Positions 1 to 64,000 of a stretch of 64,000 bases of DNA are shown piece by piece (position 1 is the first letter of the stretch; the number at the start of each line of letters is the position of its first letter). Under the pieces are notes generated by a model, which was not told the origin of the DNA, searched no databases, and worked only from the letters and a program-made list of their open reading frames with translations. The DNA is taken from assembly GCF_001695855.1 (NCBI RefSeq), contig NZ_MBSS01000056.1:124001-188000 (forward strand), written 5' to 3'. The position numbers were made by a program, and so were the translations under genes. Source of the stretch: Ensifer sp. LC163 (lineage in GTDB: Bacteria > Pseudomonadota > Alphaproteobacteria > Rhizobiales > Rhizobiaceae).

Positions 1-5
1 CTTTA

Positions 6-45
6 GCCGCAGGTTTGCGGCTCCGAAATACGGCACCTGCCGTAT
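6..45. repeat. Two adjacent perfect inverted repeats
   Basis: GCCGCA (6-11) pairs with TGCGGC (16-21) across a 4-base loop, and ATACGGCA (28-35) pairs with TGCCGTAT (38-45) across 2 bases. They sit upstream of the LysE-type gene and may terminate a gene that lies before the window or serve as operators. There is no clear U tract. The pairing is seen directly; the role is unknown. Confidence 0.45.
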
Positions 46-157
46 GTCGCCAAGGCACAACCAAGCGTAGTTTTCTGCCGGCTCGATTTCCGGACTGACC
101 GGGTCGAGACGAATGCCGCACTGCCCGAGGAGCAGCCGGCAAACCGGAGGAACTGCG

Positions 158-772
158 ATGCCCTCGATCGAGCACTGGATTTCGTTTACGGTCGCCACGG
201 CGATCTTTGCCTGCATGCCGGGGCCAGCCATTCTCTATATGACCGCCCAGACACTGGCCCATGGGCGCAAGGCCGGTTTTCTGGCAGCTCTCGGCATTCA
301 TATCGGTTGCTATGTGCATATCGCAGCCGCAACCCTCGGGCTTGCCGCCCTTCTCAGTCACGCACCGTTTGTCTACGCAGCGATCAAACTCGCCGGCGCC
401 GTCTATCTGGTCTGGCTTGGCGCCACGATGCTGCTCGGCATCGGCAAGCATGGCGGCCATAAGACGGACACCGGGCCGGGCGTGTTGCGCGACAGCATCC
501 TCGTCGAAATCCTCAACCCGAAGACCGCGTTGTTCTTCGTGACGTTCCTGCCGCAGTTCGTCGATCCGGCAGCGGCGATGCCGGTCTCGCTGCAGTTTCT
601 GGTCTTCGGCATGCTGGTCAATCTGGCGTTGTCGGCCGCTGATGTCGCAGCCGTGTTGCTCGCATCCCTCACCCTTGGCCGTTTCGCTGGCGGCCAGAGC
701 CGGCTGGTCCCGCGCGCCTGCGGTTCCATCCTCATCGGCCTCGGCATGATGCTGGCAACGCAGTCCGTCTGA
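158..772 (+). CDS. LysE/RhtB family amino-acid exporter
   Basis: A 204-residue inner-membrane protein of the LysE/RhtB translocator family, which exports amino acids or related small molecules by proton antiport. It begins MPSIEHWISF, has about six hydrophobic segments, and shows the family features GPAILYMTAQ near residue 20 and LNPKTALFFVTFLPQF near residue 125. The ATG at 158 is chosen because GGAGG (146-150) precedes it at a good distance; an upstream in-frame ATG at 113 has no such site. It stands alone on the plus strand. The substrate cannot be told from sequence. Confidence 0.85.
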   Translation: MPSIEHWISFTVATAIFACMPGPAILYMTAQTLAHGRKAGFLAALGIHIGCYVHIAAATLGLAALLSHAPFVYAAIKLAGAVYLVWLGATMLLGIGKHGGHKTDTGPGVLRDSILVEILNPKTALFFVTFLPQFVDPAAAMPVSLQFLVFGMLVNLALSAADVAAVLLASLTLGRFAGGQSRLVPRACGSILIGLGMMLATQSV

Positions 773-905
773 CGCGAGGCGTCTTGCAACCAAGCCTTTC
801 CTATCCCGGCTGTTTCGGCGATGATATCCAGGCCTTGAACGCTCGAAACCCTTCGGATGCCCATCGCAAGGCCATGGTTGCGTCCATGCGAGAGGAAGCG
901 GTCGT

Positions 906-1709
906 ATGCTCAGCCCTGCCGAGATTTCACAAGCAGCCGAGAGTCTTCACCAGGCCGAAGTCGATCGCAGCCAAATCGGCCTATTGTCCCTCAAGCATCC
1001 CGGCATGACGATAGACGACGCCTATGCGGTTCAGTCCGCCTGGGTCCGGCGCAAGCGGGACCTCGGCCGGCGGATCATCGGCTTCAAGATCGGGCTGACT
1101 TCGAAGGCCATGCAGCAGGCGCTGAACATTGACACGCCGGATTCCGGCGTGCTGTTCGACGACATGCTGTTCGAGGATGGCGCCACCATTCCCGCCGATC
1201 GGTTCATCCAACCCCGAGTAGAAGCAGAAATCGCCTTCGTGATGAAGGCGCCGCTCAAGGGGCCGCGCGTCACCGTCCTGAACGTGCTCAACGCGACCGA
1301 CTTCGTCATTCCTGCCTTGGAGATCCTTGATACCCGCATCGTCAGACGCGATCCGGAGACGCAGCAGGCGCGGGGCATCGCCGATACGATCGCCGACAAT
1401 GCTGCAAATGCCGGGCTGATCCTTGGGGGACGACCGATGCGGGCCGACGCGGTCGACATGCGCTGGATGGGCGCCATCGTCTCGCGCAACGCCGAAGTCG
1501 AAGAAACCGGACTGGGCGCCGGTGTTCTCAACCACCCCGCCCGCGGCATTGCCTGGCTTGCCAACCGCCTGGCGCAATATGGCGACGCGATCGAACCGGG
1601 GCAGATCGTGCTCTCCGGTTCGTTCGTGCGTGCGGTGGAGGCACGCAGCGGCGACACTTTCGTTGCCGATTTCGGCAACCATGGCACAGTCGGCTGCCAC
1701 TTCGCCTGA
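906..1709 (+). CDS. 2-oxo-hept-4-ene-1,7-dioate hydratase (HpaH/HpcG-like)
   Basis: 267 residues, the usual length of HpaH of the homoprotocatechuate meta-cleavage pathway; the family also includes 2-oxopent-4-enoate hydratases. These metal-dependent enzymes add water to a 2-oxo-alkenoate. Conserved segments are GFKIGLTSKAMQ near residue 60, the acidic metal-binding stretch RVEAEIAFV near 103, and the glycine-rich GIADTIADNAANAGLI near 155. AGAGGAAG precedes the ATG at about 8 bases. No other hpa gene is nearby, so the gene is an orphan here and its in vivo substrate is uncertain. Confidence 0.75.
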   Translation: MLSPAEISQAAESLHQAEVDRSQIGLLSLKHPGMTIDDAYAVQSAWVRRKRDLGRRIIGFKIGLTSKAMQQALNIDTPDSGVLFDDMLFEDGATIPADRFIQPRVEAEIAFVMKAPLKGPRVTVLNVLNATDFVIPALEILDTRIVRRDPETQQARGIADTIADNAANAGLILGGRPMRADAVDMRWMGAIVSRNAEVEETGLGAGVLNHPARGIAWLANRLAQYGDAIEPGQIVLSGSFVRAVEARSGDTFVADFGNHGTVGCHFA

Positions 1710-1740
1710 AGCGCCGCCTGACCAAGCGGCACCAATGCGT

Positions 1741-1844
1741 TAGAGCGTTTCCGGTCTAAACGGAATCGCAGAAACGCTATAACTCTTTGTTTTTGCGCAT
1801 TTCCTGACGGAAAACCGCTTCGCACTTTTCCTGGAAATGCTCTA
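1741..1844. repeat. Palindromic intergenic repeat element
   Basis: The outer ends are inverted repeats: TAGAGCGTTTCC (1741-1752) against GGAAATGCTCTA (1833-1844), 11 of 12 pairing. An inner pair is AGCGTTTC (1744-1751) with GAAACGCT (1771-1778). It lies between the convergent hydratase and glycerate kinase genes. Sequences of this type are very common in Rhizobiales intergenic regions (from general knowledge). It is about the size of the RIME elements seen elsewhere in the window but differs in sequence. Confidence 0.6.
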
Positions 1845-1863
1845 GTAGCTCTATCCTCGCGCG

Positions 1864-3132
1864 CTATTGCACCAGGATAGCCCGGAAATCGTTGACATTG
1901 GTACCCGTCGGCCCGGGCTTGAAGATATCGCCAAGCGCGTCGAAGGCGCTCCAGCTGTCATTCCGCTGCAGAAACGCTGCCGCGTCGAGCCGTTGCTCGG
2001 TCAGCCGCGCGATGGTCGTGCCATCGGCAAAGGCACCCGCATTGTCCTCGGAACCGTCGATGCCATCGGTATCGGCAGCAAGCGCCGAAACGCCCTTGGC
2101 GCCATCGATGCCGAGCGCCAGGGACAGCAGGAACTCGCTGTTGCGCCCGCCCTTGCCTGCGCCACGCATGGTCACGGTCGTCTCCCCGCCGGAAAGAACG
2201 ACAACGGGCTTCGGGAAGGGTCGGCCGCGGCCTGCGACCTCGCGGGCAATCGCCGCGTGAACGCTGCCGACGTCACGCGCCTCACCTTCGATCGCGTCTG
2301 ACAGGATGATCGCCTCGATGCCGGCTTCCCGCGCCTTGGCGGCCGCCGCTTCGAGCGAGACGGAAGCGGATGCGATCAGGCGTACCTCGTTGGCGGCGAA
2401 ACGCGGGTCGGACGGCGATGGCGCGTCGGCTGCCGCATCGGCGAGCCACACCAGAACCTTTTCGGGGAGTTGCAAGCCGTAGCGCTCAACGATCTTCAGC
2501 GCGTCGGCTCGGGTGCTTGCATCCGGCAAGGTCGGGCCGGAGGCCACCAGTGCCGGGTCGTCGCCGGGTATGTCCGATACGACGAGAGAAACGACCTTCG
2601 CCGGGTAGGCCGCGGCTGCGAGCCGGCCGCCCTTGATCATCGAGACATGCTTGCGCACGGCATTCATGGCGCTGATCGGCGCGCCCGAGGCGAGCAGTGC
2701 CCGGTTGACGGCAACTTCATCATCGAGCGAAAGGCCTGGGGGTGGCGAAGGCAGCAAGGCCGAACCGCCACCGCAGACAAGGGCAACGACCAGATCGTCT
2801 TTCGACAGTCCGCTGACCTCGGCGAGCAAGCGTCGCGAGGCCTGCAGACCGCTTTCGTCCGGCAGCGGATGCGATGCTTCCAAGACTTCGATGCGTTGGC
2901 ATTGGGCGCCGTAGCCGTAGCGGGTGACGACGACACCGGAAAGTGGACCGTCCCAGTGGCGCTCGACGGCTTGTGCCATCTGTGCCGCGCCCTTGCCGGC
3001 ACCCACCACGACGGTCCGGCCCTTTGGCCGCTCCGGCAAATTGGCTGCGATCACCAGTGCCGGATCGGCAGCGGCAACAGCAGAGGTGAACAGCGTCTCC
3101 AGGAAGCTGCGTGGATCGGTGATGGCTGGCAT
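1864..3132 (-). CDS. ttuD: Glycerate kinase, MOFRL family (TtuD/GckA)
   Basis: 422 residues in the two-part glycerate 2-kinase fold: a DUF4147 N-terminal domain with VVGAGKGAAQMAQA near residue 42 and VCGGGSALLPSPP near 118, then a C-terminal MOFRL domain with SGGETTV near 315 and ADTDGIDGSEDNAGA near 355. It phosphorylates D-glycerate to 2-phosphoglycerate, the last step from glyoxylate. GGGGGAG precedes the ATG. The genes glxR, hyi and gcl follow upstream on the same strand, with a 310-bp gap to glxR. The family was once annotated as hydroxypyruvate reductase; kinase activity fits the pathway better. Confidence 0.88.
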   Translation of the reverse strand: MPAITDPRSFLETLFTSAVAAADPALVIAANLPERPKGRTVVVGAGKGAAQMAQAVERHWDGPLSGVVVTRYGYGAQCQRIEVLEASHPLPDESGLQASRRLLAEVSGLSKDDLVVALVCGGGSALLPSPPPGLSLDDEVAVNRALLASGAPISAMNAVRKHVSMIKGGRLAAAAYPAKVVSLVVSDIPGDDPALVASGPTLPDASTRADALKIVERYGLQLPEKVLVWLADAAADAPSPSDPRFAANEVRLIASASVSLEAAAAKAREAGIEAIILSDAIEGEARDVGSVHAAIAREVAGRGRPFPKPVVVLSGGETTVTMRGAGKGGRNSEFLLSLALGIDGAKGVSALAADTDGIDGSEDNAGAFADGTTIARLTEQRLDAAAFLQRNDSWSAFDALGDIFKPGPTGTNVNDFRAILVQ

Positions 3133-3233
3133 TGGTCTCCCCCGAGAGCATGTCGCATCGCCTTCGATGCTCTACTACCTGTCATTCGCAACTCCGGACG
3201 CAAAGCTACTGCGCGCTCTTGCTGGAATTGCTT

Positions 3234-3338
3234 ACAGCGCCGCGCGTCTATTTAGACGCGCAAAGGTCGCTGTAACACTTTGAGTTGCTGCATAATTTTG
3301 TCCTTAAATCGATTCCGATTTAAGGAATTATGCAGTAG
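3234..3338. repeat. RIME-like double-palindrome element, copy 1
   Basis: The first hairpin is GCGCGTCTA (3242-3250) with TAGACGCGC (3253-3261). The second is a long interrupted stem in which CTGCATAATT and CCTTAAATCG pair with CGATTTAAGG and AATTATGCAG (3288-3336). The two-palindrome layout of about 105 bp matches the Rhizobium-specific intergenic mosaic elements known from Sinorhizobium. It fills most of the 310-bp gap between ttuD and glxR (3133-3442). I see nothing else definite in that gap. Confidence 0.75.
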
Positions 3339-3442
3339 TCGTCTCGGGCGGCGGGTCCTCCTACCGCCGCCCGGACACATGATCGGCCCGGTGCAATGGG
3401 TCTCCGGACGGATCATGCGCATTTATGCGGCCGGCAACGGTC

Positions 3443-4327
3443 TCAGGCGACCTGATGGTTCGCCATGCGCTCCAAGGCGCGCACCAGGCCGGAATGGTCG
3501 AGCCCGCTGTCACCGTTGGCGGCGCAGTTGTTGAACAGTTCCTGGGTCGCAGCCGTGTTGGGCAACGAAATACCGAGGGATTTCGCCCCCTGCAGCGCCA
3601 GGTTCAGGTCCTTCTGGTGCAGCGAGATGCGGAAGCCCGGATCGAAGGTGCGCTTGATCATGCGCTCGCCATGCACTTCGAGAATGCGCGAGGAGGCAAA
3701 ACCACCCATCAGCGCTTCGCGAACCCGCGCCGGGTCGGCGCCGGCCTTCGAGGCGAAGACGAGCGCCTCGGAAACCGCCTCGATCGTCAGGGCGACGATG
3801 ATCTGGTTGGCGACCTTGGTCACCTGGCCATCGCCACAATCGCCAACGAGCGTGATGTTCTTGCCCATCAGCTTGAAGAGCGGCAGGGCGCGGTCGAAAC
3901 TCTCCTGCGAGCCGCCGGCCATGATCGAAAGCGAGGCGTTCTTGGCGCCGACTTCACCGCCGGAGACCGGCGCATCGACGTATTCCGCACCGGTTTCACG
4001 AACCTTCTTGGCGAACTCCTTGGTCTCGATCGGCGAGATCGAGCTCATGTCGATGACCAGCTTGCCCTTGGAAAGACCGTAGGCGACGCCGTTCTCGCCG
4101 AAGAGCACGTCCTTCACTTCAGGCGTATCGGGCAACATCAGGATGATGGTGTCAACGGTCTCGGCAAGTGCCTTCGGCGTCTCGACGAACTTCAGGCCGT
4201 TGTCGAGCAGTTCCTGGCGCGGCGGGATCGCGAACTTCGAGGTGATGATCGTGTGTCCGGCATCCTGCAGATGGCGTGCCATCGGCGTACCCATGATGCC
4301 CAGTCCAATAAAGCCGATCGTTGCCAT
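3443..4327 (-). CDS. glxR: 2-hydroxy-3-oxopropionate (tartronate semialdehyde) reductase
   Basis: 294 residues of the beta-hydroxyacid dehydrogenase family. The N-terminal Rossmann motif GFIGLGIMGTPMARHL covers residues 5-20, the substrate motif DAPVSGGEVGAKNASLSIMAGG lies near 118-139, and the catalytic-lysine region GDGQVTKVANQ is near 165. It reduces tartronate semialdehyde to D-glycerate with NAD(P)H. Five bases separate it from hyi upstream, so gcl-hyi-glxR form one transcription unit. Confidence 0.92.
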   Translation of the reverse strand: MATIGFIGLGIMGTPMARHLQDAGHTIITSKFAIPPRQELLDNGLKFVETPKALAETVDTIILMLPDTPEVKDVLFGENGVAYGLSKGKLVIDMSSISPIETKEFAKKVRETGAEYVDAPVSGGEVGAKNASLSIMAGGSQESFDRALPLFKLMGKNITLVGDCGDGQVTKVANQIIVALTIEAVSEALVFASKAGADPARVREALMGGFASSRILEVHGERMIKRTFDPGFRISLHQKDLNLALQGAKSLGISLPNTAATQELFNNCAANGDSGLDHSGLVRALERMANHQVA

Positions 4328-4332
4328 TGTGC

Positions 4333-5148
4333 TTAACTCCTGATCTTGATGATATCTGCGGATTGCGTGCGCTTGCGCTCGGCGCCAAGCCAGCCGAGGC
4401 CTTCGGCCGTGGTCGTGCGCGGCTTGTATTCGCAGCCGATCCAGCCGTCGTAGCCTGCCTCTTCGAGTGCATCGAAGACGTGGGGATAGTTGATCTCGCC
4501 GGTACCCGGTTCGTTGCGGCCGGGGTTGTCGGCAAGCTGGACGTGGGCGATGCGGCCGGCAAAGCGCCTGTAGGTGCCGATGAGTTCGCCCCGCGTGCGC
4601 TGCTGATGGTAGAGGTCGTACTGGATGAAGAGATTGTCGCTGCCGACCTCGTCGATGATCGAAGCGGCCTGTTCGACCGTGTTGAGATAGAAGCCGGGAA
4701 TATCGAAGTGGTTGATCGGCTCGATCAGCAGGCGAATGCCCTGCTTGCCGAGTTCGCTCGCGGCCAGCTTAAGGTTGGCGACCAGGGTGCTGCGCAGTAC
4801 GGCTTCCGGGACCCCGTCCGGCGCAATGCCGACCAGGCAGTTGACCTGTTTGCAATCAAGCGCGGTCGCATAGTCGATGGCGCTGGCCACGCCCTTGCGG
4901 AACTCGTCGATCCGGTCAGGCAGGATGGCGATACCGCGCTCGCCACCGGCCCAGTTGCCGGCCGGCAGGTTGTGCAGCACCTGTTTCAGACCGTGGCGCT
5001 GCAGCTCGGCGCGCAGGCTCACCTTCTCGAATTCGTACGGGAAGAGATACTCGACGCCCTCGAAGCCGGCTTTTGCAGCAAGGGCAAAACGATCGAGGAA
5101 CGGTGCCTCGGTAAACAGCATTGTCAGGTTCGCAGCGAACTTCGCCAT
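4333..5148 (-). CDS. hyi: Hydroxypyruvate isomerase
   Basis: 271 residues, a TIM-barrel sugar-phosphate-isomerase-like protein of the Hyi family. It interconverts tartronate semialdehyde and hydroxypyruvate. Conserved parts are MAKFAANLTMLFTEAPFLDRF at the start, LLIEPINHFDIPGFYLN near residue 140 and GWIGCEYKP near 235, which carry acidic metal ligands. It lies 26 bases after gcl with a good AGGAGGAAAC site, inside the gcl-hyi-glxR operon. Confidence 0.92.
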   Translation of the reverse strand: MAKFAANLTMLFTEAPFLDRFALAAKAGFEGVEYLFPYEFEKVSLRAELQRHGLKQVLHNLPAGNWAGGERGIAILPDRIDEFRKGVASAIDYATALDCKQVNCLVGIAPDGVPEAVLRSTLVANLKLAASELGKQGIRLLIEPINHFDIPGFYLNTVEQAASIIDEVGSDNLFIQYDLYHQQRTRGELIGTYRRFAGRIAHVQLADNPGRNEPGTGEINYPHVFDALEEAGYDGWIGCEYKPRTTTAEGLGWLGAERKRTQSADIIKIRS

Positions 5149-5174
5149 GCGATGTTTCCTCCTTGTGATTGTTT

Positions 5175-6959
5175 TCAGTCGAGAAGCGCTTCGATCGCGG
5201 TCGGTACGTCCTCGCCGCGGATCGCCAGTTCCTCGAACTCGACGACGGCATTGATGTCCGCACCCATGGAGATGTTGGTGACGCGCTCGAGGATGAACTC
5301 GATGACGACGGGAACCTGGTGCTCGTCCATCAGCGCCCGCGCCCGGTCGAAAGCCTCCTGGAATTCATTCGGGCTGCGCACCCGGATCGCCTTGCAGCCG
5401 AGCCCTTCGGCGACGGCGACATGGTCGACGCCATAACCCTTCTCCGCGTCTTCAGACGCATTGATGTTGTCGAAGGCGAGGCTGACTTCGAAGTCCATGT
5501 TGAAGCCGCGCTGCGCCTGGCGGATGAGGCCGAGATAGGAATTGTTCACGACGACGTGCAGATAGGGCAGCTTGTGCTGGGCCCCGACCGCCAGTTCCTC
5601 GATCATGAACTGGAAATCGTAGTCGCCGGAAAGCGCGACGATCGGCCGATCGGGATCGGCGGCACGCACGCCAAGGGCGGCCGGCAGGGTCCAGCCGAGC
5701 GGGCCGGCCTGACCGCAATTGATCCAGTTGCGCGGCTTGTAGACATGCAGGAACTGGGCGCCGGCGATCTGGCTGAGGCCGATGGTCGAGACATAGCAGG
5801 TGTCGCGGCCGAAGGCCTTATTCATCTCTTCATAGACACGCTGGGGTTTGAGCGGTGTCTGGTCGAAATGGGTCTTGCGCAGCATGGTCCGCTTGCGCTC
5901 ACGGCACTCCTCCGCCCAGCCCGACCAGTCACGCAGCTTGCCGGCCGTCTTCCACTCGGTTGCAACGTCGAGGAAAAGCTTCAAAGCTGCGCCGGCATCA
6001 GACACAATGCCGAAATCCGGAGCGAAGACTCGGCCGATCTGGGTCGGTTCGATATCGACATGAACGAACTTGCGGCCTTCGGTATAGGTCGGGACGTTGC
6101 CGGTGTGGCGATTGGCCCAACGGTTGCCGACGCCGAGCACGAAGTCGGAGGCGAGCATGCTGGCATTGCCGTAGCGATGCGACGTCTGCAGGCCGCACAT
6201 GCCGGCCATCAGTGGATGGTCGTCCGGGATCGTACCCCAGCCCATCAGGGTCGGGATTACAGGAATGCCGGTGATCTCGGCAAATTCCGTCAGCAGGTCA
6301 GAGGCATCGGCGTTGATGATGCCGCCACCGGCAACGATCAATGGCCGTTCGGCCTCGTTCAGCATCGCGATCGCCTTTTCCGCCTGCGCGCGCGTCGCCT
6401 TCGGCTTGTAGGGTTCGAGCGGCTCATACGTCTCGGGATCGAACTCGATCTCGGCGAGCTGAACATCGACCGGCAGGTCGATCAGGACCGGTCCCGGCCG
6501 GCCAGAGCGCATCAGGTGAAAGGCCTTCTGGAAGACGAAGGGCACCAGCGCCGGCTCCATAACGGTGACGGCCCACTTAGTGACGGGTGCGGCGATCTTG
6601 GCGATATCGACCGCCTGGAAATCTTCCTTATCCAGACGGGCGCGAGGCGCCTGGCCGGTGATGCAAAGAATCGGGATCGAGTCGGCAGAGGCTGAATAAA
6701 GCCCGGTGATCATGTCCGTGCCGGCCGGCCCCGACGTGCCGATGCAGACGCCGATGTTGCCGTGCTTGGCGCGAGTATAGCCTTCCGCCATATGCGAGGC
6801 GCCCTCGACGTGACGTGCAAGGATATGGCGAACCGAGCCGCGCGCCCTGAGGGCGGAATAAAGCGGATTGATGGCCGCACCGGGGACACCGAAGGCACAA
6901 TCGATGCCCTCTTTTTCGAGAACGTAAACAGCCGCATCGACGGCGCGCATCTTAGCCAT
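5175..6959 (-). CDS. gcl: Glyoxylate carboligase
   Basis: 594 residues, a full-length thiamine-diphosphate enzyme of the acetolactate synthase superfamily. It joins two glyoxylates to tartronate semialdehyde with CO2 release. The N-terminal PYR domain begins [18 protein letters not shown] and has [12 protein letters not shown], where the usual catalytic Glu is Val, as is characteristic of Gcl. The C-terminal PP domain has the GDYDFQF ThDP/Mg motif near residue 445. The ATG at 6959 follows AGGAGGAG; earlier in-frame ATGs lack such a site. It heads the gcl-hyi-glxR unit and is divergent from an IclR-type regulator. Confidence 0.95.
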
Positions 6960-7026
6960 GGAAACTCCTCCTATTTGATGAAACGATACCCCATCAATGG
7001 CGATATGCAACATATAAATGGGATGC

Positions 7027-7045
7027 ATTTCCATCAGGCGGAAAT
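7027..7045. promoter_or_regulatory. Candidate IclR-type operator between gcl and its regulator
   Basis: ATTTCC (7027-7032) and GGAAAT (7040-7045) form a perfect inverted repeat with a 7-base spacer in the 170-bp divergent region. IclR-family operators are often short palindromes of TTTCC/GGAAA type. The repeat is seen; its use by the adjacent regulator is inferred. Confidence 0.4.
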
Positions 7046-7129
7046 AAACATCTTCAAGAATTTCGAAACAATCGATCCTGGTCCTGCTAGAGGATGATAG
7101 GAATGACTCGGGCGGCTGGAGGATGGATC

Positions 7130-7951
7130 ATGGATGCGACAGGCAAGGGAAAACGCGGTCGGAAGGCAGGCGAAAATGCAGCGCCCGGCTCCGTGCAGGT
7201 GCTCGACCGCAGCCTGACGCTGCTGGCGATCGTTGCCGAGAACGACGGCTCGACATTGACCAACTTGTCCGACGTCACAGGGATGGCGCCATCGACCGTG
7301 CACCGGCTGCTGACGTCGCTGGCCAACCACGGCATGGTGATGAACGACCCCGACACCGGCGCCTGGACGATCGGCCTCAAGGCCTTTGAGATCGGCAACG
7401 CCTATCTGCGTTTCCGCAAGCTCGGCACCATCAGCCGCCCGTTCCTGAAACAGCTGATGGAAGAAAGCGGCGAGACCGCCAACATCGGCATCGAGGAAGG
7501 TGGAGATGTCGTTTTCATCTCGCAGGTGGAAAGCCATGCCCCGATGCGGGCCTTCTTTCGTCCTGGCCGGCGTGGGCCAATCCATGCATCGGGCATAGGC
7601 AAGGCGATCCTGTCGACATGGGCCGACAAGGATGTCGCGCATCTGCTGGCCGGCCGCGAGCTGGCGCATTTCACCGACAAGACACGCGACAACCTGCCGG
7701 CCCTGCTGCAGGACATTCAGAAAATTCGGCAGCGCGGCTGGTCGATCGACGACGAGGAACATACGCTCGGCATGCGCTGCGTGGCAGCGCCGATCTTCAA
7801 CGAATATGGGGAAACGATCGCCGGAATCTCGATCTCGGGACCATCCGTGCGCGTCAATGACGACAGGCTCTCGGTGCTGGGACCGGTCGTTCGCGAGCGC
7901 GCCGATGCCCTGACCCGGGCCATGGGCGGCAAGCGCCCGGAAGATCTCTGA
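7130..7951 (+). CDS. IclR family transcriptional regulator
   Basis: 273 residues. A winged helix-turn-helix lies at about residues 20-80 (VLDRSLTLLAIVAENDG through MAPSTVHRLLTSLANHGMV), followed by an IclR effector domain with ASGIGKAILS near 155 and the conserved MRCVAAPIFNEYGETIAGISISGP near 215. The ATG at 7130 is preferred because GGCTGGAGG lies 7 bases ahead; in-frame ATGs at 7094 and 7103 are alternatives. Divergent placement from gcl suggests it controls the gcl-hyi-glxR operon, perhaps responding to glyoxylate or allantoin as AllR does. The effector is inferred. Confidence 0.88.
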   Translation: MDATGKGKRGRKAGENAAPGSVQVLDRSLTLLAIVAENDGSTLTNLSDVTGMAPSTVHRLLTSLANHGMVMNDPDTGAWTIGLKAFEIGNAYLRFRKLGTISRPFLKQLMEESGETANIGIEEGGDVVFISQVESHAPMRAFFRPGRRGPIHASGIGKAILSTWADKDVAHLLAGRELAHFTDKTRDNLPALLQDIQKIRQRGWSIDDEEHTLGMRCVAAPIFNEYGETIAGISISGPSVRVNDDRLSVLGPVVRERADALTRAMGGKRPEDL

Positions 7952-7958
7952 CAGAAAA

Positions 7959-7980
7959 GCCTCCCCTTGGGAGGGGAGGC
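7959..7980. terminator. Hairpin between convergent iclR-type gene and guaD
   Basis: GCCTCCCCT (7959-7967) pairs perfectly with AGGGGAGGC (7972-7980) across a 4-base loop, just after the regulator stop codon and before the guaD stop. No long U run follows on either strand. A bidirectional stop is likely but not certain. Confidence 0.6.
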
Positions 7981-8017
7981 TCGTGCATGTCGTAGATCGG
8001 GGATTTTCAGCTTCGGT

Positions 8018-9373
8018 TCAGACCGTCTCGAGCACCTGGCTACCGTTAATTCCCACCTTAGCAGCCTGGGTGCCTGCACGATGTTTCATCGGCTTGCCGG
8101 CAACATAGGTTTCTGCCACCGAACGGTCGTCACCCATCGTCTGCAGGATGAAGAGTTCCTCGGCGAGTGTGCTGGCCACGCGCATTCTCAGCTCCATCGA
8201 CGGCTTTGCGCGACTGTCGAGCACGACGATGTCGGCGTCGGCGCCGATATGCAGCGAGCCGATGCGGTCCTCGAGATCCAGAGCCCGGGCGTTGCCGAGT
8301 GTCATCATGTAGAACGAGTTGAACGGCGAAAGCCGCTGGCCCTGCAGATGAAGAACCTTGTAGGCCTCGTCCATGGTTTCCAGCATCGAGAAGCTGGTGC
8401 CGGCGCCGACATCGGTTGCCACCGACCAGCGCGCGCCGAGCTTGTCGAAACGGTCGCGATCGAACAGGCCTGAGCCGAGAAACAGGTTCGAGGTCGGACA
8501 GAAGGTGCCGACAGCGCCCGTCTCGGCGAGAACCGAAATCTCGCGATCGCTCAGATAGATGCAGTGCCCGAGCAGCGTCTTGCGCGTCAGGAGATCGTAG
8601 CGCGCATAGATGTCGGTGTAATCCTTCGCTTCCGGGTAGAGCGATGTTGCAAAAGCGATCTCGTCCTTGTTCTCGGAAAGATGCGTCTGCACGTAGCATT
8701 CCGGATGTTCGGCGACGAGCGCGCGGCTCATCTCCATCTGCTCCGGCGTCGAGGTAATGGCGAAACGCGGGCTGATGGCGTAATGCGCGCGGCCGCGGCC
8801 GTGCCACTTGCCGATCAACTGCTTCGTCTCGTCATAGCCGAGTTGCGGCGTGTCGCGCAGCGCGTCGGGCGCATTGCGGTCCATCATCACCTTGCCGCCG
8901 ATCATCAGCATGCCGCGGTCTTCCGCAGCACCGAAGAAGGCATCGACGCTTTCGGGATGGACCGAGCAATAAGCGACGGCAGTGGTCGTGCCGTTGGAAA
9001 GCAGCTCGTCCATGAACCGGCCGGCGATGAATTCCGCATGCTCCGGCTGACGGAACTTCTGTTCCTCGACGAAAATGTAGGTGTTCAACCATTCGAGCAA
9101 TTGCGCGCCATAGGATGCGATCGCCTGCGTCTGCGGGAAATGCAGATGCGTGTCGATCAGACCCGGCAGCACCAGGTTCGGACGGTGGTCGGCAACCTTG
9201 ACGTTTGTGCCGGCGCGGCGAGCGACATCCGCATGCTCGCCGATGTCGGCAACCTTGCCGTTGCGCACCAGAACGGCGCCATCTTCAAAGTAGCGATAGG
9301 AGGCGGTATCGTCGACGCCCTTCGGTGCTTCGACGAAGGTCAGCACGCGGCCGCGGATCAGCAAATCGGTCAT
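8018..9373 (-). CDS. guaD: Guanine deaminase
   Basis: 451 residues of the amidohydrolase superfamily, close to the usual guanine deaminase length. It converts guanine to xanthine and ammonia using zinc. Metal and substrate motifs are GLIDTHLHFPQTQ near residue 71, THLSENKDE near 233, LGHCIYLSD near 273, and SVATDVGAGTSFSMLETM near 318 with the catalytic Asp. The start overlaps the stop of puuD by 4 bases, so the two are translationally coupled in one operon feeding xanthine and urate catabolism. Confidence 0.93.
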   Translation of the reverse strand: MTDLLIRGRVLTFVEAPKGVDDTASYRYFEDGAVLVRNGKVADIGEHADVARRAGTNVKVADHRPNLVLPGLIDTHLHFPQTQAIASYGAQLLEWLNTYIFVEEQKFRQPEHAEFIAGRFMDELLSNGTTTAVAYCSVHPESVDAFFGAAEDRGMLMIGGKVMMDRNAPDALRDTPQLGYDETKQLIGKWHGRGRAHYAISPRFAITSTPEQMEMSRALVAEHPECYVQTHLSENKDEIAFATSLYPEAKDYTDIYARYDLLTRKTLLGHCIYLSDREISVLAETGAVGTFCPTSNLFLGSGLFDRDRFDKLGARWSVATDVGAGTSFSMLETMDEAYKVLHLQGQRLSPFNSFYMMTLGNARALDLEDRIGSLHIGADADIVVLDSRAKPSMELRMRVASTLAEELFILQTMGDDRSVAETYVAGKPMKHRAGTQAAKVGINGSQVLETV

Positions 9374-10608
9374 TGGACCTTCTCTCCCTTTACAACCGTT
9401 TCATACCAGGCGACAAGAAGCTTGCGCTCGTCGTCGGATATGCCAGTGACATTGGCCGGCGGCATGGCGTGCGAGCGGCCGGCCTGCAGATAGATTTCAC
9501 GCGCATGATTTGCGATTTCGGTATCGGTCTCGAGCGTCACGCCCTTCGGCGGCACGACCAGCCCCTCCCAGCCGGGCTCCTTGGCATGACACATGGAACA
9601 GCGGCCAAGGACGGTATCGCGAACCTTCGGAAAGGCTTCGGCTGTGACGAAGGGCTGCTGCGCGGCCGAAACTTTTGCCTCTTCGTCACCGCTCAGGATC
9701 TTCGGCACGGTCGACAGCCACATGATGACGATGAACAGCAGCGCAGTCGCAAGCCAGGTCCAGGTCGGATTGCCCTTGTCGGCATGGCGCGTATTGAAAT
9801 AGTGGCGGATGGTCACGCCCATCAGGAACACCAGCGAGGCGATGATCCAGTTGTACTCCGTCCCGAACGCCAGCGGATAGTGGTTCGACAGCATCAGGAA
9901 CAGCACCGGCAGCGTCAGGTAGTTGTTGTGCGTGGAACGCTGCTTGGCGATGACACCGAATTTCGCGTCCGGCGTGCGGCCGGCGATCAGGTCCGCAACG
10001 ACGATCTTCTGGTTCGGAATGATGATGAAGAACACGTTGGCCGACATGATCGTCGCGGTGAAGGCGCCAAGATGCAGGAAGGCCGCGCGGCCGGTAAAGA
10101 GCTGTGTATAGCCCCAGGCCATGGCGACCAGGATGAAATACAAAAGCACCATCAGCTTGGTGTTGTCGCGCCCGGCCGGCGACTTGCAGATCGTGTCATA
10201 GGCAAGCCAGCCGAAACCGATCGATGCCAGCGAAATGGCGATCGCCGTCGTCTTCGACACGTCGAGCACATTGGGATCGATCAGATAGAGGTCGGCGCCG
10301 GCGTAGTAGACCATGCACAGCATGCCGAAACCGGAAAGCCAGGTGACGTAGGATTCCCATTTGAACCAGATCAGGTGCTCCGGCATGTTTGATGGCGCCA
10401 CCAGATACTTCTGGATGTGATAGAAGCCGCCGCCGTGAACCTGCCATTCCTCGCCATAGGCTCCCACCGGCAGATCGGGTCTTTTCTTCAGGCCAAGGTC
10501 GAGCGCGACGAAATAAAACGACGAACCGATCCACGCGATACCGGTGATGACATGCAGCCATCTCATGGCAAAGGTGAGCCAATCCCAGGCTATGGCATAC
10601 TCGTACAT
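9370..10608 (-). CDS. puuD: Membrane-bound urate hydroxylase with cytochrome c domain
   Basis: 412 residues. About eight membrane spans make up the DUF989 part (residues 1-300); the WLHVITGIAWIGSSFYF segment near 18-35 is characteristic. A C-terminal periplasmic cytochrome c domain has the heme motif CSMCH near residue 340. The family (PuuD) oxidises urate to 5-hydroxyisourate and passes electrons to the respiratory chain, in place of soluble uricase. It overlaps guaD and is divergent from a LysR regulator. No soluble uricase gene is visible in the window. Confidence 0.92.
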   Translation of the reverse strand: MYEYAIAWDWLTFAMRWLHVITGIAWIGSSFYFVALDLGLKKRPDLPVGAYGEEWQVHGGGFYHIQKYLVAPSNMPEHLIWFKWESYVTWLSGFGMLCMVYYAGADLYLIDPNVLDVSKTTAIAISLASIGFGWLAYDTICKSPAGRDNTKLMVLLYFILVAMAWGYTQLFTGRAAFLHLGAFTATIMSANVFFIIIPNQKIVVADLIAGRTPDAKFGVIAKQRSTHNNYLTLPVLFLMLSNHYPLAFGTEYNWIIASLVFLMGVTIRHYFNTRHADKGNPTWTWLATALLFIVIMWLSTVPKILSGDEEAKVSAAQQPFVTAEAFPKVRDTVLGRCSMCHAKEPGWEGLVVPPKGVTLETDTEIANHAREIYLQAGRSHAMPPANVTGISDDERKLLVAWYETVVKGEKVQ

Positions 10609-10682
10609 GCAATTCTCCCATTTCTCCGTGGCGCATTATGTGTCATTGCTGGAGGTCGCGGGAACGTCGCTGCTTCACCAAC

Positions 10683-10696
10683 ACTTTCAAAAAAAA
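10683..10696. promoter_or_regulatory. ACTTTCAAA plus A-tract motif upstream of puuD
   Basis: ACTTTCAAA with a following A run lies about 75 bases upstream of the puuD start, in the 147-bp puuD/LysR divergent region. It shares ACTTTCAAA with the sites at 18343-18358 and 25751-25766. A TATAAAAT-like stretch directly follows on the plus strand. Similarity is seen; regulatory use is inferred. Confidence 0.4.
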
Positions 10697-10755
10697 CTAT
10701 AAAATCGCGACGGAATGGATGCGTTACATAAGGCCCGGAGGAGAAATCGGGAGGC

Positions 10756-11670
10756 ATGTCATATCTGGACAATGTGCGCGTCTTCGTACGCGTCGTAGAG
10801 CTTGGAACACTGTCGGCGGCTGGTCGTGATCAGCGCGTAACGCCGGCGGTTGCCAGCAATAGAATCAAAGAGTTGGAACGCCACATGGGCGTTCGGCTGT
10901 TCAATCGAACGACACGAAAGCTGACCCCGACGGAACACGGTCGTGTGTTCTACGACGGAGCCGTCAAGATCCTCGAAGCGGTCAACGAGGCGGAAAATGC
11001 CATCGCGGATCTGTCGCACAATCCGAAGGGCGCGCTGAAGATTACCGCTCCGCTAGGGATAGGTCGGCGGCTGATCGCCTCGGGCATTCCGGAATTTCAC
11101 GACAAGTATCCGGATATCGAGGTGCGGCTGCGGCTCTCCGACCACAACGTCGACATCCTGTCGGAAGGGGTCGATGTCGCCTTCAAGCTTGGCATTCTCG
11201 AAGACTCGAACCTGCGCATGCGCGGCATCATGAATTGCGAGCGGGTCGTCTGCGGCGCACCCGCCTACTTCGAAAAACGCGGGATACCGCAGACGCCGGA
11301 CGATCTCATCGCCGACAAACACGACTGTCTGCTGCTGCGTTACCCCGGGTCCAAGGAATACTTCTGGACGTTGCAGACGCCGGAGGGCGTCAGGAAATTT
11401 GAAGTGACCGGACCGTACGATTCCGATGACGGCGATGTGCTGACGCAATGGGCGCTCGACGGGCGCGGCATCATCAACAAGCCGCTTTTCGAAGTGAAGA
11501 GCCACATCAATACCGGCGAACTGGTACCAATCCTGGCGGCGACACCGCCGCTCGGCGTGCAATTGGCCGCGATCTATCCGCACAAGCGCTTCCAGGATCC
11601 GAAGGTGCGGCTGATGATCGACTATATGGCGGAGCGCTGTCAGCGGCTGATAGGCAGGATGCTGACCTGA
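10756..11670 (+). CDS. LysR family transcriptional regulator
   Basis: 304 residues. The N-terminal helix-turn-helix (residues 1-60, MSYLDNVRVFVRVVELGTLSAAGRD through LGVRLFNRTTRKLTPTEHG-like text) is followed by a periplasmic-binding-like effector domain. GGGAGG lies just before the ATG. It is divergent from puuD-guaD, so control of urate and guanine degradation is the natural guess. The effector is unknown, and some LysR proteins of this subgroup control unrelated targets. Confidence 0.87.
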   Translation: MSYLDNVRVFVRVVELGTLSAAGRDQRVTPAVASNRIKELERHMGVRLFNRTTRKLTPTEHGRVFYDGAVKILEAVNEAENAIADLSHNPKGALKITAPLGIGRRLIASGIPEFHDKYPDIEVRLRLSDHNVDILSEGVDVAFKLGILEDSNLRMRGIMNCERVVCGAPAYFEKRGIPQTPDDLIADKHDCLLLRYPGSKEYFWTLQTPEGVRKFEVTGPYDSDDGDVLTQWALDGRGIINKPLFEVKSHINTGELVPILAATPPLGVQLAAIYPHKRFQDPKVRLMIDYMAERCQRLIGRMLT

Positions 11671-11707
11671 CGCCCCGCCGCGGTAAAACAGCGCTCTCTT
11701 CCATGGA

Positions 11708-12688
11708 CTACGGTACGAGCACGATCTTGCCGATCGTGCTTCGCGTTTCCATGGCGCGGTGCCCCTCTGCCGCTTGTCCCAGCGGAAACCGACCGCCCAC
11801 GTGGACCTTGAGCTTCCCGTTTTCGACGCGACGGAACAGATCGCCGAGGTCGGCCTTCAGGGCTGAAGGCGCGAGCAACGGCAATAGGGCGAACCCACGC
11901 AGAGACTGATTGGCCGACAGCACCTGTTCGATATCGGCTGCTTCGAGTTCGAAGCGGCCCATCGCGCCGAACACGAGGTCGCCGCCTGGCGCCAGAACGC
12001 CAAGCGCCGACTTAGTGAAGGATCCACCCACCATGTCGTAGATCGTCTCGACGGGCCCACCCGCCGGACGCACCCCGAGCGCCGCCTGCCAATCCGCCGC
12101 CCGGTAGTCGATCGCAAGGTCCGCGCCAAGCGTGCGCGCGAACGCAACCTTCTCGCTGCCGCCCGCGAGCGCGATAACCGTTTTAGCACCCGCCTCCTTT
12201 GCAAGCTGAATGAGCAGCGAGCCGACGCCACCGACGGCAGCTGACACCAGCACGGTCTTGCCCCGGGGATCGCTTTGCCGAACGAGATGAAGCGCCGTCA
12301 GCCCCTGAATCATCAGCGCTGTCGCCACCTCGAACGAAACGTCGTCAGGGATCGGCACGAGTGCGCCAGCATCGATGGCGACATATTCGGCGCAGCCACC
12401 CACCCCGCGCGCGAAGGCGAACATTGGCACCGCAACACGGGCGCCAATCGCGACCGTCTGCGTGCCTTCGCCCAGCGCCTCGACAACACCCGCCACCTCG
12501 ACGCCCGGCACCATCGGCAAATCAGGCGTGACCGCATATCGATCCTGCCGCATCAAAACTTCAAAGAAGTTGAGCCCGGCCGCCTCAACTCGCACCAGGG
12601 CTTCGCCGCGCTTGGGCACTGGCGTCGGCATGTCGACGAGTCGAAGCACTTCGGGGCCGCCGAAGGAGCGATATTGGATTGCTTTCAT
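11708..12688 (-). CDS. Zinc-independent MDR oxidoreductase (NADPH:quinone reductase-like)
   Basis: 326 residues of the medium-chain dehydrogenase/reductase superfamily. The GroES-like N-terminal half has PGVEVAGVVEALGEG near residue 61. The Rossmann half has VLVSAAVGGVGSLLIQLAKEAG near 148, the NADPH-binding motif. The catalytic-zinc Cys/His ligands of alcohol dehydrogenases are absent, pointing to the quinone oxidoreductase branch. GGTGGAG precedes the ATG. It is divergent from an HxlR regulator, a common pairing for redox or quinone stress genes. Confidence 0.85.
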   Translation of the reverse strand: MKAIQYRSFGGPEVLRLVDMPTPVPKRGEALVRVEAAGLNFFEVLMRQDRYAVTPDLPMVPGVEVAGVVEALGEGTQTVAIGARVAVPMFAFARGVGGCAEYVAIDAGALVPIPDDVSFEVATALMIQGLTALHLVRQSDPRGKTVLVSAAVGGVGSLLIQLAKEAGAKTVIALAGGSEKVAFARTLGADLAIDYRAADWQAALGVRPAGGPVETIYDMVGGSFTKSALGVLAPGGDLVFGAMGRFELEAADIEQVLSANQSLRGFALLPLLAPSALKADLGDLFRRVENGKLKVHVGGRFPLGQAAEGHRAMETRSTIGKIVLVP

Positions 12689-12787
12689 GGATCTCCACCT
12701 AATTTGATTGGCTTCGATCTGAAATTAGCCTTACGCTCCGGGTCAGCTCTACACACCCTTTTGTTCCATACTGACCTGTTGGTAACT

Positions 12788-13165
12788 ATGGTCGATATCA
12801 TCAAGCGACTGCCGTCACTGCCATCCGAGCGAGCGCTCAAGGTGATCTCCGGCCGATGGAAGGCAGTCATCCTCTATCATCTGTTCGACGGTCCGAGGCG
12901 ACTCTCGCAGTTGCGACGGCTGGTGCCAGCCGTCAGCCAGAAAGTGCTGATCCAGCAACTGCGCGAGATGGAAGAACACGGCCTCGTCCATCGCGAGATC
13001 TTTCGCGAAGTGCCGCCCCGAGTGGAATATTCGGCAACGGCTCTGGGACAGAGTCTTGAGCCGGTCCTGCTCGCCCTTTGCGAATGGGGGCAGCGTCACG
13101 CCGAAGAACTGGGTGAATTCGATCAGGTCGGCGACTGCGTCATCCGACCGCGCCAAAGCGCCTGA
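12788..13165 (+). CDS. HxlR family winged-helix regulator
   Basis: 125 residues, typical for HxlR/YodB-type repressors, which often sense electrophiles or quinones through cysteines. The core is ALKVISGRWKAVILYHLFDGPRRLSQLRRLV (given in parts: ISGRWKAVILYHL near residue 17, GPRRLSQLRRL near 33) and a wing with EVPPRVEYSATALG near 75. The ATG at 12788 is chosen because homology begins there; a longer reading frame upstream overlaps the divergent promoter. The ribosome site is weak. Its divergent neighbour, the MDR oxidoreductase, is the likely target. Confidence 0.82.
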   Translation: MVDIIKRLPSLPSERALKVISGRWKAVILYHLFDGPRRLSQLRRLVPAVSQKVLIQQLREMEEHGLVHREIFREVPPRVEYSATALGQSLEPVLLALCEWGQRHAEELGEFDQVGDCVIRPRQSA

Positions 13166-13167
13166 GG

Positions 13168-14037
13168 TCAGGCGCCGATGCGCTTGCCTGCCTTGACCGA
13201 CGAAACGGCGGGTGCTTCCCAATGGTAGTTGAGCGCGGCGGTCATGATCTCGGCAGCGGCCAGGGCCGCAATGACGGCCGGCCTCTTGTCCTTCACCGCC
13301 GTGCCGCCGATCGGGCAGATGAGACGGTCGAAGAGATCGGGCCGGCCGATTTCCCGCGACAGCCAGCTCTTGAAGGTTGAGCGCTTGGTCTTCGAACCGA
13401 TCATCCCGACATAAGACGCGTCGTCACGCCTAAGCGCCTCGGCAGCGATCAGGAAGTCGAGCGCGTGGTCATGGGTCAGGATCACAAAGGCGCTTCCGGG
13501 CGGTGCATCACGGACCACCGCCTCGGGCATCGCCGTCAGACAAGTCTCGATGCCGTGAATGTCGGCGGCCGAAAGCTCATCCTCGCGCGTGTCGACGAGG
13601 ATGGTGCGCACCGGCACAAGCGACAGCGCCATCGCCAGTGCATCGCCGACATGTCCGGCGCCGAAAACATAGACATGGGGTCGACTGGCAAACTCCAGAT
13701 CGCTGCGTTCAATCAGCATGGCCGCTTTCTCCCGATCAATGCGCGTGAAGGCCAGCGCGACACGCCCGCCGCAACACTGGCCGATCTCGGGGCCGAGCGG
13801 GATCGTCATCGTATCGGCGTCGTCGCCGCGCTTGAGCGCGCGCCGCCCATGATCGATCGCCATATATTCGAGCTGGCCGCCGCCGATGGTGCCGAAAAGG
13901 CCGTCCGGCGCCACCAGCATCCAGGCGTCGGTGTCGCGTGGCGTCGAGCCAGCGGCACCCGTCACCTCGACCAGCACGCAGTCCGGCTCGCGGCGCAGGA
14001 AGTCCCTGATATCCTCTCTGCTCGCAACCATCGCCAT
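13168..14037 (-). CDS. xdhC: Xanthine dehydrogenase accessory protein XdhC
   Basis: 289 residues. The XdhC/CoxI N-terminal domain has VTGAAGSTPRDTDAWMLV near residue 23 and GTIGGGQLEYMA near 47; the Rossmann C-terminal half has VYVFGAGHVGDALAMAL near 123. The family binds and sulfurates molybdenum cofactor and inserts it into XdhB. The ATG (14035-14037) overlaps the xdhB stop as TGATG, showing tight coupling. It is the last gene of the uraH-xdhA-xdhB-xdhC operon. Confidence 0.93.
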   Translation of the reverse strand: MAMVASREDIRDFLRREPDCVLVEVTGAAGSTPRDTDAWMLVAPDGLFGTIGGGQLEYMAIDHGRRALKRGDDADTMTIPLGPEIGQCCGGRVALAFTRIDREKAAMLIERSDLEFASRPHVYVFGAGHVGDALAMALSLVPVRTILVDTREDELSAADIHGIETCLTAMPEAVVRDAPPGSAFVILTHDHALDFLIAAEALRRDDASYVGMIGSKTKRSTFKSWLSREIGRPDLFDRLICPIGGTAVKDKRPAVIAALAAAEIMTAALNYHWEAPAVSSVKAGKRIGA

Positions 14038-16388
14038 CAATCCTGTGCCACCACCTCTTGCCTTGCAGCGGTCCGTAGCCGCTCGATCGCCATCAGCACC
14101 CGCTCCGGCGTCGCCGGCGCGTCGATGCGCGGAGGGATACGATACTCCGCAACGCTCGCGGCTGCCATCGACAAGGCTTCCAGAACCGAAATGCCCAGCA
14201 TGAACGGCGGTTCCCCGACGGCCTTCGACCGGCGGATCGTTTCCTCGCGATTAACAGACCATTCGGCCAGGCGGACGTTGAACACGCGGGGACGATCGGA
14301 GGCAAGCGGGATCTTGTAGGTCGACGGCGCATGCGTGCGCAGCCGCCCCTTGGCGTCCCACCATAGTTCCTCGGTGGTCAGCCAGCCCATGCCCTGAACG
14401 AACGCACCCTCCACCTGGCCCAGGTCCAGTGCCGGGTTCAGCGACCGGCCGACATCGTGCAGGATGTCGGTGCGATCGACCTGATATTCGCCGGTCAGCG
14501 TATCGACGCTGACTTCCGAGCAGGACGCGCCATAGGCATAATAGAAGAACGGACGGCCGCGGCCCTCCGAGCGGTTCCAATGGATCTTCGGCGTCTTGTA
14601 GAAGCCGGCCGCCGAAAGCTGGATGCGGGCGCCATAGGCGAGCTTGATGAATTCGCCGAAAGCCAAGCGTTCCGCGCCGATGCGCACGGTATTCGGCTCG
14701 AAGGCGACATCGGCTTCGCTAACACTCCAGCGTTCGGCGGCAAAACGCACCAGCCGCGCCTTGATTTGCTGCGCCGCATTGGCGGCCGCCATGCCGTTGA
14801 GATCGGAACCCGAGGACGCCGCTGTCGCCGACGTGTTCGGCACCTTGCCGGTCGTCGTCGCCGTGACCTTGACCCGATCGAGATCGACCTGGAACTCGTC
14901 GGCCACCACCTGGGCAACTTTGGTATAAAGCCCCTGCCCCATCTCGGTGCCACCGTGGTTGAGGTGGATCGATCCGTCGGTATAGACGTGCACCAGGGCG
15001 CCGGCCTGGTTGTACTCGGTCTTGGTGAAAGAGATGCCGAACTTGACTGGGGTAAGCGCGATGCCGCGCTTGATGATGTGGTTTTCGCGGTTGAAGGTGA
15101 TCACGGCCTCTCGACGCGCGGCGTAATCCGCCGAGGTTTCGAGCTCCTCGATGATGCGCCCGATGACGTTGTCTTCGACCGTCTGGTGATAGGGCGTGAG
15201 ATTGCGGCCCTCGCCGCCATAGAAGTTGAGCTTGCGGATTTCGAGCGGATCCTTGCCGACGGCATAGGCGACATCCTCGATCATGCGTTCGCCGCCGACC
15301 ATGCCTTGCGGACCGCCGAAGCCGCGAAACGCCGTGTTCGAGACGGTGTTGGTCTTCAGCGGTTTCGAGCGCAGACGGACATTCGGGTAGAAGTAGCAGT
15401 TGTCGGCGTGAAAGAGCGCACGATCGGTGACCGGGCCCGACAGATCGGCGGAGAAACCGCAGCGCGCCGCAAACACCGCATCGACCGCCTCGATGCGGCC
15501 CTCGTCGTCGAAGCCGACCTTGTAGTCGACATGGAAGTCGTGACGTTTGCCGGTCGCCGACATGTCGTCGTCCCGGTCAGGCCTGACCTTGACGGCGCAA
15601 CGGTATTTCTTCGCGGCCAGGGCCGCCACCGCTGCGAAGATATTGGCCTGCGTCTCCTTGCCGCCGAAGCCGCCACCCATGCGGCGCACGTTGACGGTGA
15701 CGGCGTTGGACGGCACGCCAAGCACGGTTGCCACCATGTGCTGGGTTTCGCTCGGATGTTGGGTCGAGGAATAGACCAGGACCTCATCGTCCTCGCCGGG
15801 GATGGCAAAGGAAATCTGGCCTTCCAAATAGAAGTGGTCCTGGCCGCCGATGCGCATCTCGCCTTCGACGATGTTCTTCGCCTTGGCGAAACCGGCTTCG
15901 ATGTCGCCACGCTCCAGCTTCAAGGGATCGATGACCAGCGGATAGTTCGCGGCCACGGCCTCCAGCACGTCTGTCACATGCGGCAGGTCACGGTATTCGA
16001 CCTTGACCTTGGCGGCTGCACGCCTTGCAGCTTCGCGCGACGTGGCAATGACGGCGAAGATCGGCTGGCCGTGGAACTCGACCTTGCCGGTTGCGAACAC
16101 CGGATCGTCGTGCTTGTGGGCGGGGCTGATGTCGTTCTCACCGGGGATGTCGTCGGCAGTCAGGATGCCGATGACGCCTTCGCTGGCGCTGACCGCGTCG
16201 AAATCGATCGACAGGATGTCGGCATGGGCGCGCTGCGACAGGCCGAGATAGCCGTGCAGAGTTCCGGCCGGTTCGGGAATATCGTCGATGTATTCGGCCG
16301 TTCCCGACACGTGCTTGTGGCCGGATTCGTGCCGCTCGTTTTCGTGGACGCCACCGCGGATGCGGTCGATGGGCTGCATCACATTCAT
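14037..16388 (-). CDS. xdhB: Xanthine dehydrogenase, molybdopterin-binding subunit
   Basis: 783 residues. It oxidises hypoxanthine to xanthine and xanthine to urate as the large subunit with XdhA. The N-terminal a/b hammerhead domain (about 25-135) is followed by molybdopterin domains with GGQDHFYLEGQ near 180, RRMGGGFGGKE near 230, the arginine loop AFRGFGGPQG near 345 and the catalytic-Glu segment KAVGEPPFMLG near 735. The ATG at 16388 follows AGGAGG by 8 bases; the GTG at 16397 is inside that ribosome site and is not used. Confidence 0.94.
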   Translation of the reverse strand: MNVMQPIDRIRGGVHENERHESGHKHVSGTAEYIDDIPEPAGTLHGYLGLSQRAHADILSIDFDAVSASEGVIGILTADDIPGENDISPAHKHDDPVFATGKVEFHGQPIFAVIATSREAARRAAAKVKVEYRDLPHVTDVLEAVAANYPLVIDPLKLERGDIEAGFAKAKNIVEGEMRIGGQDHFYLEGQISFAIPGEDDEVLVYSSTQHPSETQHMVATVLGVPSNAVTVNVRRMGGGFGGKETQANIFAAVAALAAKKYRCAVKVRPDRDDDMSATGKRHDFHVDYKVGFDDEGRIEAVDAVFAARCGFSADLSGPVTDRALFHADNCYFYPNVRLRSKPLKTNTVSNTAFRGFGGPQGMVGGERMIEDVAYAVGKDPLEIRKLNFYGGEGRNLTPYHQTVEDNVIGRIIEELETSADYAARREAVITFNRENHIIKRGIALTPVKFGISFTKTEYNQAGALVHVYTDGSIHLNHGGTEMGQGLYTKVAQVVADEFQVDLDRVKVTATTTGKVPNTSATAASSGSDLNGMAAANAAQQIKARLVRFAAERWSVSEADVAFEPNTVRIGAERLAFGEFIKLAYGARIQLSAAGFYKTPKIHWNRSEGRGRPFFYYAYGASCSEVSVDTLTGEYQVDRTDILHDVGRSLNPALDLGQVEGAFVQGMGWLTTEELWWDAKGRLRTHAPSTYKIPLASDRPRVFNVRLAEWSVNREETIRRSKAVGEPPFMLGISVLEALSMAAASVAEYRIPPRIDAPATPERVLMAIERLRTAARQEVVAQD

Positions 16389-16400
16389 GGGTCTCACCTC

Positions 16401-17882
16401 CTAGACGGCAACGGCAATGTTGCGGTCGATCCGGATGTTTCCGGTCGCCTGCGTTTCGAGATAGAAGCGGCGCAGCAGGTTCTTCGCAACCAGCTGGCGA
16501 TACTCCGCCGAGGCCCGCCAATCGGTGAGCGGCGTGAAGTCTTGGTCGAAGGCGGAGATCGCCTGCTCGACCGATGCCTCGCACCAAGCCTTGCCCTTGA
16601 GTGCTGCCTCGACATGAGCTGCCCGCTTCGGGGTTCCGGCCATGCCGCCAAAGGCGATCACCGCATCGCTGACGTCACCGGCACTGTCGAACGTCAGGCG
16701 GAACGCGCCGCAGACGGCGGTGATGTCCTCATCCAGACGCTTGGTGATCTTGTACACGGCAAAGCTGGTGTCAGCTTCGAGGAAGGGAATTTGGACCGCC
16801 TCGACAAATTCGCCGGGCTCACGATCCTGCTTGCCATAGGCGATGAAGAAATCTTCGAGCGCCACGGTGCGGCGGCGAGCTCCCTTGCGCAGCGTCACCG
16901 ACGCACCGAGTGCGATGAGTGCCGGCGGCGTGTCGCCGATCGGTGAACCGTTGGCGATGTTGCCGCCAACCGTACCCATGTTGCGGACCTGCTGTCCGCC
17001 GATCCGGTCCCAAAGCTCGCGCAATTGCGGGAAGTGCTCGGTGATAACGGGATAGGCCTCGGCATAGCTGACACCTGCGCCAAGCGTCACGCCCTTGTCG
17101 TCGACAGTGATACGGCGAAGCTCCTCGAGATGCGTAAGGTGCACGACCGGCGCGATGTCGCGCATGAATTTCGTGACCCAGAGGCCGACGTCTGTCGAGC
17201 CGGCGACGATCGTCGCCTTCGGGTTGGCTTCGAGCACATCGGCGAAATCGTCGACGGAAGCCGGCAGCATGAACAGCTCCGCTCCATCGCCGATCACCAC
17301 GCGGCGACCGTCCTGAAGGCTCGAGAGTTCGCCGGCAATCCGGTCGCGCTCTGCAAACAGTGGATCCTTGCCGAGATCGCCGATGGTCGAAATCGCCTCC
17401 GCGGCGCGAATGATCGCAGCATAGCCGGTGCAGCGACACAGGTTGCCCTGCAGCGCCTTCTCGATTTCGGTGACCGAGGGCTTCGGATTTTCCATCCAGA
17501 GCCCATAGAGCGACATGACGAAGCCGGGCGTGCAGAAGCCACATTGTGAAGCGTGCGTCTCGACCATCGCCTGCTGGACGGGGTGGAGCGGGCCGCCCGG
17601 CGTTGCCAGCGAATCCACCGTCACCACGTGACAGCCGTCGAGCGAGCCGACGAAGCGGATACAGGCATTGACGGATTCATACTTCAGCTGCCCGCCGAGC
17701 AGGCGGCCGACGAGCACCGTGCAGGCGCCGCAATCCCCTTCGGCGCAACCTTCCTTGGTTCCGCGCAGGTTGCGATCGATGCGCAGGAAATCGAGCAACG
17801 TCTGCACCGCAGAAACGTCGGAAAGCTCGACAAGGCGGTGGTTCAGGAGGAAACGGATCGTGTTTCGGATCTGGATGGTCAT
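16401..17882 (-). CDS. xdhA: Xanthine dehydrogenase, [2Fe-2S]/FAD subunit
   Basis: 493 residues. Two plant/thiol-type [2Fe-2S] domains come first, with CAEGDCGACTV near residue 43 and the helical cluster motifs CGFCTPGF near 114 and CRCTGY near 148. The FAD domain of the CO-dehydrogenase type follows, with TIVAGSTDVG near 222 and GGNIANGSPIGDTPPALIALGA near 315. It passes electrons from the Mo site of XdhB to NAD. Twelve bases separate it from xdhB, and it starts 6 bases after uraH. Confidence 0.94.
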   Translation of the reverse strand: MTIQIRNTIRFLLNHRLVELSDVSAVQTLLDFLRIDRNLRGTKEGCAEGDCGACTVLVGRLLGGQLKYESVNACIRFVGSLDGCHVVTVDSLATPGGPLHPVQQAMVETHASQCGFCTPGFVMSLYGLWMENPKPSVTEIEKALQGNLCRCTGYAAIIRAAEAISTIGDLGKDPLFAERDRIAGELSSLQDGRRVVIGDGAELFMLPASVDDFADVLEANPKATIVAGSTDVGLWVTKFMRDIAPVVHLTHLEELRRITVDDKGVTLGAGVSYAEAYPVITEHFPQLRELWDRIGGQQVRNMGTVGGNIANGSPIGDTPPALIALGASVTLRKGARRRTVALEDFFIAYGKQDREPGEFVEAVQIPFLEADTSFAVYKITKRLDEDITAVCGAFRLTFDSAGDVSDAVIAFGGMAGTPKRAAHVEAALKGKAWCEASVEQAISAFDQDFTPLTDWRASAEYRQLVAKNLLRRFYLETQATGNIRIDRNIAVAV

Positions 17883-17888
17883 TGCCGA

Positions 17889-18260
17889 TCAGCTCCCACG
17901 GTAGGTCGAGTAGCCATAGGGCGACAAGAGCAACGGCACATGATAGTGCGCCGCCTCGTCGTCGATACCGAAGCGGATGGGGATGACGTCGAGAAACGGG
18001 TTGGCGCCGCGCGCAGCTTCAGAGCCGAGATAGTCGCCGGCGTGAAAATGCAGCTCGTAGGTGCCAGCCTGCATCAGCGATCCGCTCAACAGCGGTTGAT
18101 CGCAGCGTCCGTCGTCATTCGTCCTGACCGAGCGCAGATGTGTCTGCCGCTCCCCCTCGATACGGTAGAGCTCGATGCGCAGGTCCTTGGCCGGCTTGCC
18201 ACTGGCCGTGTCGAGCACATGGGTCGTCAGACGGCCGTCGTTTCCACCATGAGATTGCAT
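17889..18260 (-). CDS. uraH: 5-hydroxyisourate hydrolase
   Basis: 123 residues of the transthyretin-like family. It hydrolyses the PuuD product 5-hydroxyisourate to OHCU. Signature segments are [14 protein letters not shown] near residue 11, [18 protein letters not shown] at the C-terminus (the family-defining YRGS end), and the catalytic His, Arg and Ser positions lie in these. GGGAGGAG lies ahead of the ATG at 18260; a longer frame upstream has no such site. First gene of uraH-xdhA-xdhB-xdhC and divergent from puuE-uraD. Confidence 0.94.
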
Positions 18261-18342
18261 GCGTCTTGCTCCTCCCGAAGTCAGCTTTCCAGTTCGCAGT
18301 ATCCCGGTGAGCCAGTGCATTGAGAAGCAGGCGGATCATTCG

Positions 18343-18358
18343 AGACTTTCAAATTTTT
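18343..18358. promoter_or_regulatory. AGACTTTCAAATTTTT motif between uraH and puuE
   Basis: This 16-mer is identical to the one at 25751-25766 upstream of azgA and resembles the site upstream of puuD. It lies about 84 bases upstream of uraH and 73 bases upstream of puuE in a 171-bp divergent region. It could serve both operons. It may instead be a TTGAAA -35 element read towards uraH. Confidence 0.5.
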
Positions 18359-18431
18359 TGGGGGGAATGACGCTGCAAAAATCCCGTTAGGAATCGGGTC
18401 GCAGAGACAAATGTCTGGAGGACTGCTTCAA

Positions 18432-19847
18432 ATGAGATACCCCCGCGATCTTCACGGCCATGGCCCGAACCCCAGCACCGTCTGGCCCGACAAGGCGCGG
18501 ATTGCCGTGCAATTCGTGATCAATTACGAGGAAGGCGGCGAGAACTGCGTGCTGCATGGCGACGCCGCATCTGAGGCTTTTCTGTCGGAAATCGTCGGTG
18601 CGCAGGCCTGGCCCGGACAGCGCCACTGGAACATGGAATCGATCTATGAATACGGCGCCCGCGCCGGCTTCTGGCGGCTCCATCGCATGTTCACGGAAAA
18701 GGGCGTGCCGGCGACGGTCTATGGCGTCGCAACCGCGCTGAAGCGTTCCCCTGCCCAGGTGGCAGCCATGCAGGACGCCGGCTGGGAGATCGCCTCGCAC
18801 GGTCTGAAATGGATCGAGCACAAGGATTTCAGTGCGGAACGGGAGCGGGAAGAGATCGCTGAGGCGATCCGGCTGCACACGGTCGTCACCGGTGAGCCGC
18901 CGCGCGGTTGGTACACCGGTCGCTGTTCGGAAAACACGCTCGATCTGGTGACCGAGACCGGCGGCTTCGACTACGTCTCCGACAGCTATGCCGACGACCT
19001 GCCCTATTGGCATGAACATGCCGGCCGCCACCAGCTCGTCATTCCCTATACGCTCGACACCAACGACATGCGCTTTGCGACTGCGCAGGGCTTCAACAGC
19101 GGCGACCAGTTCTTCAGCTATCTCAAGGACAGCTTCGACGTGCTCTATGCGGAGGGTGCGGCCGGTGCGCCGAAGATGCTCAGCATCGGCCTGCACTGCC
19201 GCCTCGTCGGCCGGCCGGGTCGCGCCGCAGCGCTTGCCCGCTTCATCGAATACATCAAGGGGCACGAGAAGGTCTGGCTCGCCCGGCGCATCGATATCGC
19301 ACGCCACTGGGCAAAGACCTATCCGTTCAAGGCCTGGGACGATCGACCATCGCGACTTTCCGAGGCCGACTTTGTCGCTCGCTTCGGCGGCGTCTTCGAA
19401 CATTCCGAATGGATCGCCAGACGCGCATTTGTCGGCGAATTGTCCGCCGCCAACGACACGGCCATCGGACTGGCTGCGGCGCTGACCACAGTCTTCCGCG
19501 CGGCAACGCAAGAAGAGCGTCTTGCCGTCCTCAACGCTCACCCGGATCTCGCCGGCAAGCTGGCGCAGGCAAAGCGGCTGACCGAAAGCTCGACCAGCGA
19601 ACAGGCCTCCGCCGGCCTCGACGCCCTGACCGATCACGAGCGCGCACGTTTCACCGAACTCAACAATGCCTATGTCGAGAAATTCGGTTTCCCCTTCATC
19701 ATCGCAGTCAGGGGCCGCAGCAAGGAGGACATCCTCGCAGCCTTCGAAAGCCGGATCGGGAACGATCGCGACAGCGAGCTTGAGACGGCCTGCCGCCAGG
19801 TGGAAAGGATTGCGCTTCTCCGCCTCAAAGACATGCTGCCGAGCTGA
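18432..19847 (+). CDS. puuE: Fused allantoinase (PuuE) and OHCU decarboxylase (UraD)
   Basis: 471 residues with two enzymes in one chain. Residues 1-300 form a cofactor-independent polysaccharide-deacetylase-type allantoinase, with RIAVQFVINYEEGGE near 18 and WEIASHGLKW near 118. Residues about 310-471 form OHCU decarboxylase, with the HPDLAGKL catalytic motif near 368 and EKFGFPFIIAVRG near 415. The protein makes S-allantoin from OHCU and opens it to allantoate. ATG 18432 has GGAGG 10 bases ahead; an in-frame ATG at 18411 lies before that site. Allantoicase follows after 10 bases. Confidence 0.93.
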   Translation: MRYPRDLHGHGPNPSTVWPDKARIAVQFVINYEEGGENCVLHGDAASEAFLSEIVGAQAWPGQRHWNMESIYEYGARAGFWRLHRMFTEKGVPATVYGVATALKRSPAQVAAMQDAGWEIASHGLKWIEHKDFSAEREREEIAEAIRLHTVVTGEPPRGWYTGRCSENTLDLVTETGGFDYVSDSYADDLPYWHEHAGRHQLVIPYTLDTNDMRFATAQGFNSGDQFFSYLKDSFDVLYAEGAAGAPKMLSIGLHCRLVGRPGRAAALARFIEYIKGHEKVWLARRIDIARHWAKTYPFKAWDDRPSRLSEADFVARFGGVFEHSEWIARRAFVGELSAANDTAIGLAAALTTVFRAATQEERLAVLNAHPDLAGKLAQAKRLTESSTSEQASAGLDALTDHERARFTELNNAYVEKFGFPFIIAVRGRSKEDILAAFESRIGNDRDSELETACRQVERIALLRLKDMLPS

Positions 19848-19857
19848 GCCCCTTGCG

Positions 19858-20880
19858 ATGACGATCGAGAGCGTCGGCCTTCCTGACTTCGCCCGCAAGG
19901 CGATCAACCTCGCCTCCGCCGGTCTCGGTGCAAGGCCGGTCTTTGCCACCGACGAGTTCTTCGCCCCGCTCGAGCGGCTGCTGCAGGATTGCGCCGCCGT
20001 CTTTCATCCGGGCGTCTATGACGAACACGGCAAATGGATGGATGGGTGGGAAACGCGGCGTCGGCGCGGTCCCGGCCATGACCATGCGATCGTCGCGCTT
20101 GCCGCACCCGGTCGGATCGCCGGCTTCGATGTGGATACCGCGCATTTTACCGGCAATTACCCCTCTGCCTGCGCAATCGATGCCTGTCTGGCGCCTGATG
20201 GGCCTGATGAAACCACCGTGTGGACCGAACTGCTGGGCATGAGCCCGCTTGGCCCAAGCGCCCATCACTACTTCACGGCGCTTGCCGACGGGATCTGGAG
20301 CCATGTCAGGCTGCGCATCTATCCCGACGGTGGCGTTGCCCGATTGCGGGTCTACGGCACGCCGGAGCTCGACCGGGACCGGATCGGCGACGAGGCGGTC
20401 GATGTCGCGTCCTCGCTGCTCGGCGGCCGGATCGTCGTCTTCTCCAACGGCCACTACGGCCATCAACGGCTGCTGGCACCCGGTCGGGGGATCAACATGG
20501 GCGACGGCTGGGAAACGCGGCGGCGGCGTGAACCCGGCAACGACTGGGTCATCGTCAAGCTTGCCGCGCGCACGTCGATCGAACGCATCAGCGTTGATAC
20601 CGCGCATTTCAAGGGAAATTATCCGGACGCCTGTTCGATGCAGGCGGCAGATCTCAGCGAGGCCGACTGCGCGGCCGATGCCTTGGTAACCGCATCCTCC
20701 CTCTACTGGCGGGAGGTGCTGCCGCGCCAGAAGCTCAGCGCCGACAGCATCCACGACTACGGCCCCGGCGTGATCGAAGAGGTCGGTCACGCCACCCATG
20801 TTCGTCTCAACATCTACCCCGACGGCGGCATCAGCCGGCTGCGTGTCTTCGGGCGCATTACAAGGGCCGGCACCCCATAA
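19858..20880 (+). CDS. alc: Allantoicase
   Basis: 340 residues. It hydrolyses allantoate to ureidoglycolate and urea. The two halves repeat each other, as is normal for the family: GWETRRRRGPGHDHAIVALA near residue 62 and GWETRRRREPGNDWVIVKLA near 217, with matching VDTAHFTGNYP and VDTAHFKGNYP. The ribosome site is weak (short gap after puuE-uraD), so translation may depend on coupling. It sits between puuE-uraD and allA in one operon. Confidence 0.93.
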   Translation: MTIESVGLPDFARKAINLASAGLGARPVFATDEFFAPLERLLQDCAAVFHPGVYDEHGKWMDGWETRRRRGPGHDHAIVALAAPGRIAGFDVDTAHFTGNYPSACAIDACLAPDGPDETTVWTELLGMSPLGPSAHHYFTALADGIWSHVRLRIYPDGGVARLRVYGTPELDRDRIGDEAVDVASSLLGGRIVVFSNGHYGHQRLLAPGRGINMGDGWETRRRREPGNDWVIVKLAARTSIERISVDTAHFKGNYPDACSMQAADLSEADCAADALVTASSLYWREVLPRQKLSADSIHDYGPGVIEEVGHATHVRLNIYPDGGISRLRVFGRITRAGTP

Positions 20881-20909
20881 ACGACCAACATAGGACGGAG
20901 GAGCGTCAC

Positions 20910-21395
20910 ATGAAGGAGATCGAGATAAAGCCGCTGACACGCGAGGCATTCGCGCCATTCGGCGACGTGATCGAGACTGAAAACGCCTACAGTTTCCCCA
21001 TCAACGGCGGAAAATGCACCCGCTACCATGACCTTGCCAAGATCGAGACCACCGGCGAAAAGGCCCGGCCAATGATCAGCCTGGTGCGCGGCGAGCCCTA
21101 TCCGCTGCCATTGAAGCTGACCATGGTCGAACGCCACCCCCTCGGCAGTCAGGCCTTCATTCCCTTGACCGATAACCCTTTTCTGGTTGTCGTTTCGGCA
21201 GAGACGAAAGAAGGCCCGAGCGAGCCGATTGCCTTCCGGACCTCACCGGGCCAGGGCGTGAACATCGCCCGCAATGTCTGGCATGGCATCCTGACGCCGC
21301 TCGACGACGTCTCCGACTTCGCCGTGATCGACCGCGGCGGCGAAGGCGTCAACCTTGAAGAGCATTTCTTCGAGGAGCCATTCCTGCTGCGCTGA
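20910..21395 (+). CDS. allA: Ureidoglycolate lyase
   Basis: 161 residues of the AllA cupin-like family. It splits ureidoglycolate to glyoxylate and urea, linking purine breakdown to the gcl operon. Conserved parts are PLTREAFAPFGDVIE near residue 7, SLVRGEPYPLPLKLTMVERHPLGSQAFIPL (as VRGEPYPLP near 52 and ERHPLGSQAFIP near 67) and VWHGILTPL near 118. GGAGGAG precedes the ATG. Last gene of the puuE-alc-allA operon. Confidence 0.93.
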   Translation: MKEIEIKPLTREAFAPFGDVIETENAYSFPINGGKCTRYHDLAKIETTGEKARPMISLVRGEPYPLPLKLTMVERHPLGSQAFIPLTDNPFLVVVSAETKEGPSEPIAFRTSPGQGVNIARNVWHGILTPLDDVSDFAVIDRGGEGVNLEEHFFEEPFLLR

Positions 21396-21420
21396 CGACG
21401 GGTTCGAAACCAGAGGACGG

Positions 21421-21441
21421 GCCCGCTCCATCGGAGTGGGC
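21421..21441. terminator. Hairpin between convergent allA and AraC-type gene
   Basis: GCCCGCTCC (21421-21429) pairs with GGAGTGGGC (21433-21441), one G-T pair, loop of 3. It lies 25 bases after the allA stop and 25 before the end of the convergent regulator. No U tract is seen, so this is a candidate only. Confidence 0.45.
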
Positions 21442-21465
21442 GCCGTCATCGGCTAGGCCGCGATC

Positions 21466-22314
21466 CTAATATCCGCCGTCGCGCCTGAACCTGGTCGGGG
21501 TGTAACCGGTCAAACGGCGAAAATCGCGAGAGAAATGGTAGGGGTCGGGATAGCCGCAATGCGCGGCAACCGCTGAAACCTTCGCGCCGGGCTCGACCAG
21601 CTGGCGTTTCGCCTGGTTGATGCGCTCGTGGCGCAGCCAATCCATCGGCGTCGTGCCGATCGTATCCTTGAATCTGCGAAAGAGTTGCGACGGGCTGAGA
21701 CGTGCGAGAGCGGCAAGCTCGTTGATCGTCCAGGCCTTTGCCAGGTCCTTTCTGACCGCCGCAAGCACGCCGGTTATCCGATCGCGCAATGCAGGATCGT
21801 CGGTTGGTGCGGCACCAACCAATCGCGGCGCACTCAGATTGGTAATCAGACCGGCAATCGCCGCGCTGACCAGTGCATCCGTTGCCGACGTGCGCTCGTC
21901 GAGATAGCCGATGACAGCCTGGAACGCAGCCCGTGCCGCTTCGCGATCGGAAGGTTCGAACAGCGGTGACTGTTGTACATTGAGGAAGGCATAGACATCG
22001 TCCAGCCCGTGTCCCTCGACGCCCATCCAGAGATAGCGCCATTCCCCGGCATCGGGCGCACAGCGATGCTCATAGGCCTGCGATGTGTCCAACCAGATCG
22101 ACATGTCCTTCTGGGCGACGAACCGCTGTCCGCGCACCTCGATCAACCCCTGTCCCGCAGTGGTGTGAACCAGCACGTGCTGGTGGAAGCGCTTGCGGAT
22201 CGGCGGCTCCTCAGGCAACGCCACCCGAGCGCCGGCAACCAGCGCGGTGTAGGGAAACGCCCCGGCGAGACGCGCCGGTGTGTGAAAATAGATCTCTTCG
22301 CGCTCAGCCAACAT
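21466..22314 (-). CDS. AraC family transcriptional regulator
   Basis: About 282 residues. An N-terminal cupin-like effector domain (VHTTAGQGLIEVRGQRF near 50) precedes the C-terminal double helix-turn-helix (about 180-282), with AKAWTINELAALARLSPSQLFRRFKDTIG in the first part and VSAVAAHCGYPDPYHFSRDFRRLTGYTPTRFR (read as CGYPDPYHFSRDFRRLTG) in the second. ATG 22314 is preferred; a GTG at 22323 is possible. It is divergent from the P450 gene with about 110 bases between, so that operon is the likely target. The inducer is unknown. Confidence 0.85.
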   Translation of the reverse strand: MLAEREEIYFHTPARLAGAFPYTALVAGARVALPEEPPIRKRFHQHVLVHTTAGQGLIEVRGQRFVAQKDMSIWLDTSQAYEHRCAPDAGEWRYLWMGVEGHGLDDVYAFLNVQQSPLFEPSDREAARAAFQAVIGYLDERTSATDALVSAAIAGLITNLSAPRLVGAAPTDDPALRDRITGVLAAVRKDLAKAWTINELAALARLSPSQLFRRFKDTIGTTPMDWLRHERINQAKRQLVEPGAKVSAVAAHCGYPDPYHFSRDFRRLTGYTPTRFRRDGGY

Positions 22315-22424
22315 GCGCGACACTCTGCATGCCGATGCGAGTTTTGTCCATTATCTTGCGAGAGCGCTGCATTTCCTCGATCTGCCCGATGACGTTATCA
22401 TGCAGTTTTTGCAGGGAGTGGCAG

Positions 22425-23678
22425 ATGGCGGAGACCTTATCGACACAGAGCCGAGTGGAGGCAGCGTTCGCTCCCTTGTCTCCAGATTTCGCGCGCGATC
22501 CCTATCCCACCTATAAGGCGCTGCGCGACAAGGGCGGCCTGCACTATTTCGAGGATTTCGACATCTGGCTGGCTTCGCGCTTCGAGGATGTCTCGGCAAT
22601 CGTCATGGACAAGCGCATGGTCCGCTCGCTCGAGGACATCGCAACATCAGAGGAAATCGCCGCCATCCAGCGCGCCGGCAACTGGCACGACATGCCGCAT
22701 CACTCGCGCTTCGTGCAGTTCAGCCTGCTCGACAGCGACGGCGCCGTACACGACCGGCTGCGCAAGCAGGTCTTCAAACTTTTCACGCCGGCGATGATCG
22801 CCAAGCTGCGCGATCAGATCCAGGCCTATGTCGACAGGCTGATCGACAGCCTTGCCGACCGCGGCCAGATCGATTTCGTCGACGATCTCGCGGCCCACGT
22901 ACCCGGCCACATCATCGGCCGCCTGCTTGGCGTCCCCGACGAGGACTGTCCCCAGCTGCGCATCTGGTCCGAGAACATCGTCCAGTTCTTCGACGTCGAC
23001 CGGTCGGATGAACGCAAGCGCATCGCCGAGACGAACACCACCGAATTCTACGAATACCTGACGGCTCTGAAACACGAGCGCGAGCGAAGCCCCAAGGACG
23101 ATCTCATCTCGGTTCTCATCGAGGCCGAGCGCGCCGGCGCGATGAGTTCAGACGAGTTCATTTCGACGTGCATGCTTATACTGATGGCCGGCCACGGGTC
23201 GACGATCGACGTGCTTGGAAGCGGCATGCATGCGCTACTGCGCTTTCCCGAACAGATGGCGCGGCTGCGCCGGGATCCGGCACTGATCCAGACGGCGGTG
23301 CAGGAGATGTTCCGCTACGAATCGCCCCTGCCGTTCTTCCATCGTCACTGCATCGAGGAGGTGGAAATCGGCGGACGAAATTTCGCGCGCGGCACGAAGT
23401 TCGGGCTGCTTTATGGAGCGGCGAACCGCGACCCCAAACAGTTCGAAAACGCCGATACATTCGACATCGGCCGCACCCCCAACAGGCACCTGGCCTTCGG
23501 CGGCGGCGTGCACTTCTGTCTCGGCAACCATCTCGCCCGGCTGGACATGGACATCATCTTCAGCACCTTGCTGCGGCGCTTCCCGACGATCGAACTTGTT
23601 GATGAAAAGCCGGAATATAAGCGCGGCCTCTCGGTGCGCGGGCCGAAGCGGCTGCAGATCGCCATCAAACCGACCTGA
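22425..23678 (+). CDS. Cytochrome P450
   Basis: 417 residues, the size of bacterial class I P450s. The I-helix oxygen-activation motif AGHGST lies near residue 254, the K-helix ExxR is EMFR near 288, and the heme-binding loop FGGGVHFCLGNHLA has its Cys near residue 365. AGGGAG precedes the ATG at 22425, which starts MAETLSTQSR. A [2Fe-2S] ferredoxin follows after 68 bases and can supply electrons. No ferredoxin reductase gene is adjacent. The substrate is unknown; the AraC regulator suggests an inducible small-molecule substrate. Confidence 0.93.
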   Translation: MAETLSTQSRVEAAFAPLSPDFARDPYPTYKALRDKGGLHYFEDFDIWLASRFEDVSAIVMDKRMVRSLEDIATSEEIAAIQRAGNWHDMPHHSRFVQFSLLDSDGAVHDRLRKQVFKLFTPAMIAKLRDQIQAYVDRLIDSLADRGQIDFVDDLAAHVPGHIIGRLLGVPDEDCPQLRIWSENIVQFFDVDRSDERKRIAETNTTEFYEYLTALKHERERSPKDDLISVLIEAERAGAMSSDEFISTCMLILMAGHGSTIDVLGSGMHALLRFPEQMARLRRDPALIQTAVQEMFRYESPLPFFHRHCIEEVEIGGRNFARGTKFGLLYGAANRDPKQFENADTFDIGRTPNRHLAFGGGVHFCLGNHLARLDMDIIFSTLLRRFPTIELVDEKPEYKRGLSVRGPKRLQIAIKPT

Positions 23679-23746
23679 ACGCCGGCAAGCGCGCGATCCA
23701 GCGCAATGCAATACGACCGATTTCAGATTTGAGTGGAGACCATGCA

Positions 23747-24067
23747 ATGCCCAGGATTGTTTTTGTGGATGCGGAGGGGAAGTCGACGGAGGTGCAGGCT
23801 GAAGAGGGCCAGTCGGTGATGTCGGCAGCCGTCCAGAACGGCATCGATGCCATCGCCGCCGAATGCGGCGGCTCCTGCGCCTGCGGCACCTGCCACTGTT
23901 ACATCGATGGTGCGTGGGCCGACAGGCTGCCGTCGCCCGACTATCAGGAGCAGGATATGCTGGATTGCGTCGTCAATCCGGAGGAAAGAAGCCGTCTCAG
24001 CTGTCAGATCACCGTCTCCGACGCGCTTGACGGCCTCGTGGTGCATCTGCCGGCCGGGCAATATTGA
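23747..24067 (+). CDS. [2Fe-2S] ferredoxin, putidaredoxin type
   Basis: 106 residues. It begins MPRIVFVDAEGK and has the adrenodoxin/putidaredoxin cluster pattern C-x5-C-x2-C in ECGGSCACGTCHCYI near residues 39-53, with a fourth Cys in RSRLSCQI near 86. The spacing fits proteins that donate electrons to P450s. It is 68 bases downstream of the P450 gene, most likely in the same transcript, and is followed by a strong terminator. An out-of-frame ATG at 23742 is not used. Confidence 0.92.
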   Translation: MPRIVFVDAEGKSTEVQAEEGQSVMSAAVQNGIDAIAAECGGSCACGTCHCYIDGAWADRLPSPDYQEQDMLDCVVNPEERSRLSCQITVSDALDGLVVHLPAGQY

Positions 24068-24166
24068 TCGAGGGCGGTTGAGCCACCGTCCGCCGCCAAG
24101 CGCAAAAAGGCCGGAGCCGCAGGAATGTCCACGGTCCGGCCAGCCTTCGCGGGGGGAAGGTATGAG

Positions 24167-24197
24167 AGGCCGGGGCATCGTTTGCCCCGGCCTTTTT
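24167..24197 (+). terminator. Rho-independent terminator after the ferredoxin gene
   Basis: AGGCCGGGGCA (24167-24177) pairs perfectly with TGCCCCGGCCT (24183-24193), followed by a T run to 24197. It stops the P450-ferredoxin transcript just before the end of the convergent permease gene. Confidence 0.88.
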
Positions 24198-24198
24198 C

Positions 24199-25491
24199 CT
24201 ATTCGGCGAAGAAGGCGAAGCGCACGATGAAGAGCGCCGCGACCAACTGCGTTGCCGGATGGATGACGCTCCACTTGCCGGTGAACACCTTGAGCACGAC
24301 ATAGCTCACGAAGCCGAAGGCAAGGCCGTTGGCGATCGAGTAGGTAAAGGGCATGGCGAGTGCCGTGAGTGCGGCAGGCGCCGCTTCCGTCAGGTCGTCC
24401 CAGTCGACTTCCGTCAGTTCGCGCATCATCAGGCCGGCGACATAGAGCAGTGCCGGTGCCGTCGCATAGGACGGGACGGCCGCTGCCAGCGGCGAGAAGA
24501 ACAGCGCGGCAAGGAAGAGCACGCTGACGGTCAGCGCCGTCAGACCCGTGCGGCCGCCAGCCTGGACGCCCGAGGCGCTTTCGACATAGGCCGTGGTGCT
24601 GCTGGTGCCGATCAGCGAACCGGCAACGATGGCGGTGCTGTCGGCGAGAAGCGCGCGGCCGAGACGGCTCGGCTTGCCTTCTTCGACCAGCTTGGCGCGC
24701 TTGGCCACACCGATCAACGTACCCGTGGCATCGAAGACTTCGACGAGCACGAAGACGAGGATCACGTGGACCAGGCCGCCATGCAGCGCGCCCATGATAT
24801 CGAGCTGCATGAAGGTCGGCGCGATGCTCGGCGGGGCGGAAACGATGCCCTTGAACTCGCTGACACCCAGCAGCATCGACAGGATGGTGACGACGAGGAT
24901 GCCGATCAGGATCGAGCCGCGGACCTTGAGCGAATCGAGCACGGCGATGACGAAAAAGCCAAGGATCGCCAGCAGCGGACCGGTCTGCTTCAGGTCGCCG
25001 AGGCCGACCAGCGTCGCCGGATTGTCGACGACGATACCGGCATTCTTCAGTGCGATGATACCGAGGAAGAGACCGATACCGGTAGCAATTGCGCTTCTGA
25101 GCGAATGCGGAATGCCGGCGATCAGCCAGCTTCGGACCCCTGTTACGGTCAGGATCAGGAAGATCACGCCGGAGATGAACACGGCGCCCAGCGCCTGCTG
25201 CCAGCTGAAGCCGAGGGCTGCAACGACGGTGAAGGCGAAGAAGGCGTTGAGGCCCATGCCCGGCGCCATGCCGATCGGCCAGTTGGCGACGAGCGCCATG
25301 ACGGCCGAACCGAGCGCCGCGGCAATACAGGTCGCGACGAAGACGGCATCCCTATCCATGCCCGTGGTCGACAGAATGTCGGGGTTGACGAAGATGATGT
25401 AGGACATCGTCAGGAATGTCGTAACGCCGGCGATCACCTCGGTGCGCACGGACGAGTCATGCTCTTTTAACTTGAAAAGTCGTTCAAACAT
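24199..25491 (-). CDS. AzgA-type purine base permease (guanine/hypoxanthine)
   Basis: 430 residues with about 12 membrane spans, of the AzgA/NCS2-related family that imports adenine, guanine and hypoxanthine by proton symport. It starts MFERLFKLKEHDSSVRTEVIAG; GVTTFLTMSYIIFVNP near residue 22 is a hallmark, and MAPGMGLNAFFAF near 75 and ALLADSTAIVAGSLIGTSSTTAYVESASG near 275 (given as SLIGTSSTTAYVESASG) are conserved. GGAGGAAAT lies directly before the ATG at 25491; longer frames upstream lack one. It fits the purine-degrading genes around it. The exact base is inferred. Confidence 0.88.
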   Translation of the reverse strand: MFERLFKLKEHDSSVRTEVIAGVTTFLTMSYIIFVNPDILSTTGMDRDAVFVATCIAAALGSAVMALVANWPIGMAPGMGLNAFFAFTVVAALGFSWQQALGAVFISGVIFLILTVTGVRSWLIAGIPHSLRSAIATGIGLFLGIIALKNAGIVVDNPATLVGLGDLKQTGPLLAILGFFVIAVLDSLKVRGSILIGILVVTILSMLLGVSEFKGIVSAPPSIAPTFMQLDIMGALHGGLVHVILVFVLVEVFDATGTLIGVAKRAKLVEEGKPSRLGRALLADSTAIVAGSLIGTSSTTAYVESASGVQAGGRTGLTALTVSVLFLAALFFSPLAAAVPSYATAPALLYVAGLMMRELTEVDWDDLTEAAPAALTALAMPFTYSIANGLAFGFVSYVVLKVFTGKWSVIHPATQLVAALFIVRFAFFAE

Positions 25492-25750
25492 ATTTCCTCC
25501 CTTGGCGGCGTCGCCACGACGCAGCCGAACGACAGAGATCGGGACACAGTCTCCTCCAGTACCCGACCGGTGCATTTCGATCATCCCCGGATAATCCGGT
25601 GCGATCGCATCACGAACCGTTTGCGGCCCGTGCCGGGCGGGCGATCGTCCGCCCCCTTGAGACGACGCGAATGCCCTTGTGCACAGCCTGCGGATTGTGC
25701 GTCTTCCCGCGGCCGACCGCTAGCCGTCCATTCCAGGGTTCGGCGATGAA

Positions 25751-25766
25751 AGACTTTCAAATTTTT
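25751..25766. promoter_or_regulatory. AGACTTTCAAATTTTT motif upstream of azgA-type gene
   Basis: Identical over 16 bases to 18343-18358. It lies 260 bases upstream of the permease start, in the same orientation relative to the permease as the puuD and uraH sites have to their genes. It is 158 bases upstream of copZ on the other side. Confidence 0.45.
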
Positions 25767-25862
25767 CGGAGCATTTGCCGCCGGTCGGCGGGCCGGTCCG
25801 TGATCTTTCGCCACCGGTTTCACCGGCCGAAGCGCGCCGAAAAAATATGCTTGGACGGCCCC

Positions 25863-25893
25863 TTGACCTTCCAACGGTGGGAAGCCCCATGTT
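25863..25893 (+). promoter_or_regulatory. CueR-type promoter of copZ
   Basis: TTGACC (-35, 25863-25868), a 19-base spacer and a weak -10 (25888-25893). ACCTTCC (25866-25872) and GGAAG (25880-25884) form the dyad known for CueR and other copper MerR regulators. The 19-base spacing is typical of MerR-type promoters, which are activated by DNA untwisting. Confidence 0.82.
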
Positions 25894-25923
25894 CTTCTCA
25901 CATCGAAAAGAAGGAGACAACCG

Positions 25924-26121
25924 ATGCAGAATTACAAGATCGATAACATGACCTGCGGACATTGCGCCGGCAGCGTACAAAAGGCGATTCTGAGCGTCGA
26001 TCCGCAGGCAACTATCAAGGTCGATCTCGGCGCGCGCGAGGTCAGCGTGGATACGGCCGCCGCATCCGGCCCGATCGCAGAAGCGCTGAAGGCGGCAGGC
26101 TACGAGAGCCGCCAACTCTAG
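25924..26121 (+). CDS. copZ: CopZ-like copper chaperone (HMA domain)
   Basis: 65 residues, a single heavy-metal-associated domain with the Cu(I) motif MTCGHC at residues 9-14. It carries Cu(I) in the cytosol, most likely to CopA. AAGGAG precedes the ATG. Its own CueR-type promoter lies 30 bases upstream, and a second CueR-type promoter follows before the next gene. Confidence 0.9.
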   Translation: MQNYKIDNMTCGHCAGSVQKAILSVDPQATIKVDLGAREVSVDTAAASGPIAEALKAAGYESRQL

Positions 26122-26236
26122 ATCAAGATCGCCACGGTGCCTGCAGTCACCGGTTGGCGCCTTGGCCTCGTGCCGAGGCGTTTGCCGTCTAACGTCGCCG
26201 GACCGAGGCCAAGGTCCATTCGCTCCACCACACGCC

Positions 26237-26267
26237 TTGACCTTACAACGGTGGGAACCTTTAGCTT
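26237..26267 (+). promoter_or_regulatory. CueR-type promoter of the DUF4396 gene
   Basis: TTGACC (26237-26242), 19-base spacer, and TAGCTT as -10 (26262-26267). The dyad is ACCTTAC and GGGAACCT. It lies 30 bases before the ATG at 26298 in the 176-bp gap after copZ. Confidence 0.78.
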
Positions 26268-26297
26268 GCCGGCTCCGCATCTTCACGGAGACCGAGC

Positions 26298-26867
26298 ATG
26301 CAACACGACGAACACCACGCTCATCGACATGATCACCGCAGGGTGACGGCAGGCCCCTCACAAGGCGAAGGCACGTCGCTCAACCGCCTCGCCCTATCTG
26401 CGACGGCGCATTGCCTGACCGGCTGCGCCATCGGCGAGGTACTCGGCATGGTCATCGGCTCGGCGCTCGGCTGGGGCAATGTCCAGACCATCGCGCTTGC
26501 CGTATTCCTTGCCTTTGTCTTCGGCTATGGCCTCACCATGTTTCCACTGATCAAAGCAGGCATGCCATTCGCCGCGGTCCTGAAGCTCGCGCTTGCGGCC
26601 GACACGGCGTCCATCGTGATCATGGAGATCGTCGACAACGCCCTGATGCTGATCATCCCGGGTGCGATGGATGCGGGCGTCACGTCCCTCCTCTTCTGGG
26701 CGAGCCTCGCGATCGCGCTCATCGTCGCCGGCGCTGCAGCGTTCCCCGTCAATCGCTGGCTGATCGCGCGGGGCAAAGGTCACGCCGTCGTGCATTCGCA
26801 TCACCGGCACAGAGCAAGTGGTGGATCGATGCATATTGGCCGAAGAAATGTTTCAAGCCGCCCTTGA
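26298..26867 (+). CDS. DUF4396 membrane protein with His-rich ends
   Basis: 189 residues. The N-terminus is His-rich (MQHDEHHAHRHDHRR), the C-terminal tail has HSHHRHR, and there are about four hydrophobic segments between. The core HCLTGCAIGEVLGMVIG near residue 38 matches the DUF4396 family, whose function is not established to my knowledge. A CueR-type promoter before it and placement between copZ and copA tie it to copper. The stop codon overlaps the -35 of the copA promoter. Possible roles are copper binding, transport or sensing at the membrane; none is shown. Confidence 0.82.
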   Translation: MQHDEHHAHRHDHRRVTAGPSQGEGTSLNRLALSATAHCLTGCAIGEVLGMVIGSALGWGNVQTIALAVFLAFVFGYGLTMFPLIKAGMPFAAVLKLALAADTASIVIMEIVDNALMLIIPGAMDAGVTSLLFWASLAIALIVAGAAAFPVNRWLIARGKGHAVVHSHHRHRASGGSMHIGRRNVSSRP

Positions 26868-26894
26868 CCTTCCCATCGTTGGAAGCCCCATCTT
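26864..26894 (+). promoter_or_regulatory. CueR-type promoter of copA
   Basis: TTGACC (26864-26869), 19-base spacer TTCCC...GGAAGCCC, and CATCTT as -10 (26889-26894). The dyad is ACCTTCC with GGAAG. The -35 overlaps the stop codon of the DUF4396 gene. Confidence 0.85.
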
Positions 26895-26924
26895 CCGGTA
26901 AAGAACAGGAAAAGGACCACGATC

Positions 26925-29447
<2,523 letters not shown>

Positions 29448-29555
29448 CATTAAGGTCCCTCCACGGTGGATCACGCCAACGTGGCGCCCGCCGGGAAGAA
29501 TTCCTATATTCGACTCGAATACTCGCGCTCTGCGCGCCTCTCGAAAGGTGAAGTC

Positions 29556-30026
29556 ATGAACATCGGCGAAGCCGCACGCGCCTCCGGCGTCTCGACGAAG
29601 ATGATCCGCTATTACGAAACGATCGGCCTCATTCCGCCGGCCGATCGCAGCGGGGCCGGCTATCGCAATTACGGCGACAACGATGTCCACACTCTGCGCT
29701 TCATCCGCCGCTCCCGCGATCTCGGCTTCACCGTCGAGCAGATGACCGACCTCCTGACGCTCTGGCGCGATCGCTCGCGCGCCAGCAGCGAGGTGAAGAA
29801 GATCGCGCTCGAGCATGTCGAGATCCTTGAGCGCAAGGCGGAGGAACTGAGGGCCATGAGCCGGACGCTGAAACATCTGGCCGCCAACTGCCACGGCGAC
29901 GGCCGGCCGGACTGCCCGATCCTCGACGATCTCGCCGACATGGCGAACGAACCCGGCAAGGCCCTAGAGCCTGCGCGCTTTGGCCCGGCAGGTATTGACC
30001 CGGTCCGCAACCGCCGACAGGCCTGA
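29556..30026 (+). CDS. cueR: CueR, copper-responsive MerR-type activator
   Basis: 156 residues. The winged helix-turn-helix MNIGEAARASGVSTKMIRYYE starts the protein and is followed by the dimerisation helix. The Cu(I)-binding loop has two Cys in C-x7-C spacing (NCHGDGRPDCP near residues 110-118), as in CueR. It should activate the three TTGACC-N19 promoters upstream. I saw no clear CueR box in front of its own gene. The ATG at 29556 follows AAAGGTGA. Confidence 0.93.
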   Translation: MNIGEAARASGVSTKMIRYYETIGLIPPADRSGAGYRNYGDNDVHTLRFIRRSRDLGFTVEQMTDLLTLWRDRSRASSEVKKIALEHVEILERKAEELRAMSRTLKHLAANCHGDGRPDCPILDDLADMANEPGKALEPARFGPAGIDPVRNRRQA

Positions 30027-30045
30027 GAACAAAGAAACCTGGCCG

Positions 30046-30067
30046 GGGCTCACGCATTCGTGAGCCC
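30046..30067 (+). terminator. Hairpin downstream of cueR
   Basis: GGGCTCACG (30046-30054) and CGTGAGCCC (30059-30067) form a perfect 9-bp stem with a 4-base loop, 20 bases after the cueR stop. There is no U run. It probably separates the cueR unit from the next one. Confidence 0.6.
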
Positions 30068-30084
30068 GAGCCCTGCCGGCAGCA

Positions 30085-30113
30085 TTGACAGGAATCGACG
30101 GCGTTTCTACGGA
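30085..30113 (+). promoter_or_regulatory. Candidate sigma70-type promoter
   Basis: TTGACA (30085-30090) with a 17-base spacer to TACGGA (30108-30113). It lies between the hairpin after cueR and the following small gene. If used, transcription would begin very near the proposed ATG at 30120, so translation might start further inside that gene. Confidence 0.4.
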
Positions 30114-30119
30114 TTGGTG

Positions 30120-30548
30120 ATGGAAAAGGTTGGAAATGCATATCGGCGTCTGCTGACGATGCTCAAGCTGGTGACGATGCTGTCGCTGGCTGTGCTGCCT
30201 TTTTCCAGCGCTGCCGGCATGACCCATGTCGCATCGCACGCGGCTATGCAGATGCACGCAGCGATGCACATGCACGCGGCGATGCAGCCGGATGCCTCGG
30301 TCGATATCAGCGCGCCGGCGCAGAGCGAGCACTGCCTGGAGGCAGACAGCGGCAAGACAAAACCCATCGGTGATAGCGGCAAGGCCGACAAGAAGGACTG
30401 CTGCAAGACGTTCTGCGCCTCCGTCGCGGTTCTCGCCGAAGCCGGCGAAGCCCGGTTCGGCGTGCCACGCGCCACCTTGAGCTTTGGCCTGCAGTCGCAA
30501 CTCAACCCCGGCGACCGCGCGGGCTTGCACCGCCCTCCAAGAGCCTGA
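30120..30548 (+). CDS. Small Met/His/Cys-rich secreted protein, copper-associated
   Basis: About 142 residues from ATG 30120; the exact start is uncertain and 30159 is an alternative. A hydrophobic signal-like segment (LVTMLSLAVLPFSSAAGM) is followed by a repeat, HAAMQMHAAMHMHAAM, and then by a CCKTFC segment. Met/His-rich and Cys-rich stretches suit Cu(I) binding outside the cytosol. I do not recognise a named family with certainty; it resembles CopL-like or other small proteins seen in copper clusters. It lies between cueR and the efflux-type operon. Confidence 0.65.
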   Translation: MEKVGNAYRRLLTMLKLVTMLSLAVLPFSSAAGMTHVASHAAMQMHAAMHMHAAMQPDASVDISAPAQSEHCLEADSGKTKPIGDSGKADKKDCCKTFCASVAVLAEAGEARFGVPRATLSFGLQSQLNPGDRAGLHRPPRA

Positions 30549-30562
30549 TCCCGTGAACAGTT

Positions 30563-30579
30563 GACCGCGTCTCGCGGTC
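30563..30579. promoter_or_regulatory. Inverted repeat ahead of the copper lipoprotein operon
   Basis: GACCGCG (30563-30569) and CGCGGTC (30573-30579) with a 3-base gap, beginning inside a TTGACC at 30561. The -35-like hexamer recalls the CueR promoters, but no matching -10 lies 19 bases away. It could be an operator for the operon starting at 30648 or a hairpin ending the previous gene. Confidence 0.35.
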
Positions 30580-30647
30580 TAGGTCTTGGCCTGCTCGGCT
30601 TTGCCGGTCGGACGCCGAAATCCATCATTCACATTTCAGGTTGAACC

Positions 30648-30878
30648 ATGAAACGTCTGTTTCCCATGGCGCTCCTGCCCATCCTTCTGGGCGGATGCGC
30701 AACGACAATGCCTGCCGAGGTGACAAGCCTCGCCGATCCCTCGGAGAGTTCCGCCGCCGCCAACAGCCAGACCTACCGAAGCCCCGTTGCCGGCTACATC
30801 CACCGCGAGCCGGTTGGTCCAAAACCTTGGGTGCCGCTCAACGACGCCCAGTCTCCCGCCAAGGGAGAGGCATCATGA
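30648..30878 (+). CDS. Small lipoprotein
   Basis: 76 residues. Signal peptide MKRLFPMALLPILLGGC ends in the lipobox LGGC, giving a mature lipoprotein of about 60 residues rich in Ser and Pro. No known domain is recognised. Its stop overlaps the next start as ATGA (30875-30878), so it is coupled to the TolC-like gene. It is probably an accessory of the periplasmic copper system. Confidence 0.75.
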   Translation: MKRLFPMALLPILLGGCATTMPAEVTSLADPSESSAAANSQTYRSPVAGYIHREPVGPKPWVPLNDAQSPAKGEAS

Positions 30879-32326
30879 ACAGGCAAGGGTTCAAGCTCGC
30901 CGCGATTATCGGCTTGCCGCTGCTGCTCGCCGGCTGCGCGACAAACGCAGAGTATTCGGCAAATGATGCCGGCTTCACCGCCGTCGAGGCCAAGGTCGGC
31001 GCCGGCACGGCGAAAAAAAGCGTCTGGATCCAGAACCGCAATCAGGCCGAGAAGGCCCGGGCCCAGGTGAAAACTCTGCTGGCACGCAAGTCGGTCGATG
31101 CCGATACCGCGGTGCAGATCGCGCTTCTCAACAACAAGGGCCTGCAGGCCGCCTATGCCGATCTCGGCGAGGCGTCAGCGGATGCCTGGCAGGCAACGAT
31201 GTTGCTCAACCCGACGGTTTCGATCGGCACCACCGGAATCGGAGCGCCGGAGCTTCAAGCCTATCGCGCCATCGAAGGACTGGTCACCACCAATATCCTG
31301 GCGCTCATGACACGGGAGAAGACCATCGCCGTCGCCGACGCGCGTTTCCGTCAGGCGCAGCTTGCGGCGGCCTTGAGGACGCTTGCGCTCGCGGCGGAGA
31401 CCCGCCGCGCATGGGTAGAGACGGTTTCGGCCTGGGAGACGGTCGCACAGCTCAACCGAGCGCAGGCCGCCGCCGACGCATCCTCCGAACTCGCCGCCAA
31501 GCTCGGAGAAACTGGTTCCATGGGCAAGGGCGACCAGGCACGCGAGCACGTCTTCAATGCCGAGCTCGCCGGCCAAGTGGCGGAAGCCCGCCTTGCCGCA
31601 CGCCTTGCCAAGGAGAACCTCACCCGGAAAATGGGGCTTTGGGGCGGCGACGCCGATTACGAGGTGCCGAACCGGCTGCCTGACCTACCGAAGACCCTTT
31701 CCCGCCGGGACAGCATCGAGGCCGAAGCGCTCAAACGCCGTGTCGACCTGCAGATGGCCCGCCTTGACCTTGAGGCCGTGGCAAAATCCTATCGGTTAAC
31801 GGAGGCGACACGCTTCGTCAGCGATCTCACGCTCGTCGCAGGCGCAGAAGCCGAGCGCGAACGCGAAGACGAGGACACTAAGGTCGAAACCACCGGCCAG
31901 GCGGAGCTGGAGTTTTCCATCCCGATATTCGACACCGGCCAGGCGCGCATGCGCAAGGCGGAACTGGCGCATATGCGCGCCGCCAACCTGCTGGCCGAGA
32001 AGGCCGTCAACGTCCGCTCGGAAGCCCGCTCGGCCTATCAGGCCTATCGGTCGCGCTACGACATCGCCAGGCACTATCGCAACAACGTCGTGCCCTTGCG
32101 CAGCAAGATCGAGGAGGAAGCCACCCTCAGCTACAACGGCATGATCACCAGCACCTTCGAATTGCTCGCCGACACGCGCGCCAAGGTGGACTCGGTGATC
32201 CTCACCATCAACGCCAAACGCGAGTTCTGGCTCGCCGACGCCGATCTGATGACGGCCATCCATGGCGGCGGTGCGGAGAGCGCCGAGGTCGAGACGGCTG
32301 CCCCCGCAGCGGCCGATGCGGATTGA
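30875..32326 (+). CDS. TolC-like outer-membrane efflux lipoprotein
   Basis: 483 residues of the outer-membrane efflux protein family (TolC/CusC type). Lipobox LLLAGC lies at residues about 14-19. Two repeated long helical regions follow, with ALLNNKGLQAAYADLGEASAD near 75 and FSIPIFDTGQARMRKAELAHMRAANLLAEKAVNVRSEARSAY (read as SIPIFDTGQARMRKAEL) near 345. No CusA RND pump or CusB adaptor gene is found beside it, so it is an orphan channel in this cluster. ATG 30875 follows GGGAGAGG. Confidence 0.87.
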   Translation: MNRQGFKLAAIIGLPLLLAGCATNAEYSANDAGFTAVEAKVGAGTAKKSVWIQNRNQAEKARAQVKTLLARKSVDADTAVQIALLNNKGLQAAYADLGEASADAWQATMLLNPTVSIGTTGIGAPELQAYRAIEGLVTTNILALMTREKTIAVADARFRQAQLAAALRTLALAAETRRAWVETVSAWETVAQLNRAQAAADASSELAAKLGETGSMGKGDQAREHVFNAELAGQVAEARLAARLAKENLTRKMGLWGGDADYEVPNRLPDLPKTLSRRDSIEAEALKRRVDLQMARLDLEAVAKSYRLTEATRFVSDLTLVAGAEAEREREDEDTKVETTGQAELEFSIPIFDTGQARMRKAELAHMRAANLLAEKAVNVRSEARSAYQAYRSRYDIARHYRNNVVPLRSKIEEEATLSYNGMITSTFELLADTRAKVDSVILTINAKREFWLADADLMTAIHGGGAESAEVETAAPAAADAD

Positions 32327-32340
32327 AAGGGATCATGACC

Positions 32341-33690
32341 ATGTTCAACAGACGACAAATTCTCGGCGCAGGCGCGGCACTCGTTTCGACCACCGCCTGG
32401 GCACAGACCTCGACATCCGGCCTGCCGGAGGCGGCAGGCATGGACAATGCCGCCACACAAAAACCGCTCGTGCCGATGAGCGGGCCGGACTACCAGCCGG
32501 TCGTGACGCTCAATGGCTGGACGCTGCCGCACCGGGTGAACAACGGCGTCAAGGAATTCCACCTGGTCGCCGAACCGGTGGAACGCGAGATGGCCGACGG
32601 CATGACCGCCTATCTCTGGGGCTATAACGGCCAGTCTCCCGGCCCGACGATTGAGGCGGTCGAGGGCGACCGGGTGCGCATCTTCGTCACCAACAAGCTG
32701 CCGGAGCACACCACGATCCACTGGCACGGCATGATCCTGCCATCGGGAATGGACGGCGTCGGCGGCCTGTCGCAGCCGCATATCCCGGCGGGCAAAACCT
32801 TCGTCTACGAGTTCGATCTCGTGAAGTCCGGCACCTTCATGTACCACCCGCATGCCGACGAAATGGTGCAGATGGCCATGGGCATGATGGGCTTCTTCGT
32901 CATCCACCCGAAGGATCCGGCCTTCATGCGGGTCGACCGCGACTTCGTCTTCCTGCTCAACGCCTATGACATCGACCCAGGCACCTATGTCCCGCGCATC
33001 ATGGAGATGACGGACTTCAACATGTGGTGCTGGAACAGCCGGATCTTCCCGGACATCGATCCGCTGGTTGTTTCCAAGAATGATCGGGTGCGGGTGCGCG
33101 TCGGCAACCTGACCATGACCAACCACCCGATCCACATGCACGGCTATGATTTCGAGGTGACCTGCACCGACGGCGGTTGGGTCCGCCCGGAAGCCCGATG
33201 GCCGGAGGTGTCGATCGACATTCCCGTCGGCGCGATGCGCGCCTACGAGTTCGATGCCAAGTACGAAGGCGATTGGGCGATCCATTGCCACAAATCGCAC
33301 CACACGATGAATGCGATGGGCCACGATATCCCGACCTTCATCGGTGCCGACAAGACCCAAGTCGCGGCCAAGATCCGCAAGATCAAGCCCGACTACATGC
33401 CCATGGGCACGGCCGGGATGGCCGACATGGGCGAAATGGAAATGCCGCTTCCCGACAACACGATCCCGATGATGACGGGCTGGGGCCCGCACGGCGCGTT
33501 GGAGATGGGCGGCATGTTCTCGGTGGTGAAGGTGCGCGAAGGCATCTCCGCCGGCGATTACAGCGACCCCGGCTGGTACGAAAACCCGCCGGGAACGCAG
33601 GCCTGGGAATGGACCGGCGCGCTGCCGGAAGCCACCCGCGCAACCGATGCCAAGACAGTGATCACGCCGCCTCCGCCAAGAAAAGGCTGA
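32341..33690 (+). CDS. Multicopper oxidase, TAT-exported
   Basis: 449 residues. N-terminal MFNRRQILGAGAALVSTTAWA is a twin-arginine signal. Copper-ligand motifs are IHWHGM near residue 130, HPHADEM near 172, HPIHMHGYDFEV near 262 and HCHKSHHTMNAM near 317. A Met-rich region (MGTAGMADMGEMEM near 355) may bind Cu(I). Such enzymes oxidise Cu(I) in the periplasm. ATG 32341 has AAAGGGA 8 bases ahead; 32335 is an alternative. Confidence 0.9.
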   Translation: MFNRRQILGAGAALVSTTAWAQTSTSGLPEAAGMDNAATQKPLVPMSGPDYQPVVTLNGWTLPHRVNNGVKEFHLVAEPVEREMADGMTAYLWGYNGQSPGPTIEAVEGDRVRIFVTNKLPEHTTIHWHGMILPSGMDGVGGLSQPHIPAGKTFVYEFDLVKSGTFMYHPHADEMVQMAMGMMGFFVIHPKDPAFMRVDRDFVFLLNAYDIDPGTYVPRIMEMTDFNMWCWNSRIFPDIDPLVVSKNDRVRVRVGNLTMTNHPIHMHGYDFEVTCTDGGWVRPEARWPEVSIDIPVGAMRAYEFDAKYEGDWAIHCHKSHHTMNAMGHDIPTFIGADKTQVAAKIRKIKPDYMPMGTAGMADMGEMEMPLPDNTIPMMTGWGPHGALEMGGMFSVVKVREGISAGDYSDPGWYENPPGTQAWEWTGALPEATRATDAKTVITPPPPRKG

Positions 33691-33728
33691 CCGCCATGAC
33701 CTCTACCAACGCAACCAAGGAAACCAAG

Positions 33729-34214
33729 ATGAAGATGACACTTTTCGCACTGGCGTTGCTCGCCGCATCCTCACTCGCCTCGCCGATGCTGGCCAGCGGT
33801 TCCCACGCCGGCGGCCACGATGCCGTGTCGGTCGGCGAGCCGGGCGACGCCAAGAAGGCGACCCAGACCGTGCGCGTGACGATGAAGGAAACCGATGACG
33901 GCAAGATGATCTTCACGCCGGCAAGCATCAAGGTGCGCCAGGGGCAGACCGTGCGCTTCGCCATCAAGAATGTCGGCGAGCTCGGGCATGAATTCGTGCT
34001 CGACGACAAGGCGCAGATCCAGGAACACAAGGCCGCGATGGAGAAGTTTCCAGAGATGGAACACGACGATCCGAATGCCATTCGGCTTGAGCCCAGCCAA
34101 TCCGGTGAGATCGTCTGGACTTTCACAAACAACGGCACTTTCGAGTTCGCCTGCCTGGTCCCAGGCCACTACGACGCCGGCATGCATGGGCCGCTCGAAG
34201 TTGTGAAGAAGTGA
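33729..34214 (+). CDS. Secreted cupredoxin-type copper protein
   Basis: 161 residues. Signal peptide MKMTLFALALLAASSLASPMLA precedes a plastocyanin/azurin-like domain. Type 1 copper ligands are visible in GELGHEFVLDD near residue 80 (His) and FACLVPGHYDAGMHG near 143 (Cys, His and Met). AAGGAA lies 6 bases before ATG 33729; an upstream ATG at 33696 is possible. It directly follows the multicopper oxidase gene and may shuttle copper or electrons in the periplasm. Confidence 0.88.
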   Translation: MKMTLFALALLAASSLASPMLASGSHAGGHDAVSVGEPGDAKKATQTVRVTMKETDDGKMIFTPASIKVRQGQTVRFAIKNVGELGHEFVLDDKAQIQEHKAAMEKFPEMEHDDPNAIRLEPSQSGEIVWTFTNNGTFEFACLVPGHYDAGMHGPLEVVKK

Positions 34215-34240
34215 CTGCAACCCATTGAAAGGATAACATC

Positions 34241-34513
34241 ATGAAGACGCTTGTAACGTTGCTCGCCACCCTGGTCATGGCCGTATCGGCCCATGCGGTG
34301 GAATTCACCAAGGGAACGGTCAAGAAGCTGGATACCTCGGCCAAGAAAGTGACGATCGCCCACGAGGATCTCAAGAACCTCGACATGCCTGCCATGACCA
34401 TGGTGTTCCGGATCAAGGACGAGGCTATTCTGGCCAAGCTGAAGGAAGGTGCGGCAATCGAGTTCGTCGCCGACCGGGTCGATGGCAAGCTCACCGTGAC
34501 CGAGATCAAGTAA
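34241..34513 (+). CDS. CusF-like periplasmic copper-binding protein
   Basis: 90 residues with signal peptide MKTLVTLLATLVMAVSAHA and an OB-fold CusF domain. The Cu(I) site of CusF is His, Trp and two Met. Here AHEDLKNLDMPAMTMVF keeps the His and both Met but has Met where the Trp sits. That change is seen in other CusF-like proteins and need not abolish binding. AAAGGA precedes the ATG. With no CusCBA pump here it may act as a free periplasmic chaperone. Confidence 0.87.
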   Translation: MKTLVTLLATLVMAVSAHAVEFTKGTVKKLDTSAKKVTIAHEDLKNLDMPAMTMVFRIKDEAILAKLKEGAAIEFVADRVDGKLTVTEIK

Positions 34514-34519
34514 TCCAGT

Positions 34520-34558
34520 GTCCAAGGCCCGGTATAACAACAATCCCGGGCCTTGGAC
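34520..34558 (+). terminator. Strong intercistronic hairpin, cusF-like to DUF411
   Basis: GTCCAAGGCCCGG (34520-34532) pairs perfectly with CCGGGCCTTGGAC (34546-34558). No U run follows, and the DUF411 gene starts 33 bases later. It may stabilise the upstream mRNA end or lower read-through rather than fully terminate. Confidence 0.6.
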
Positions 34559-34590
34559 GACCAGGCCGAACTGAAGGAAAGGAGCGTCCG

Positions 34591-35058
34591 ATGTTGGACG
34601 TCAAAAGTAGACATTTCATCGTTGGTGCGATCATGGGCATGACAATGCTCACAGCCTCAGCGGCGATCGCGGCAGGCCCGATGACCGTCTACAAGGACCC
34701 GCAATGCGGCTGCTGCGAACAGTGGGCGGAAGCGATGGAGGCCGCAGGCTTCAAGGTCGACATCCGCGATCAAGCCGATATGACGCCGATCAAGACCCGG
34801 TTCGCCGTGCCGGTCGACATGGAGGGTTGCCACACCGCCGTCATGGACGGCTACGTCATTGAGGGGCACGTGCCGCTGGAGGCCGTACAAAAACTCATGA
34901 CCGAGAGACCGAATGTCGCAGGCATTGCCGTGCCCGGCATGCCCGCAGGTTCGCTCGGCATGGGCAACGACCCGCAGGCGTCCTACGACGTCTACACCAT
35001 CGCCAAGACCTCCGGCGTAGCGCCGACCATCTATTACAAGGTGCGGCCGGCGCAGTAA
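34591..35058 (+). CDS. DUF411 (CopG-type) periplasmic copper protein
   Basis: 155 residues. A signal-like hydrophobic N-terminus (IVGAIMGMTMLTASAAIAAG) precedes a DUF411 domain with DPQCGCCEQW near residue 36, a Cys-rich copper-binding site, and GCHTAVMDGYVIEGHVP near 77. Homologues named CopG are reported to bind copper through such cysteines and to occur in copper-resistance clusters. AAAGGAGCG precedes the ATG. Last gene of the copper island. Confidence 0.88.
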   Translation: MLDVKSRHFIVGAIMGMTMLTASAAIAAGPMTVYKDPQCGCCEQWAEAMEAAGFKVDIRDQADMTPIKTRFAVPVDMEGCHTAVMDGYVIEGHVPLEAVQKLMTERPNVAGIAVPGMPAGSLGMGNDPQASYDVYTIAKTSGVAPTIYYKVRPAQ

Positions 35059-35084
35059 CGCAGGCATGCATGGGCGATATAGCC

Positions 35085-35765
35085 TTAGGCGGCGCGCCAG
35101 GCGCCGTCTTCTGCCCGGGCCAGCAAGGGTGTGCGGAACACACCCATCACGCGTTCCGGCCAATGCGGCCCTAGATCGGCCAGAGGCTGTCTCCAGCGCT
35201 CGGTCTGCAGCATGGCGGCACCGACCGCAATCGGCTCGATGCCGCAGGTCTCCATGAGCGTCAGCCCGGCAACGATCGACGTGCCACTGGAGATGACGTC
35301 ATCGACGAGCCCCACCCGCTTGCCCTCAAGAAGCGGCAGCATGCGCGGATCGACGTAAAGCCGCTTCTTCTGGTCGGGCGTAGTGATCGACGACAGCGGC
35401 ACGGAGAGGTCGTCGACATACCAGAACTTGCGCGATGTGCCGAGCGGCACATAACGCGCATGGCCAAGCTTGCGGGCGACGGCGGCGGCCAAGGTCAGCC
35501 CCAGCGTCGGCAAGCCGGCGATGACGTCCGGTTCGAACGGCGCGAGCCTTGCGGCCAGTTCCGTTGCCAGAGCTTCCTCGACCGCGAAACTCGCCTGGTT
35601 GATGATCAGCGAAGCCAGCGCATGTTTGCCATCGGAGAGTGGCCGGATCGGTAGCGGGATCTGGCGACCGTCTTCAAGAGTTGCCGGGAAGAAATCGCGA
35701 TAACCGCTTCCAATATCGAAACTTTTCGGCGGAAACACATCCTGCCAGAATTCATACGGCTGCAT
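35085..35765 (-). CDS. Phosphoribosyltransferase family protein
   Basis: 226 residues of the type I PRTase fold. The PRPP-binding signature is RVGLVDDVISSGTS near residue 140, and VIAGLPTLGLTLAAAVARKLG near 75 is the PPi loop region. The substrate base is unknown; adenine or orotate-type activity is possible and would allow purine salvage beside the catabolic genes. ATG 35765 has AGAGGA 8 bases ahead. It is convergent with the copper island. Confidence 0.82.
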   Translation of the reverse strand: MQPYEFWQDVFPPKSFDIGSGYRDFFPATLEDGRQIPLPIRPLSDGKHALASLIINQASFAVEEALATELAARLAPFEPDVIAGLPTLGLTLAAAVARKLGHARYVPLGTSRKFWYVDDLSVPLSSITTPDQKKRLYVDPRMLPLLEGKRVGLVDDVISSGTSIVAGLTLMETCGIEPIAVGAAMLQTERWRQPLADLGPHWPERVMGVFRTPLLARAEDGAWRAA

Positions 35766-35959
35766 CGGTACTGTCCTCTTCTGCGCCACTCAGGCTTCGA
35801 ACGAAAGGCGATGAAAACACCGGCGCACTGTTCTGGTTCCGGCGGTTTTCGTCTATACCGTTTACCACTTCGATCAAACCGAAAGGGCGCCCCGGCAGAC
35901 GCAAATCTGGGGAATTCGACGGGCCCTGCTCCAACAGACATGCAAGGAACTGCCAGACA

Positions 35960-37141
35960 ATGCGCGTGCCAGATGGGATCATCAACGACCTGCCCTTCCT
36001 CACCGAATTCCGTCGCGATCTGCACGCCCACCCGGAGCTTGGCTTCGAGGAGGTTCGCACAAGCGATCTGGTCGCGAAACTACTTGAAGAAGCCGGCCTT
36101 AAAGTCCACCGTGGCCTTGGAAAAACCGGCGTCGTCGGCACTTTGCAGATCGGCAACGGCACCCGCTCGATCGGCCTGCGCGCCGACATGGATGCGCTCG
36201 CCATGCCGGAGCTTGCCGAACGGCCGTACAAGTCGAAAGAAGACGGCAAGATGCATGCCTGCGGCCATGACGGCCACACCGCCATGCTTCTTGGCGCCGC
36301 CCGCCACCTCGCCGGGACGCGCAATTTTTCCGGCACGGTGCATTTCATCTTTCAACCGGCCGAAGAAGGTCGCGGCGGCGCGAAGCGCATGGTCGAGGAT
36401 GGCCTCTTCCAACTCTTCCCCTGCGACGCGGTCTACGGCCTGCATAACATGCCCGGCCTCGACCCGGACGAGATGGCCGTGGTGGCCGGGCCGCAGCTCG
36501 CTTCCTCCGACAGCTGGCGGCTGACCTTCCGTGGTGTCGGCACCCATGGCGCCAAGCCGCATCTCGGCCGCGACCCGGTGACGACAGCCGGCACCTTCCT
36601 CGCCTCGCTGCAATCGATCGTCGGCCGCGTCGTCGATCCGCTGCAGCCGGCCGTCGTCAGCGCCTGCTCCGTGCGCGCCGGCGACCCGAAGGCGCTCAAC
36701 GTCATCCCCGACACGGTCGAGATTGGCGGCACGGCGCGCGCCTACACGCCTTTAGTCCGCGACCAGCTTGAGGAAGAGATCGGCCGTCTGGCGCGAGGCA
36801 CCGCCGAGATGTACGGCATCAAGGTCGACTACGCGTTCGAACGTCGCATTCCGCCCGTGGTCAATGATGCCGACGCGAGCGAACGTGCGCTTTCGGCAGC
36901 CCGTGCGGTCTTCGGCGAAAAGACCCGCACGCGGTTTCCGCCATCGACCGCGGGCGACGACTTCGCCTTCTTCGGGCTCGAAGCCCCTGGGTGCTACGTC
37001 TGGCTCGGCAACGGACCTGCCGTCGATGGCGCCCTTCACCACAACACAGCCTATGACTTCAACGACGCGGCGATCGGCCCCGGCGTCACCTTCTGGACGA
37101 CATTGGTGGAGCAGGAGTTGAGCGCTTCGGCAGACCGTTGA
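35960..37141 (+). CDS. M20 family amidohydrolase (hippurate hydrolase-like)
   Basis: 393 residues. Metal-binding motifs are RRDLHAHPELGFEE near residue 18, MHACGHDGHTAMLLGAA near 99 and PAEEGRGGAKRM near 133, with a dimerisation lid domain near 185-300 and a final His ligand in LHHNTAYDF near 361. The family cleaves N-acyl amino acids such as hippurate, and N-carbamoyl relatives exist. AAGGAA lies 11 bases ahead of the ATG. The substrate is not determined. Confidence 0.85.
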   Translation: MRVPDGIINDLPFLTEFRRDLHAHPELGFEEVRTSDLVAKLLEEAGLKVHRGLGKTGVVGTLQIGNGTRSIGLRADMDALAMPELAERPYKSKEDGKMHACGHDGHTAMLLGAARHLAGTRNFSGTVHFIFQPAEEGRGGAKRMVEDGLFQLFPCDAVYGLHNMPGLDPDEMAVVAGPQLASSDSWRLTFRGVGTHGAKPHLGRDPVTTAGTFLASLQSIVGRVVDPLQPAVVSACSVRAGDPKALNVIPDTVEIGGTARAYTPLVRDQLEEEIGRLARGTAEMYGIKVDYAFERRIPPVVNDADASERALSAARAVFGEKTRTRFPPSTAGDDFAFFGLEAPGCYVWLGNGPAVDGALHHNTAYDFNDAAIGPGVTFWTTLVEQELSASADR

Positions 37142-37351
37142 TCGGATCCTGTCTCGCTTAGAATCGCGACGGCCGCTGTTGCGCTGCACGTCTGGAACGA
37201 GGACCAGCCCGAGCAGATCCGAGGCAGACGTCCACGCCGCAGCAAACTCCGGCGACATGCCGACCGCGTTACGCAGGGACGCCTCCTGCCTCCGGGTTCG
37301 CGGTGTTCAGCGAAAGCAGTCGCGGGGCGACAATCGTCGCCCCTTGGTACA

Positions 37352-39133
37352 TCAGAGCACTTCGAGCACGGGATTTTCGAGAAGCCTTCCCGTCACCACA
37401 TCGGCAATGCCGCGATCGGTCTGGTGCGGCCCAGCATTGCAGGCTAGCGTCGCTCCGAAGCAGGCCTTGAAGACGAGGTAGGGCGGCTGCCAATCCACGA
37501 CCCGCCCGACAGCATCGCGCAGTGCAGCAAAGCCAGCGGACACATCCGCCAACGGTGCATCGGAGACGAGGCCACACAGCGGCAATGGTAGCACCGCGTC
37601 GATCTTGCCTGCGGATGCGACAGCCATACCCCCACCGGCGGCGATGACGGCATTGGCCGCCACCATCATGTCGCGGGCATTGCCGCCGAAGACCGTCAGG
37701 TTGTGGCTGTCGTGCGAAACGGTGGTCGCGAAAGCGCCGCGCCACGCTCCCCAACCGGTGAGCAGTCCGACGCGCGGCCTGCTGTCGGCGCGGCCATGGC
37801 GATGGGCGACGGCAATCAGCGTCGCGCCTCGCGGCGGAACGACAAAACCGTCCTCGACCTCAGCCACGACCTCGCCCCATTGCGTAAAGCGGGGGCGATC
37901 GATCGTCGCCACACGCACCTTCGAACCCGTCGCCGGAATGGCGAAATCGGTGTCGATCAACGGTTCGATCTTCATAGTGCCGACAAGCACCTCGACGTCG
38001 GCTTTCGGCAAGGCATCGATCATCCGCCCGGCCATCGCGACCTGTTTGCCGCCGGCGATCACCGTACGTGCGCGAAAGTCCTCGAGATCCTCGAAGACCA
38101 CGATATCCGCCCGCCGCCCCGGAGCCACGAGGCCGAGGTCGACGCGGCCGAGGCGAGCAGCGGCGTTCAGCGTCGCGGCGCGCAGCGCCCATTCGGGTTT
38201 CAGCCCGTAGCGCACGAGCCGCCGCACGACGTCGTCAAGCCCGCCGGCACGATCGAGATCGTCGGGAAAGACATCGTCCGTGCAAAGCGTCACGGTCTGC
38301 GGCAGGTGGCCGAGAGCATTCAGCGCCTCGACGAACTCGGGCAACAGGTGATCATGCGAGCCGCGCAGTTCGATCGACAGCCCGGCGCGAAGCTTGGCCA
38401 GCAGATCGTCAGCGGAGACCAGTTCGTGATCCGAGCTGACGCCCGCGGTCACGAAGGCCTGCAGGTCCGCACCGGCAAGGCCGCGTGCATGGCCATTGAC
38501 CGGCTTGCCCGCGGCAAGTCCTGCCTGGACGATGGCGTGCATGCGCGGATCGCCATCGATAACGCCGCGCATGTTCATCATCTCGGCGATGCCGCCGATC
38601 TCCGGCCAGGAGAGCATGGTGGCGATGGCATCGGCATCGAAGTCGGCGCCGGCCAGTTCCAGGCCCGGCGCGGACGGTACGCTGGAGGGCGCCAGCAGAA
38701 CGCAGCGCAGCGGTAGGTCAGCGATGGCATCCGCAGCCCAGCGCACGCCGGCCATGCCGCTGACATTGCCGAACTCATGCGGATCCCAGACGATCGTCGT
38801 GACACCGCGCGGCAACACCGCCTCGGCATAGGTCGCAGGCGTGACCATCGAACTTTCGACATGCATGTGCGTGTCGATGAGGCCCGGCGACAGGAAGGCA
38901 CCGGCGGCATCGACGATCGAAGCGGCATCGCTGCGGGTACCAGGAGCATGCACACTGGTTATCAGCGGACCGACAAGGCCGACGTCGGCTGCGCGCCTTT
39001 CACCGGTGACCATGTCGACGACAACGCCGCCGGTGATGAGTATGTCGAACGCCGCGCCCCCTCGCGCCGCTGCGACGGCACGTGCGCGCAGCGCCGGATC
39101 CATCAGGTCCATCGGTTCCTGCGGACGGGTCAC
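37352..39133 (-). CDS. ade: Adenine deaminase
   Basis: 593 residues of the Ade amidohydrolase family. It converts adenine to hypoxanthine. Metal and catalytic segments are GLIDTHMHVESSMVTP near residue 98, TTIVWDPHEFGNVSG near 130 and NGHARGLAG near 212; the C-terminal adenine deaminase domain has LLTGWGAWRGAFATTVSHDSHN (as GAFATTVSHDSHN near 468). A GTG start overlaps the nucleoside hydrolase stop, with AAGGAAG 7 bases ahead. Last gene of the LacI-type purine operon. Confidence 0.93.
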   Translation of the reverse strand: MTRPQEPMDLMDPALRARAVAAARGGAAFDILITGGVVVDMVTGERRAADVGLVGPLITSVHAPGTRSDAASIVDAAGAFLSPGLIDTHMHVESSMVTPATYAEAVLPRGVTTIVWDPHEFGNVSGMAGVRWAADAIADLPLRCVLLAPSSVPSAPGLELAGADFDADAIATMLSWPEIGGIAEMMNMRGVIDGDPRMHAIVQAGLAAGKPVNGHARGLAGADLQAFVTAGVSSDHELVSADDLLAKLRAGLSIELRGSHDHLLPEFVEALNALGHLPQTVTLCTDDVFPDDLDRAGGLDDVVRRLVRYGLKPEWALRAATLNAAARLGRVDLGLVAPGRRADIVVFEDLEDFRARTVIAGGKQVAMAGRMIDALPKADVEVLVGTMKIEPLIDTDFAIPATGSKVRVATIDRPRFTQWGEVVAEVEDGFVVPPRGATLIAVAHRHGRADSRPRVGLLTGWGAWRGAFATTVSHDSHNLTVFGGNARDMMVAANAVIAAGGGMAVASAGKIDAVLPLPLCGLVSDAPLADVSAGFAALRDAVGRVVDWQPPYLVFKACFGATLACNAGPHQTDRGIADVVTGRLLENPVLEVL

Positions 39134-40053
39134 TTGGCGGCTTCCTTCATCAACGCGCCGAGGATCTGGGCTCGTGCCGTTTCTGCATGCACGTCGGTGG
39201 CATATTCGGCGTTGAAGGCGGCATGGCTTTCACGGACCTCGACCACCGTACGTCCGCGGGTAAGCGTGCCTGCCAACTCCGTATCGATGCGCGCCTTGCG
39301 GAAGGAGACCGCACCGGGATTGACGAATGCGACTGCGGCGGTCGGATCATAGATCGCCATGCACGGACGCCCGCGGCTTGTGCCAATGGAGACGTAGCCG
39401 GACAGCAGATCGGCAATCAGCGCGGCATTGACACCGCCTGCGGCACGAATGGGTGCAATATCATCGGGATAGGCGAAGACCTTGCGGCAGAGGTCGAGGT
39501 CTACCATGCGCAACGGCAGTTCGTGCGCCAGCACGATCGCCAAAGCTTCCGGGTCTGCGAAGGCGTTGAATTCGGCGGAAGCCGTATGGTTGCCACTGGT
39601 GACGCCACCGCCCATCCAGGTCAGATCGGTGATCTTCGCCGCCAGATCCGGACGGGCAAGGCAGAGTGCCGCGAGGTTCGTAAGCGGGCCGAGCGCCAGG
39701 ATGCGCCTCGGCTCATTTGCCTCCTCCAACCAGCGGCAGAGTGCGGCAAAGGCATCGCTGACTGGCAGCGCTGACGCCGCCGGCAGCGTCAGGCCGGCGG
39801 TCGGCATGCCGGTTTCGCCGAGGATCCGCTCCGCCGTTTCCAGCTTGCCGAGCACGGGCAAGGCACGTCCCTCATGGATGGGGAACGTCCAGCCGAATGC
39901 CATTGCCGCGCTGGCGGCATTGCGCTTGACCTGTTCGAGCGGCGTATTGCCGAAGACGAGCGAGACGCCGTCAAGCGTCTCATTGGCATGGAGAACGACG
40001 AGCACCGCTGCGATGTCGTCGAAGCCCATATCCGTATCGATCCAGATCCCCAT
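39130..40053 (-). CDS. Inosine-uridine-preferring type nucleoside hydrolase
   Basis: 307 residues. The DTDMGFDDIAAV motif at residues 5-16 binds the catalytic calcium. ILALGPLTNLAALCLARPD near 118 and MGGGV near 146 are also conserved. It splits nucleosides to ribose and free base, giving adenine for the downstream deaminase. It starts 6 bases after the ABC ATPase gene. Base preference is not visible from sequence. Confidence 0.9.
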   Translation of the reverse strand: MGIWIDTDMGFDDIAAVLVVLHANETLDGVSLVFGNTPLEQVKRNAASAAMAFGWTFPIHEGRALPVLGKLETAERILGETGMPTAGLTLPAASALPVSDAFAALCRWLEEANEPRRILALGPLTNLAALCLARPDLAAKITDLTWMGGGVTSGNHTASAEFNAFADPEALAIVLAHELPLRMVDLDLCRKVFAYPDDIAPIRAAGGVNAALIADLLSGYVSIGTSRGRPCMAIYDPTAAVAFVNPGAVSFRKARIDTELAGTLTRGRTVVEVRESHAAFNAEYATDVHAETARAQILGALMKEAAK

Positions 40054-40059
40054 TGCTGG

Positions 40060-41088
40060 TTACCCGAACCGCTCGAGCCGTGCCGCCTTGGCGACAGGCA
40101 GATCGAAGGTAAGCTCCGTGCCCGGCTGATGCGCGGCAAGGCCCGCATCCTCCTCGGCCTTGATCGCACCGAGCGGCGTATCGAGCAGATATTCGCGTGT
40201 GCTGCCGGAGAAAGAGGCTCCGCGCACAGTGCCTTGGAAAGGACCTGAACCAAGGGTCACCATGCGCGGACGCCACGCAAGCCCTGCCGTGTCAGGCGGC
40301 AGGGATTCGGAAAGGGCGATCGGGCCGTTTGCGGCTTTGAGCTTGCCGCCTTCGGCCGCGAAAATGTTCTCGAAGCCGACGAAGTCGGCAACGAAACGGG
40401 AAACCGGGCGGTTGTAGATGTCCTCGGGCGTGCCGATCTGCTCGATGGCGCCGTTCAGCATCACCACGATCCGATCGGCGAGCGACAGTGCTTCGCCCTG
40501 ATCATGAGTGACGAAGATCATCGTCACACCGGTTTCCTTCTGGACGCGCTGCAGCTCGGTGCGCATCTCGAGGCGAAGCCGGGCATCAAGGTTCGACAGC
40601 GGTTCGTCGAGCAGCAGAACCTTCGGCTCCATCACCATCGAGCGGGCAAGCGCCACGCGCTGCTGCTGACCGCCGGAAAGCTCGGCCGGCTTGCGCGTAG
40701 CGAACTTCGACAGGCCCACGGATTTGAGGCCGGCCGTCACGCGCGTCTCGATCTCGCTTGCCGGCAGCTTCTTCAGGCGCAGACCGAAAGCGACATTCTC
40801 GAAAACCGACAGATGCGGAAAGAGCGCATAGGACTGGAAGACGAGCCCGACCGACCGCCTGTTGGCGGAAACCCGCGTGATGTCGGTACCGTCAAGGCTG
40901 ATGCGGCCCGACGCCGGCGTCAGCAGCCCGGCGATCGAGCGCATCGTCGTCGTCTTGCCGCAGCCGGACGGCCCGAGGAACGCCACCAATTCGCCCTTGC
41001 GGATCGACAGGTCGAGATCCTTCACCGCAATGGTATCGCCGTAGGCGAGCGTGAGCTTTTCGAGACTGAGGAAGGCGGCGTCAGACAT
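40060..41088 (-). CDS. ABC transporter ATP-binding protein (PotA/FbpC-like)
   Basis: 342 residues. Walker A GPSGCGKTT near residue 38, signature LSGGQQQR near 136, Walker B VLLLDEPLSNLD near 156, and a C-terminal TOBE-like domain. The family drives import of polyamines, iron or phosphonates. Placement with a nucleoside hydrolase and adenine deaminase suggests a purine or nucleoside substrate here. It overlaps the permease gene by 8 bases. Confidence 0.9.
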   Translation of the reverse strand: MSDAAFLSLEKLTLAYGDTIAVKDLDLSIRKGELVAFLGPSGCGKTTTMRSIAGLLTPASGRISLDGTDITRVSANRRSVGLVFQSYALFPHLSVFENVAFGLRLKKLPASEIETRVTAGLKSVGLSKFATRKPAELSGGQQQRVALARSMVMEPKVLLLDEPLSNLDARLRLEMRTELQRVQKETGVTMIFVTHDQGEALSLADRIVVMLNGAIEQIGTPEDIYNRPVSRFVADFVGFENIFAAEGGKLKAANGPIALSESLPPDTAGLAWRPRMVTLGSGPFQGTVRGASFSGSTREYLLDTPLGAIKAEEDAGLAAHQPGTELTFDLPVAKAARLERFG

Positions 41089-41860
41089 AACGGGAAAATC
41101 CTAGGAAGCGTTCGGCAAGGAAAACGATGCCGATGGACATGAAGGCGAGCAGCGCCGAAAGGGCCGCAACCGACGGGTCATAGGTGATCTCCATGTAGGA
41201 GAGCATGTCGATCGGCAGCGTGCGCACGCCCGGGCCGGACAGGAACAGCGAGACCGGCACCTGGTTGAAGCTCGTCACGAAGCCGAGGATGAAGGCGGCG
41301 AGAATGCCGCTGCGAATGTTCGGCATCACCACACGGAAGAAGGCGCCAGCGCGCGAGGAGCCGAGCAGCACCGCCGCCTCCTCGATGTCGGAGCGCAGGT
41401 TGTTGAGGCTCGCCGACACGACGCGCACGGCATAGGGCAGCACCAGCGCCGTATGCGCAAGGAACAGCGCCAGGGTGATGTTGAAACCGAAGGGCACGAC
41501 GATATAGCGCAGCAGCGCCAGGCCGACGATGATACCCGGCACGATGATCGGCAGGGACACGATCGTGCGCACGGTCTCGCCGAAGGGCAGCTTGTAGCGC
41601 GAAAGGGCGTAGGATGCGGGAATGCCGAGCACGAGTGCCATGGCGGTACCGCCGATGGCAAGGAACATCGACACCGCAAAACTTTCACGGAAGCTTTCGA
41701 CGGTGAAGACCTTGGCGACCCATTTCAGCGAGAACCCCTGTGGCGGGAAGGCCAGGGTCTCGCCGCCCGACAGCGATGCCGCGACGATGATGAAGAACGG
41801 CCCGATCAGGAAGGCGATCACCAGGAGCAGGACGAGGGGAGAAAAGACGCGGGGAGTCAT
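41081..41860 (-). CDS. ABC transporter permease (PotC-like)
   Basis: 259 residues with about six membrane segments. The EAA-type loop DIEEAAVLLGSSRAGAFFRVVMPNIRSGI near residue 175 contacts the ATPase. It overlaps the other permease gene by 4 bases and the ATPase gene by 8 bases. Family members carry polyamines or related solutes. Confidence 0.9.
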   Translation of the reverse strand: MTPRVFSPLVLLLVIAFLIGPFFIIVAASLSGGETLAFPPQGFSLKWVAKVFTVESFRESFAVSMFLAIGGTAMALVLGIPASYALSRYKLPFGETVRTIVSLPIIVPGIIVGLALLRYIVVPFGFNITLALFLAHTALVLPYAVRVVSASLNNLRSDIEEAAVLLGSSRAGAFFRVVMPNIRSGILAAFILGFVTSFNQVPVSLFLSGPGVRTLPIDMLSYMEITYDPSVAALSALLAFMSIGIVFLAERFLGFSRYV

Positions 41861-42684
41861 CGCTTGTTCCTCGCGGTGGCGAGCCGTTTCAGGAGCAGAT
41901 TGGCGGCAAAGCTCATGACGATCAGGATGAAGGCAATGACGCTCGCCGAGACGAAATCACTGGCGACGGTGACGCGCTGATAAAGCAGCGTTTCGAGCAT
42001 CAGCACCTTGGAGCCGCCGAGGATCGCCGGGGTGATATAGGCGGTCAGCGAACCGGTGAAGACCAGCGTTCCGCCAATGACGAGACCTTCCTTGGTCAGC
42101 GGAAGGATGACCTTCCAGAACACCTGGAACCAGTTGGCACCCAATACGCGCGCCGCTGGGATGGCGTCCTTCGGCATGTTCTCGAGCGCACTGATCAGCG
42201 ACAGGATCATCAGCGGCAGAAACAGCTGCAACAGGCCGATGAACACGGCTGTCTCGGTGAAGAGAAAGCGGATCGGTTCGTCCGAAAGGCCGATGAGCTG
42301 CAGCGCCTGGTTGACGATGCCGGTGCGCCCGAGAATGACGATCCAGGCATAGGTTCGCGCGACCGACGAAATCATCAGCGGCAGCACGACGAGGCCGATC
42401 ATCTGCCCCTTGTTGCGCGGCGAAAGATTGACGATCGCAAAGGCTGCGGCATAGCCGATCACGGCAGAGACGGCCGTCACCATCAGCCCGAGCCGGAACG
42501 TGCGCAGGAAGACGGTGCGGTTCAGCGGGTCGGTGAAGAAATCGACATAGGCGACAAGCGACCAGCTGTCGGCGCTGCGAAAGCCTTCGGCAAGCAGAAT
42601 GACGACAGGCGCCAGAAAGACGATCGCCGCAAAGACCGCCGCCGGCAAAGCGAGCGCCAATGCCTCGGCGCGGTTCTGAAACAT
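41857..42684 (-). CDS. ABC transporter permease (PotB-like)
   Basis: 275 residues from ATG 42684, which has AAAGGAAG 7 bases ahead; a TTG at 42711 is less likely. About six membrane segments, with the loop ENMPKDAIPAARVLGANWFQVFWKVILPLT (as ARVLGANWFQVFWKVILP near 185). It forms the transport pore with the PotC-like protein. Confidence 0.9.
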   Translation of the reverse strand: MFQNRAEALALALPAAVFAAIVFLAPVVILLAEGFRSADSWSLVAYVDFFTDPLNRTVFLRTFRLGLMVTAVSAVIGYAAAFAIVNLSPRNKGQMIGLVVLPLMISSVARTYAWIVILGRTGIVNQALQLIGLSDEPIRFLFTETAVFIGLLQLFLPLMILSLISALENMPKDAIPAARVLGANWFQVFWKVILPLTKEGLVIGGTLVFTGSLTAYITPAILGGSKVLMLETLLYQRVTVASDFVSASVIAFILIVMSFAANLLLKRLATARNKR

Positions 42685-42751
42685 CCCTGGTCTTCCTTTC
42701 GTCGCGTTCAATCATTGCGGGTCGGTTGAGGTCGCCGGACAGCCGCAAACT

Positions 42752-42774
42752 GCCCCCATCATGGTGATGGGGGC
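42752..42774. terminator. Intercistronic hairpin between binding-protein and permease genes
   Basis: GCCCCCATCA (42752-42761) pairs perfectly with TGATGGGGGC (42765-42774) with a 3-base loop. It lies in the 105-base gap between the substrate-binding protein gene and the permease genes. Such hairpins often raise binding-protein mRNA over permease mRNA. No U run is seen on the minus strand. Confidence 0.65.
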
Positions 42775-42789
42775 TTTTGGCGTTGGCTG

Positions 42790-43812
42790 TTACTGGCCGA
42801 CCTGGGCGTTCCACTCGGAAAGCCAGGCTTCGCGGTTGTCGAGGGCGACTGCCGACGGAATGAGCTTGAGGCTCTTCACGGTTTCCTCGCCATAGGTGAG
42901 GTTTTCAGCGATCTCCGGCGCGACCTTCACGTCCTTGTTGGCCGGGCTGTCGACCAGCTTTTCGGCAAGGGCCGTCTGGATTTCGGTCGAGAGCCAGAAG
43001 TCCATGAACTCCAGCGCCAGGTCCTGGTTCTTGGCGCCCTTGGTCAGAACCATGACGTTCATGCCGCCGGTCTGGCCTTCCTTCGGCGCCGCCCACTTGA
43101 TCGGCAGGCCGAGCTTGGTGAAGCCTTCCCAGGAGAAACGACCGATCGGAGCTGCCCAGATTTCTTCCTGCTGCATCAGCTGCACGAGCTGCGAAGACTT
43201 GACGTAGAAGGTGACGATGTCGTCCTTCTTCGCGCCGACGGCGGCAATGGCTTCCTTCAGATCTGGCGTATTCTTGCCGATCGCCTCACCGACCATGTAG
43301 AGCGCCGGCGGGCCCTGGTTGGTGGTGACGTTCGGGAAGGCAACGTGGCTGGCGTTCTTCTCGTCGAGCAGGTCGGCCCAGGAGTTCACTTCCATCTTGT
43401 CGGAGCGATAGACGATCGACGTTGCGTAGAAGGTGTAGCCGACGCTCATGCCGTCGCCGTTCGGATCCTTGGCGATATCGTAGAGCTTGTTGAAGTTCGT
43501 GAGCTTCGTGTTGTCGATCTTCTCGATCAGGCCGGCGCGCGAGGCCGAGAGAGCGTCAGCCATGGAGACGACCGCCATGTCGACAACCGGGCTCGCCTTG
43601 TTGGCTTCCATCTTCGCCAGGCGCTCGACGCTGTTGCCGGTCTCCACCACCAGCTTGCAGCCGCATTTGGCTTCGAAGGGTGTGTAGACCAGCTCCTTGA
43701 AAGCGTCCTGGGCAAAACCGTAGACGGAAATGGTCAGCGTCTTTTCCTGGGCGGAAGCGGCATTGGCGCCGACGAGCAAAAGCGCGCTGGAAGCGAGCAG
43801 GATCTTCTTCAT
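42790..43812 (-). CDS. ABC transporter substrate-binding protein (PotD/iron type)
   Basis: 340 residues. Signal peptide MKKILLASSALLLVGANAASA is followed by a periplasmic-binding protein of the spermidine/iron/thiamine class (VYGFAQDAFKELVYTPFEAKCG near residue 33). It starts in a 4-base overlap with the lacI-type stop. The ligand is unknown; nucleosides or purine bases are the inference from the operon. Confidence 0.88.
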   Translation of the reverse strand: MKKILLASSALLLVGANAASAQEKTLTISVYGFAQDAFKELVYTPFEAKCGCKLVVETGNSVERLAKMEANKASPVVDMAVVSMADALSASRAGLIEKIDNTKLTNFNKLYDIAKDPNGDGMSVGYTFYATSIVYRSDKMEVNSWADLLDEKNASHVAFPNVTTNQGPPALYMVGEAIGKNTPDLKEAIAAVGAKKDDIVTFYVKSSQLVQLMQQEEIWAAPIGRFSWEGFTKLGLPIKWAAPKEGQTGGMNVMVLTKGAKNQDLALEFMDFWLSTEIQTALAEKLVDSPANKDVKVAPEIAENLTYGEETVKSLKLIPSAVALDNREAWLSEWNAQVGQ

Positions 43813-44894
43813 GGCTGGTGTTCTCCTTCTGGGGCTGAGGTTCTGGCGTTGGCAGTCGTCTGGCCAGGCTGGAATTGTATCCTGGGCGGTGCGGCGCTCG
43901 ATTGCCGCACGACCAGCTGCATCGGCACTTCGGCGTCGTCGGCGGTTACCGGCGCGCCGATGGCCGCATCCGTCGGATCGCGCTCGCCGATCGCCTTTAC
44001 CAGCGCTCCGACGGCGATCGCGGCAATCCGGGTCATGTCCATGCGTGCGGTGGTCAGCGCCGGCGTCACCACCGGCGACCAGATGAGATCGTCAAAGCCG
44101 GTGACGCTCGCCTTTTCCGGCACGTTGATGCCGGCCCGCTGCAACTCGGTCAGTGCGCGGAGCGCGTGAAGATCGGAGACGCAGGCAAAGGCGGTAAAGC
44201 CCTCCGCAACCTTCTCGGCGAGGCCGAGCGGACAGCCCTTGCCCTGCTCACGCTCCAGCGGCTCGATCCACAGCGTTTCAACGAACGCGCCCTCGGCAAG
44301 CGCCGAGCGAATACCGCCGATGCGATCGTTCTGCACGTTGGAGGCAGGATTGTTGCCGATGACGAGAACGCGCCGGTGGCCAAGCGCCTTCAGGTGTTCG
44401 GCGATCTGCCGGCCACCGCCCCAATGGTCGGCGGCAACCGTATTGCCCGGTGTCGACGGCGTATCGATAACGGCCACGGGACAGCCGACATCGGTGATGC
44501 GCGTGCCACGCCGAGGCACGATCACCATGCCGTCGACGTCACGGTCGATCAACCGCTCGATGGCCTTGGTCTGGGTGGTGACGTCACCGCGGGAGTCGGC
44601 GATCAGAACGCCGTAGCCGGCCGAAGACGCAGCCAGTTCGATCGCCTGGGCGATCTGCGGGAAGAGCGGATTGGCAATATCGGGAAGCACGAGGCCGATG
44701 GCGGCAGTGCGGCCGGTGCGCAGCGCCCTGCCCGCGAGGCTCGGGACATAGCCGAGTTCAGCTGCCGTCGCGCGGATCTTCTCGGCCAGTTCGGCAGAGA
44801 CACGCCCCTTACCGGAGAGCGCGTTGGAAACCGTCGCCGCGGAGACGCCCAGTGTTCTGGCAATCCTCGTCAGTTTTGGTCCGGAACGCGCCAA
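43809..44894 (-). CDS. LacI family transcriptional repressor
   Basis: 361 residues. The helix-turn-helix and hinge occupy residues 5-60 (LTRIARTLGVSAATVSNALSGKGRVS) and the ligand domain follows with GLVLPDIANPLFPQI near 71. The start codon is TTG with only a weak ribosome site, which may keep levels low. It is the first gene of a seven-gene unit (regulator, binding protein, two permeases, ATPase, nucleoside hydrolase, ade). A palindromic operator lies 22 bases upstream, suggesting autorepression. Confidence 0.88.
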   Translation of the reverse strand: MARSGPKLTRIARTLGVSAATVSNALSGKGRVSAELAEKIRATAAELGYVPSLAGRALRTGRTAAIGLVLPDIANPLFPQIAQAIELAASSAGYGVLIADSRGDVTTQTKAIERLIDRDVDGMVIVPRRGTRITDVGCPVAVIDTPSTPGNTVAADHWGGGRQIAEHLKALGHRRVLVIGNNPASNVQNDRIGGIRSALAEGAFVETLWIEPLEREQGKGCPLGLAEKVAEGFTAFACVSDLHALRALTELQRAGINVPEKASVTGFDDLIWSPVVTPALTTARMDMTRIAAIAVGALVKAIGERDPTDAAIGAPVTADDAEVPMQLVVRQSSAAPPRIQFQPGQTTANARTSAPEGEHQP

Positions 44895-44915
44895 GGCCGT
44901 GTTTTCCGTTATCGA

Positions 44916-44933
44916 TGATTAAACGATTAATCA
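44916..44933. promoter_or_regulatory. LacI-type operator of the purine uptake operon
   Basis: TGATTAAACGATTAATCA, a palindrome with central CG as in LacI-family operators; 7-base arms are perfect (TGATTAA and TTAATCA). It is 22 bases upstream of the lacI-type start codon. Confidence 0.65.
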
Positions 44934-44976
44934 AGCGATATATCAGATTCCCTTCACTGTCGAATCCTTTTGCCGG

Positions 44977-44991
44977 CTCTCGAAATTTTTG
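44977..44991. promoter_or_regulatory. Degenerate copy of the purine-region motif
   Basis: CTCTCGAAATTTTTG matches 12 of 15 bases of CTTTCAAATTTTTTG at 18346-18360. It lies 83 bases upstream of the lacI-type start, in the same orientation and at a similar distance as at puuD and uraH. It is weaker than the others. Confidence 0.25.
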
Positions 44992-45141
44992 TGCTTTCTT
45001 GAGGCGCTCCGTCTGTGGACAGACAGCGACGCATGACGCGACGATCATGCCTACCCCGCCTCGTCAAAGCGCACCTATACCGGGTGACTTCCATTCTCGC
45101 GGTCGGCGGATTAAGCCTGAGGAAAACGGCGGGGCAGCATC

Positions 45142-45822
45142 ATGACTTTTCAGCGACGGCGTCGGATCATCAAGCGCCAGCGAACCGGGACCGCGCTTCT
45201 CGTCGTCGCGCTCATTTCCTTCCTGGCCGGGATGACCGACGCGATCGGCCTGCTGACGGTGGGCGACTTCGTCTCCTTCATGAGCGGCAACACGACGCGC
45301 GCCGCAACCGCCATTGCCGACGGCAACATCCTACGGTCGCTCATCCTTCTCGGCTCGCTCGCAGTCTTCGTCATCGGCAATGCCATGGGAACGATCGTCG
45401 CGAGCAGGTTTCGTGCCGGTGGTGTCCTGTGCTGCGTCACCCTTATCCTCACCCTTACCGCTGCCGGTGGCGACCACCTACCGAACGAATTGCGCTTCTA
45501 TTTCATCGTCCTTGCGATGGGTGTCGTGAACGCCTCCGTCGAGCATATCGAGGGACTACCGATCGGTCTTACCTATGTAACGGGCGCCCTGTCCCGCTTC
45601 GGCCGTGGCTTGGGCCGATGGATCATCGGCACGGGCAACATGCAATGGACGATCCAGATCGTCCCCTGGATCGGGATGCTCGGCGGCGCCATCATCGGCG
45701 CCATTCTCGAACATCGTTTCGGGCAGTTCTCTCTCTGGGCACCGGCGATCCTAGCCGGCCTGTTGTGCGTCCTGGTTCTGAAGATTCCGGGGCGCTGGTC
45801 GCGGCGATATGCGCAGCACTAA
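45142..45822 (+). CDS. YoaK/DUF1275 family membrane protein
   Basis: 226 residues with about six membrane segments. SFLAGMTDAIGLLTVGDFVSFMSGNTTR near residue 25 (as GMTDAIGLL and FVSFMSGNTTR) is the DUF1275 hallmark. The function of the family is unknown. It is divergent from the purine uptake operon and stands alone. ATG is preceded by GGCGGGGC, a poor ribosome site. Confidence 0.82.
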   Translation: MTFQRRRRIIKRQRTGTALLVVALISFLAGMTDAIGLLTVGDFVSFMSGNTTRAATAIADGNILRSLILLGSLAVFVIGNAMGTIVASRFRAGGVLCCVTLILTLTAAGGDHLPNELRFYFIVLAMGVVNASVEHIEGLPIGLTYVTGALSRFGRGLGRWIIGTGNMQWTIQIVPWIGMLGGAIIGAILEHRFGQFSLWAPAILAGLLCVLVLKIPGRWSRRYAQH

Positions 45823-45915
45823 TCGCCCCGCTGCATCTTCTAATTCGGGAACGCCCTTCGCTTGCCGGGGCCTGCCGCGGGTGCAAATTTCAACTTGGCA
45901 CGACAAAACGAACCA

Positions 45916-45943
45916 AAATTCCCACTAAATTGGTAGGGAATTT
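45916..45943. promoter_or_regulatory. 28-bp inverted repeat upstream of peptide-type ABC operon
   Basis: AAATTCCC (45916-45923) and GGGAATTT (45936-45943) are perfect inverted repeats around ACTAAATTGGTA. It lies about 86 bases before the binding-protein gene at 46030. CTAAATTGGTAG-like cores are known to me in front of rhizobial sulfur-related operons, but I cannot confirm that here. Confidence 0.55.
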
Positions 45944-46029
45944 GTATGATGCATCGCAACCGCCCGATGTGTACATTCGGACGGCAAGCGCGACCTCGCG
46001 TGATGAGTATATATGCAGGAGTTAGGGAA

Positions 46030-47571
46030 ATGACTGGCAACACGATCGACTTGGGCGAACTTTCGAGGCTGAGCCGGAAAGGCAGGCGTTCGATCCTCGC
46101 CTCCGCAGCTTTGGCCATGCTGTCGACGAGCACGGCAGCGCTCGCGCAGGACGCAAACTTCGATCCGGATGCCTCCGTCGTCATCGGCTCGCTCTATGAA
46201 CCGCAGAACCTGGACAACACCGCCGGCGCCGGCCAGGGCATCAACGAAGCCTTCAACGGCAACGTCTACGAGGCCCTGTTCACACTGACCGATGCGGGCG
46301 ACGTCACTCCCGGTCTCGTGGCCGAACAGACAATCAGCGAAGACGGCCTCACCTATACCTTCAAGCTCCGGCCGAACGTCACCTTCCACTCCGGCGACCC
46401 GCTGACGGCACAGGACGTGAAGCACAGCATCGAGCGCGTGGTCGCGCCCGATTCCAAGAGCTCGCGCAAGAAGAGCCTGGCGACGATCAGCGGGATTGAG
46501 ACCCCCGACGATCAGACGGTGGTGGTCAAGCTTTCCGCCCGCTCCATCTCGCTGCCTTACAACCTCAGCTATGTCTGGATCGTCAACGACGCGGCGAAGG
46601 ATCTCAACGCCGGCGAAGATGGCACGGGCCCTTACCGCCTCGACGAGTGGCGCCGCGGCTCGTCGCTGGCGCTCAGCCGCAACGACAAATACTGGGGCAC
46701 GGCCCCGACCAATGGCGAAGTCGTCTTCCAGTACTTCACCGACGCCACTGCGCTCAACAATGCGCTGCTGACGGGTGCCGTCGATGTCATCACCAGCGTG
46801 CAGAGCCCGGATTCGATTGCCCAGTTCAAGGACAATCCCGATTTCACGGTGACCGCCGGCCAGTCGACCACCAAGGAGCTCCTGGCGTTCAACGACAGGG
46901 TCGAGCCCTTCAACAACGTCAAGGTCCGCAAGGCCATCGCCCGCGCGATCGACGACAAGAAGCTGCTGCAGTCGATCTGGGGGGAATACGGCACGCTGAT
47001 CGGCTCCTTCGTGCCGCCGACCGATCCGTGGTACGTCGACCTCACCGGCGTCGATGCCTATGACGTCGAAAGCGCCAAGGCGCTCTTGAAGGAAGCCGGC
47101 TTTGCCGATGGCTTCTCGTTCAAGCTCGACACGCCGAATTACGACCCGCATCCGATCGTCGCCCAGTTCCTCCAGAGCGAGCTGGCGAAGGTCGGCATCA
47201 AGGTCGAGATCAACGTCATCACCGCCAACGAGTGGTACACCAAGGTCTACAAGGCGCACGATTTCCAGGCGACACTGCAGGAACACGTCAATCACCGCGA
47301 CATCGTGTTCTACGGCAATCCCGACTTCTACTGGGGATACAACAACCCTGATGTCGTCGACCTGATCAAGGAATCGGAAGCCGCGGCCAACACCGACGCG
47401 CAGACGGCCAAGCTGACGGAGGCAAACCGCATCATTGCCGAGGACGCTGCCAGCAACTGGCTCTATCTCTATCCGCAGATCGTGGTTTCGAGCTCGGCCG
47501 TCACCGGTTATCCCGTCAACGGCCTCAACTCGCAGTTCTTCGCCTACAACATCAAGAAGAGCGGCAACTGA
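46030..47571 (+). CDS. Peptide/nickel-type ABC substrate-binding protein
   Basis: 513 residues of the SBP_bac_5 family. The N-terminus has about 20 charged residues before the signal core (ILASAALAMLSTSTAALA). Family parts include GLVAEQTISEDGLTYTFKLRPNVTFHSGDPLTAQDVKHSIERV near residue 95 (as LTYTFKLRPNVTFHSGDPLTA). TAGGGA precedes the ATG. A terminator and a RIME-like element separate it from the permease genes, typical of uneven expression. Confidence 0.88.
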   Translation: MTGNTIDLGELSRLSRKGRRSILASAALAMLSTSTAALAQDANFDPDASVVIGSLYEPQNLDNTAGAGQGINEAFNGNVYEALFTLTDAGDVTPGLVAEQTISEDGLTYTFKLRPNVTFHSGDPLTAQDVKHSIERVVAPDSKSSRKKSLATISGIETPDDQTVVVKLSARSISLPYNLSYVWIVNDAAKDLNAGEDGTGPYRLDEWRRGSSLALSRNDKYWGTAPTNGEVVFQYFTDATALNNALLTGAVDVITSVQSPDSIAQFKDNPDFTVTAGQSTTKELLAFNDRVEPFNNVKVRKAIARAIDDKKLLQSIWGEYGTLIGSFVPPTDPWYVDLTGVDAYDVESAKALLKEAGFADGFSFKLDTPNYDPHPIVAQFLQSELAKVGIKVEINVITANEWYTKVYKAHDFQATLQEHVNHRDIVFYGNPDFYWGYNNPDVVDLIKESEAAANTDAQTAKLTEANRIIAEDAASNWLYLYPQIVVSSSAVTGYPVNGLNSQFFAYNIKKSGN

Positions 47572-47619
47572 TCCCGACCTTCTTCTAGACGATCTGCCGC
47601 GATCGCACGCTCAAGAAGG

Positions 47620-47649
47620 GAGCCCTCGAGCAATTTGGGGGCTCCTTTG
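47620..47649 (+). terminator. Hairpin after the peptide-type binding-protein gene
   Basis: GGAGCCC (47620-47626) pairs with GGGCTCC (47640-47646) followed by TTT. Partial read-through to the permeases is likely needed. Confidence 0.65.
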
Positions 47650-47721
47650 CGTTGACGGCTATGCCACGCCATTCCCTCCGCAAGGCAACGCCAAGTCAGT
47701 CTGTTCCTACCCGGATGCAAA

Positions 47722-47825
47722 ACAGCGCCGCGGGCGAGGTGCGCCGCACCAAGGCGCTGTAGCGCTCGGAACGTGCTGCATAATTTCCGCTGAAACCGAT
47801 GACGATTTAGGGGATTATGCAGTAG
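47722..47825. repeat. RIME-like element, diverged copy 3
   Basis: ACAGCGCCG at the start and GGCGCTGT at 47753-47760 form the first palindrome. CTGCATAAT (47777-47785) and ATTATGCAG (47814-47822) form the second, around a degenerate CCGATGACGATTTAG core. It lies between the binding-protein gene and the first permease gene of the peptide-type transporter. Confidence 0.65.
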
Positions 47826-47841
47826 CCTCCCGGTTGATTAT

Positions 47842-48867
47842 GTGCAAAAGCCAGCGCTCCGGGCCCGGGTGTTACGCCCGTCGGATAAAAGGAAGCCCAC
47901 CATTTTCGCCTATATTCTGCGCCGCTTCGCCATTCTGATCCTGTCGCTGCTGATCGCCGCGGTGGTGCTGTTTGTGCTGCTGCGCCTTTTGCCCGGAGAC
48001 CCGGCGAACGCCTTGCTTTCCGTTGGCGCCGATCAGCAACAGATCGAGGCAGCGCGCGAACAGGTCGGCTCCAACCTGCCGCTCTGGGAGCAGTTCCTGC
48101 GCTTCGTCGGCAATCTCGCCCGCTTCGATCTCGGAACATCCTTCGTCAGCGGCAAGCCCGTTGTCGAGGAAATCGCCGCCCGCCTGACCGTAACGGTGCC
48201 GCTGGCGCTGCTGGGCTTTGCGCTTGCGATCGCCATTGCCGTTCCGCTCGGCATCCTGTCGGCGGTCAAGGCCAATCGCTGGTACGGTGCGGCCATTTCG
48301 ACCGTGTCGCAGCTCGGCATCGCCATCCCGGTCTTCTGGGTGGGAATCCTGCTCGTCACCGTCTTTGCGGTCAATCTTCGGCTCTTTCCCTCGGGCGGTT
48401 ATCCCCGTCGCGGCTGGCAGAACGAGGGCCAGGTTCTGTATGCGCTCGCACTGCCGGTCCTGACGATCGGGCTGGTCATGGCCGCCTCGCTGATCCGCTA
48501 CATCAGATCCGCGACACAGGACGTTCTCGGCAGCGACTACCTGCGAACCGCCCGCGCGCTCGGCGCCAGCTTCTCGCAGGCGCTGATCCGACATGGCATT
48601 CGCAACGGCGCCGTGCCGATCGTTTCGATCCTGGGCATCGAGCTTGCAACGACCCTGCTTGGCGCAGTCGTGGTCGAGCGGGTGTTCGCCCTGCCCGGCC
48701 TTGGCTCGATGCTGCTGTTGGCAATCGAGCAGCGCGACTATCCCAATGTCCAGGGCGTGTTGTTCATCTCAACCCTGCTCGTGCTGCTGATCGGCTTTGC
48801 CGCCGATCTGTTTCAGCGGCTGATCGATCCCCGCTTGCGGGAACGGGCGACAGGAGCTGCAACATGA
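47842..48867 (+). CDS. Peptide-type ABC permease (DppB-like)
   Basis: Up to 341 residues, with about six membrane segments; FAYILRRFAILILSLLIAA is the usual N-terminal helix and GIRNGAVPIVSILGIELATTLLGAVVVERVFALPGLG is the conserved loop (as VVERVFALPGLG near 285). The frame has no ATG near the N-terminus. Options are GTG 47842, GTG 47869, or ATT 47902, which is the one with AAGGAAG just ahead and homologous sequence after it. The true start may be 47902 (321 residues). Confidence 0.85.
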   Translation: MQKPALRARVLRPSDKRKPTIFAYILRRFAILILSLLIAAVVLFVLLRLLPGDPANALLSVGADQQQIEAAREQVGSNLPLWEQFLRFVGNLARFDLGTSFVSGKPVVEEIAARLTVTVPLALLGFALAIAIAVPLGILSAVKANRWYGAAISTVSQLGIAIPVFWVGILLVTVFAVNLRLFPSGGYPRRGWQNEGQVLYALALPVLTIGLVMAASLIRYIRSATQDVLGSDYLRTARALGASFSQALIRHGIRNGAVPIVSILGIELATTLLGAVVVERVFALPGLGSMLLLAIEQRDYPNVQGVLFISTLLVLLIGFAADLFQRLIDPRLRERATGAAT

Positions 48868-49715
48868 CCTCGCTGGACCTTTCGACGGATAGACCGGCCC
48901 GCAGACACTCGCTGTCGCTTTCCATCGGGCTCGCGCTCGTCGGCCTGAACGTCGTTGTCGCCATCCTCACCCTGTTCTGGACGCCCTACGATCCGCTCAA
49001 TGCCTCCGGCGGTCGGCTCGAAGCGCCGTCATGGCTGCACTGGGTCGGAACGGATCGGCTCGGCCGAGACTACCTGACGCAAATCATGATCGGCGCGCGC
49101 ACCGCGTTGATCGTCGGTACCGGCGCGGTTGCGATCGGCGCCTCGATCGGCGTGACACTCGGTATACTCGCCGCTTTCGCGACGCGCCTGCTCGACGATG
49201 TGATGGCCGCGACCCTCGATATCCTGATCGCGTTTCCCACACTGCTGCTGGCGATGCTGGTGGTCGCTGCCAGCGACAGCGCCAGCCTGTGGTCGGCGAT
49301 CCTGGCGCTCGGCCTGGCGATCTCGGCGATCGTCGCCCGCTTGACGCGCATCCTTGCCAAGCGCGTGCTGCGCCAGGACTATATCATCGCATCCCGGACC
49401 TCCGGCACCTCGTGGCTAGGTGTGGTCGCATGGCATGTGCTACCCAATATATGGCCGACGCTCTCGGTCAACTTCGCACTGCAATTCGGCCTGGCCGTGA
49501 TCGCGGAGGCGTCGCTTTCCTATCTCGGCCTTGGCGCACCGCCGCCGAACGCGTCCTGGGGCAGGTTGCTGCAGGAAGCCCAAGGCACGGTCTATACGGC
49601 CCCCGTCGGCTCGATTGCGCCCGGCATTGCCCTGGTCGCGCTGGTCATCGGCATGAACCTATTTGCCGACGGGCTGCGGGATGTCGGCGATCCGACACGC
49701 AGGAGATCACGATGA
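48864..49715 (+). CDS. Peptide-type ABC permease (DppC-like)
   Basis: 283 residues, about six membrane segments, with the N-terminal WVGTDRLGRDYLTQIMIGARTALIVG near residue 55 (as GTDRLGRDYLTQIMIGAR) and EASLSYLGLGAPPPNASWGRLL near 212 (as SYLGLGAPPPNASWG). Its ATG overlaps the stop of the previous permease by 4 bases. Confidence 0.92.
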   Translation: MTSLDLSTDRPARRHSLSLSIGLALVGLNVVVAILTLFWTPYDPLNASGGRLEAPSWLHWVGTDRLGRDYLTQIMIGARTALIVGTGAVAIGASIGVTLGILAAFATRLLDDVMAATLDILIAFPTLLLAMLVVAASDSASLWSAILALGLAISAIVARLTRILAKRVLRQDYIIASRTSGTSWLGVVAWHVLPNIWPTLSVNFALQFGLAVIAEASLSYLGLGAPPPNASWGRLLQEAQGTVYTAPVGSIAPGIALVALVIGMNLFADGLRDVGDPTRRRSR

Positions 49716-50520
49716 GCGCCTTGCTTTCCGTCCAGGGCCTGACTGTGCGCGCCGGCGGCAAGACAGTGGTTTCGGACCTGTCATTCTCCATCGGCTCCGG
49801 TGAGCGGATGGGGCTGATCGGCGAATCCGGTTCGGGCAAGTCCATGACCGCGATGGCCATTACCGGCCTGTTGCCGCCGAACATTTCTGTGACCGGCTCG
49901 ATCGTGCTCGATGGCCAGGAAATCGTTGGGACTGAAGACAAGCACTTGAACCGGCTGCGCGGGGTCGCGACCGCCGTCGTCTTCCAGGAACCGCTGACAG
50001 CGCTTGATCCGCTGATGAAAATCGGCAAGCAGATTGCCGAGCCGGTCCGCCGCAGGCTTCAGCGTGAACAGGGCCGTGCGTCGCGTCAGGCGGTTGGCCG
50101 CGAAGTGCTGGATCTGCTCGACAAGGTCGCCCTGCCGCAGCCGGAGCGCATCGCCAACGCCTATCCGCACGAGGTGTCGGGCGGCCAGCGCCAGCGCGTG
50201 GCGATCGCGATGGCGCTCGCCTGCCGCCCAAAACTTCTGATCGCCGACGAGCCGACGACGGCTCTCGACGTCACCACGCAGGCCGAAATCCTCAAGCTGC
50301 TCGATGGGCTGGTGCGCGAAACGGGAATGGCTCTGCTCTTCATCAGTCACGACCTGCCTGTTGTTGCCGAAGTGGTGCAGCGCGTGATGGTGTTGCGCGA
50401 CGGCATAGCGCTTGAAGAAGGCGCCGTTATCGACGTGTTCGCCAACCCGTCGCACGACTATACGCAGACGCTCGTCGACGCCGCACGCATGTTCGACGAG
50501 GCCCTTGGACGGACCGGATC

Positions 50521-50524
<4 letters not shown>
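49712..50524 (+). CDS. Peptide-type ABC ATPase (DppD-like)
   Basis: 270 residues. Walker A GESGSGKS near residue 37, signature VSGGQRQRVAIAMALACRPKLLIADEPTTALDVT near 155 (SGGQRQR and LLIADEPTTALD are signature and Walker B). ATGA overlap with the permease gene. Confidence 0.92.
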
Positions 50525-51264
<740 letters not shown>

Positions 51265-51453
51265 GCGTTTGGAGCCGTTAGCATTCGCCACGCGCGAATC
51301 TCGCGGCGGCGGCCACCCCACCAACTGGCAAACCACCTTGATCTAGAACAACCCCTCGTCGAGCGGAGTTGCCCATAGTGCCGCCGGCCGCAGATTCACT
51401 GCCGCCGCATGCCCTGAATGGCAATTTTTAACTTCTTCTGGGGGTCCGGAATC

Positions 51454-52158
51454 ATGTTTACTCGCTCCATCCTGCCAACCGCCGCCACGCTCGTCTTGCT
51501 GGCGGCCCCGGTCACCGCGGCTCGGGCTGCAGACCTGACCGCACCGAGCGAACCCGCCCCTGCGCTGCCGGCCGCAAGCGAGCAGAGCCCATGGATGATC
51601 CGCGCCCGCGCGCTCGCCGTCCTGCCAGAGGACAAGGCATCGGTGCAGCTGAACGGCACGTCGCTCGACGGCGAAAAGGTCGGCGTCAGCAATTCCGTCG
51701 TGCCCGAACTCGATATCACCTACTTCTTCACCGACAATCTTGCGGCCGAACTGATCCTGGGCACGACCCCTCACACGGCAAGGGGCAGCGGCTCGATCGC
51801 CGGTCTCGGCGAGATCGGCAAGGCCTGGCTGCTGCCGCCAACGCTGACGCTGCAGTACCACGTCAATCTCACCGACACGATCAAGCCCTATGTCGGCGCC
51901 GGCGTGAACTACACCATTTTCTACGATGAAAAGGCCAAGGGAGATTTCTCCAGCTTCAACCTCAAGAACACGTTCGGCGTTGCGCTGCAGGCCGGCGTCG
52001 ACATCAAGCTCGACGATCACTGGGGCATCAACTTCGACGTGAAGAAACTGTTCCTCGAACCGGAGGTCAACGCGACCCTGCCGGGCGCAGGCACAGTGAC
52101 AGGCAAGGTCAAGCTCGATCCCTGGCTGATCGGCACAGGCATCACCTACCGCTTCTGA
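51454..52158 (+). CDS. OmpW family outer-membrane protein
   Basis: 234 residues. Signal peptide MFTRSILPTAATLVLLAAPVTAARA ends near 25. The beta-barrel has WMIRARALAVLPEDK near 46, YVGAGVNYTIFYDEK near 148 and the C-terminal strand IGTGITYRF ending in Phe, as needed for barrel assembly. OmpW proteins form small hydrophobic channels. Alone on the plus strand; ATG 51454 chosen because the signal peptide starts there. Confidence 0.9.
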   Translation: MFTRSILPTAATLVLLAAPVTAARAADLTAPSEPAPALPAASEQSPWMIRARALAVLPEDKASVQLNGTSLDGEKVGVSNSVVPELDITYFFTDNLAAELILGTTPHTARGSGSIAGLGEIGKAWLLPPTLTLQYHVNLTDTIKPYVGAGVNYTIFYDEKAKGDFSSFNLKNTFGVALQAGVDIKLDDHWGINFDVKKLFLEPEVNATLPGAGTVTGKVKLDPWLIGTGITYRF

Positions 52159-52233
52159 CGCTTTCGTCAGCGGTGACGCGTTGGCAGACAAAGTCCTTCC
52201 CCCCGCCGCCGTGACGCGGCGAGGGGAACACCC

Positions 52234-52334
52234 TACAGCGCCGCGCGTCTTAGCAGACGCGCGGCGCTGTAGCACTTTGAATTTCTGCATGTTTTTGTCC
52301 TTAAATCGGATGGGATTTAAGGAAACATGCAGTA
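52234..52334. repeat. RIME-like element, copy 2
   Basis: TACAGCGCCGCGCGTCT (52234-52250) pairs perfectly with 52255-52271 in a 17-bp stem. The second palindrome has CTGCATGTTT and CCTTAAATC pairing with GATTTAAGG and AAACATGCAG, ending near 52333. It lies between the convergent OmpW and CBS genes and is the most intact of the three copies. Confidence 0.8.
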
Positions 52335-52350
52335 AGCCAGCGGTCGCATT

Positions 52351-52770
52351 TCATGCGTGATGTGCGGTTACGGCCTTGACCAATCCGGTCGTCAGTTCAC
52401 GGCTGCTCGCATGGGAGATATCGCCCAGCGACAACATACCGACCATACGTTTTTCGTCATCGATCACCGGCAGGCGCCGTATCTTCTTGGCCTCCATCAG
52501 GCGAACGGCGTCCTCGAGCGTTTCGCTCGTGCGGCAGTAGACGATATCCTTCGTCATGATGTCGCGCGCGGTCAGCGACGCGGCATCGTGGCCGTTCGCC
52601 CACGCCCGCACTGCAATATCCCTGTCCGTCACCATGCCGATAAGGCGATCGTTTTCGCCGACCGGCAGAGCGCCGATGTCTTCGTCACGCATGATCCTTG
52701 CCACCGTGCGCAAGTCCGTTTCAGGCGTTATCCAGCGCGCGCCGGGGTGCATTGCTTCCCAAGTTCTCAT
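52351..52770 (-). CDS. Tandem CBS-domain protein
   Basis: 139 residues made of two CBS domains, about 8-65 (TDLRTVARIMRDEDIGALPVGEND) and 70-130 (ETLEDAVRLMEAKKIRRLPVIDDEKR). CBS pairs bind adenine nucleotides and often sense energy state. ATG 52770 follows AAGGGAGG. No partner enzyme is fused or adjacent, so the role is unknown. Confidence 0.85.
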   Translation of the reverse strand: MRTWEAMHPGARWITPETDLRTVARIMRDEDIGALPVGENDRLIGMVTDRDIAVRAWANGHDAASLTARDIMTKDIVYCRTSETLEDAVRLMEAKKIRRLPVIDDEKRMVGMLSLGDISHASSRELTTGLVKAVTAHHA

Positions 52771-52857
52771 CGCATCCTCCCTTGGTTTGAAAGGATGATT
52801 ATAGGCGGAGATCATGGCCAATCATTGATCCGCTGAGCCGCATTCCAGTGCTGAGGC

Positions 52858-55023
52858 TTACTCAAGTTCCAGCAGGAAGTAGGTCGTCGGGCCGGACGGG
52901 GCATCGTTGCTCAGGCGAAATGCGACGGCGCCGACACCATCGGCCACCGGTGGGTGAACTGTTCCGTCAAGCCCCACCGGAGAAATGCGCCACCTTGCAG
53001 CCGTCCGAGACAGGGAGAGATCGACATACCCCCGCCGGATCAGCACCGGCAACCGTCCAAAACTCTCGATGACCTGCTCTTCGCTGTCACGGAATGCCAT
53101 GTCCGTATTCTGGGCGTCGGTTGCAAAGATCAACAGGAAACGCCGGCTGTCGGACAAGGTTGCGCGCGGATCCAGCACCGACAGCGCGACAAGACCATTG
53201 CCGTCGGCGCGCTCCACCCGCAGCATGTCGAGGTCGACCGGCTCGCGCAGGGACGCAAACGCCATCGCTTCCGTCGCCGGTGTCTTAACGCGCAACTGGC
53301 CGGCGAACCGATCGAGGAGAATTTCACCGGTGCTGCTTTGATAGATGCCGGCATCGACGTTCGTTCCATTGTCTGGCATCAACGTGCCGTTCGACCGCAG
53401 CAGCGCCAGCATATAGTCGCTGCTTTCCCGCCGCGGCTGGGCGATCGCAAGCGCATCGCCCAATCGCTCGGCTCGGCCCAGACCGATACGGCCGACCAGG
53501 GCAAGATCGGTCAGAGACTCCGGCTCGCGCGCCTGCATATCATCGGTCAGATCCTCCTCGCCGCGCACGGAAAATGGGATCGTCACATCAGAGGTCGCAA
53601 CATCGCCACGGCGATAGAGCAAGGCGGCCAAGGTCTCGCCCGCGCGGGCGACCGGATCGAGCGCAATCGCGTAGGGCAGCATCGCCCGCTTGTGGGGAAA
53701 CGGCTCCCCATAGGCGAGCGCGATCGGCCCGTGACCATGGCGGCAAAGAGCGTCCCAGCCCTGAAGGGCGGCATAGGCCGGCATGGCAAGGCCAGCCTCG
53801 TAACGGTAGCGGTTCCAGAACAAGTGATCGTATTCGCTGACAACGAATGGTTTTCCGAGCCAGCGCGATGCTGCGATCATCCTGATATAGTTGACGCCAT
53901 CGGCGATTGAACTGGTTTGCAGAAGTTCGCTGCCCGGCGCGTAGCCGCCAACCCAATCGTGGTAAGTGTTCGCCGTAACGACCTGGAGGTCGCGCCTGCT
54001 GAGACCCATCTGGCTCGACGGCCAATTGTTGTAGTTGCTGATCAGGCCCTTGTAGCCGAGGTCGCGCAGAACCTTGCTCATGCGCGCGGTGGAGGCACGC
54101 TCGGTTTCGACGAAGAACGCCTGCAGATCGCGCAGACGCGGGCTGTCGTTATAGCGATCCAGTGGCAACCTGATCCCGCCTGTTTCAAGCTCTTCCCCGG
54201 CATCGAGCGCGCCCCACACCTTCGCCAGGTTCGCCGTTGTACCGTAACGCTTCTTCAGCCAGAGATTGAACGGCCCAGCCAAGCTCTCGTCATAGGGGGC
54301 CCGGCCCGGCCGGTCGTGGACCACCGCTTCGAACTCCAGGCCATTCTCATTGGCGAGAATAACCAGCGCAAGAGCTTGGTCATGGATCGGAGCTTCGCCC
54401 GTGTAAGGGTTCACGCGCCCGAGGATCGCCTCTTGCAACCGCCTCCAATGCTCAAAGGTCCGGTCGTCCAGGTGAAGCATGAGTTTCACATCGCCGCCCG
54501 TGTCCCAGCGATCGTCGAAACCGCCATATGCGCCACGCGGCGACGACAGACCATCGATGATCCAATGGATGCCGTTGCGCTTCAGAGCCGCAAGCAGATA
54601 CTGCATCCGGTCGAGCGTTTCCGCATCGAAATCGAAATCCCGATCACGCCCGAACATCAGACTTGCATCGACGAAATGCAGGCGTGCGATATTGTAGCCA
54701 TGCATCGCCAGTTGGCGCGCGTAACGATCTGCGCCTTCGTGATCGGAGAAGCCGCCGGACGCGGGGCTCCAGGCGAGCGAGGCGCACAACATCCTGACCG
54801 GCGTATCCGGCGCTTTCGCATAGGCAAGGCGCCCTTGCTTGCCGGCAACCAGCCTATGATCGTCATCGATCGGGGCGTTCGGCAGGATTGACGAGAAATC
54901 GAGCGGGCTGCCTGGGCGCAATTCGAGCGAGATCTCCTTGACCGGGGCCCACTGATCCGAGGCGCTTGCAGGCAGGCACATCACCGCAAGCACCAGCGCC
55001 GCCCCCAGGATCCGCTGATGCAT
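52858..55023 (-). CDS. Large secreted glycoside hydrolase, clan A-like
   Basis: 721 residues. A signal peptide (MHQRILGAALVLAVMCLPASA) is followed by a TIM-barrel hydrolase with the acid/base pair LVILANENGLEF (Asn-Glu) near residue 222 and a nucleophile candidate PFVVSEYDH near 395. It resembles GH5-like or related clan-A enzymes; the specific family is uncertain. The ATG overlaps the stop of the glycosyltransferase gene as TGATG. It may trim or release the cluster's polysaccharide. Confidence 0.75.
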   Translation of the reverse strand: MHQRILGAALVLAVMCLPASASDQWAPVKEISLELRPGSPLDFSSILPNAPIDDDHRLVAGKQGRLAYAKAPDTPVRMLCASLAWSPASGGFSDHEGADRYARQLAMHGYNIARLHFVDASLMFGRDRDFDFDAETLDRMQYLLAALKRNGIHWIIDGLSSPRGAYGGFDDRWDTGGDVKLMLHLDDRTFEHWRRLQEAILGRVNPYTGEAPIHDQALALVILANENGLEFEAVVHDRPGRAPYDESLAGPFNLWLKKRYGTTANLAKVWGALDAGEELETGGIRLPLDRYNDSPRLRDLQAFFVETERASTARMSKVLRDLGYKGLISNYNNWPSSQMGLSRRDLQVVTANTYHDWVGGYAPGSELLQTSSIADGVNYIRMIAASRWLGKPFVVSEYDHLFWNRYRYEAGLAMPAYAALQGWDALCRHGHGPIALAYGEPFPHKRAMLPYAIALDPVARAGETLAALLYRRGDVATSDVTIPFSVRGEEDLTDDMQAREPESLTDLALVGRIGLGRAERLGDALAIAQPRRESSDYMLALLRSNGTLMPDNGTNVDAGIYQSSTGEILLDRFAGQLRVKTPATEAMAFASLREPVDLDMLRVERADGNGLVALSVLDPRATLSDSRRFLLIFATDAQNTDMAFRDSEEQVIESFGRLPVLIRRGYVDLSLSRTAARWRISPVGLDGTVHPPVADGVGAVAFRLSNDAPSGPTTYFLLELE

Positions 55024-56021
55024 CACGCTGCCGCTCCAAGCAACTTGCTCTCGATCGGGGCCTCCGGCTTTCGCCGCCGCCTGAAAAAGCCGACGGGCAA
55101 TGCAGCGGCATGGAAGAACCAGGCGACGACCGTGTAGAGCCCCATGTTCAAGCTGCCCTTGCGAAAACTCATCAGCACGATGACACCGGCCAGCGCAGCG
55201 GTGACGATGCCCAAGCCGACTGTCAGGCTGGGCGAGAACAAGAGCACGCAGAACGAAAGCGCCCACCAGAGGTAGACGAGGCACCAAAGCTTCAGCTCGG
55301 GCAGCTCGCGCACAAGCTGGAAGAAATAGGGCCGGCCAACGGAGGCGCGCAGAAGTTCGCCGATACCGAAGAGATATTTGCTCTTCCAGCGTCGAACCAG
55401 AAGACGATAGGAATTGACGGTGTGGCCGAAGTGCTGGACGAAACGGCGGTCAAGGCGATGCAATCCCCACCCGGCGCTTCGCAACCGGATGCCGAGATCG
55501 AATTCCTCGTATCCATGGAGATTGCGATCGGAGAGGTAACCGACCGCCTCGATCGCATCGCGCCGGTAAAGCCCGCCGCCGTTCATCCGGTCGATCGATC
55601 CGATCCGGTTTTCCGGTGAGTTGCGTTTGACGCGCCGCGAAAATTCGAGGTTGGACGTCAACATCTCCTGCACATGACCGGTAACACCCGCAACCGAGGG
55701 GTTGTCGGCGAGAAACGCCACGGCGACGTCGAGAAAATCACCATCGAGCAGCATGTCGCCGTCGAGCAGACAAATATGGTCGCCTTTGGAATACTGAAAG
55801 CCGAGTTGCGGGCCAATGCCGCAGCTCGGTCGCGCCGGCGGACTGATCTGAGCGATGACCACGGGGTATTGCGAAGCGATCTCGACCGTCCGGTCGGACG
55901 AGCCGCTGTCGGCAATGATGACTTCGCCACCTGTCTCGCCGAGAGCTGCAAGCGCGCTTTCAATCGTGGCCGCTATTCGCTTCTCTTCGTTCAGCGTCTT
56001 GATGATGACGGATACTGCCAC
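55023..56021 (-). CDS. Family 2 glycosyltransferase
   Basis: 332 residues from a GTG at 56021 that has TGGAGG 5 bases ahead; a GTG at 56039 is an alternative. GT-A fold with SVIIKTLNEEKRIAATIES near residue 3, DSGSSDRT near 38 and the DxD-like LLDGDMLLD near 84. One or two membrane segments near the C-terminus (residues about 240-305). It transfers a sugar in exopolysaccharide synthesis. Confidence 0.87.
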   Translation of the reverse strand: MAVSVIIKTLNEEKRIAATIESALAALGETGGEVIIADSGSSDRTVEIASQYPVVIAQISPPARPSCGIGPQLGFQYSKGDHICLLDGDMLLDGDFLDVAVAFLADNPSVAGVTGHVQEMLTSNLEFSRRVKRNSPENRIGSIDRMNGGGLYRRDAIEAVGYLSDRNLHGYEEFDLGIRLRSAGWGLHRLDRRFVQHFGHTVNSYRLLVRRWKSKYLFGIGELLRASVGRPYFFQLVRELPELKLWCLVYLWWALSFCVLLFSPSLTVGLGIVTAALAGVIVLMSFRKGSLNMGLYTVVAWFFHAAALPVGFFRRRRKPEAPIESKLLGAAA

Positions 56022-56075
56022 GCGAGCCTCCAAAATCACCGGGGCGTCTAGCCAAGCGTTCCGGCGCAGCCCGTT

Positions 56076-56465
56076 CTACCCCTGATACTTTGAGTTTTGG
56101 TTTATTTGCCCCAGCAATTGCAGCAGACGTGACCGATAGCGGATCAGTATTGAACCCGAAGCCACGCCGCAGGCGCCGCCGAGCAGTTTGACGACGAGAT
56201 CCTCGATCCGCGCATGGCGATCCGCCAGCACCATCTGCAGCAGTTCGAAGCCGACCGCGGTTGCGAAGACGAGGCAAAGCACAAGAACGATGCGCCTTGA
56301 GTAACCGATCGCGAACAGCAGGCCCATCAACCCGAACGCACCGAAGCGCTCGACATGCACGAACGTGCCCATGCGCGGGCGCAGATCGAGCGGCGAGAGC
56401 GTCGAATAGGCGATTACGGCGAATATGAGCCATGCAAGCAGGCCGGCGGTGCGCTTGATATTCAT
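56076..56465 (-). CDS. VanZ-like family membrane protein
   Basis: 129 residues with about four membrane segments. AYSTLSPLDLRPR near 17, HVERFGAFGLMGLLFA near 33 and ELLQMVLADRHARIEDLVVKLLGG near 73 (as LADRHARIEDLVVKLLGG) match VanZ-like proteins. ATG 56465 is chosen by homology start; its ribosome site is weak. Role in the polysaccharide cluster is unknown. Confidence 0.8.
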   Translation of the reverse strand: MNIKRTAGLLAWLIFAVIAYSTLSPLDLRPRMGTFVHVERFGAFGLMGLLFAIGYSRRIVLVLCLVFATAVGFELLQMVLADRHARIEDLVVKLLGGACGVASGSILIRYRSRLLQLLGQINQNSKYQG

Positions 56466-56547
56466 ACTTTGCTTGTCTCTCCGCACCGCACGTAACACGG
56501 CAATCGTCATCCGTCGGCAACAGGGAGATCGCGCAATTGCGCGCGAT

Positions 56548-57849
56548 TTATTTTGCCACCAACGCGCTATACACCGCCACGGTCTTTTCCGCCACGCTTG
56601 TCCAGCTGTAGGCGGCTTCGGCGCAGGCGGCACGGGCGCGCATCTCGCTTTCACTGGGAGGATTGGCCAGCTTGGCCGTCATCGCCGATGACAGTGCCTC
56701 CACGTCGCCAAGCGGGAAATATTCCTCGCCGGCAAGGCCAAGCTCGCGATTGGCAACGATATCGCTGGCAAGAACCGGCAGACCATAGGCCATGGCCTCC
56801 AGCAATGCGATCGGCATGCCCTCATGGCTGGAAGGCAGAACGAATAGTGCCGCATTGGCAAAAAGCTCCGCCAGCCGATCACCAGACTGGAAGCCCGTCA
56901 GAACGACACCGCCAACATCGCTCGCCAGCCTTCTCACCTCTTCCGTGTATGAGGTCTCGAATTCAGCACCGCCGGCGAGCACCAACCGGAACTCCTGATT
57001 GGAGCATTTGGCATAGGCGCGGATCAGATCGAGCTGGCGCTTCTCGGGCACGATGCGCGCGGCAAGCAGGATGTAACGCCGTGGCACAAGGCCGAACTCG
57101 GCAAGAATTCCCGTCTCGCCGTTGGCCGGCGAAACCGACACCCCATTGGGCACAAGGGACATGGACACGTTGTGCCGCGCGCCCATGGTATCGGCGATAT
57201 CCTTCGAAATGGCGATCCGGCCGCTTGCAAAGCGCATGCCCAGGAGTTCGCCGAGTTTCAACATATTCTTGGCAAGGGCACCCCATTTTTGCCGGTCGTA
57301 ATCATAGCCGTGATGGGTGACGACCACCGTCAGTCCGAGCATTCTTGCAAGCGGCACGAAAAGCGCCGGCCCTATCGCATGGATATGCAGCACGTCAGGG
57401 CGCCGCCAGCCCGCGTAGCAAACGCCGATGAACGTGTGAACGATGGCTTCCAGCGCCATCCGGCGAGGCGCCCAGAACGGGAAGACGCGAATGCCGTTCC
57501 AGCTAAAGGGAGCCGATTCGGGAAGATATCGACGACGCCCGATGACGTCGACGTCCCAGCCATGCTTCGTAAGCTTGCCGGCAAGGATCTCGACATGCTT
57601 TTCGATGCCGCCCTGCACATCCGGAATTCCGCGCAGGCCCAGCATCATCACGCGCCGTCGTGCCGCTCGCGCGCCCAGCCGTCGATCTTTACCTGTCAGC
57701 TCGCGATGACTGTCCACGAGATAGACTCCACGCTGGGCAGCACCGCCCTTTCCGTCGACGCCTTCCAATACTCCAGATTGTACAATCTCAGAAGAGATCG
57801 ACGGCTGTTGCCGACGATCAACTTGCGAGACTCCTGACTTTCTGCCCAT
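56548..57849 (-). CDS. Family 4 glycosyltransferase
   Basis: 433 residues in a GT-B fold. The acceptor half begins with VMMLGLRGIPDVQGGIEKHVEIL near residue 67; the donor half has LVPNGVSVSP near 233, AARIVPEKRQLDLIRAY near 263 and SSHEGMPIALLEAMAYGLPVLAS near 347 (as HEGMPIALLEAMAYGLPVLAS) with the nucleotide-sugar Glu. About 65 N-terminal residues before the domain look atypical. ATG 57849 has GAGG 7 bases ahead, but a later start is possible. Confidence 0.85.
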   Translation of the reverse strand: MGRKSGVSQVDRRQQPSISSEIVQSGVLEGVDGKGGAAQRGVYLVDSHRELTGKDRRLGARAARRRVMMLGLRGIPDVQGGIEKHVEILAGKLTKHGWDVDVIGRRRYLPESAPFSWNGIRVFPFWAPRRMALEAIVHTFIGVCYAGWRRPDVLHIHAIGPALFVPLARMLGLTVVVTHHGYDYDRQKWGALAKNMLKLGELLGMRFASGRIAISKDIADTMGARHNVSMSLVPNGVSVSPANGETGILAEFGLVPRRYILLAARIVPEKRQLDLIRAYAKCSNQEFRLVLAGGAEFETSYTEEVRRLASDVGGVVLTGFQSGDRLAELFANAALFVLPSSHEGMPIALLEAMAYGLPVLASDIVANRELGLAGEEYFPLGDVEALSSAMTAKLANPPSESEMRARAACAEAAYSWTSVAEKTVAVYSALVAK

Positions 57850-58021
57850 GGTGTGGCCTCAAGGATTGCGCACCCGCTGCCTTTTACGTTAATAATACTT
57901 AACAAATTCGTAAATTAATCATTAAATATCGAATGAACCGGCCAACAAATGAACGGAATTAATGTCATAGTAAGTATATATGCAATTCTTGGTTAATGTC
58001 GCAAGGATGAAATCCGCCGAA
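57850..58021. promoter_or_regulatory. AT-rich intergenic region upstream of the glycosyltransferase gene
   Basis: About 170 bases, far more AT-rich than the surroundings, with runs such as TTAATAATACTTAAC and TAAATTAATCATTAAAT. Read on the minus strand it likely holds the promoter for the genes from 57849 to 52858. No clear hexamer pair can be chosen. Confidence 0.5.
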
Positions 58022-59266
58022 CTATGCGGCTCCAAGCGTTGCGTAAAGATCAAGCGTTCTGTCCCGATAAACATCGGCGGAGAAATCCCTGGATACCCAC
58101 GCCCTGCCTGCCGCGCCCATCCCGGCCCGCGCAGCAGGTCCAAGAGCTGCGATGTCGGTCAGCGCTCGTGCCAAATCCTCGGCGTCTCCGGACGCCGCCG
58201 TCGCGCCCGTTTCTCCGACCCGGATCATTTCCGGAATGCCCCCGATGGCTGAACCGACCACCGGCCGCCCCAGAGCGTATGCCTCCAGCAGGCTGATCGG
58301 TGCGTTTTCGTACCATTCAGACGGCAGGACGAGCGCCCTGGATGACCCGATCAAACCGTGTAGGCTCTCGCCCGAGAGATAACCGGTGAACGTCACGTCG
58401 GCATCGAGCGCGCTGGCGAGCTGCCGCAGCGACGCCTCTTCGGGGCCAGCACCGGCAACGACCAGCCGCTGTTTCGAGAGCGCCGCCGCCTTGATCAGGG
58501 TGGCAATGCCCTTCTCGGGCGCAAGTCGCCCTGCGAAAACGAAATAATCGCCCTCGTCCCAGGCGCTGCGGTAATCGTCCACATCAACGAAATTTGGAAT
58601 GTGCACCATCTGCTCCCGTGCCCAACCCCATTCTACTAGCTTCTCCACGTAGAACTGGCTCGGAACGACGATACGATCGACCTTGTTTCGATAGAGCCCC
58701 AGCGCGCGATGCAATACCGTTTCGGCGAGGACCACGCCGCTCAATATCGGCGAGCCCTTGACGCAGCGATGGCGCAGGACGTTGTAGACCCGCCCACCGC
58801 GACAGTCCTCGCAGATCTTGCCGTCGCGCAGCATCTTGTAGGAAGGACAGGCAAGCTTGAGGTCATGAGCCGTCATCACGACTGGCACGCCGGCTGTCTT
58901 CAGCGTCGAAAAGATCGCCGGCGACAGGTGATGGTAGACATTGTGCGCGTGGGCGACGGACGGACGGGCACGGTCGATCAGCCTGGAGATGTTACGCTGC
59001 GCTTCGCGCGAATAGATCACGCTTGCCGCTTGCTCCACTTTTCGCAGAAAACTCGTTTGGCGGCCAAATTCGATTTCGGACACGAAATAGTCTGACCAGG
59101 CAGAACGTTCGTTGTCCTCGTGCTCCATGGCAAAAGGCACGACATCCCAGCCGATGTCGGTAAACATCTTCATATGGTCGAAGAAGACCGCCTCAGCGCC
59201 GCCACGGCGATAGAAGTAGTTGTTGATGGCGAGAAGTCGCTTGCCGGCGGCTACCGTGTTGGACAC
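58022..59266 (-). CDS. Family 4 glycosyltransferase
   Basis: 414 residues from a GTG at 59266 with GAGGAG 6 bases ahead; no ATG suits. GT-B fold with RRGGAEAVFFDHMKMF near residue 20, VVPSQFYVEKLVEWG near 212, FAGRLAPEKGIATLIKA near 255 and PSEWYENAPISLLEAYALGRPVVGS near 325. The CPSYKMLRDGKICEDCRGG segment near 132 is a Cys-rich insert seen in some members. Part of the exopolysaccharide cluster, 10 bases before the deacetylase gene. Confidence 0.87.
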   Translation of the reverse strand: MSNTVAAGKRLLAINNYFYRRGGAEAVFFDHMKMFTDIGWDVVPFAMEHEDNERSAWSDYFVSEIEFGRQTSFLRKVEQAASVIYSREAQRNISRLIDRARPSVAHAHNVYHHLSPAIFSTLKTAGVPVVMTAHDLKLACPSYKMLRDGKICEDCRGGRVYNVLRHRCVKGSPILSGVVLAETVLHRALGLYRNKVDRIVVPSQFYVEKLVEWGWAREQMVHIPNFVDVDDYRSAWDEGDYFVFAGRLAPEKGIATLIKAAALSKQRLVVAGAGPEEASLRQLASALDADVTFTGYLSGESLHGLIGSSRALVLPSEWYENAPISLLEAYALGRPVVGSAIGGIPEMIRVGETGATAASGDAEDLARALTDIAALGPAARAGMGAAGRAWVSRDFSADVYRDRTLDLYATLGAA

Positions 59267-59276
59267 ATCGTTCTCC

Positions 59277-60038
59277 TCATCCGCCAAGCCGATCGAGCGC
59301 CTTGTCGACAGGCAGGACCGTGCATCGTTTCTCGACCGCGTAACGCACGAGATGTTCGAACGTCTCTGGCGTGCAGCCATAGGGCGTGGGACGCGGCGCG
59401 ATGTCGTGCGTGAAAAAGACCAGCCATCCCGGCTGCGCGACGAGAGCATCGATCCAGCGCGTCAGTGCAAAAGCGTGCTTCTCAGGCTGGCGGATCTCAA
59501 CCGCCTTCAGCATCAGCGGATCGACCGCACCGCGGTTGATCGCTTCCCCTGCCGCCCGGCAGGTGCGATAGCGCCGCCCCAATTCCTTGCGCGCCATCGG
59601 CCAGGCGGCGTTGTAGGGAAAGGCAAAGTTCCTTGCCGGCTCGCCAACCCCGCTGCGCGCGAGATAGTCCGCATTTCGCTCGAGGTCTTGCGCAAGCGCG
59701 CCTCCGGTCAAGCGCCTTATCTTGCTGTGGCTGAAAGTGTGGCAACCGACTTCGTGCTCACGCCTGGAGAGCGCCTCGCAACCCGCAGCCGTGATCAAGG
59801 TCCGATCCGGCTCGACCCGTCCTTCGAGCCCTCCGGCAATGTAGAATGTACCGCGAACGCCGTGCCGTTCGAGGATCTCGGCACCCTGATGCAGCGCGCT
59901 GTCGGGCACGTCGTCGAAGGTAAAGGAAACGAGCGGGACGTCTGTCCTGACGTCGAGCTTCTTCGGAGCAAAGCGCCAGATCAGGCGATTTGCCAGCCGG
60001 TCGACGAGGCCATCAACCTTTTGCAGAAGCTCAGGCAT
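59277..60038 (-). CDS. Polysaccharide deacetylase (NodB fold)
   Basis: 253 residues. The metal-binding Asp pair is in SFTFDDVPDSA near residue 38 and the His pair in CHTFSHSKIRR near 98. VFFTHDIAPRPTPYGC near 208 holds another conserved His. It likely removes N- or O-acetyl groups from the polysaccharide. ATG 60038 follows AAGGGGG by 8 bases; TTG 60044 is less likely. It overlaps the ligase gene by 8 bases. Confidence 0.87.
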   Translation of the reverse strand: MPELLQKVDGLVDRLANRLIWRFAPKKLDVRTDVPLVSFTFDDVPDSALHQGAEILERHGVRGTFYIAGGLEGRVEPDRTLITAAGCEALSRREHEVGCHTFSHSKIRRLTGGALAQDLERNADYLARSGVGEPARNFAFPYNAAWPMARKELGRRYRTCRAAGEAINRGAVDPLMLKAVEIRQPEKHAFALTRWIDALVAQPGWLVFFTHDIAPRPTPYGCTPETFEHLVRYAVEKRCTVLPVDKALDRLGG

Positions 60039-61362
60039 AGGCAACGCCCCCTTTTTCGGCGGACTGCGACGGCAGGGCTAGGACCGCCCGCGCCTGCAGA
60101 TGCAAACCGTAGAGTGAAAACAGGAAGGTGAACCAAAGCAGGTTACCGCCCTCGTAAAACAAGCTCTCAAGTCCGGCATTGAAGATCGTGTAGAGCCAGA
60201 CGCGCGTAAAAAGCCGCGTGAGATGCGAGTGCTCCTCGGCCGGTGCCATGCGTGCAATGTTGCGCAGCGGCAGGACGAGGATCCACAGCACCGTCAACAG
60301 CAGCCCGGGAAAGCCGGTCGTCAAGGCAATATCGAGATAGGAGTTGTGGCCGTTGGCGGCAGCCACCGCCCAGGTCTCGATCGCGCCGCCGCTATGGACC
60401 AGCTCCGCCGTTTGCCAGAAAGCCTTGAAGCCGTAGCCGGTGATAGGCTGCTCGGCGAGCGCTGTGAACGCGAAACGCCAGATATCCGCCCGATTGGTGA
60501 ACGTCGCATCAATGCCAAGCTCGGTTATTAATTCGCTTAGCGGGGTGAACACGGCAGAGCCGACCGCGAACAGGTTGAACAGCCCGACACCACCGATGAC
60601 GATAGGAATGCGCAAGAAACGGAACTTCTCGAATATCCAGGCGAGCAGCAGGATCGCCGGAAGCATCGCGGTCGACGTCTTGCCGCCGGTGTGGATGAGG
60701 AAGTTGAACGACAGGAGCACAATGGCGATCCCGGCCAATCGCGACCAGGTATTCATCACGAAAAGTCCGAAGAAAGCCGCGATCACCATGGCGGCCGCAG
60801 CACTGTTCTTGTGCGGGAAATGGCCGCGCCAGAGACCCGCATTCATCGGCTCGCGCAGTTCGGACGCCTGGTGGATGGAGAGCGCCGGCTTGAAGGCGAT
60901 GCCGTAGTAGGCAACGCCGAGCATGATGAGCGTGCCGACGCCCAGCATCTTGGCGAAATGCCGCTCGCTGGCGGGCAACAGGAGGTAGATGCTCGCATTG
61001 ACCGTCACCATGACGGCGAGAACGGTGCCCTTGATCCCAAGTATTGGGTAGGCCGAGATCACCGATACGAACAGGAACCAGGCGAACAGCACGGCCAGCA
61101 GCGGACGCGGCTGCAGGATGATGTTTCGCATCGGGTGGCAGAGGCCATAGCCAAACATACCCGCGAACAGCAGCAGGGAAACGATTTGGTTCAGGCGGTT
61201 GGAATTGCCGGCGGACGGATCGAGCACTGCTGCCCCGGTCAGGTCGACGAAAGGGTTGATCGATATCCAGAAGAACAGAAACATCGCCATGAACAGCAGG
61301 GTGCCGACGCGCAGCCGCAGCGTATCGGCGGCATTGGTTTCGACATAGGCAGCGCTCGTCAT
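60031..61362 (-). CDS. O-antigen ligase / Wzy-type polymerase
   Basis: 443 residues with about 10-12 membrane segments. The periplasmic loop region with GHFPHKNSAAAAMVIAAFFGL near 185 and GNGHNSYLDIALTTGFPG-like text near 345 (AANGHNSYLDIALTTGFPGLL) match the O-antigen ligase/Wzy family. ATG 61362 has GGGAG 7 bases ahead. It polymerises or ligates repeat units at the periplasmic face. Confidence 0.87.
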   Translation of the reverse strand: MTSAAYVETNAADTLRLRVGTLLFMAMFLFFWISINPFVDLTGAAVLDPSAGNSNRLNQIVSLLLFAGMFGYGLCHPMRNIILQPRPLLAVLFAWFLFVSVISAYPILGIKGTVLAVMVTVNASIYLLLPASERHFAKMLGVGTLIMLGVAYYGIAFKPALSIHQASELREPMNAGLWRGHFPHKNSAAAAMVIAAFFGLFVMNTWSRLAGIAIVLLSFNFLIHTGGKTSTAMLPAILLLAWIFEKFRFLRIPIVIGGVGLFNLFAVGSAVFTPLSELITELGIDATFTNRADIWRFAFTALAEQPITGYGFKAFWQTAELVHSGGAIETWAVAAANGHNSYLDIALTTGFPGLLLTVLWILVLPLRNIARMAPAEEHSHLTRLFTRVWLYTIFNAGLESLFYEGGNLLWFTFLFSLYGLHLQARAVLALPSQSAEKGGVAYA

Positions 61363-61375
61363 TGGCGCGCTCCCG

Positions 61376-62989
61376 TCAGGCGGTCGCCGGCTGCGGGCGG
61401 CGAACATATCTCCACAGGCCGAGGGCGATCGCGGCCGACACGCCGAGAAAAAGGCCGAGCATACCGCCGGCAATCAACAGGATCACCGTGCGTGGCGGCC
61501 AAGTGCGTGCGTTGGGCGGCAAGGCGCGCGAGATCACGCGCACATTGGTCGTATCGATCTGCTGGCGCTCGGTAATCTGCTGGGCGCGTGCGAGATGCGT
61601 TTCGTAAATCGCCGCCTTGGCGCGTGCGTCGCGCTCGAGATCACGCAGCTGAACCTGGGCCTCGTTGTCAGTGAAGACGTTTGATTTCTCGGTATTTGCC
61701 TTGCCGCGCAAAGCCTCGAGCGCCTGCTCCTCGCGATCCATGTCCGCCTTGGCGCGCTCCAGAATGCGTCGAGCCTCGTCGGCAAGCGCTCCCTCAAGGG
61801 TCGTACGCTCGGATCTGGCGGCCACCAGGCGGGGATGCCGCTCGCCGAAAGTCCGCTGCATCGAAGCGATCTGCTGCTGGAGCATGTTGTACTGCTCGCG
61901 CAGGTTCGTCATGTTTTCGGACTCGAACTCCGACGCGCTGGCCGTTCTCCCTTGAGCGATTGCCGCACTCATCTGGCTGTAGCGCGTCTCCGCCTGGATG
62001 AAGCGCTGCTGTGCGCCCAGAACCTGAGTGTTCAGTTCGCCGGAAAGCTGATTGCTCACCAGTTGACCATTGGTCGATTGCAGGCCATTGACCCTGCGGA
62101 AATCTTCCACCGCCCGTTCGGCATCGGTCACGTTGCGGCGCAATTCGTCCAGCCGAGCATTCAGGTTCTTGGCGACACGCCCGGCACTTTCTGCCGCCGA
62201 CTGAAACAGTTCCTGCTCGAAGGCATCGACGATTGCATTCGAGAGCGTCACGGCCTTTGCCGGCTCCTCGCTCCAAACCTTCATGACGACGACGAAGGAG
62301 CGTTCCTCCCGTCGTGCCTCCACGCGCTCCGAAAGCGCGCGCATGGCTGCAAGCTCGTTGTTGACCTGCTGTTCCTGCTTCGAAGAGAACAGATTGCGCA
62401 GTGAAGCGAACGACGCCGGCTTGACGAACTCGGGATCGCGCGTGAGCTGCAATTCGTCGATCACCCGCGCCAGCACATTGCGTGACGTCAGGATCCTGAG
62501 CTTGCTCTCCACCTCCAACAGTTGCGCATCACGCTGCGGATTGGTTGTAAAAACATCGTCGCTGACCACATTGAGATTGGACGGGTCGACGACGATATCG
62601 GTGTACACGGTGTATCGAGGTGAGGCGGTCATCGCATAGACCAGGGCCGCAAATGTGCAGATCGTGACTGCGCCGATTATCCAGAACATGCCGTCGCGCA
62701 GCCAGCGAAGAACGTCGTCTACTCCGATCTTGCTGACGAGGTGCAGCCGGGGGAAGAACGCACCACCGACATGCGGCGTCGGCTCCGTCTCTGCTTGCAC
62801 CTGGGGAACCGGCTGCGGACGCCGGACATCCGGATCTCTTCGCGACGCTTGCTTTTCCTCAAAAGGAGCGGGCGCGTCCTCGTCTTCAGACGGCAGAAAA
62901 TTGAGCAGCGAGCCACGGCCGACCATCGCACGCTGACTGTGCGCTGGCTCAGCCGACCTTTGTTGTCGGGGCTCGTTCGGCCTATACAT
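61376..62989 (-). CDS. Polysaccharide chain-length determinant (Wzz/ExoP N-terminal type)
   Basis: 537 residues. Two membrane helices lie near residues 107-130 and 500-525, with a long coiled-coil periplasmic region between. SPRYTVYTDIVVDPSNLNVVSD near 130 follows the first helix. There is no Walker-motif BY-kinase domain, unlike full ExoP. ATG 62989 is preferred because AGGA lies 6 bases ahead; 62995 is directly behind AGGA. It sets polymer length with the Wzy-type protein. Confidence 0.87.
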   Translation of the reverse strand: MYRPNEPRQQRSAEPAHSQRAMVGRGSLLNFLPSEDEDAPAPFEEKQASRRDPDVRRPQPVPQVQAETEPTPHVGGAFFPRLHLVSKIGVDDVLRWLRDGMFWIIGAVTICTFAALVYAMTASPRYTVYTDIVVDPSNLNVVSDDVFTTNPQRDAQLLEVESKLRILTSRNVLARVIDELQLTRDPEFVKPASFASLRNLFSSKQEQQVNNELAAMRALSERVEARREERSFVVVMKVWSEEPAKAVTLSNAIVDAFEQELFQSAAESAGRVAKNLNARLDELRRNVTDAERAVEDFRRVNGLQSTNGQLVSNQLSGELNTQVLGAQQRFIQAETRYSQMSAAIAQGRTASASEFESENMTNLREQYNMLQQQIASMQRTFGERHPRLVAARSERTTLEGALADEARRILERAKADMDREEQALEALRGKANTEKSNVFTDNEAQVQLRDLERDARAKAAIYETHLARAQQITERQQIDTTNVRVISRALPPNARTWPPRTVILLIAGGMLGLFLGVSAAIALGLWRYVRRPQPATA

Positions 62990-63116
62990 CCGCATTCCTC
63001 ACGCCCGCTTCAAGACGCAACAATCGCCGGCTCGCGCGTCTCGTATCTCCAAAGAAGGATTAGAGTTGTACGGTGAAAATTCCGTTAATCGGCCAGGTAG
63101 CCGTTTACCTCAACGC

Positions 63117-64000
63117 TCAGAAGTCCGTCAGCAACCGGCTCCAGCTTTCGGATGCCAGGCCGCCGATATAGAGGTCGTTGCGCAATGCCGCTTCCTTGAG
63201 ATCACCATGGCGCGTCACCATGCAGAAATATCCGCGGTGGCGGAACGTCAGCCAACGCTGGCGCGATATCGCGTTCATCAGAAAGGGTTGCGCAGCGCCG
63301 ACAGCCTGGGCGTAACCTTCGCGGTCGAGGCAGGCAAACATTTCGGCCGTCACTTCAAATTCCCGACCGGGTTGGCAAAGCACATTCAGGACCGTCGCAG
63401 TCCTGTTTGTCTTGCCAAGAAAGACGAAAACGCCAATCGCTGTTCCATCCGCCGTCACCTGGCGGAAATGCACGTCACCGAGGCTTTGGTTCTTCGCCGC
63501 GATCCCGACAAGCCAATCGAACTCTTCGGTCGACCAAACGGGCCTTACCGAAAACCGCTCCATCATTGGTCGGGCACACCCGATAAATTCGCCCGCCCCA
63601 ATCACCGTCGTGGTGCATCCTGAAGCCGGGGCGGGCTTCACAGATGGTCTTCGCCGGCGCAGAACCCTATCGACTGCGCCAAGGACCCCGAGGAGCATCC
63701 TCGAACCCAATGCCGGAAACTGCCTGCTGGCACGAATGGCGCCGCTGGTAACTGGTCGAAACGATCGCTGCCACTCCAGGCTTTGTATCGGAAGCACGAC
63801 CCCGCCTCCGGCAACCCAATGGTCCGCACTCACCGGCGACGAATTATCCGAGAAGCACATGTCCTGGCGCGCGGCGCGCATCGCACGAGCGAGACATGCC
63901 GCACCAACGGCGCCCGCCTTGCCGTCGGACATGAATGCGCAGAGAAGCTTGCCGACGGTACGGCGACCGTGGATCGAGAATTCCATCGGCAGCGCCAGAA
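63117..64000 (-). CDS. GNAT-like protein, partial at window edge
   Basis: At least 294 codons; the frame stays open to the end of the window, so the N-terminus is probably missing. An internal ATG at 63986 begins MEFSIHGRRTVGKLL. The later part (VWSTEEFDWLVGIAAKNQSLGDVHFRQVTADGTAIGVFVFLGK, seen as DVHFRQVTADGTAIGVFVFL near residue 172) resembles an acyltransferase of GNAT or FemAB type. Acetylation of the polysaccharide would fit, but the family call is tentative. Confidence 0.55.
   Translation of the reverse strand, partial: LALPMEFSIHGRRTVGKLLCAFMSDGKAGAVGAACLARAMRAARQDMCFSDNSSPVSADHWVAGGGVVLPIQSLEWQRSFRPVTSGAIRASRQFPALGSRMLLGVLGAVDRVLRRRRPSVKPAPASGCTTTVIGAGEFIGCARPMMERFSVRPVWSTEEFDWLVGIAAKNQSLGDVHFRQVTADGTAIGVFVFLGKTNRTATVLNVLCQPGREFEVTAEMFACLDREGYAQAVGAAQPFLMNAISRQRWLTFRHRGYFCMVTRHGDLKEAALRNDLYIGGLASESWSRLLTDF

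What the first reader, a model, noticed from the sequence alone, without database searches (positions are those of the whole stretch)
10683..44991. Shared ACTTTCAAA + A/T motif upstream of four purine operons
AGACTTTCAAATTTTT occurs twice, identical over 16 bases, at 18343-18358 (between uraH and puuE) and 25751-25766 (upstream of azgA). ACTTTCAAA with an A run is at 10683 upstream of puuD, and a weaker form (12 of 15) at 44977 upstream of the lacI-type purine operon. All four lie in the same orientation relative to minus-strand purine operons, and three are 75-84 bases from the start codon. This suggests one regulator, or one promoter type, shared by the scattered purine modules. The azgA copy is farther off (260 bases), and TTGAAA read from the motif could simply be a -35.
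Basis: partly seen in the sequence, partly recalled or inferred. Interest (0 to 1): 0.72.

Follow-up and report, generated by a model that had tools for sequence, protein, structure and literature searches.

The report
Operator sites of a purine-breakdown regulon

Summary
Three of the four places hold up. AGACTTTCAAATTTTT is at 18343 and 25751, ACTTTCAAAAAAA at 10683. In the own 6.5-Mb assembly ACTTTCAAAWWWW occurs four times: these three and one inside a long open frame. All 16 genus genomes searched keep the three. The fourth (44977) is not conserved; the lacI operon has its own palindrome, kept in 16 of 16. Two sites lie between divergent genes: uraH/puuE, and puuD/a LysR-type regulator (10756-11670, +). 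In family genomes with full-length puuE, the uraH/puuE site is found in 78 of 78 with that regulator at >=65% identity, 1 of 17 with a 50-64% relative, 0 of 28 without (cut-off set afterwards). Of the 80 closest named regulator genes, 79 have the site upstream. Predicted -10 hexamers lie 42-54 bases downstream, which fits an activator site near -60/-70 better than a -35. Best reading: operator of the adjacent LysR regulator (S. meliloti SMb21291 by gene order), controlling xanthine-to-allantoin catabolism and, in Ensifer and some relatives, azgA. Binding, effector and direction of control are inferred.

The parts
18343..18358 (+). Operator in the uraH(-)/puuE(+) intergenic region, AGACTTTCAAATTTTT; conserved footprint about 18339-18369 (to GGGGGGAATG)
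10683..10705 (+). Operator in the puuD(-)/lysR(+) intergenic region, ACTTTCAAAAAAAACTATAAAAT; overlaps a likely lysR -10 (TATAAA 10698-10703)
25751..25766 (+). Operator upstream of azgA, AGACTTTCAAATTTTT, overlapping the 13-base palindrome TGAAAGACTTTCA
10756..11670 (+). LysR-type transcriptional regulator, proposed to bind the three operators; 89% identical to the S. meliloti protein
9370..10608 (-). puuD, membrane urate oxidase (urate hydroxylase)
   Evidence: Urate_ox_N; one search names the S. meliloti gene
8018..9373 (-). guaD-like amidohydrolase downstream of puuD; the S. meliloti gene at this place is annotated guanine deaminase
17889..18260 (-). uraH, hydroxyisourate hydrolase (start set at 18260)
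13168..17882 (-). xdhA (16401-17882), xdhB (14037-16397), xdhC (13168-14040), downstream of uraH on the same strand
18432..19847 (+). puuE, allantoinase, divergent from uraH
24199..25491 (-). azgA, purine permease, with a predicted leader of about 196 nt
18298..18303 (-). predicted uraH -10 (GATACT), 42 bases downstream of TTTGAAAG
10635..10640 (-). predicted puuD -10 (CATAAT), 43 bases downstream of TTTGAAAG
25694..25699 (-). predicted azgA -10 (CACAAT), 54 bases downstream of TTTGAAAG
44977..44991 (+). REJECTED fourth copy upstream of lacI: not conserved
44916..44933 (.). Palindrome TGATTAATCGTTTAATCA (7-base arms, 16 of 18 bases symmetric) upstream of lacI, in 16 of 16 genomes of the genus: probable operator of that separate LacI-type regulator

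Best explanation
The motif is the DNA-binding site of the LysR-type regulator encoded at 10756-11670, divergent from puuD. Shown by sequence: three sites in the same orientation relative to uraH-xdhABC, puuD-guaD and azgA; conservation across the family; near-perfect co-occurrence with the regulator gene. Inferred: the protein binds each site about 60 bases (puuD, uraH) or 70 bases (azgA, one helical turn further) upstream of transcription start and, when a purine intermediate (xanthine or urate most likely) is present, recruits RNA polymerase, switching on xanthine to urate to allantoin catabolism, allantoinase (puuE) and, in Ensifer and some relatives, purine uptake. At its own gene the site runs into the likely lysR promoter, which suggests autorepression.
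For: Own genome: 4 matches of ACTTTCAAAWWWW in the 6.5-Mb assembly, 3 of them these sites, the fourth inside an 878-codon open frame. Genus: the three sites in 16 of 16 genomes, 48 of all 100 CTTTCAAAWWWW matches (assigned by position); the reversed-pattern control gave 14. Co-occurrence: matrix score of at least 5 upstream of puuE in 78 of 78 genomes (45 genera) with the regulator at >=65% identity, 1 of 17 at 50-64%, 0 of 28 without; the matrix was trained on 58 of the 78 and the cut-off set after seeing the scores. Exact ACTTTCAA, no training: 59 of 78, 2 of 17, 0 of 28. Only genomes with uraH detected divergent: 1 of 12 and 0 of 13 in the two lower groups. Around the 80 closest of 196 regulator relatives in named contigs: site upstream of the regulator in 79, of uraH/puuE in 58 of 60 divergent pairs. 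Of 7 stretches upstream of regulators only 55-61% identical, 6 hold a TTTCAA site, 5 beside puuD and 1 beside xdhA. In 8 loci where puuE is not beside uraH, the site stays upstream of uraH. The second puuD paralogue lacks the site in 14 of 14 inspected; puuD itself has it in 16 of 16. S. meliloti carries the site at all three promoters. -10-like hexamers peak at offset 42 (uraH) and 43 (puuD), and 54 is second at azgA.
Against: No binding, expression or start-site data were seen. The co-occurrence is not corrected for phylogeny, and genera with and without the regulator do not overlap. A looser pattern also matched 1 of the 13 regulator-less divergent genomes (G016, 263 bases upstream). A strict conserved T-N11-A dyad is not shared: the promoters share the CTTTCAA half, the partner half differs. 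azgA lacks the strict site in 22 of 33 loci with at least 300 bases upstream (11 of 50 have it in all) and in 25 of 30 family loci. The -10 words are not uniform: CATAAT in 20 of 99 puuD and TTTAAT in 17 of 74 uraH sequences at the best offset. Several other offsets also exceed the shuffle maximum, including 18 at azgA and, barely, 15 at puuD. A regulator encoded elsewhere that co-varies with this gene cannot be excluded.
Confidence: 0.77

Rival explanations
1. TTGAAA is simply the -35 element of ordinary vegetative promoters with an A/T-rich upstream element.
For: TTGAAA is read in the direction of puuD, uraH and azgA; weaker -10-like hexamers sit at offset 18 at azgA and 15 at puuD.
Against: Conservation runs well beyond a hexamer. 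The best -10-like hexamers lie at 42 (uraH) and 43 (puuD), and 54 outranks 18 at azgA. The pattern is nearly unique in the genome. By the matrix it is missing upstream of puuE where the regulator gene is missing (0 of 28).
Confidence: 0.1
2. The site binds another protein encoded elsewhere (a second purine sensor or a nucleoid-type A-tract binder), and the LysR gene merely travels with the pathway.
For: Long A/T tracts flank the core; no strict LysR dyad is shared by the three promoters.
Against: The site is most constant at the LysR gene's own promoter (79 of 80). By the matrix it is absent in 13 of 13 regulator-less genomes that keep divergent uraH/puuE; one (G016) holds a loose TTTCAA match 263 bases upstream. 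The core is not spread over the genome as a nucleoid site would be.
Confidence: 0.12
3. The repeats are an RNA leader element, such as a xanthine riboswitch.
For: azgA has a long predicted leader, conserved in part.
Against: No Rfam family in the window at gathering score; at E up to 10 only two weak matches in 9000-46000, both at 24107-24201 and well under their gathering scores. The site lies upstream of the predicted transcript in all three promoters.
Confidence: 0.02

Closest known systems
Cupriavidus necator XdhR, a LysR-type xanthine-inducible system (PMC7057948; passages seen)
   Same: LysR-type regulator named for xanthine dehydrogenase, from a survey built on divergent regulator-target pairs; induced by xanthine (16-fold, Km 13 uM in the paper's table).
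   Different: Its sequence was not compared here, so orthology is untested. The regulon proposed here also covers urate oxidation, ring opening, allantoinase and a permease, with several sites.
Classical divergent LysR-type systems such as MetR and IlvY (PMC5002191; passages seen)
   Same: Regulator divergent from its target, shared regulatory region, activation of the target with repression of the regulator's own gene.
   Different: Those have clear dyads (TGAAnnTnnTTCA for MetR) and 2-3 inverted repeats. Here a half-site plus an A/T tract is conserved; of the three window sites only azgA has a perfect 13-base palindrome.
Klebsiella hpx genes with a LysR-type HpxR (recalled; the paper sought was not held; one search listed nothing relevant)
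   Same: LysR-type control of purine catabolism (recalled).
   Different: Different genus, gene set and presumably operator; not compared.

Membership tests
LysR-type regulator operator / regulon | Adjacent gene encodes a LysR-type protein | tested here: met
   LysR-type NCBIfam models over nearly the full length (YafC 203.8 bits), though that equivalog's cut-off (470) is not reached; 5 of 6 solved matches are named LysR family, the best a putative transcriptional regulator
LysR-type regulator operator / regulon | Regulator divergent from a target, site between them | tested here: met
   puuD divergent in 79 of 80 loci, site upstream of the regulator in 79 of 80
LysR-type regulator operator / regulon | Conserved T-N11-A dyad | tested here: inconclusive
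   imperfect dyads with different centres; azgA TGAAAGACTTTCA fits T-N11-A; TTTCAA-N7-TTGAAA upstream of two diverged regulators, one beside puuD (G071), one beside xdhA (G138)
LysR-type regulator operator / regulon | Site near -60/-70 of the activated promoter | tested here: inconclusive
   -10-like hexamers at 42, 43 and 54 bases; predicted, not mapped. The expected position of such sites is recalled
LysR-type regulator operator / regulon | The protein binds the site and responds to a small effector | not testable with these tools
   needs binding and reporter assays
Orthologue of C. necator XdhR | Reciprocal best match and shared operator | not tested
   the C. necator sequence was not fetched
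Ordinary vegetative -35 element | -10 element about 17 bases from TTGAAA | tested here: inconclusive
   top offset 42 at uraH and 43 at puuD, and 54 above 18 at azgA, which speaks against it; weaker signals at 15 (puuD) and 18 (azgA) remain
Rfam riboswitch | Covariance-model match | tested here: not met

The most novel reading that the evidence does not exclude
One previously unassigned LysR-type regulator (S. meliloti SMb21291 and its orthologues) is the master switch of urate-centred purine catabolism across much of Rhizobiaceae. It works through a half-site-plus-A/T-tract operator that tolerates different partner halves; the Ensifer group and some relatives recruited the permease azgA to the regulon by placing the same site one helical turn further upstream.
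Probability: 0.5. Interest if true: 0.5.

Novelty: new member of a known kind. Interest (0 to 1): 0.42.

Why it matters
It gives a candidate regulator, its operator, its target list and predicted promoters for purine use in rhizobia, including S. meliloti, where a standard deletion and reporter test is straightforward. It also separates this regulon from the LacI-type nucleoside operon next door, which has its own palindrome.

Tried and rejected
Riboswitch: no Rfam match. Fourth site at 44977: not conserved and scores as background. General promoter type: pattern too rare. An extended pattern with the GGGRAWT block found 2 of 347 genomes across the order; it is too strict even for genomes known to carry the site (G087 and G168 were in that search and gave none), so it says nothing about spread beyond the family. 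AAATTTGAAAGTC in the family: 63 places in 55 of 247 genomes, 7 reversed-control matches. Of the 30 loci fetched, 26 were from other genera: 15 upstream of uraH, 1 between puuD and lysR, 10 with neither. A shared strict dyad was not found. Three of the 14 'other' matches (L375, L376, L378) were not inspected; of the 11 inspected, 9 lie upstream of uraH and 2 elsewhere (L322, L324). Two of the 60 divergent uraH/puuE pairs (L327, L328) lack a strict match. A second full-length puuE copy in G186 and partial puuE matches were left out of the 123.

Novelty searches: (listings; one search listed none) showed no description of this operator or of SMb21291 as a purine regulator in the open-licence library, which is partial; passages of nine papers were read (with 73, 72, 82, 83). 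[quoted passage not shown] meliloti (Walsh, Waterloo) is cited in PMC4562309 and was not read; it may already name the regulator.
Full report
Observation. The 16-mer is present twice exactly, and ACTTTCAAA with an A run once more. Surroundings: uraH(-) and puuE(+) are divergent around the 18343 site; puuD(-) and a LysR-type gene (+, 10756-11670) are divergent around the 10683 site; azgA(-) and an ORF that looks like a copper chaperone (+, from 25924; recognised by eye from its MTCGHC motif, not run against a library) flank the 25751 site. The fourth site, upstream of the lacI operon, is by eye not kept in the 15 other genomes of the genus. What is conserved there, in 16 of 16, is TGATTAATCGTTTAATCA (44916-44933), with perfect 7-base arms and 16 of 18 bases symmetric, the likely operator of that LacI protein.

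Specificity. In the window's own assembly (6.5 Mb, 96.93% complete) ACTTTCAAAWWWW occurs 4 times: the three sites and one inside an 878-codon open frame. In 16 genomes of the genus the exact 15-mer GACTTTCAAATTTTT occurs 26 times, with no control match. By eye, the 26 loci printed are 16 azgA-type and 10 uraH-type. The looser CTTTCAAAWWWW occurs 100 times; by position, 48 are the three orthologous sites in 16 of 16 genomes; the reversed control occurs 14 times.

Conservation. Of 199 family genomes searched, I took the stretch upstream of one near-full-length puuE in each of 123. Exact ACTTTCAA on the puuE strand: 59 of 78 genomes with the LysR protein at >=65% identity, 2 of 17 at 50-64%, 0 of 28 with none at E 1e-80. 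A matrix trained on 58 sites finds the rest of the first group (AGTTTCAAA, TCTTTCAAA and similar): at a cut-off of 5, set after seeing the scores (lowest 5.5), 78 of 78, against 1 of 17 and 0 of 28. Limited to genomes where uraH is detected divergent from puuE, the two lower groups give 1 of 12 and 0 of 13; a looser pattern gave 0 of 12 and 1 of 13 (G016, 263 bases upstream), and 73 of 78 in the top group. The Fisher value (1.4e-22 on 78/0 against 1/24) ignores relatedness, and the genera of the groups do not overlap. The footprint is AAAAGACTTTCAAAWWTTTT..GGGAATG. Positions 0-7 (ACTTTCAA) are invariant by construction of that set; T at 11-13 (58, 56 and 51 of 58), G at 18-19 (58 and 57) and A at 21 (58) were not selected for.

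The regulator's own promoter. A scan of named bacterial genomes kept the closest 80 of 196 relatives (83-99% identical) with flanks. The site lies upstream of the regulator in 79, of uraH/puuE in 58 of 60 divergent pairs, and of azgA in 11 of 50 (11 of 33 with at least 300 bases upstream); 14 of 163 matches in 1.6 Mb lie elsewhere. Of those 14, 11 were inspected: 9 are upstream of uraH (in 8, puuE is not its neighbour; in L344 the contig ends), so the site follows uraH-xdhABC; 2 are unrelated. In the 80th locus, a Methylobacterium, the regulator is not divergent from puuD; a site CTTTCAAAAAAA lies upstream of its puuE, and a looser form precedes the regulator. Seven stretches upstream of diverged regulators (55-61% identity) were fetched: G123 and G193 carry ACTTTCAAAC, G128 and G149 GACTTTCAAAAWA, G071 and G138 TTTCAA-N7-TTGAAA, G197 no TTTCAA; the neighbour is puuD in five and xdhA in G138. 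The second puuD paralogue lacks the site in 14 of 14 loci inspected (of 16 found), while puuD itself has it in 16 of 16.

azgA. Of 30 azgA loci from the family search, 5 carry TTGAAAGT within 500 bases upstream. In S. meliloti (CP050561.1) the sites are present upstream of the regulator, of puuE and, as AAAACTTGAAAGTCTTTCG, upstream of the permease.

Promoter geometry. Scoring TATAAT-like hexamers downstream of TTTGAAAG, the best offset is 42 at uraH (74 sequences) and 43 at puuD (99); 54 is second at azgA (22), behind the palindrome arm at offset 2. All exceed the largest value of 300 single-base shuffles, but so do several other offsets, because the sequences are related: for example 26 at puuD, 31 and 53 at uraH, 18 and 31 at azgA. 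The words vary: CATAAT in 20 of 99 at puuD, TTTAAT in 17 of 74 at uraH, CACAAT in 15 of 22 at azgA. In the window these are GATACT 18303-18298, CATAAT 10640-10635 and CACAAT 25699-25694. The site would then sit at about -60, -60 and -70, one helical turn apart. This would also explain why azgA starts 260 bases away: a leader of about 196 nt. In the puuE direction the best offset is 34. At lysR the site runs into TATAAA (10698-10703), which suggests autorepression.

Identity of the regulator. The S. meliloti gene at the same place encodes a protein 89% identical. Counting genes from SMb21284 (polysaccharide deacetylase = puuE; passage in PMC2848241) to SMb21294/21295 (Hsp20; passages in PMC12542648 and PMC2848241) along L286 makes it SMb21291. 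PMC11387232 (passages) lists SM_b21291 as a LysR-family factor among those found only in its bacteroid network. PMC5596199 (passages) reports SMb21286-21288 strongly downregulated, in a passage that follows nitrogen-limitation results. The nearest described analogue is C. necator XdhR (PMC7057948, passages).

Verdict. A real, specific and old operator; the binding protein is most probably the adjacent LysR-type regulator. It is a new member of a well-known kind of system. Binding, effector and direction of control remain to be tested.

Noticed in passing
window 44916-44933: Palindrome TGATTAATCGTTTAATCA (16 of 18 bases symmetric) upstream of the LacI-type gene of the nucleoside operon, in 16 of 16 genomes of the genus.
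   Followed up: partly
window 25491-25690: azgA has a predicted leader of about 196 nt, conserved in part within the genus, with an in-frame upstream start in this window; no Rfam match.
   Followed up: no
L373: Methylobacterium brachythecii carries the regulator (83% identity) beside guaD without divergent puuD, and a CTTTCAAAAAAA site upstream of a puuE only 62% identical: possible capture of a resident gene by an acquired regulator.
   Followed up: partly
window 17889-18320: The uraH ORF as listed is too long; the likely start is at 18260, with a GGAGGA-like ribosome site just upstream.
   Followed up: yes
L078-L091: A second puuD (73-76% identical) lies on another contig or replicon in 16 of 16 genomes of the genus; its upstream region lacks the site in 14 of 14 inspected, so the two copies are probably regulated differently.
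   Followed up: partly
L389, L392, L394, L395, L398: CTTTCAAAATTA recurs at what looks like one orthologous place in five genomes of the genus, away from the purine cluster.
   Followed up: no
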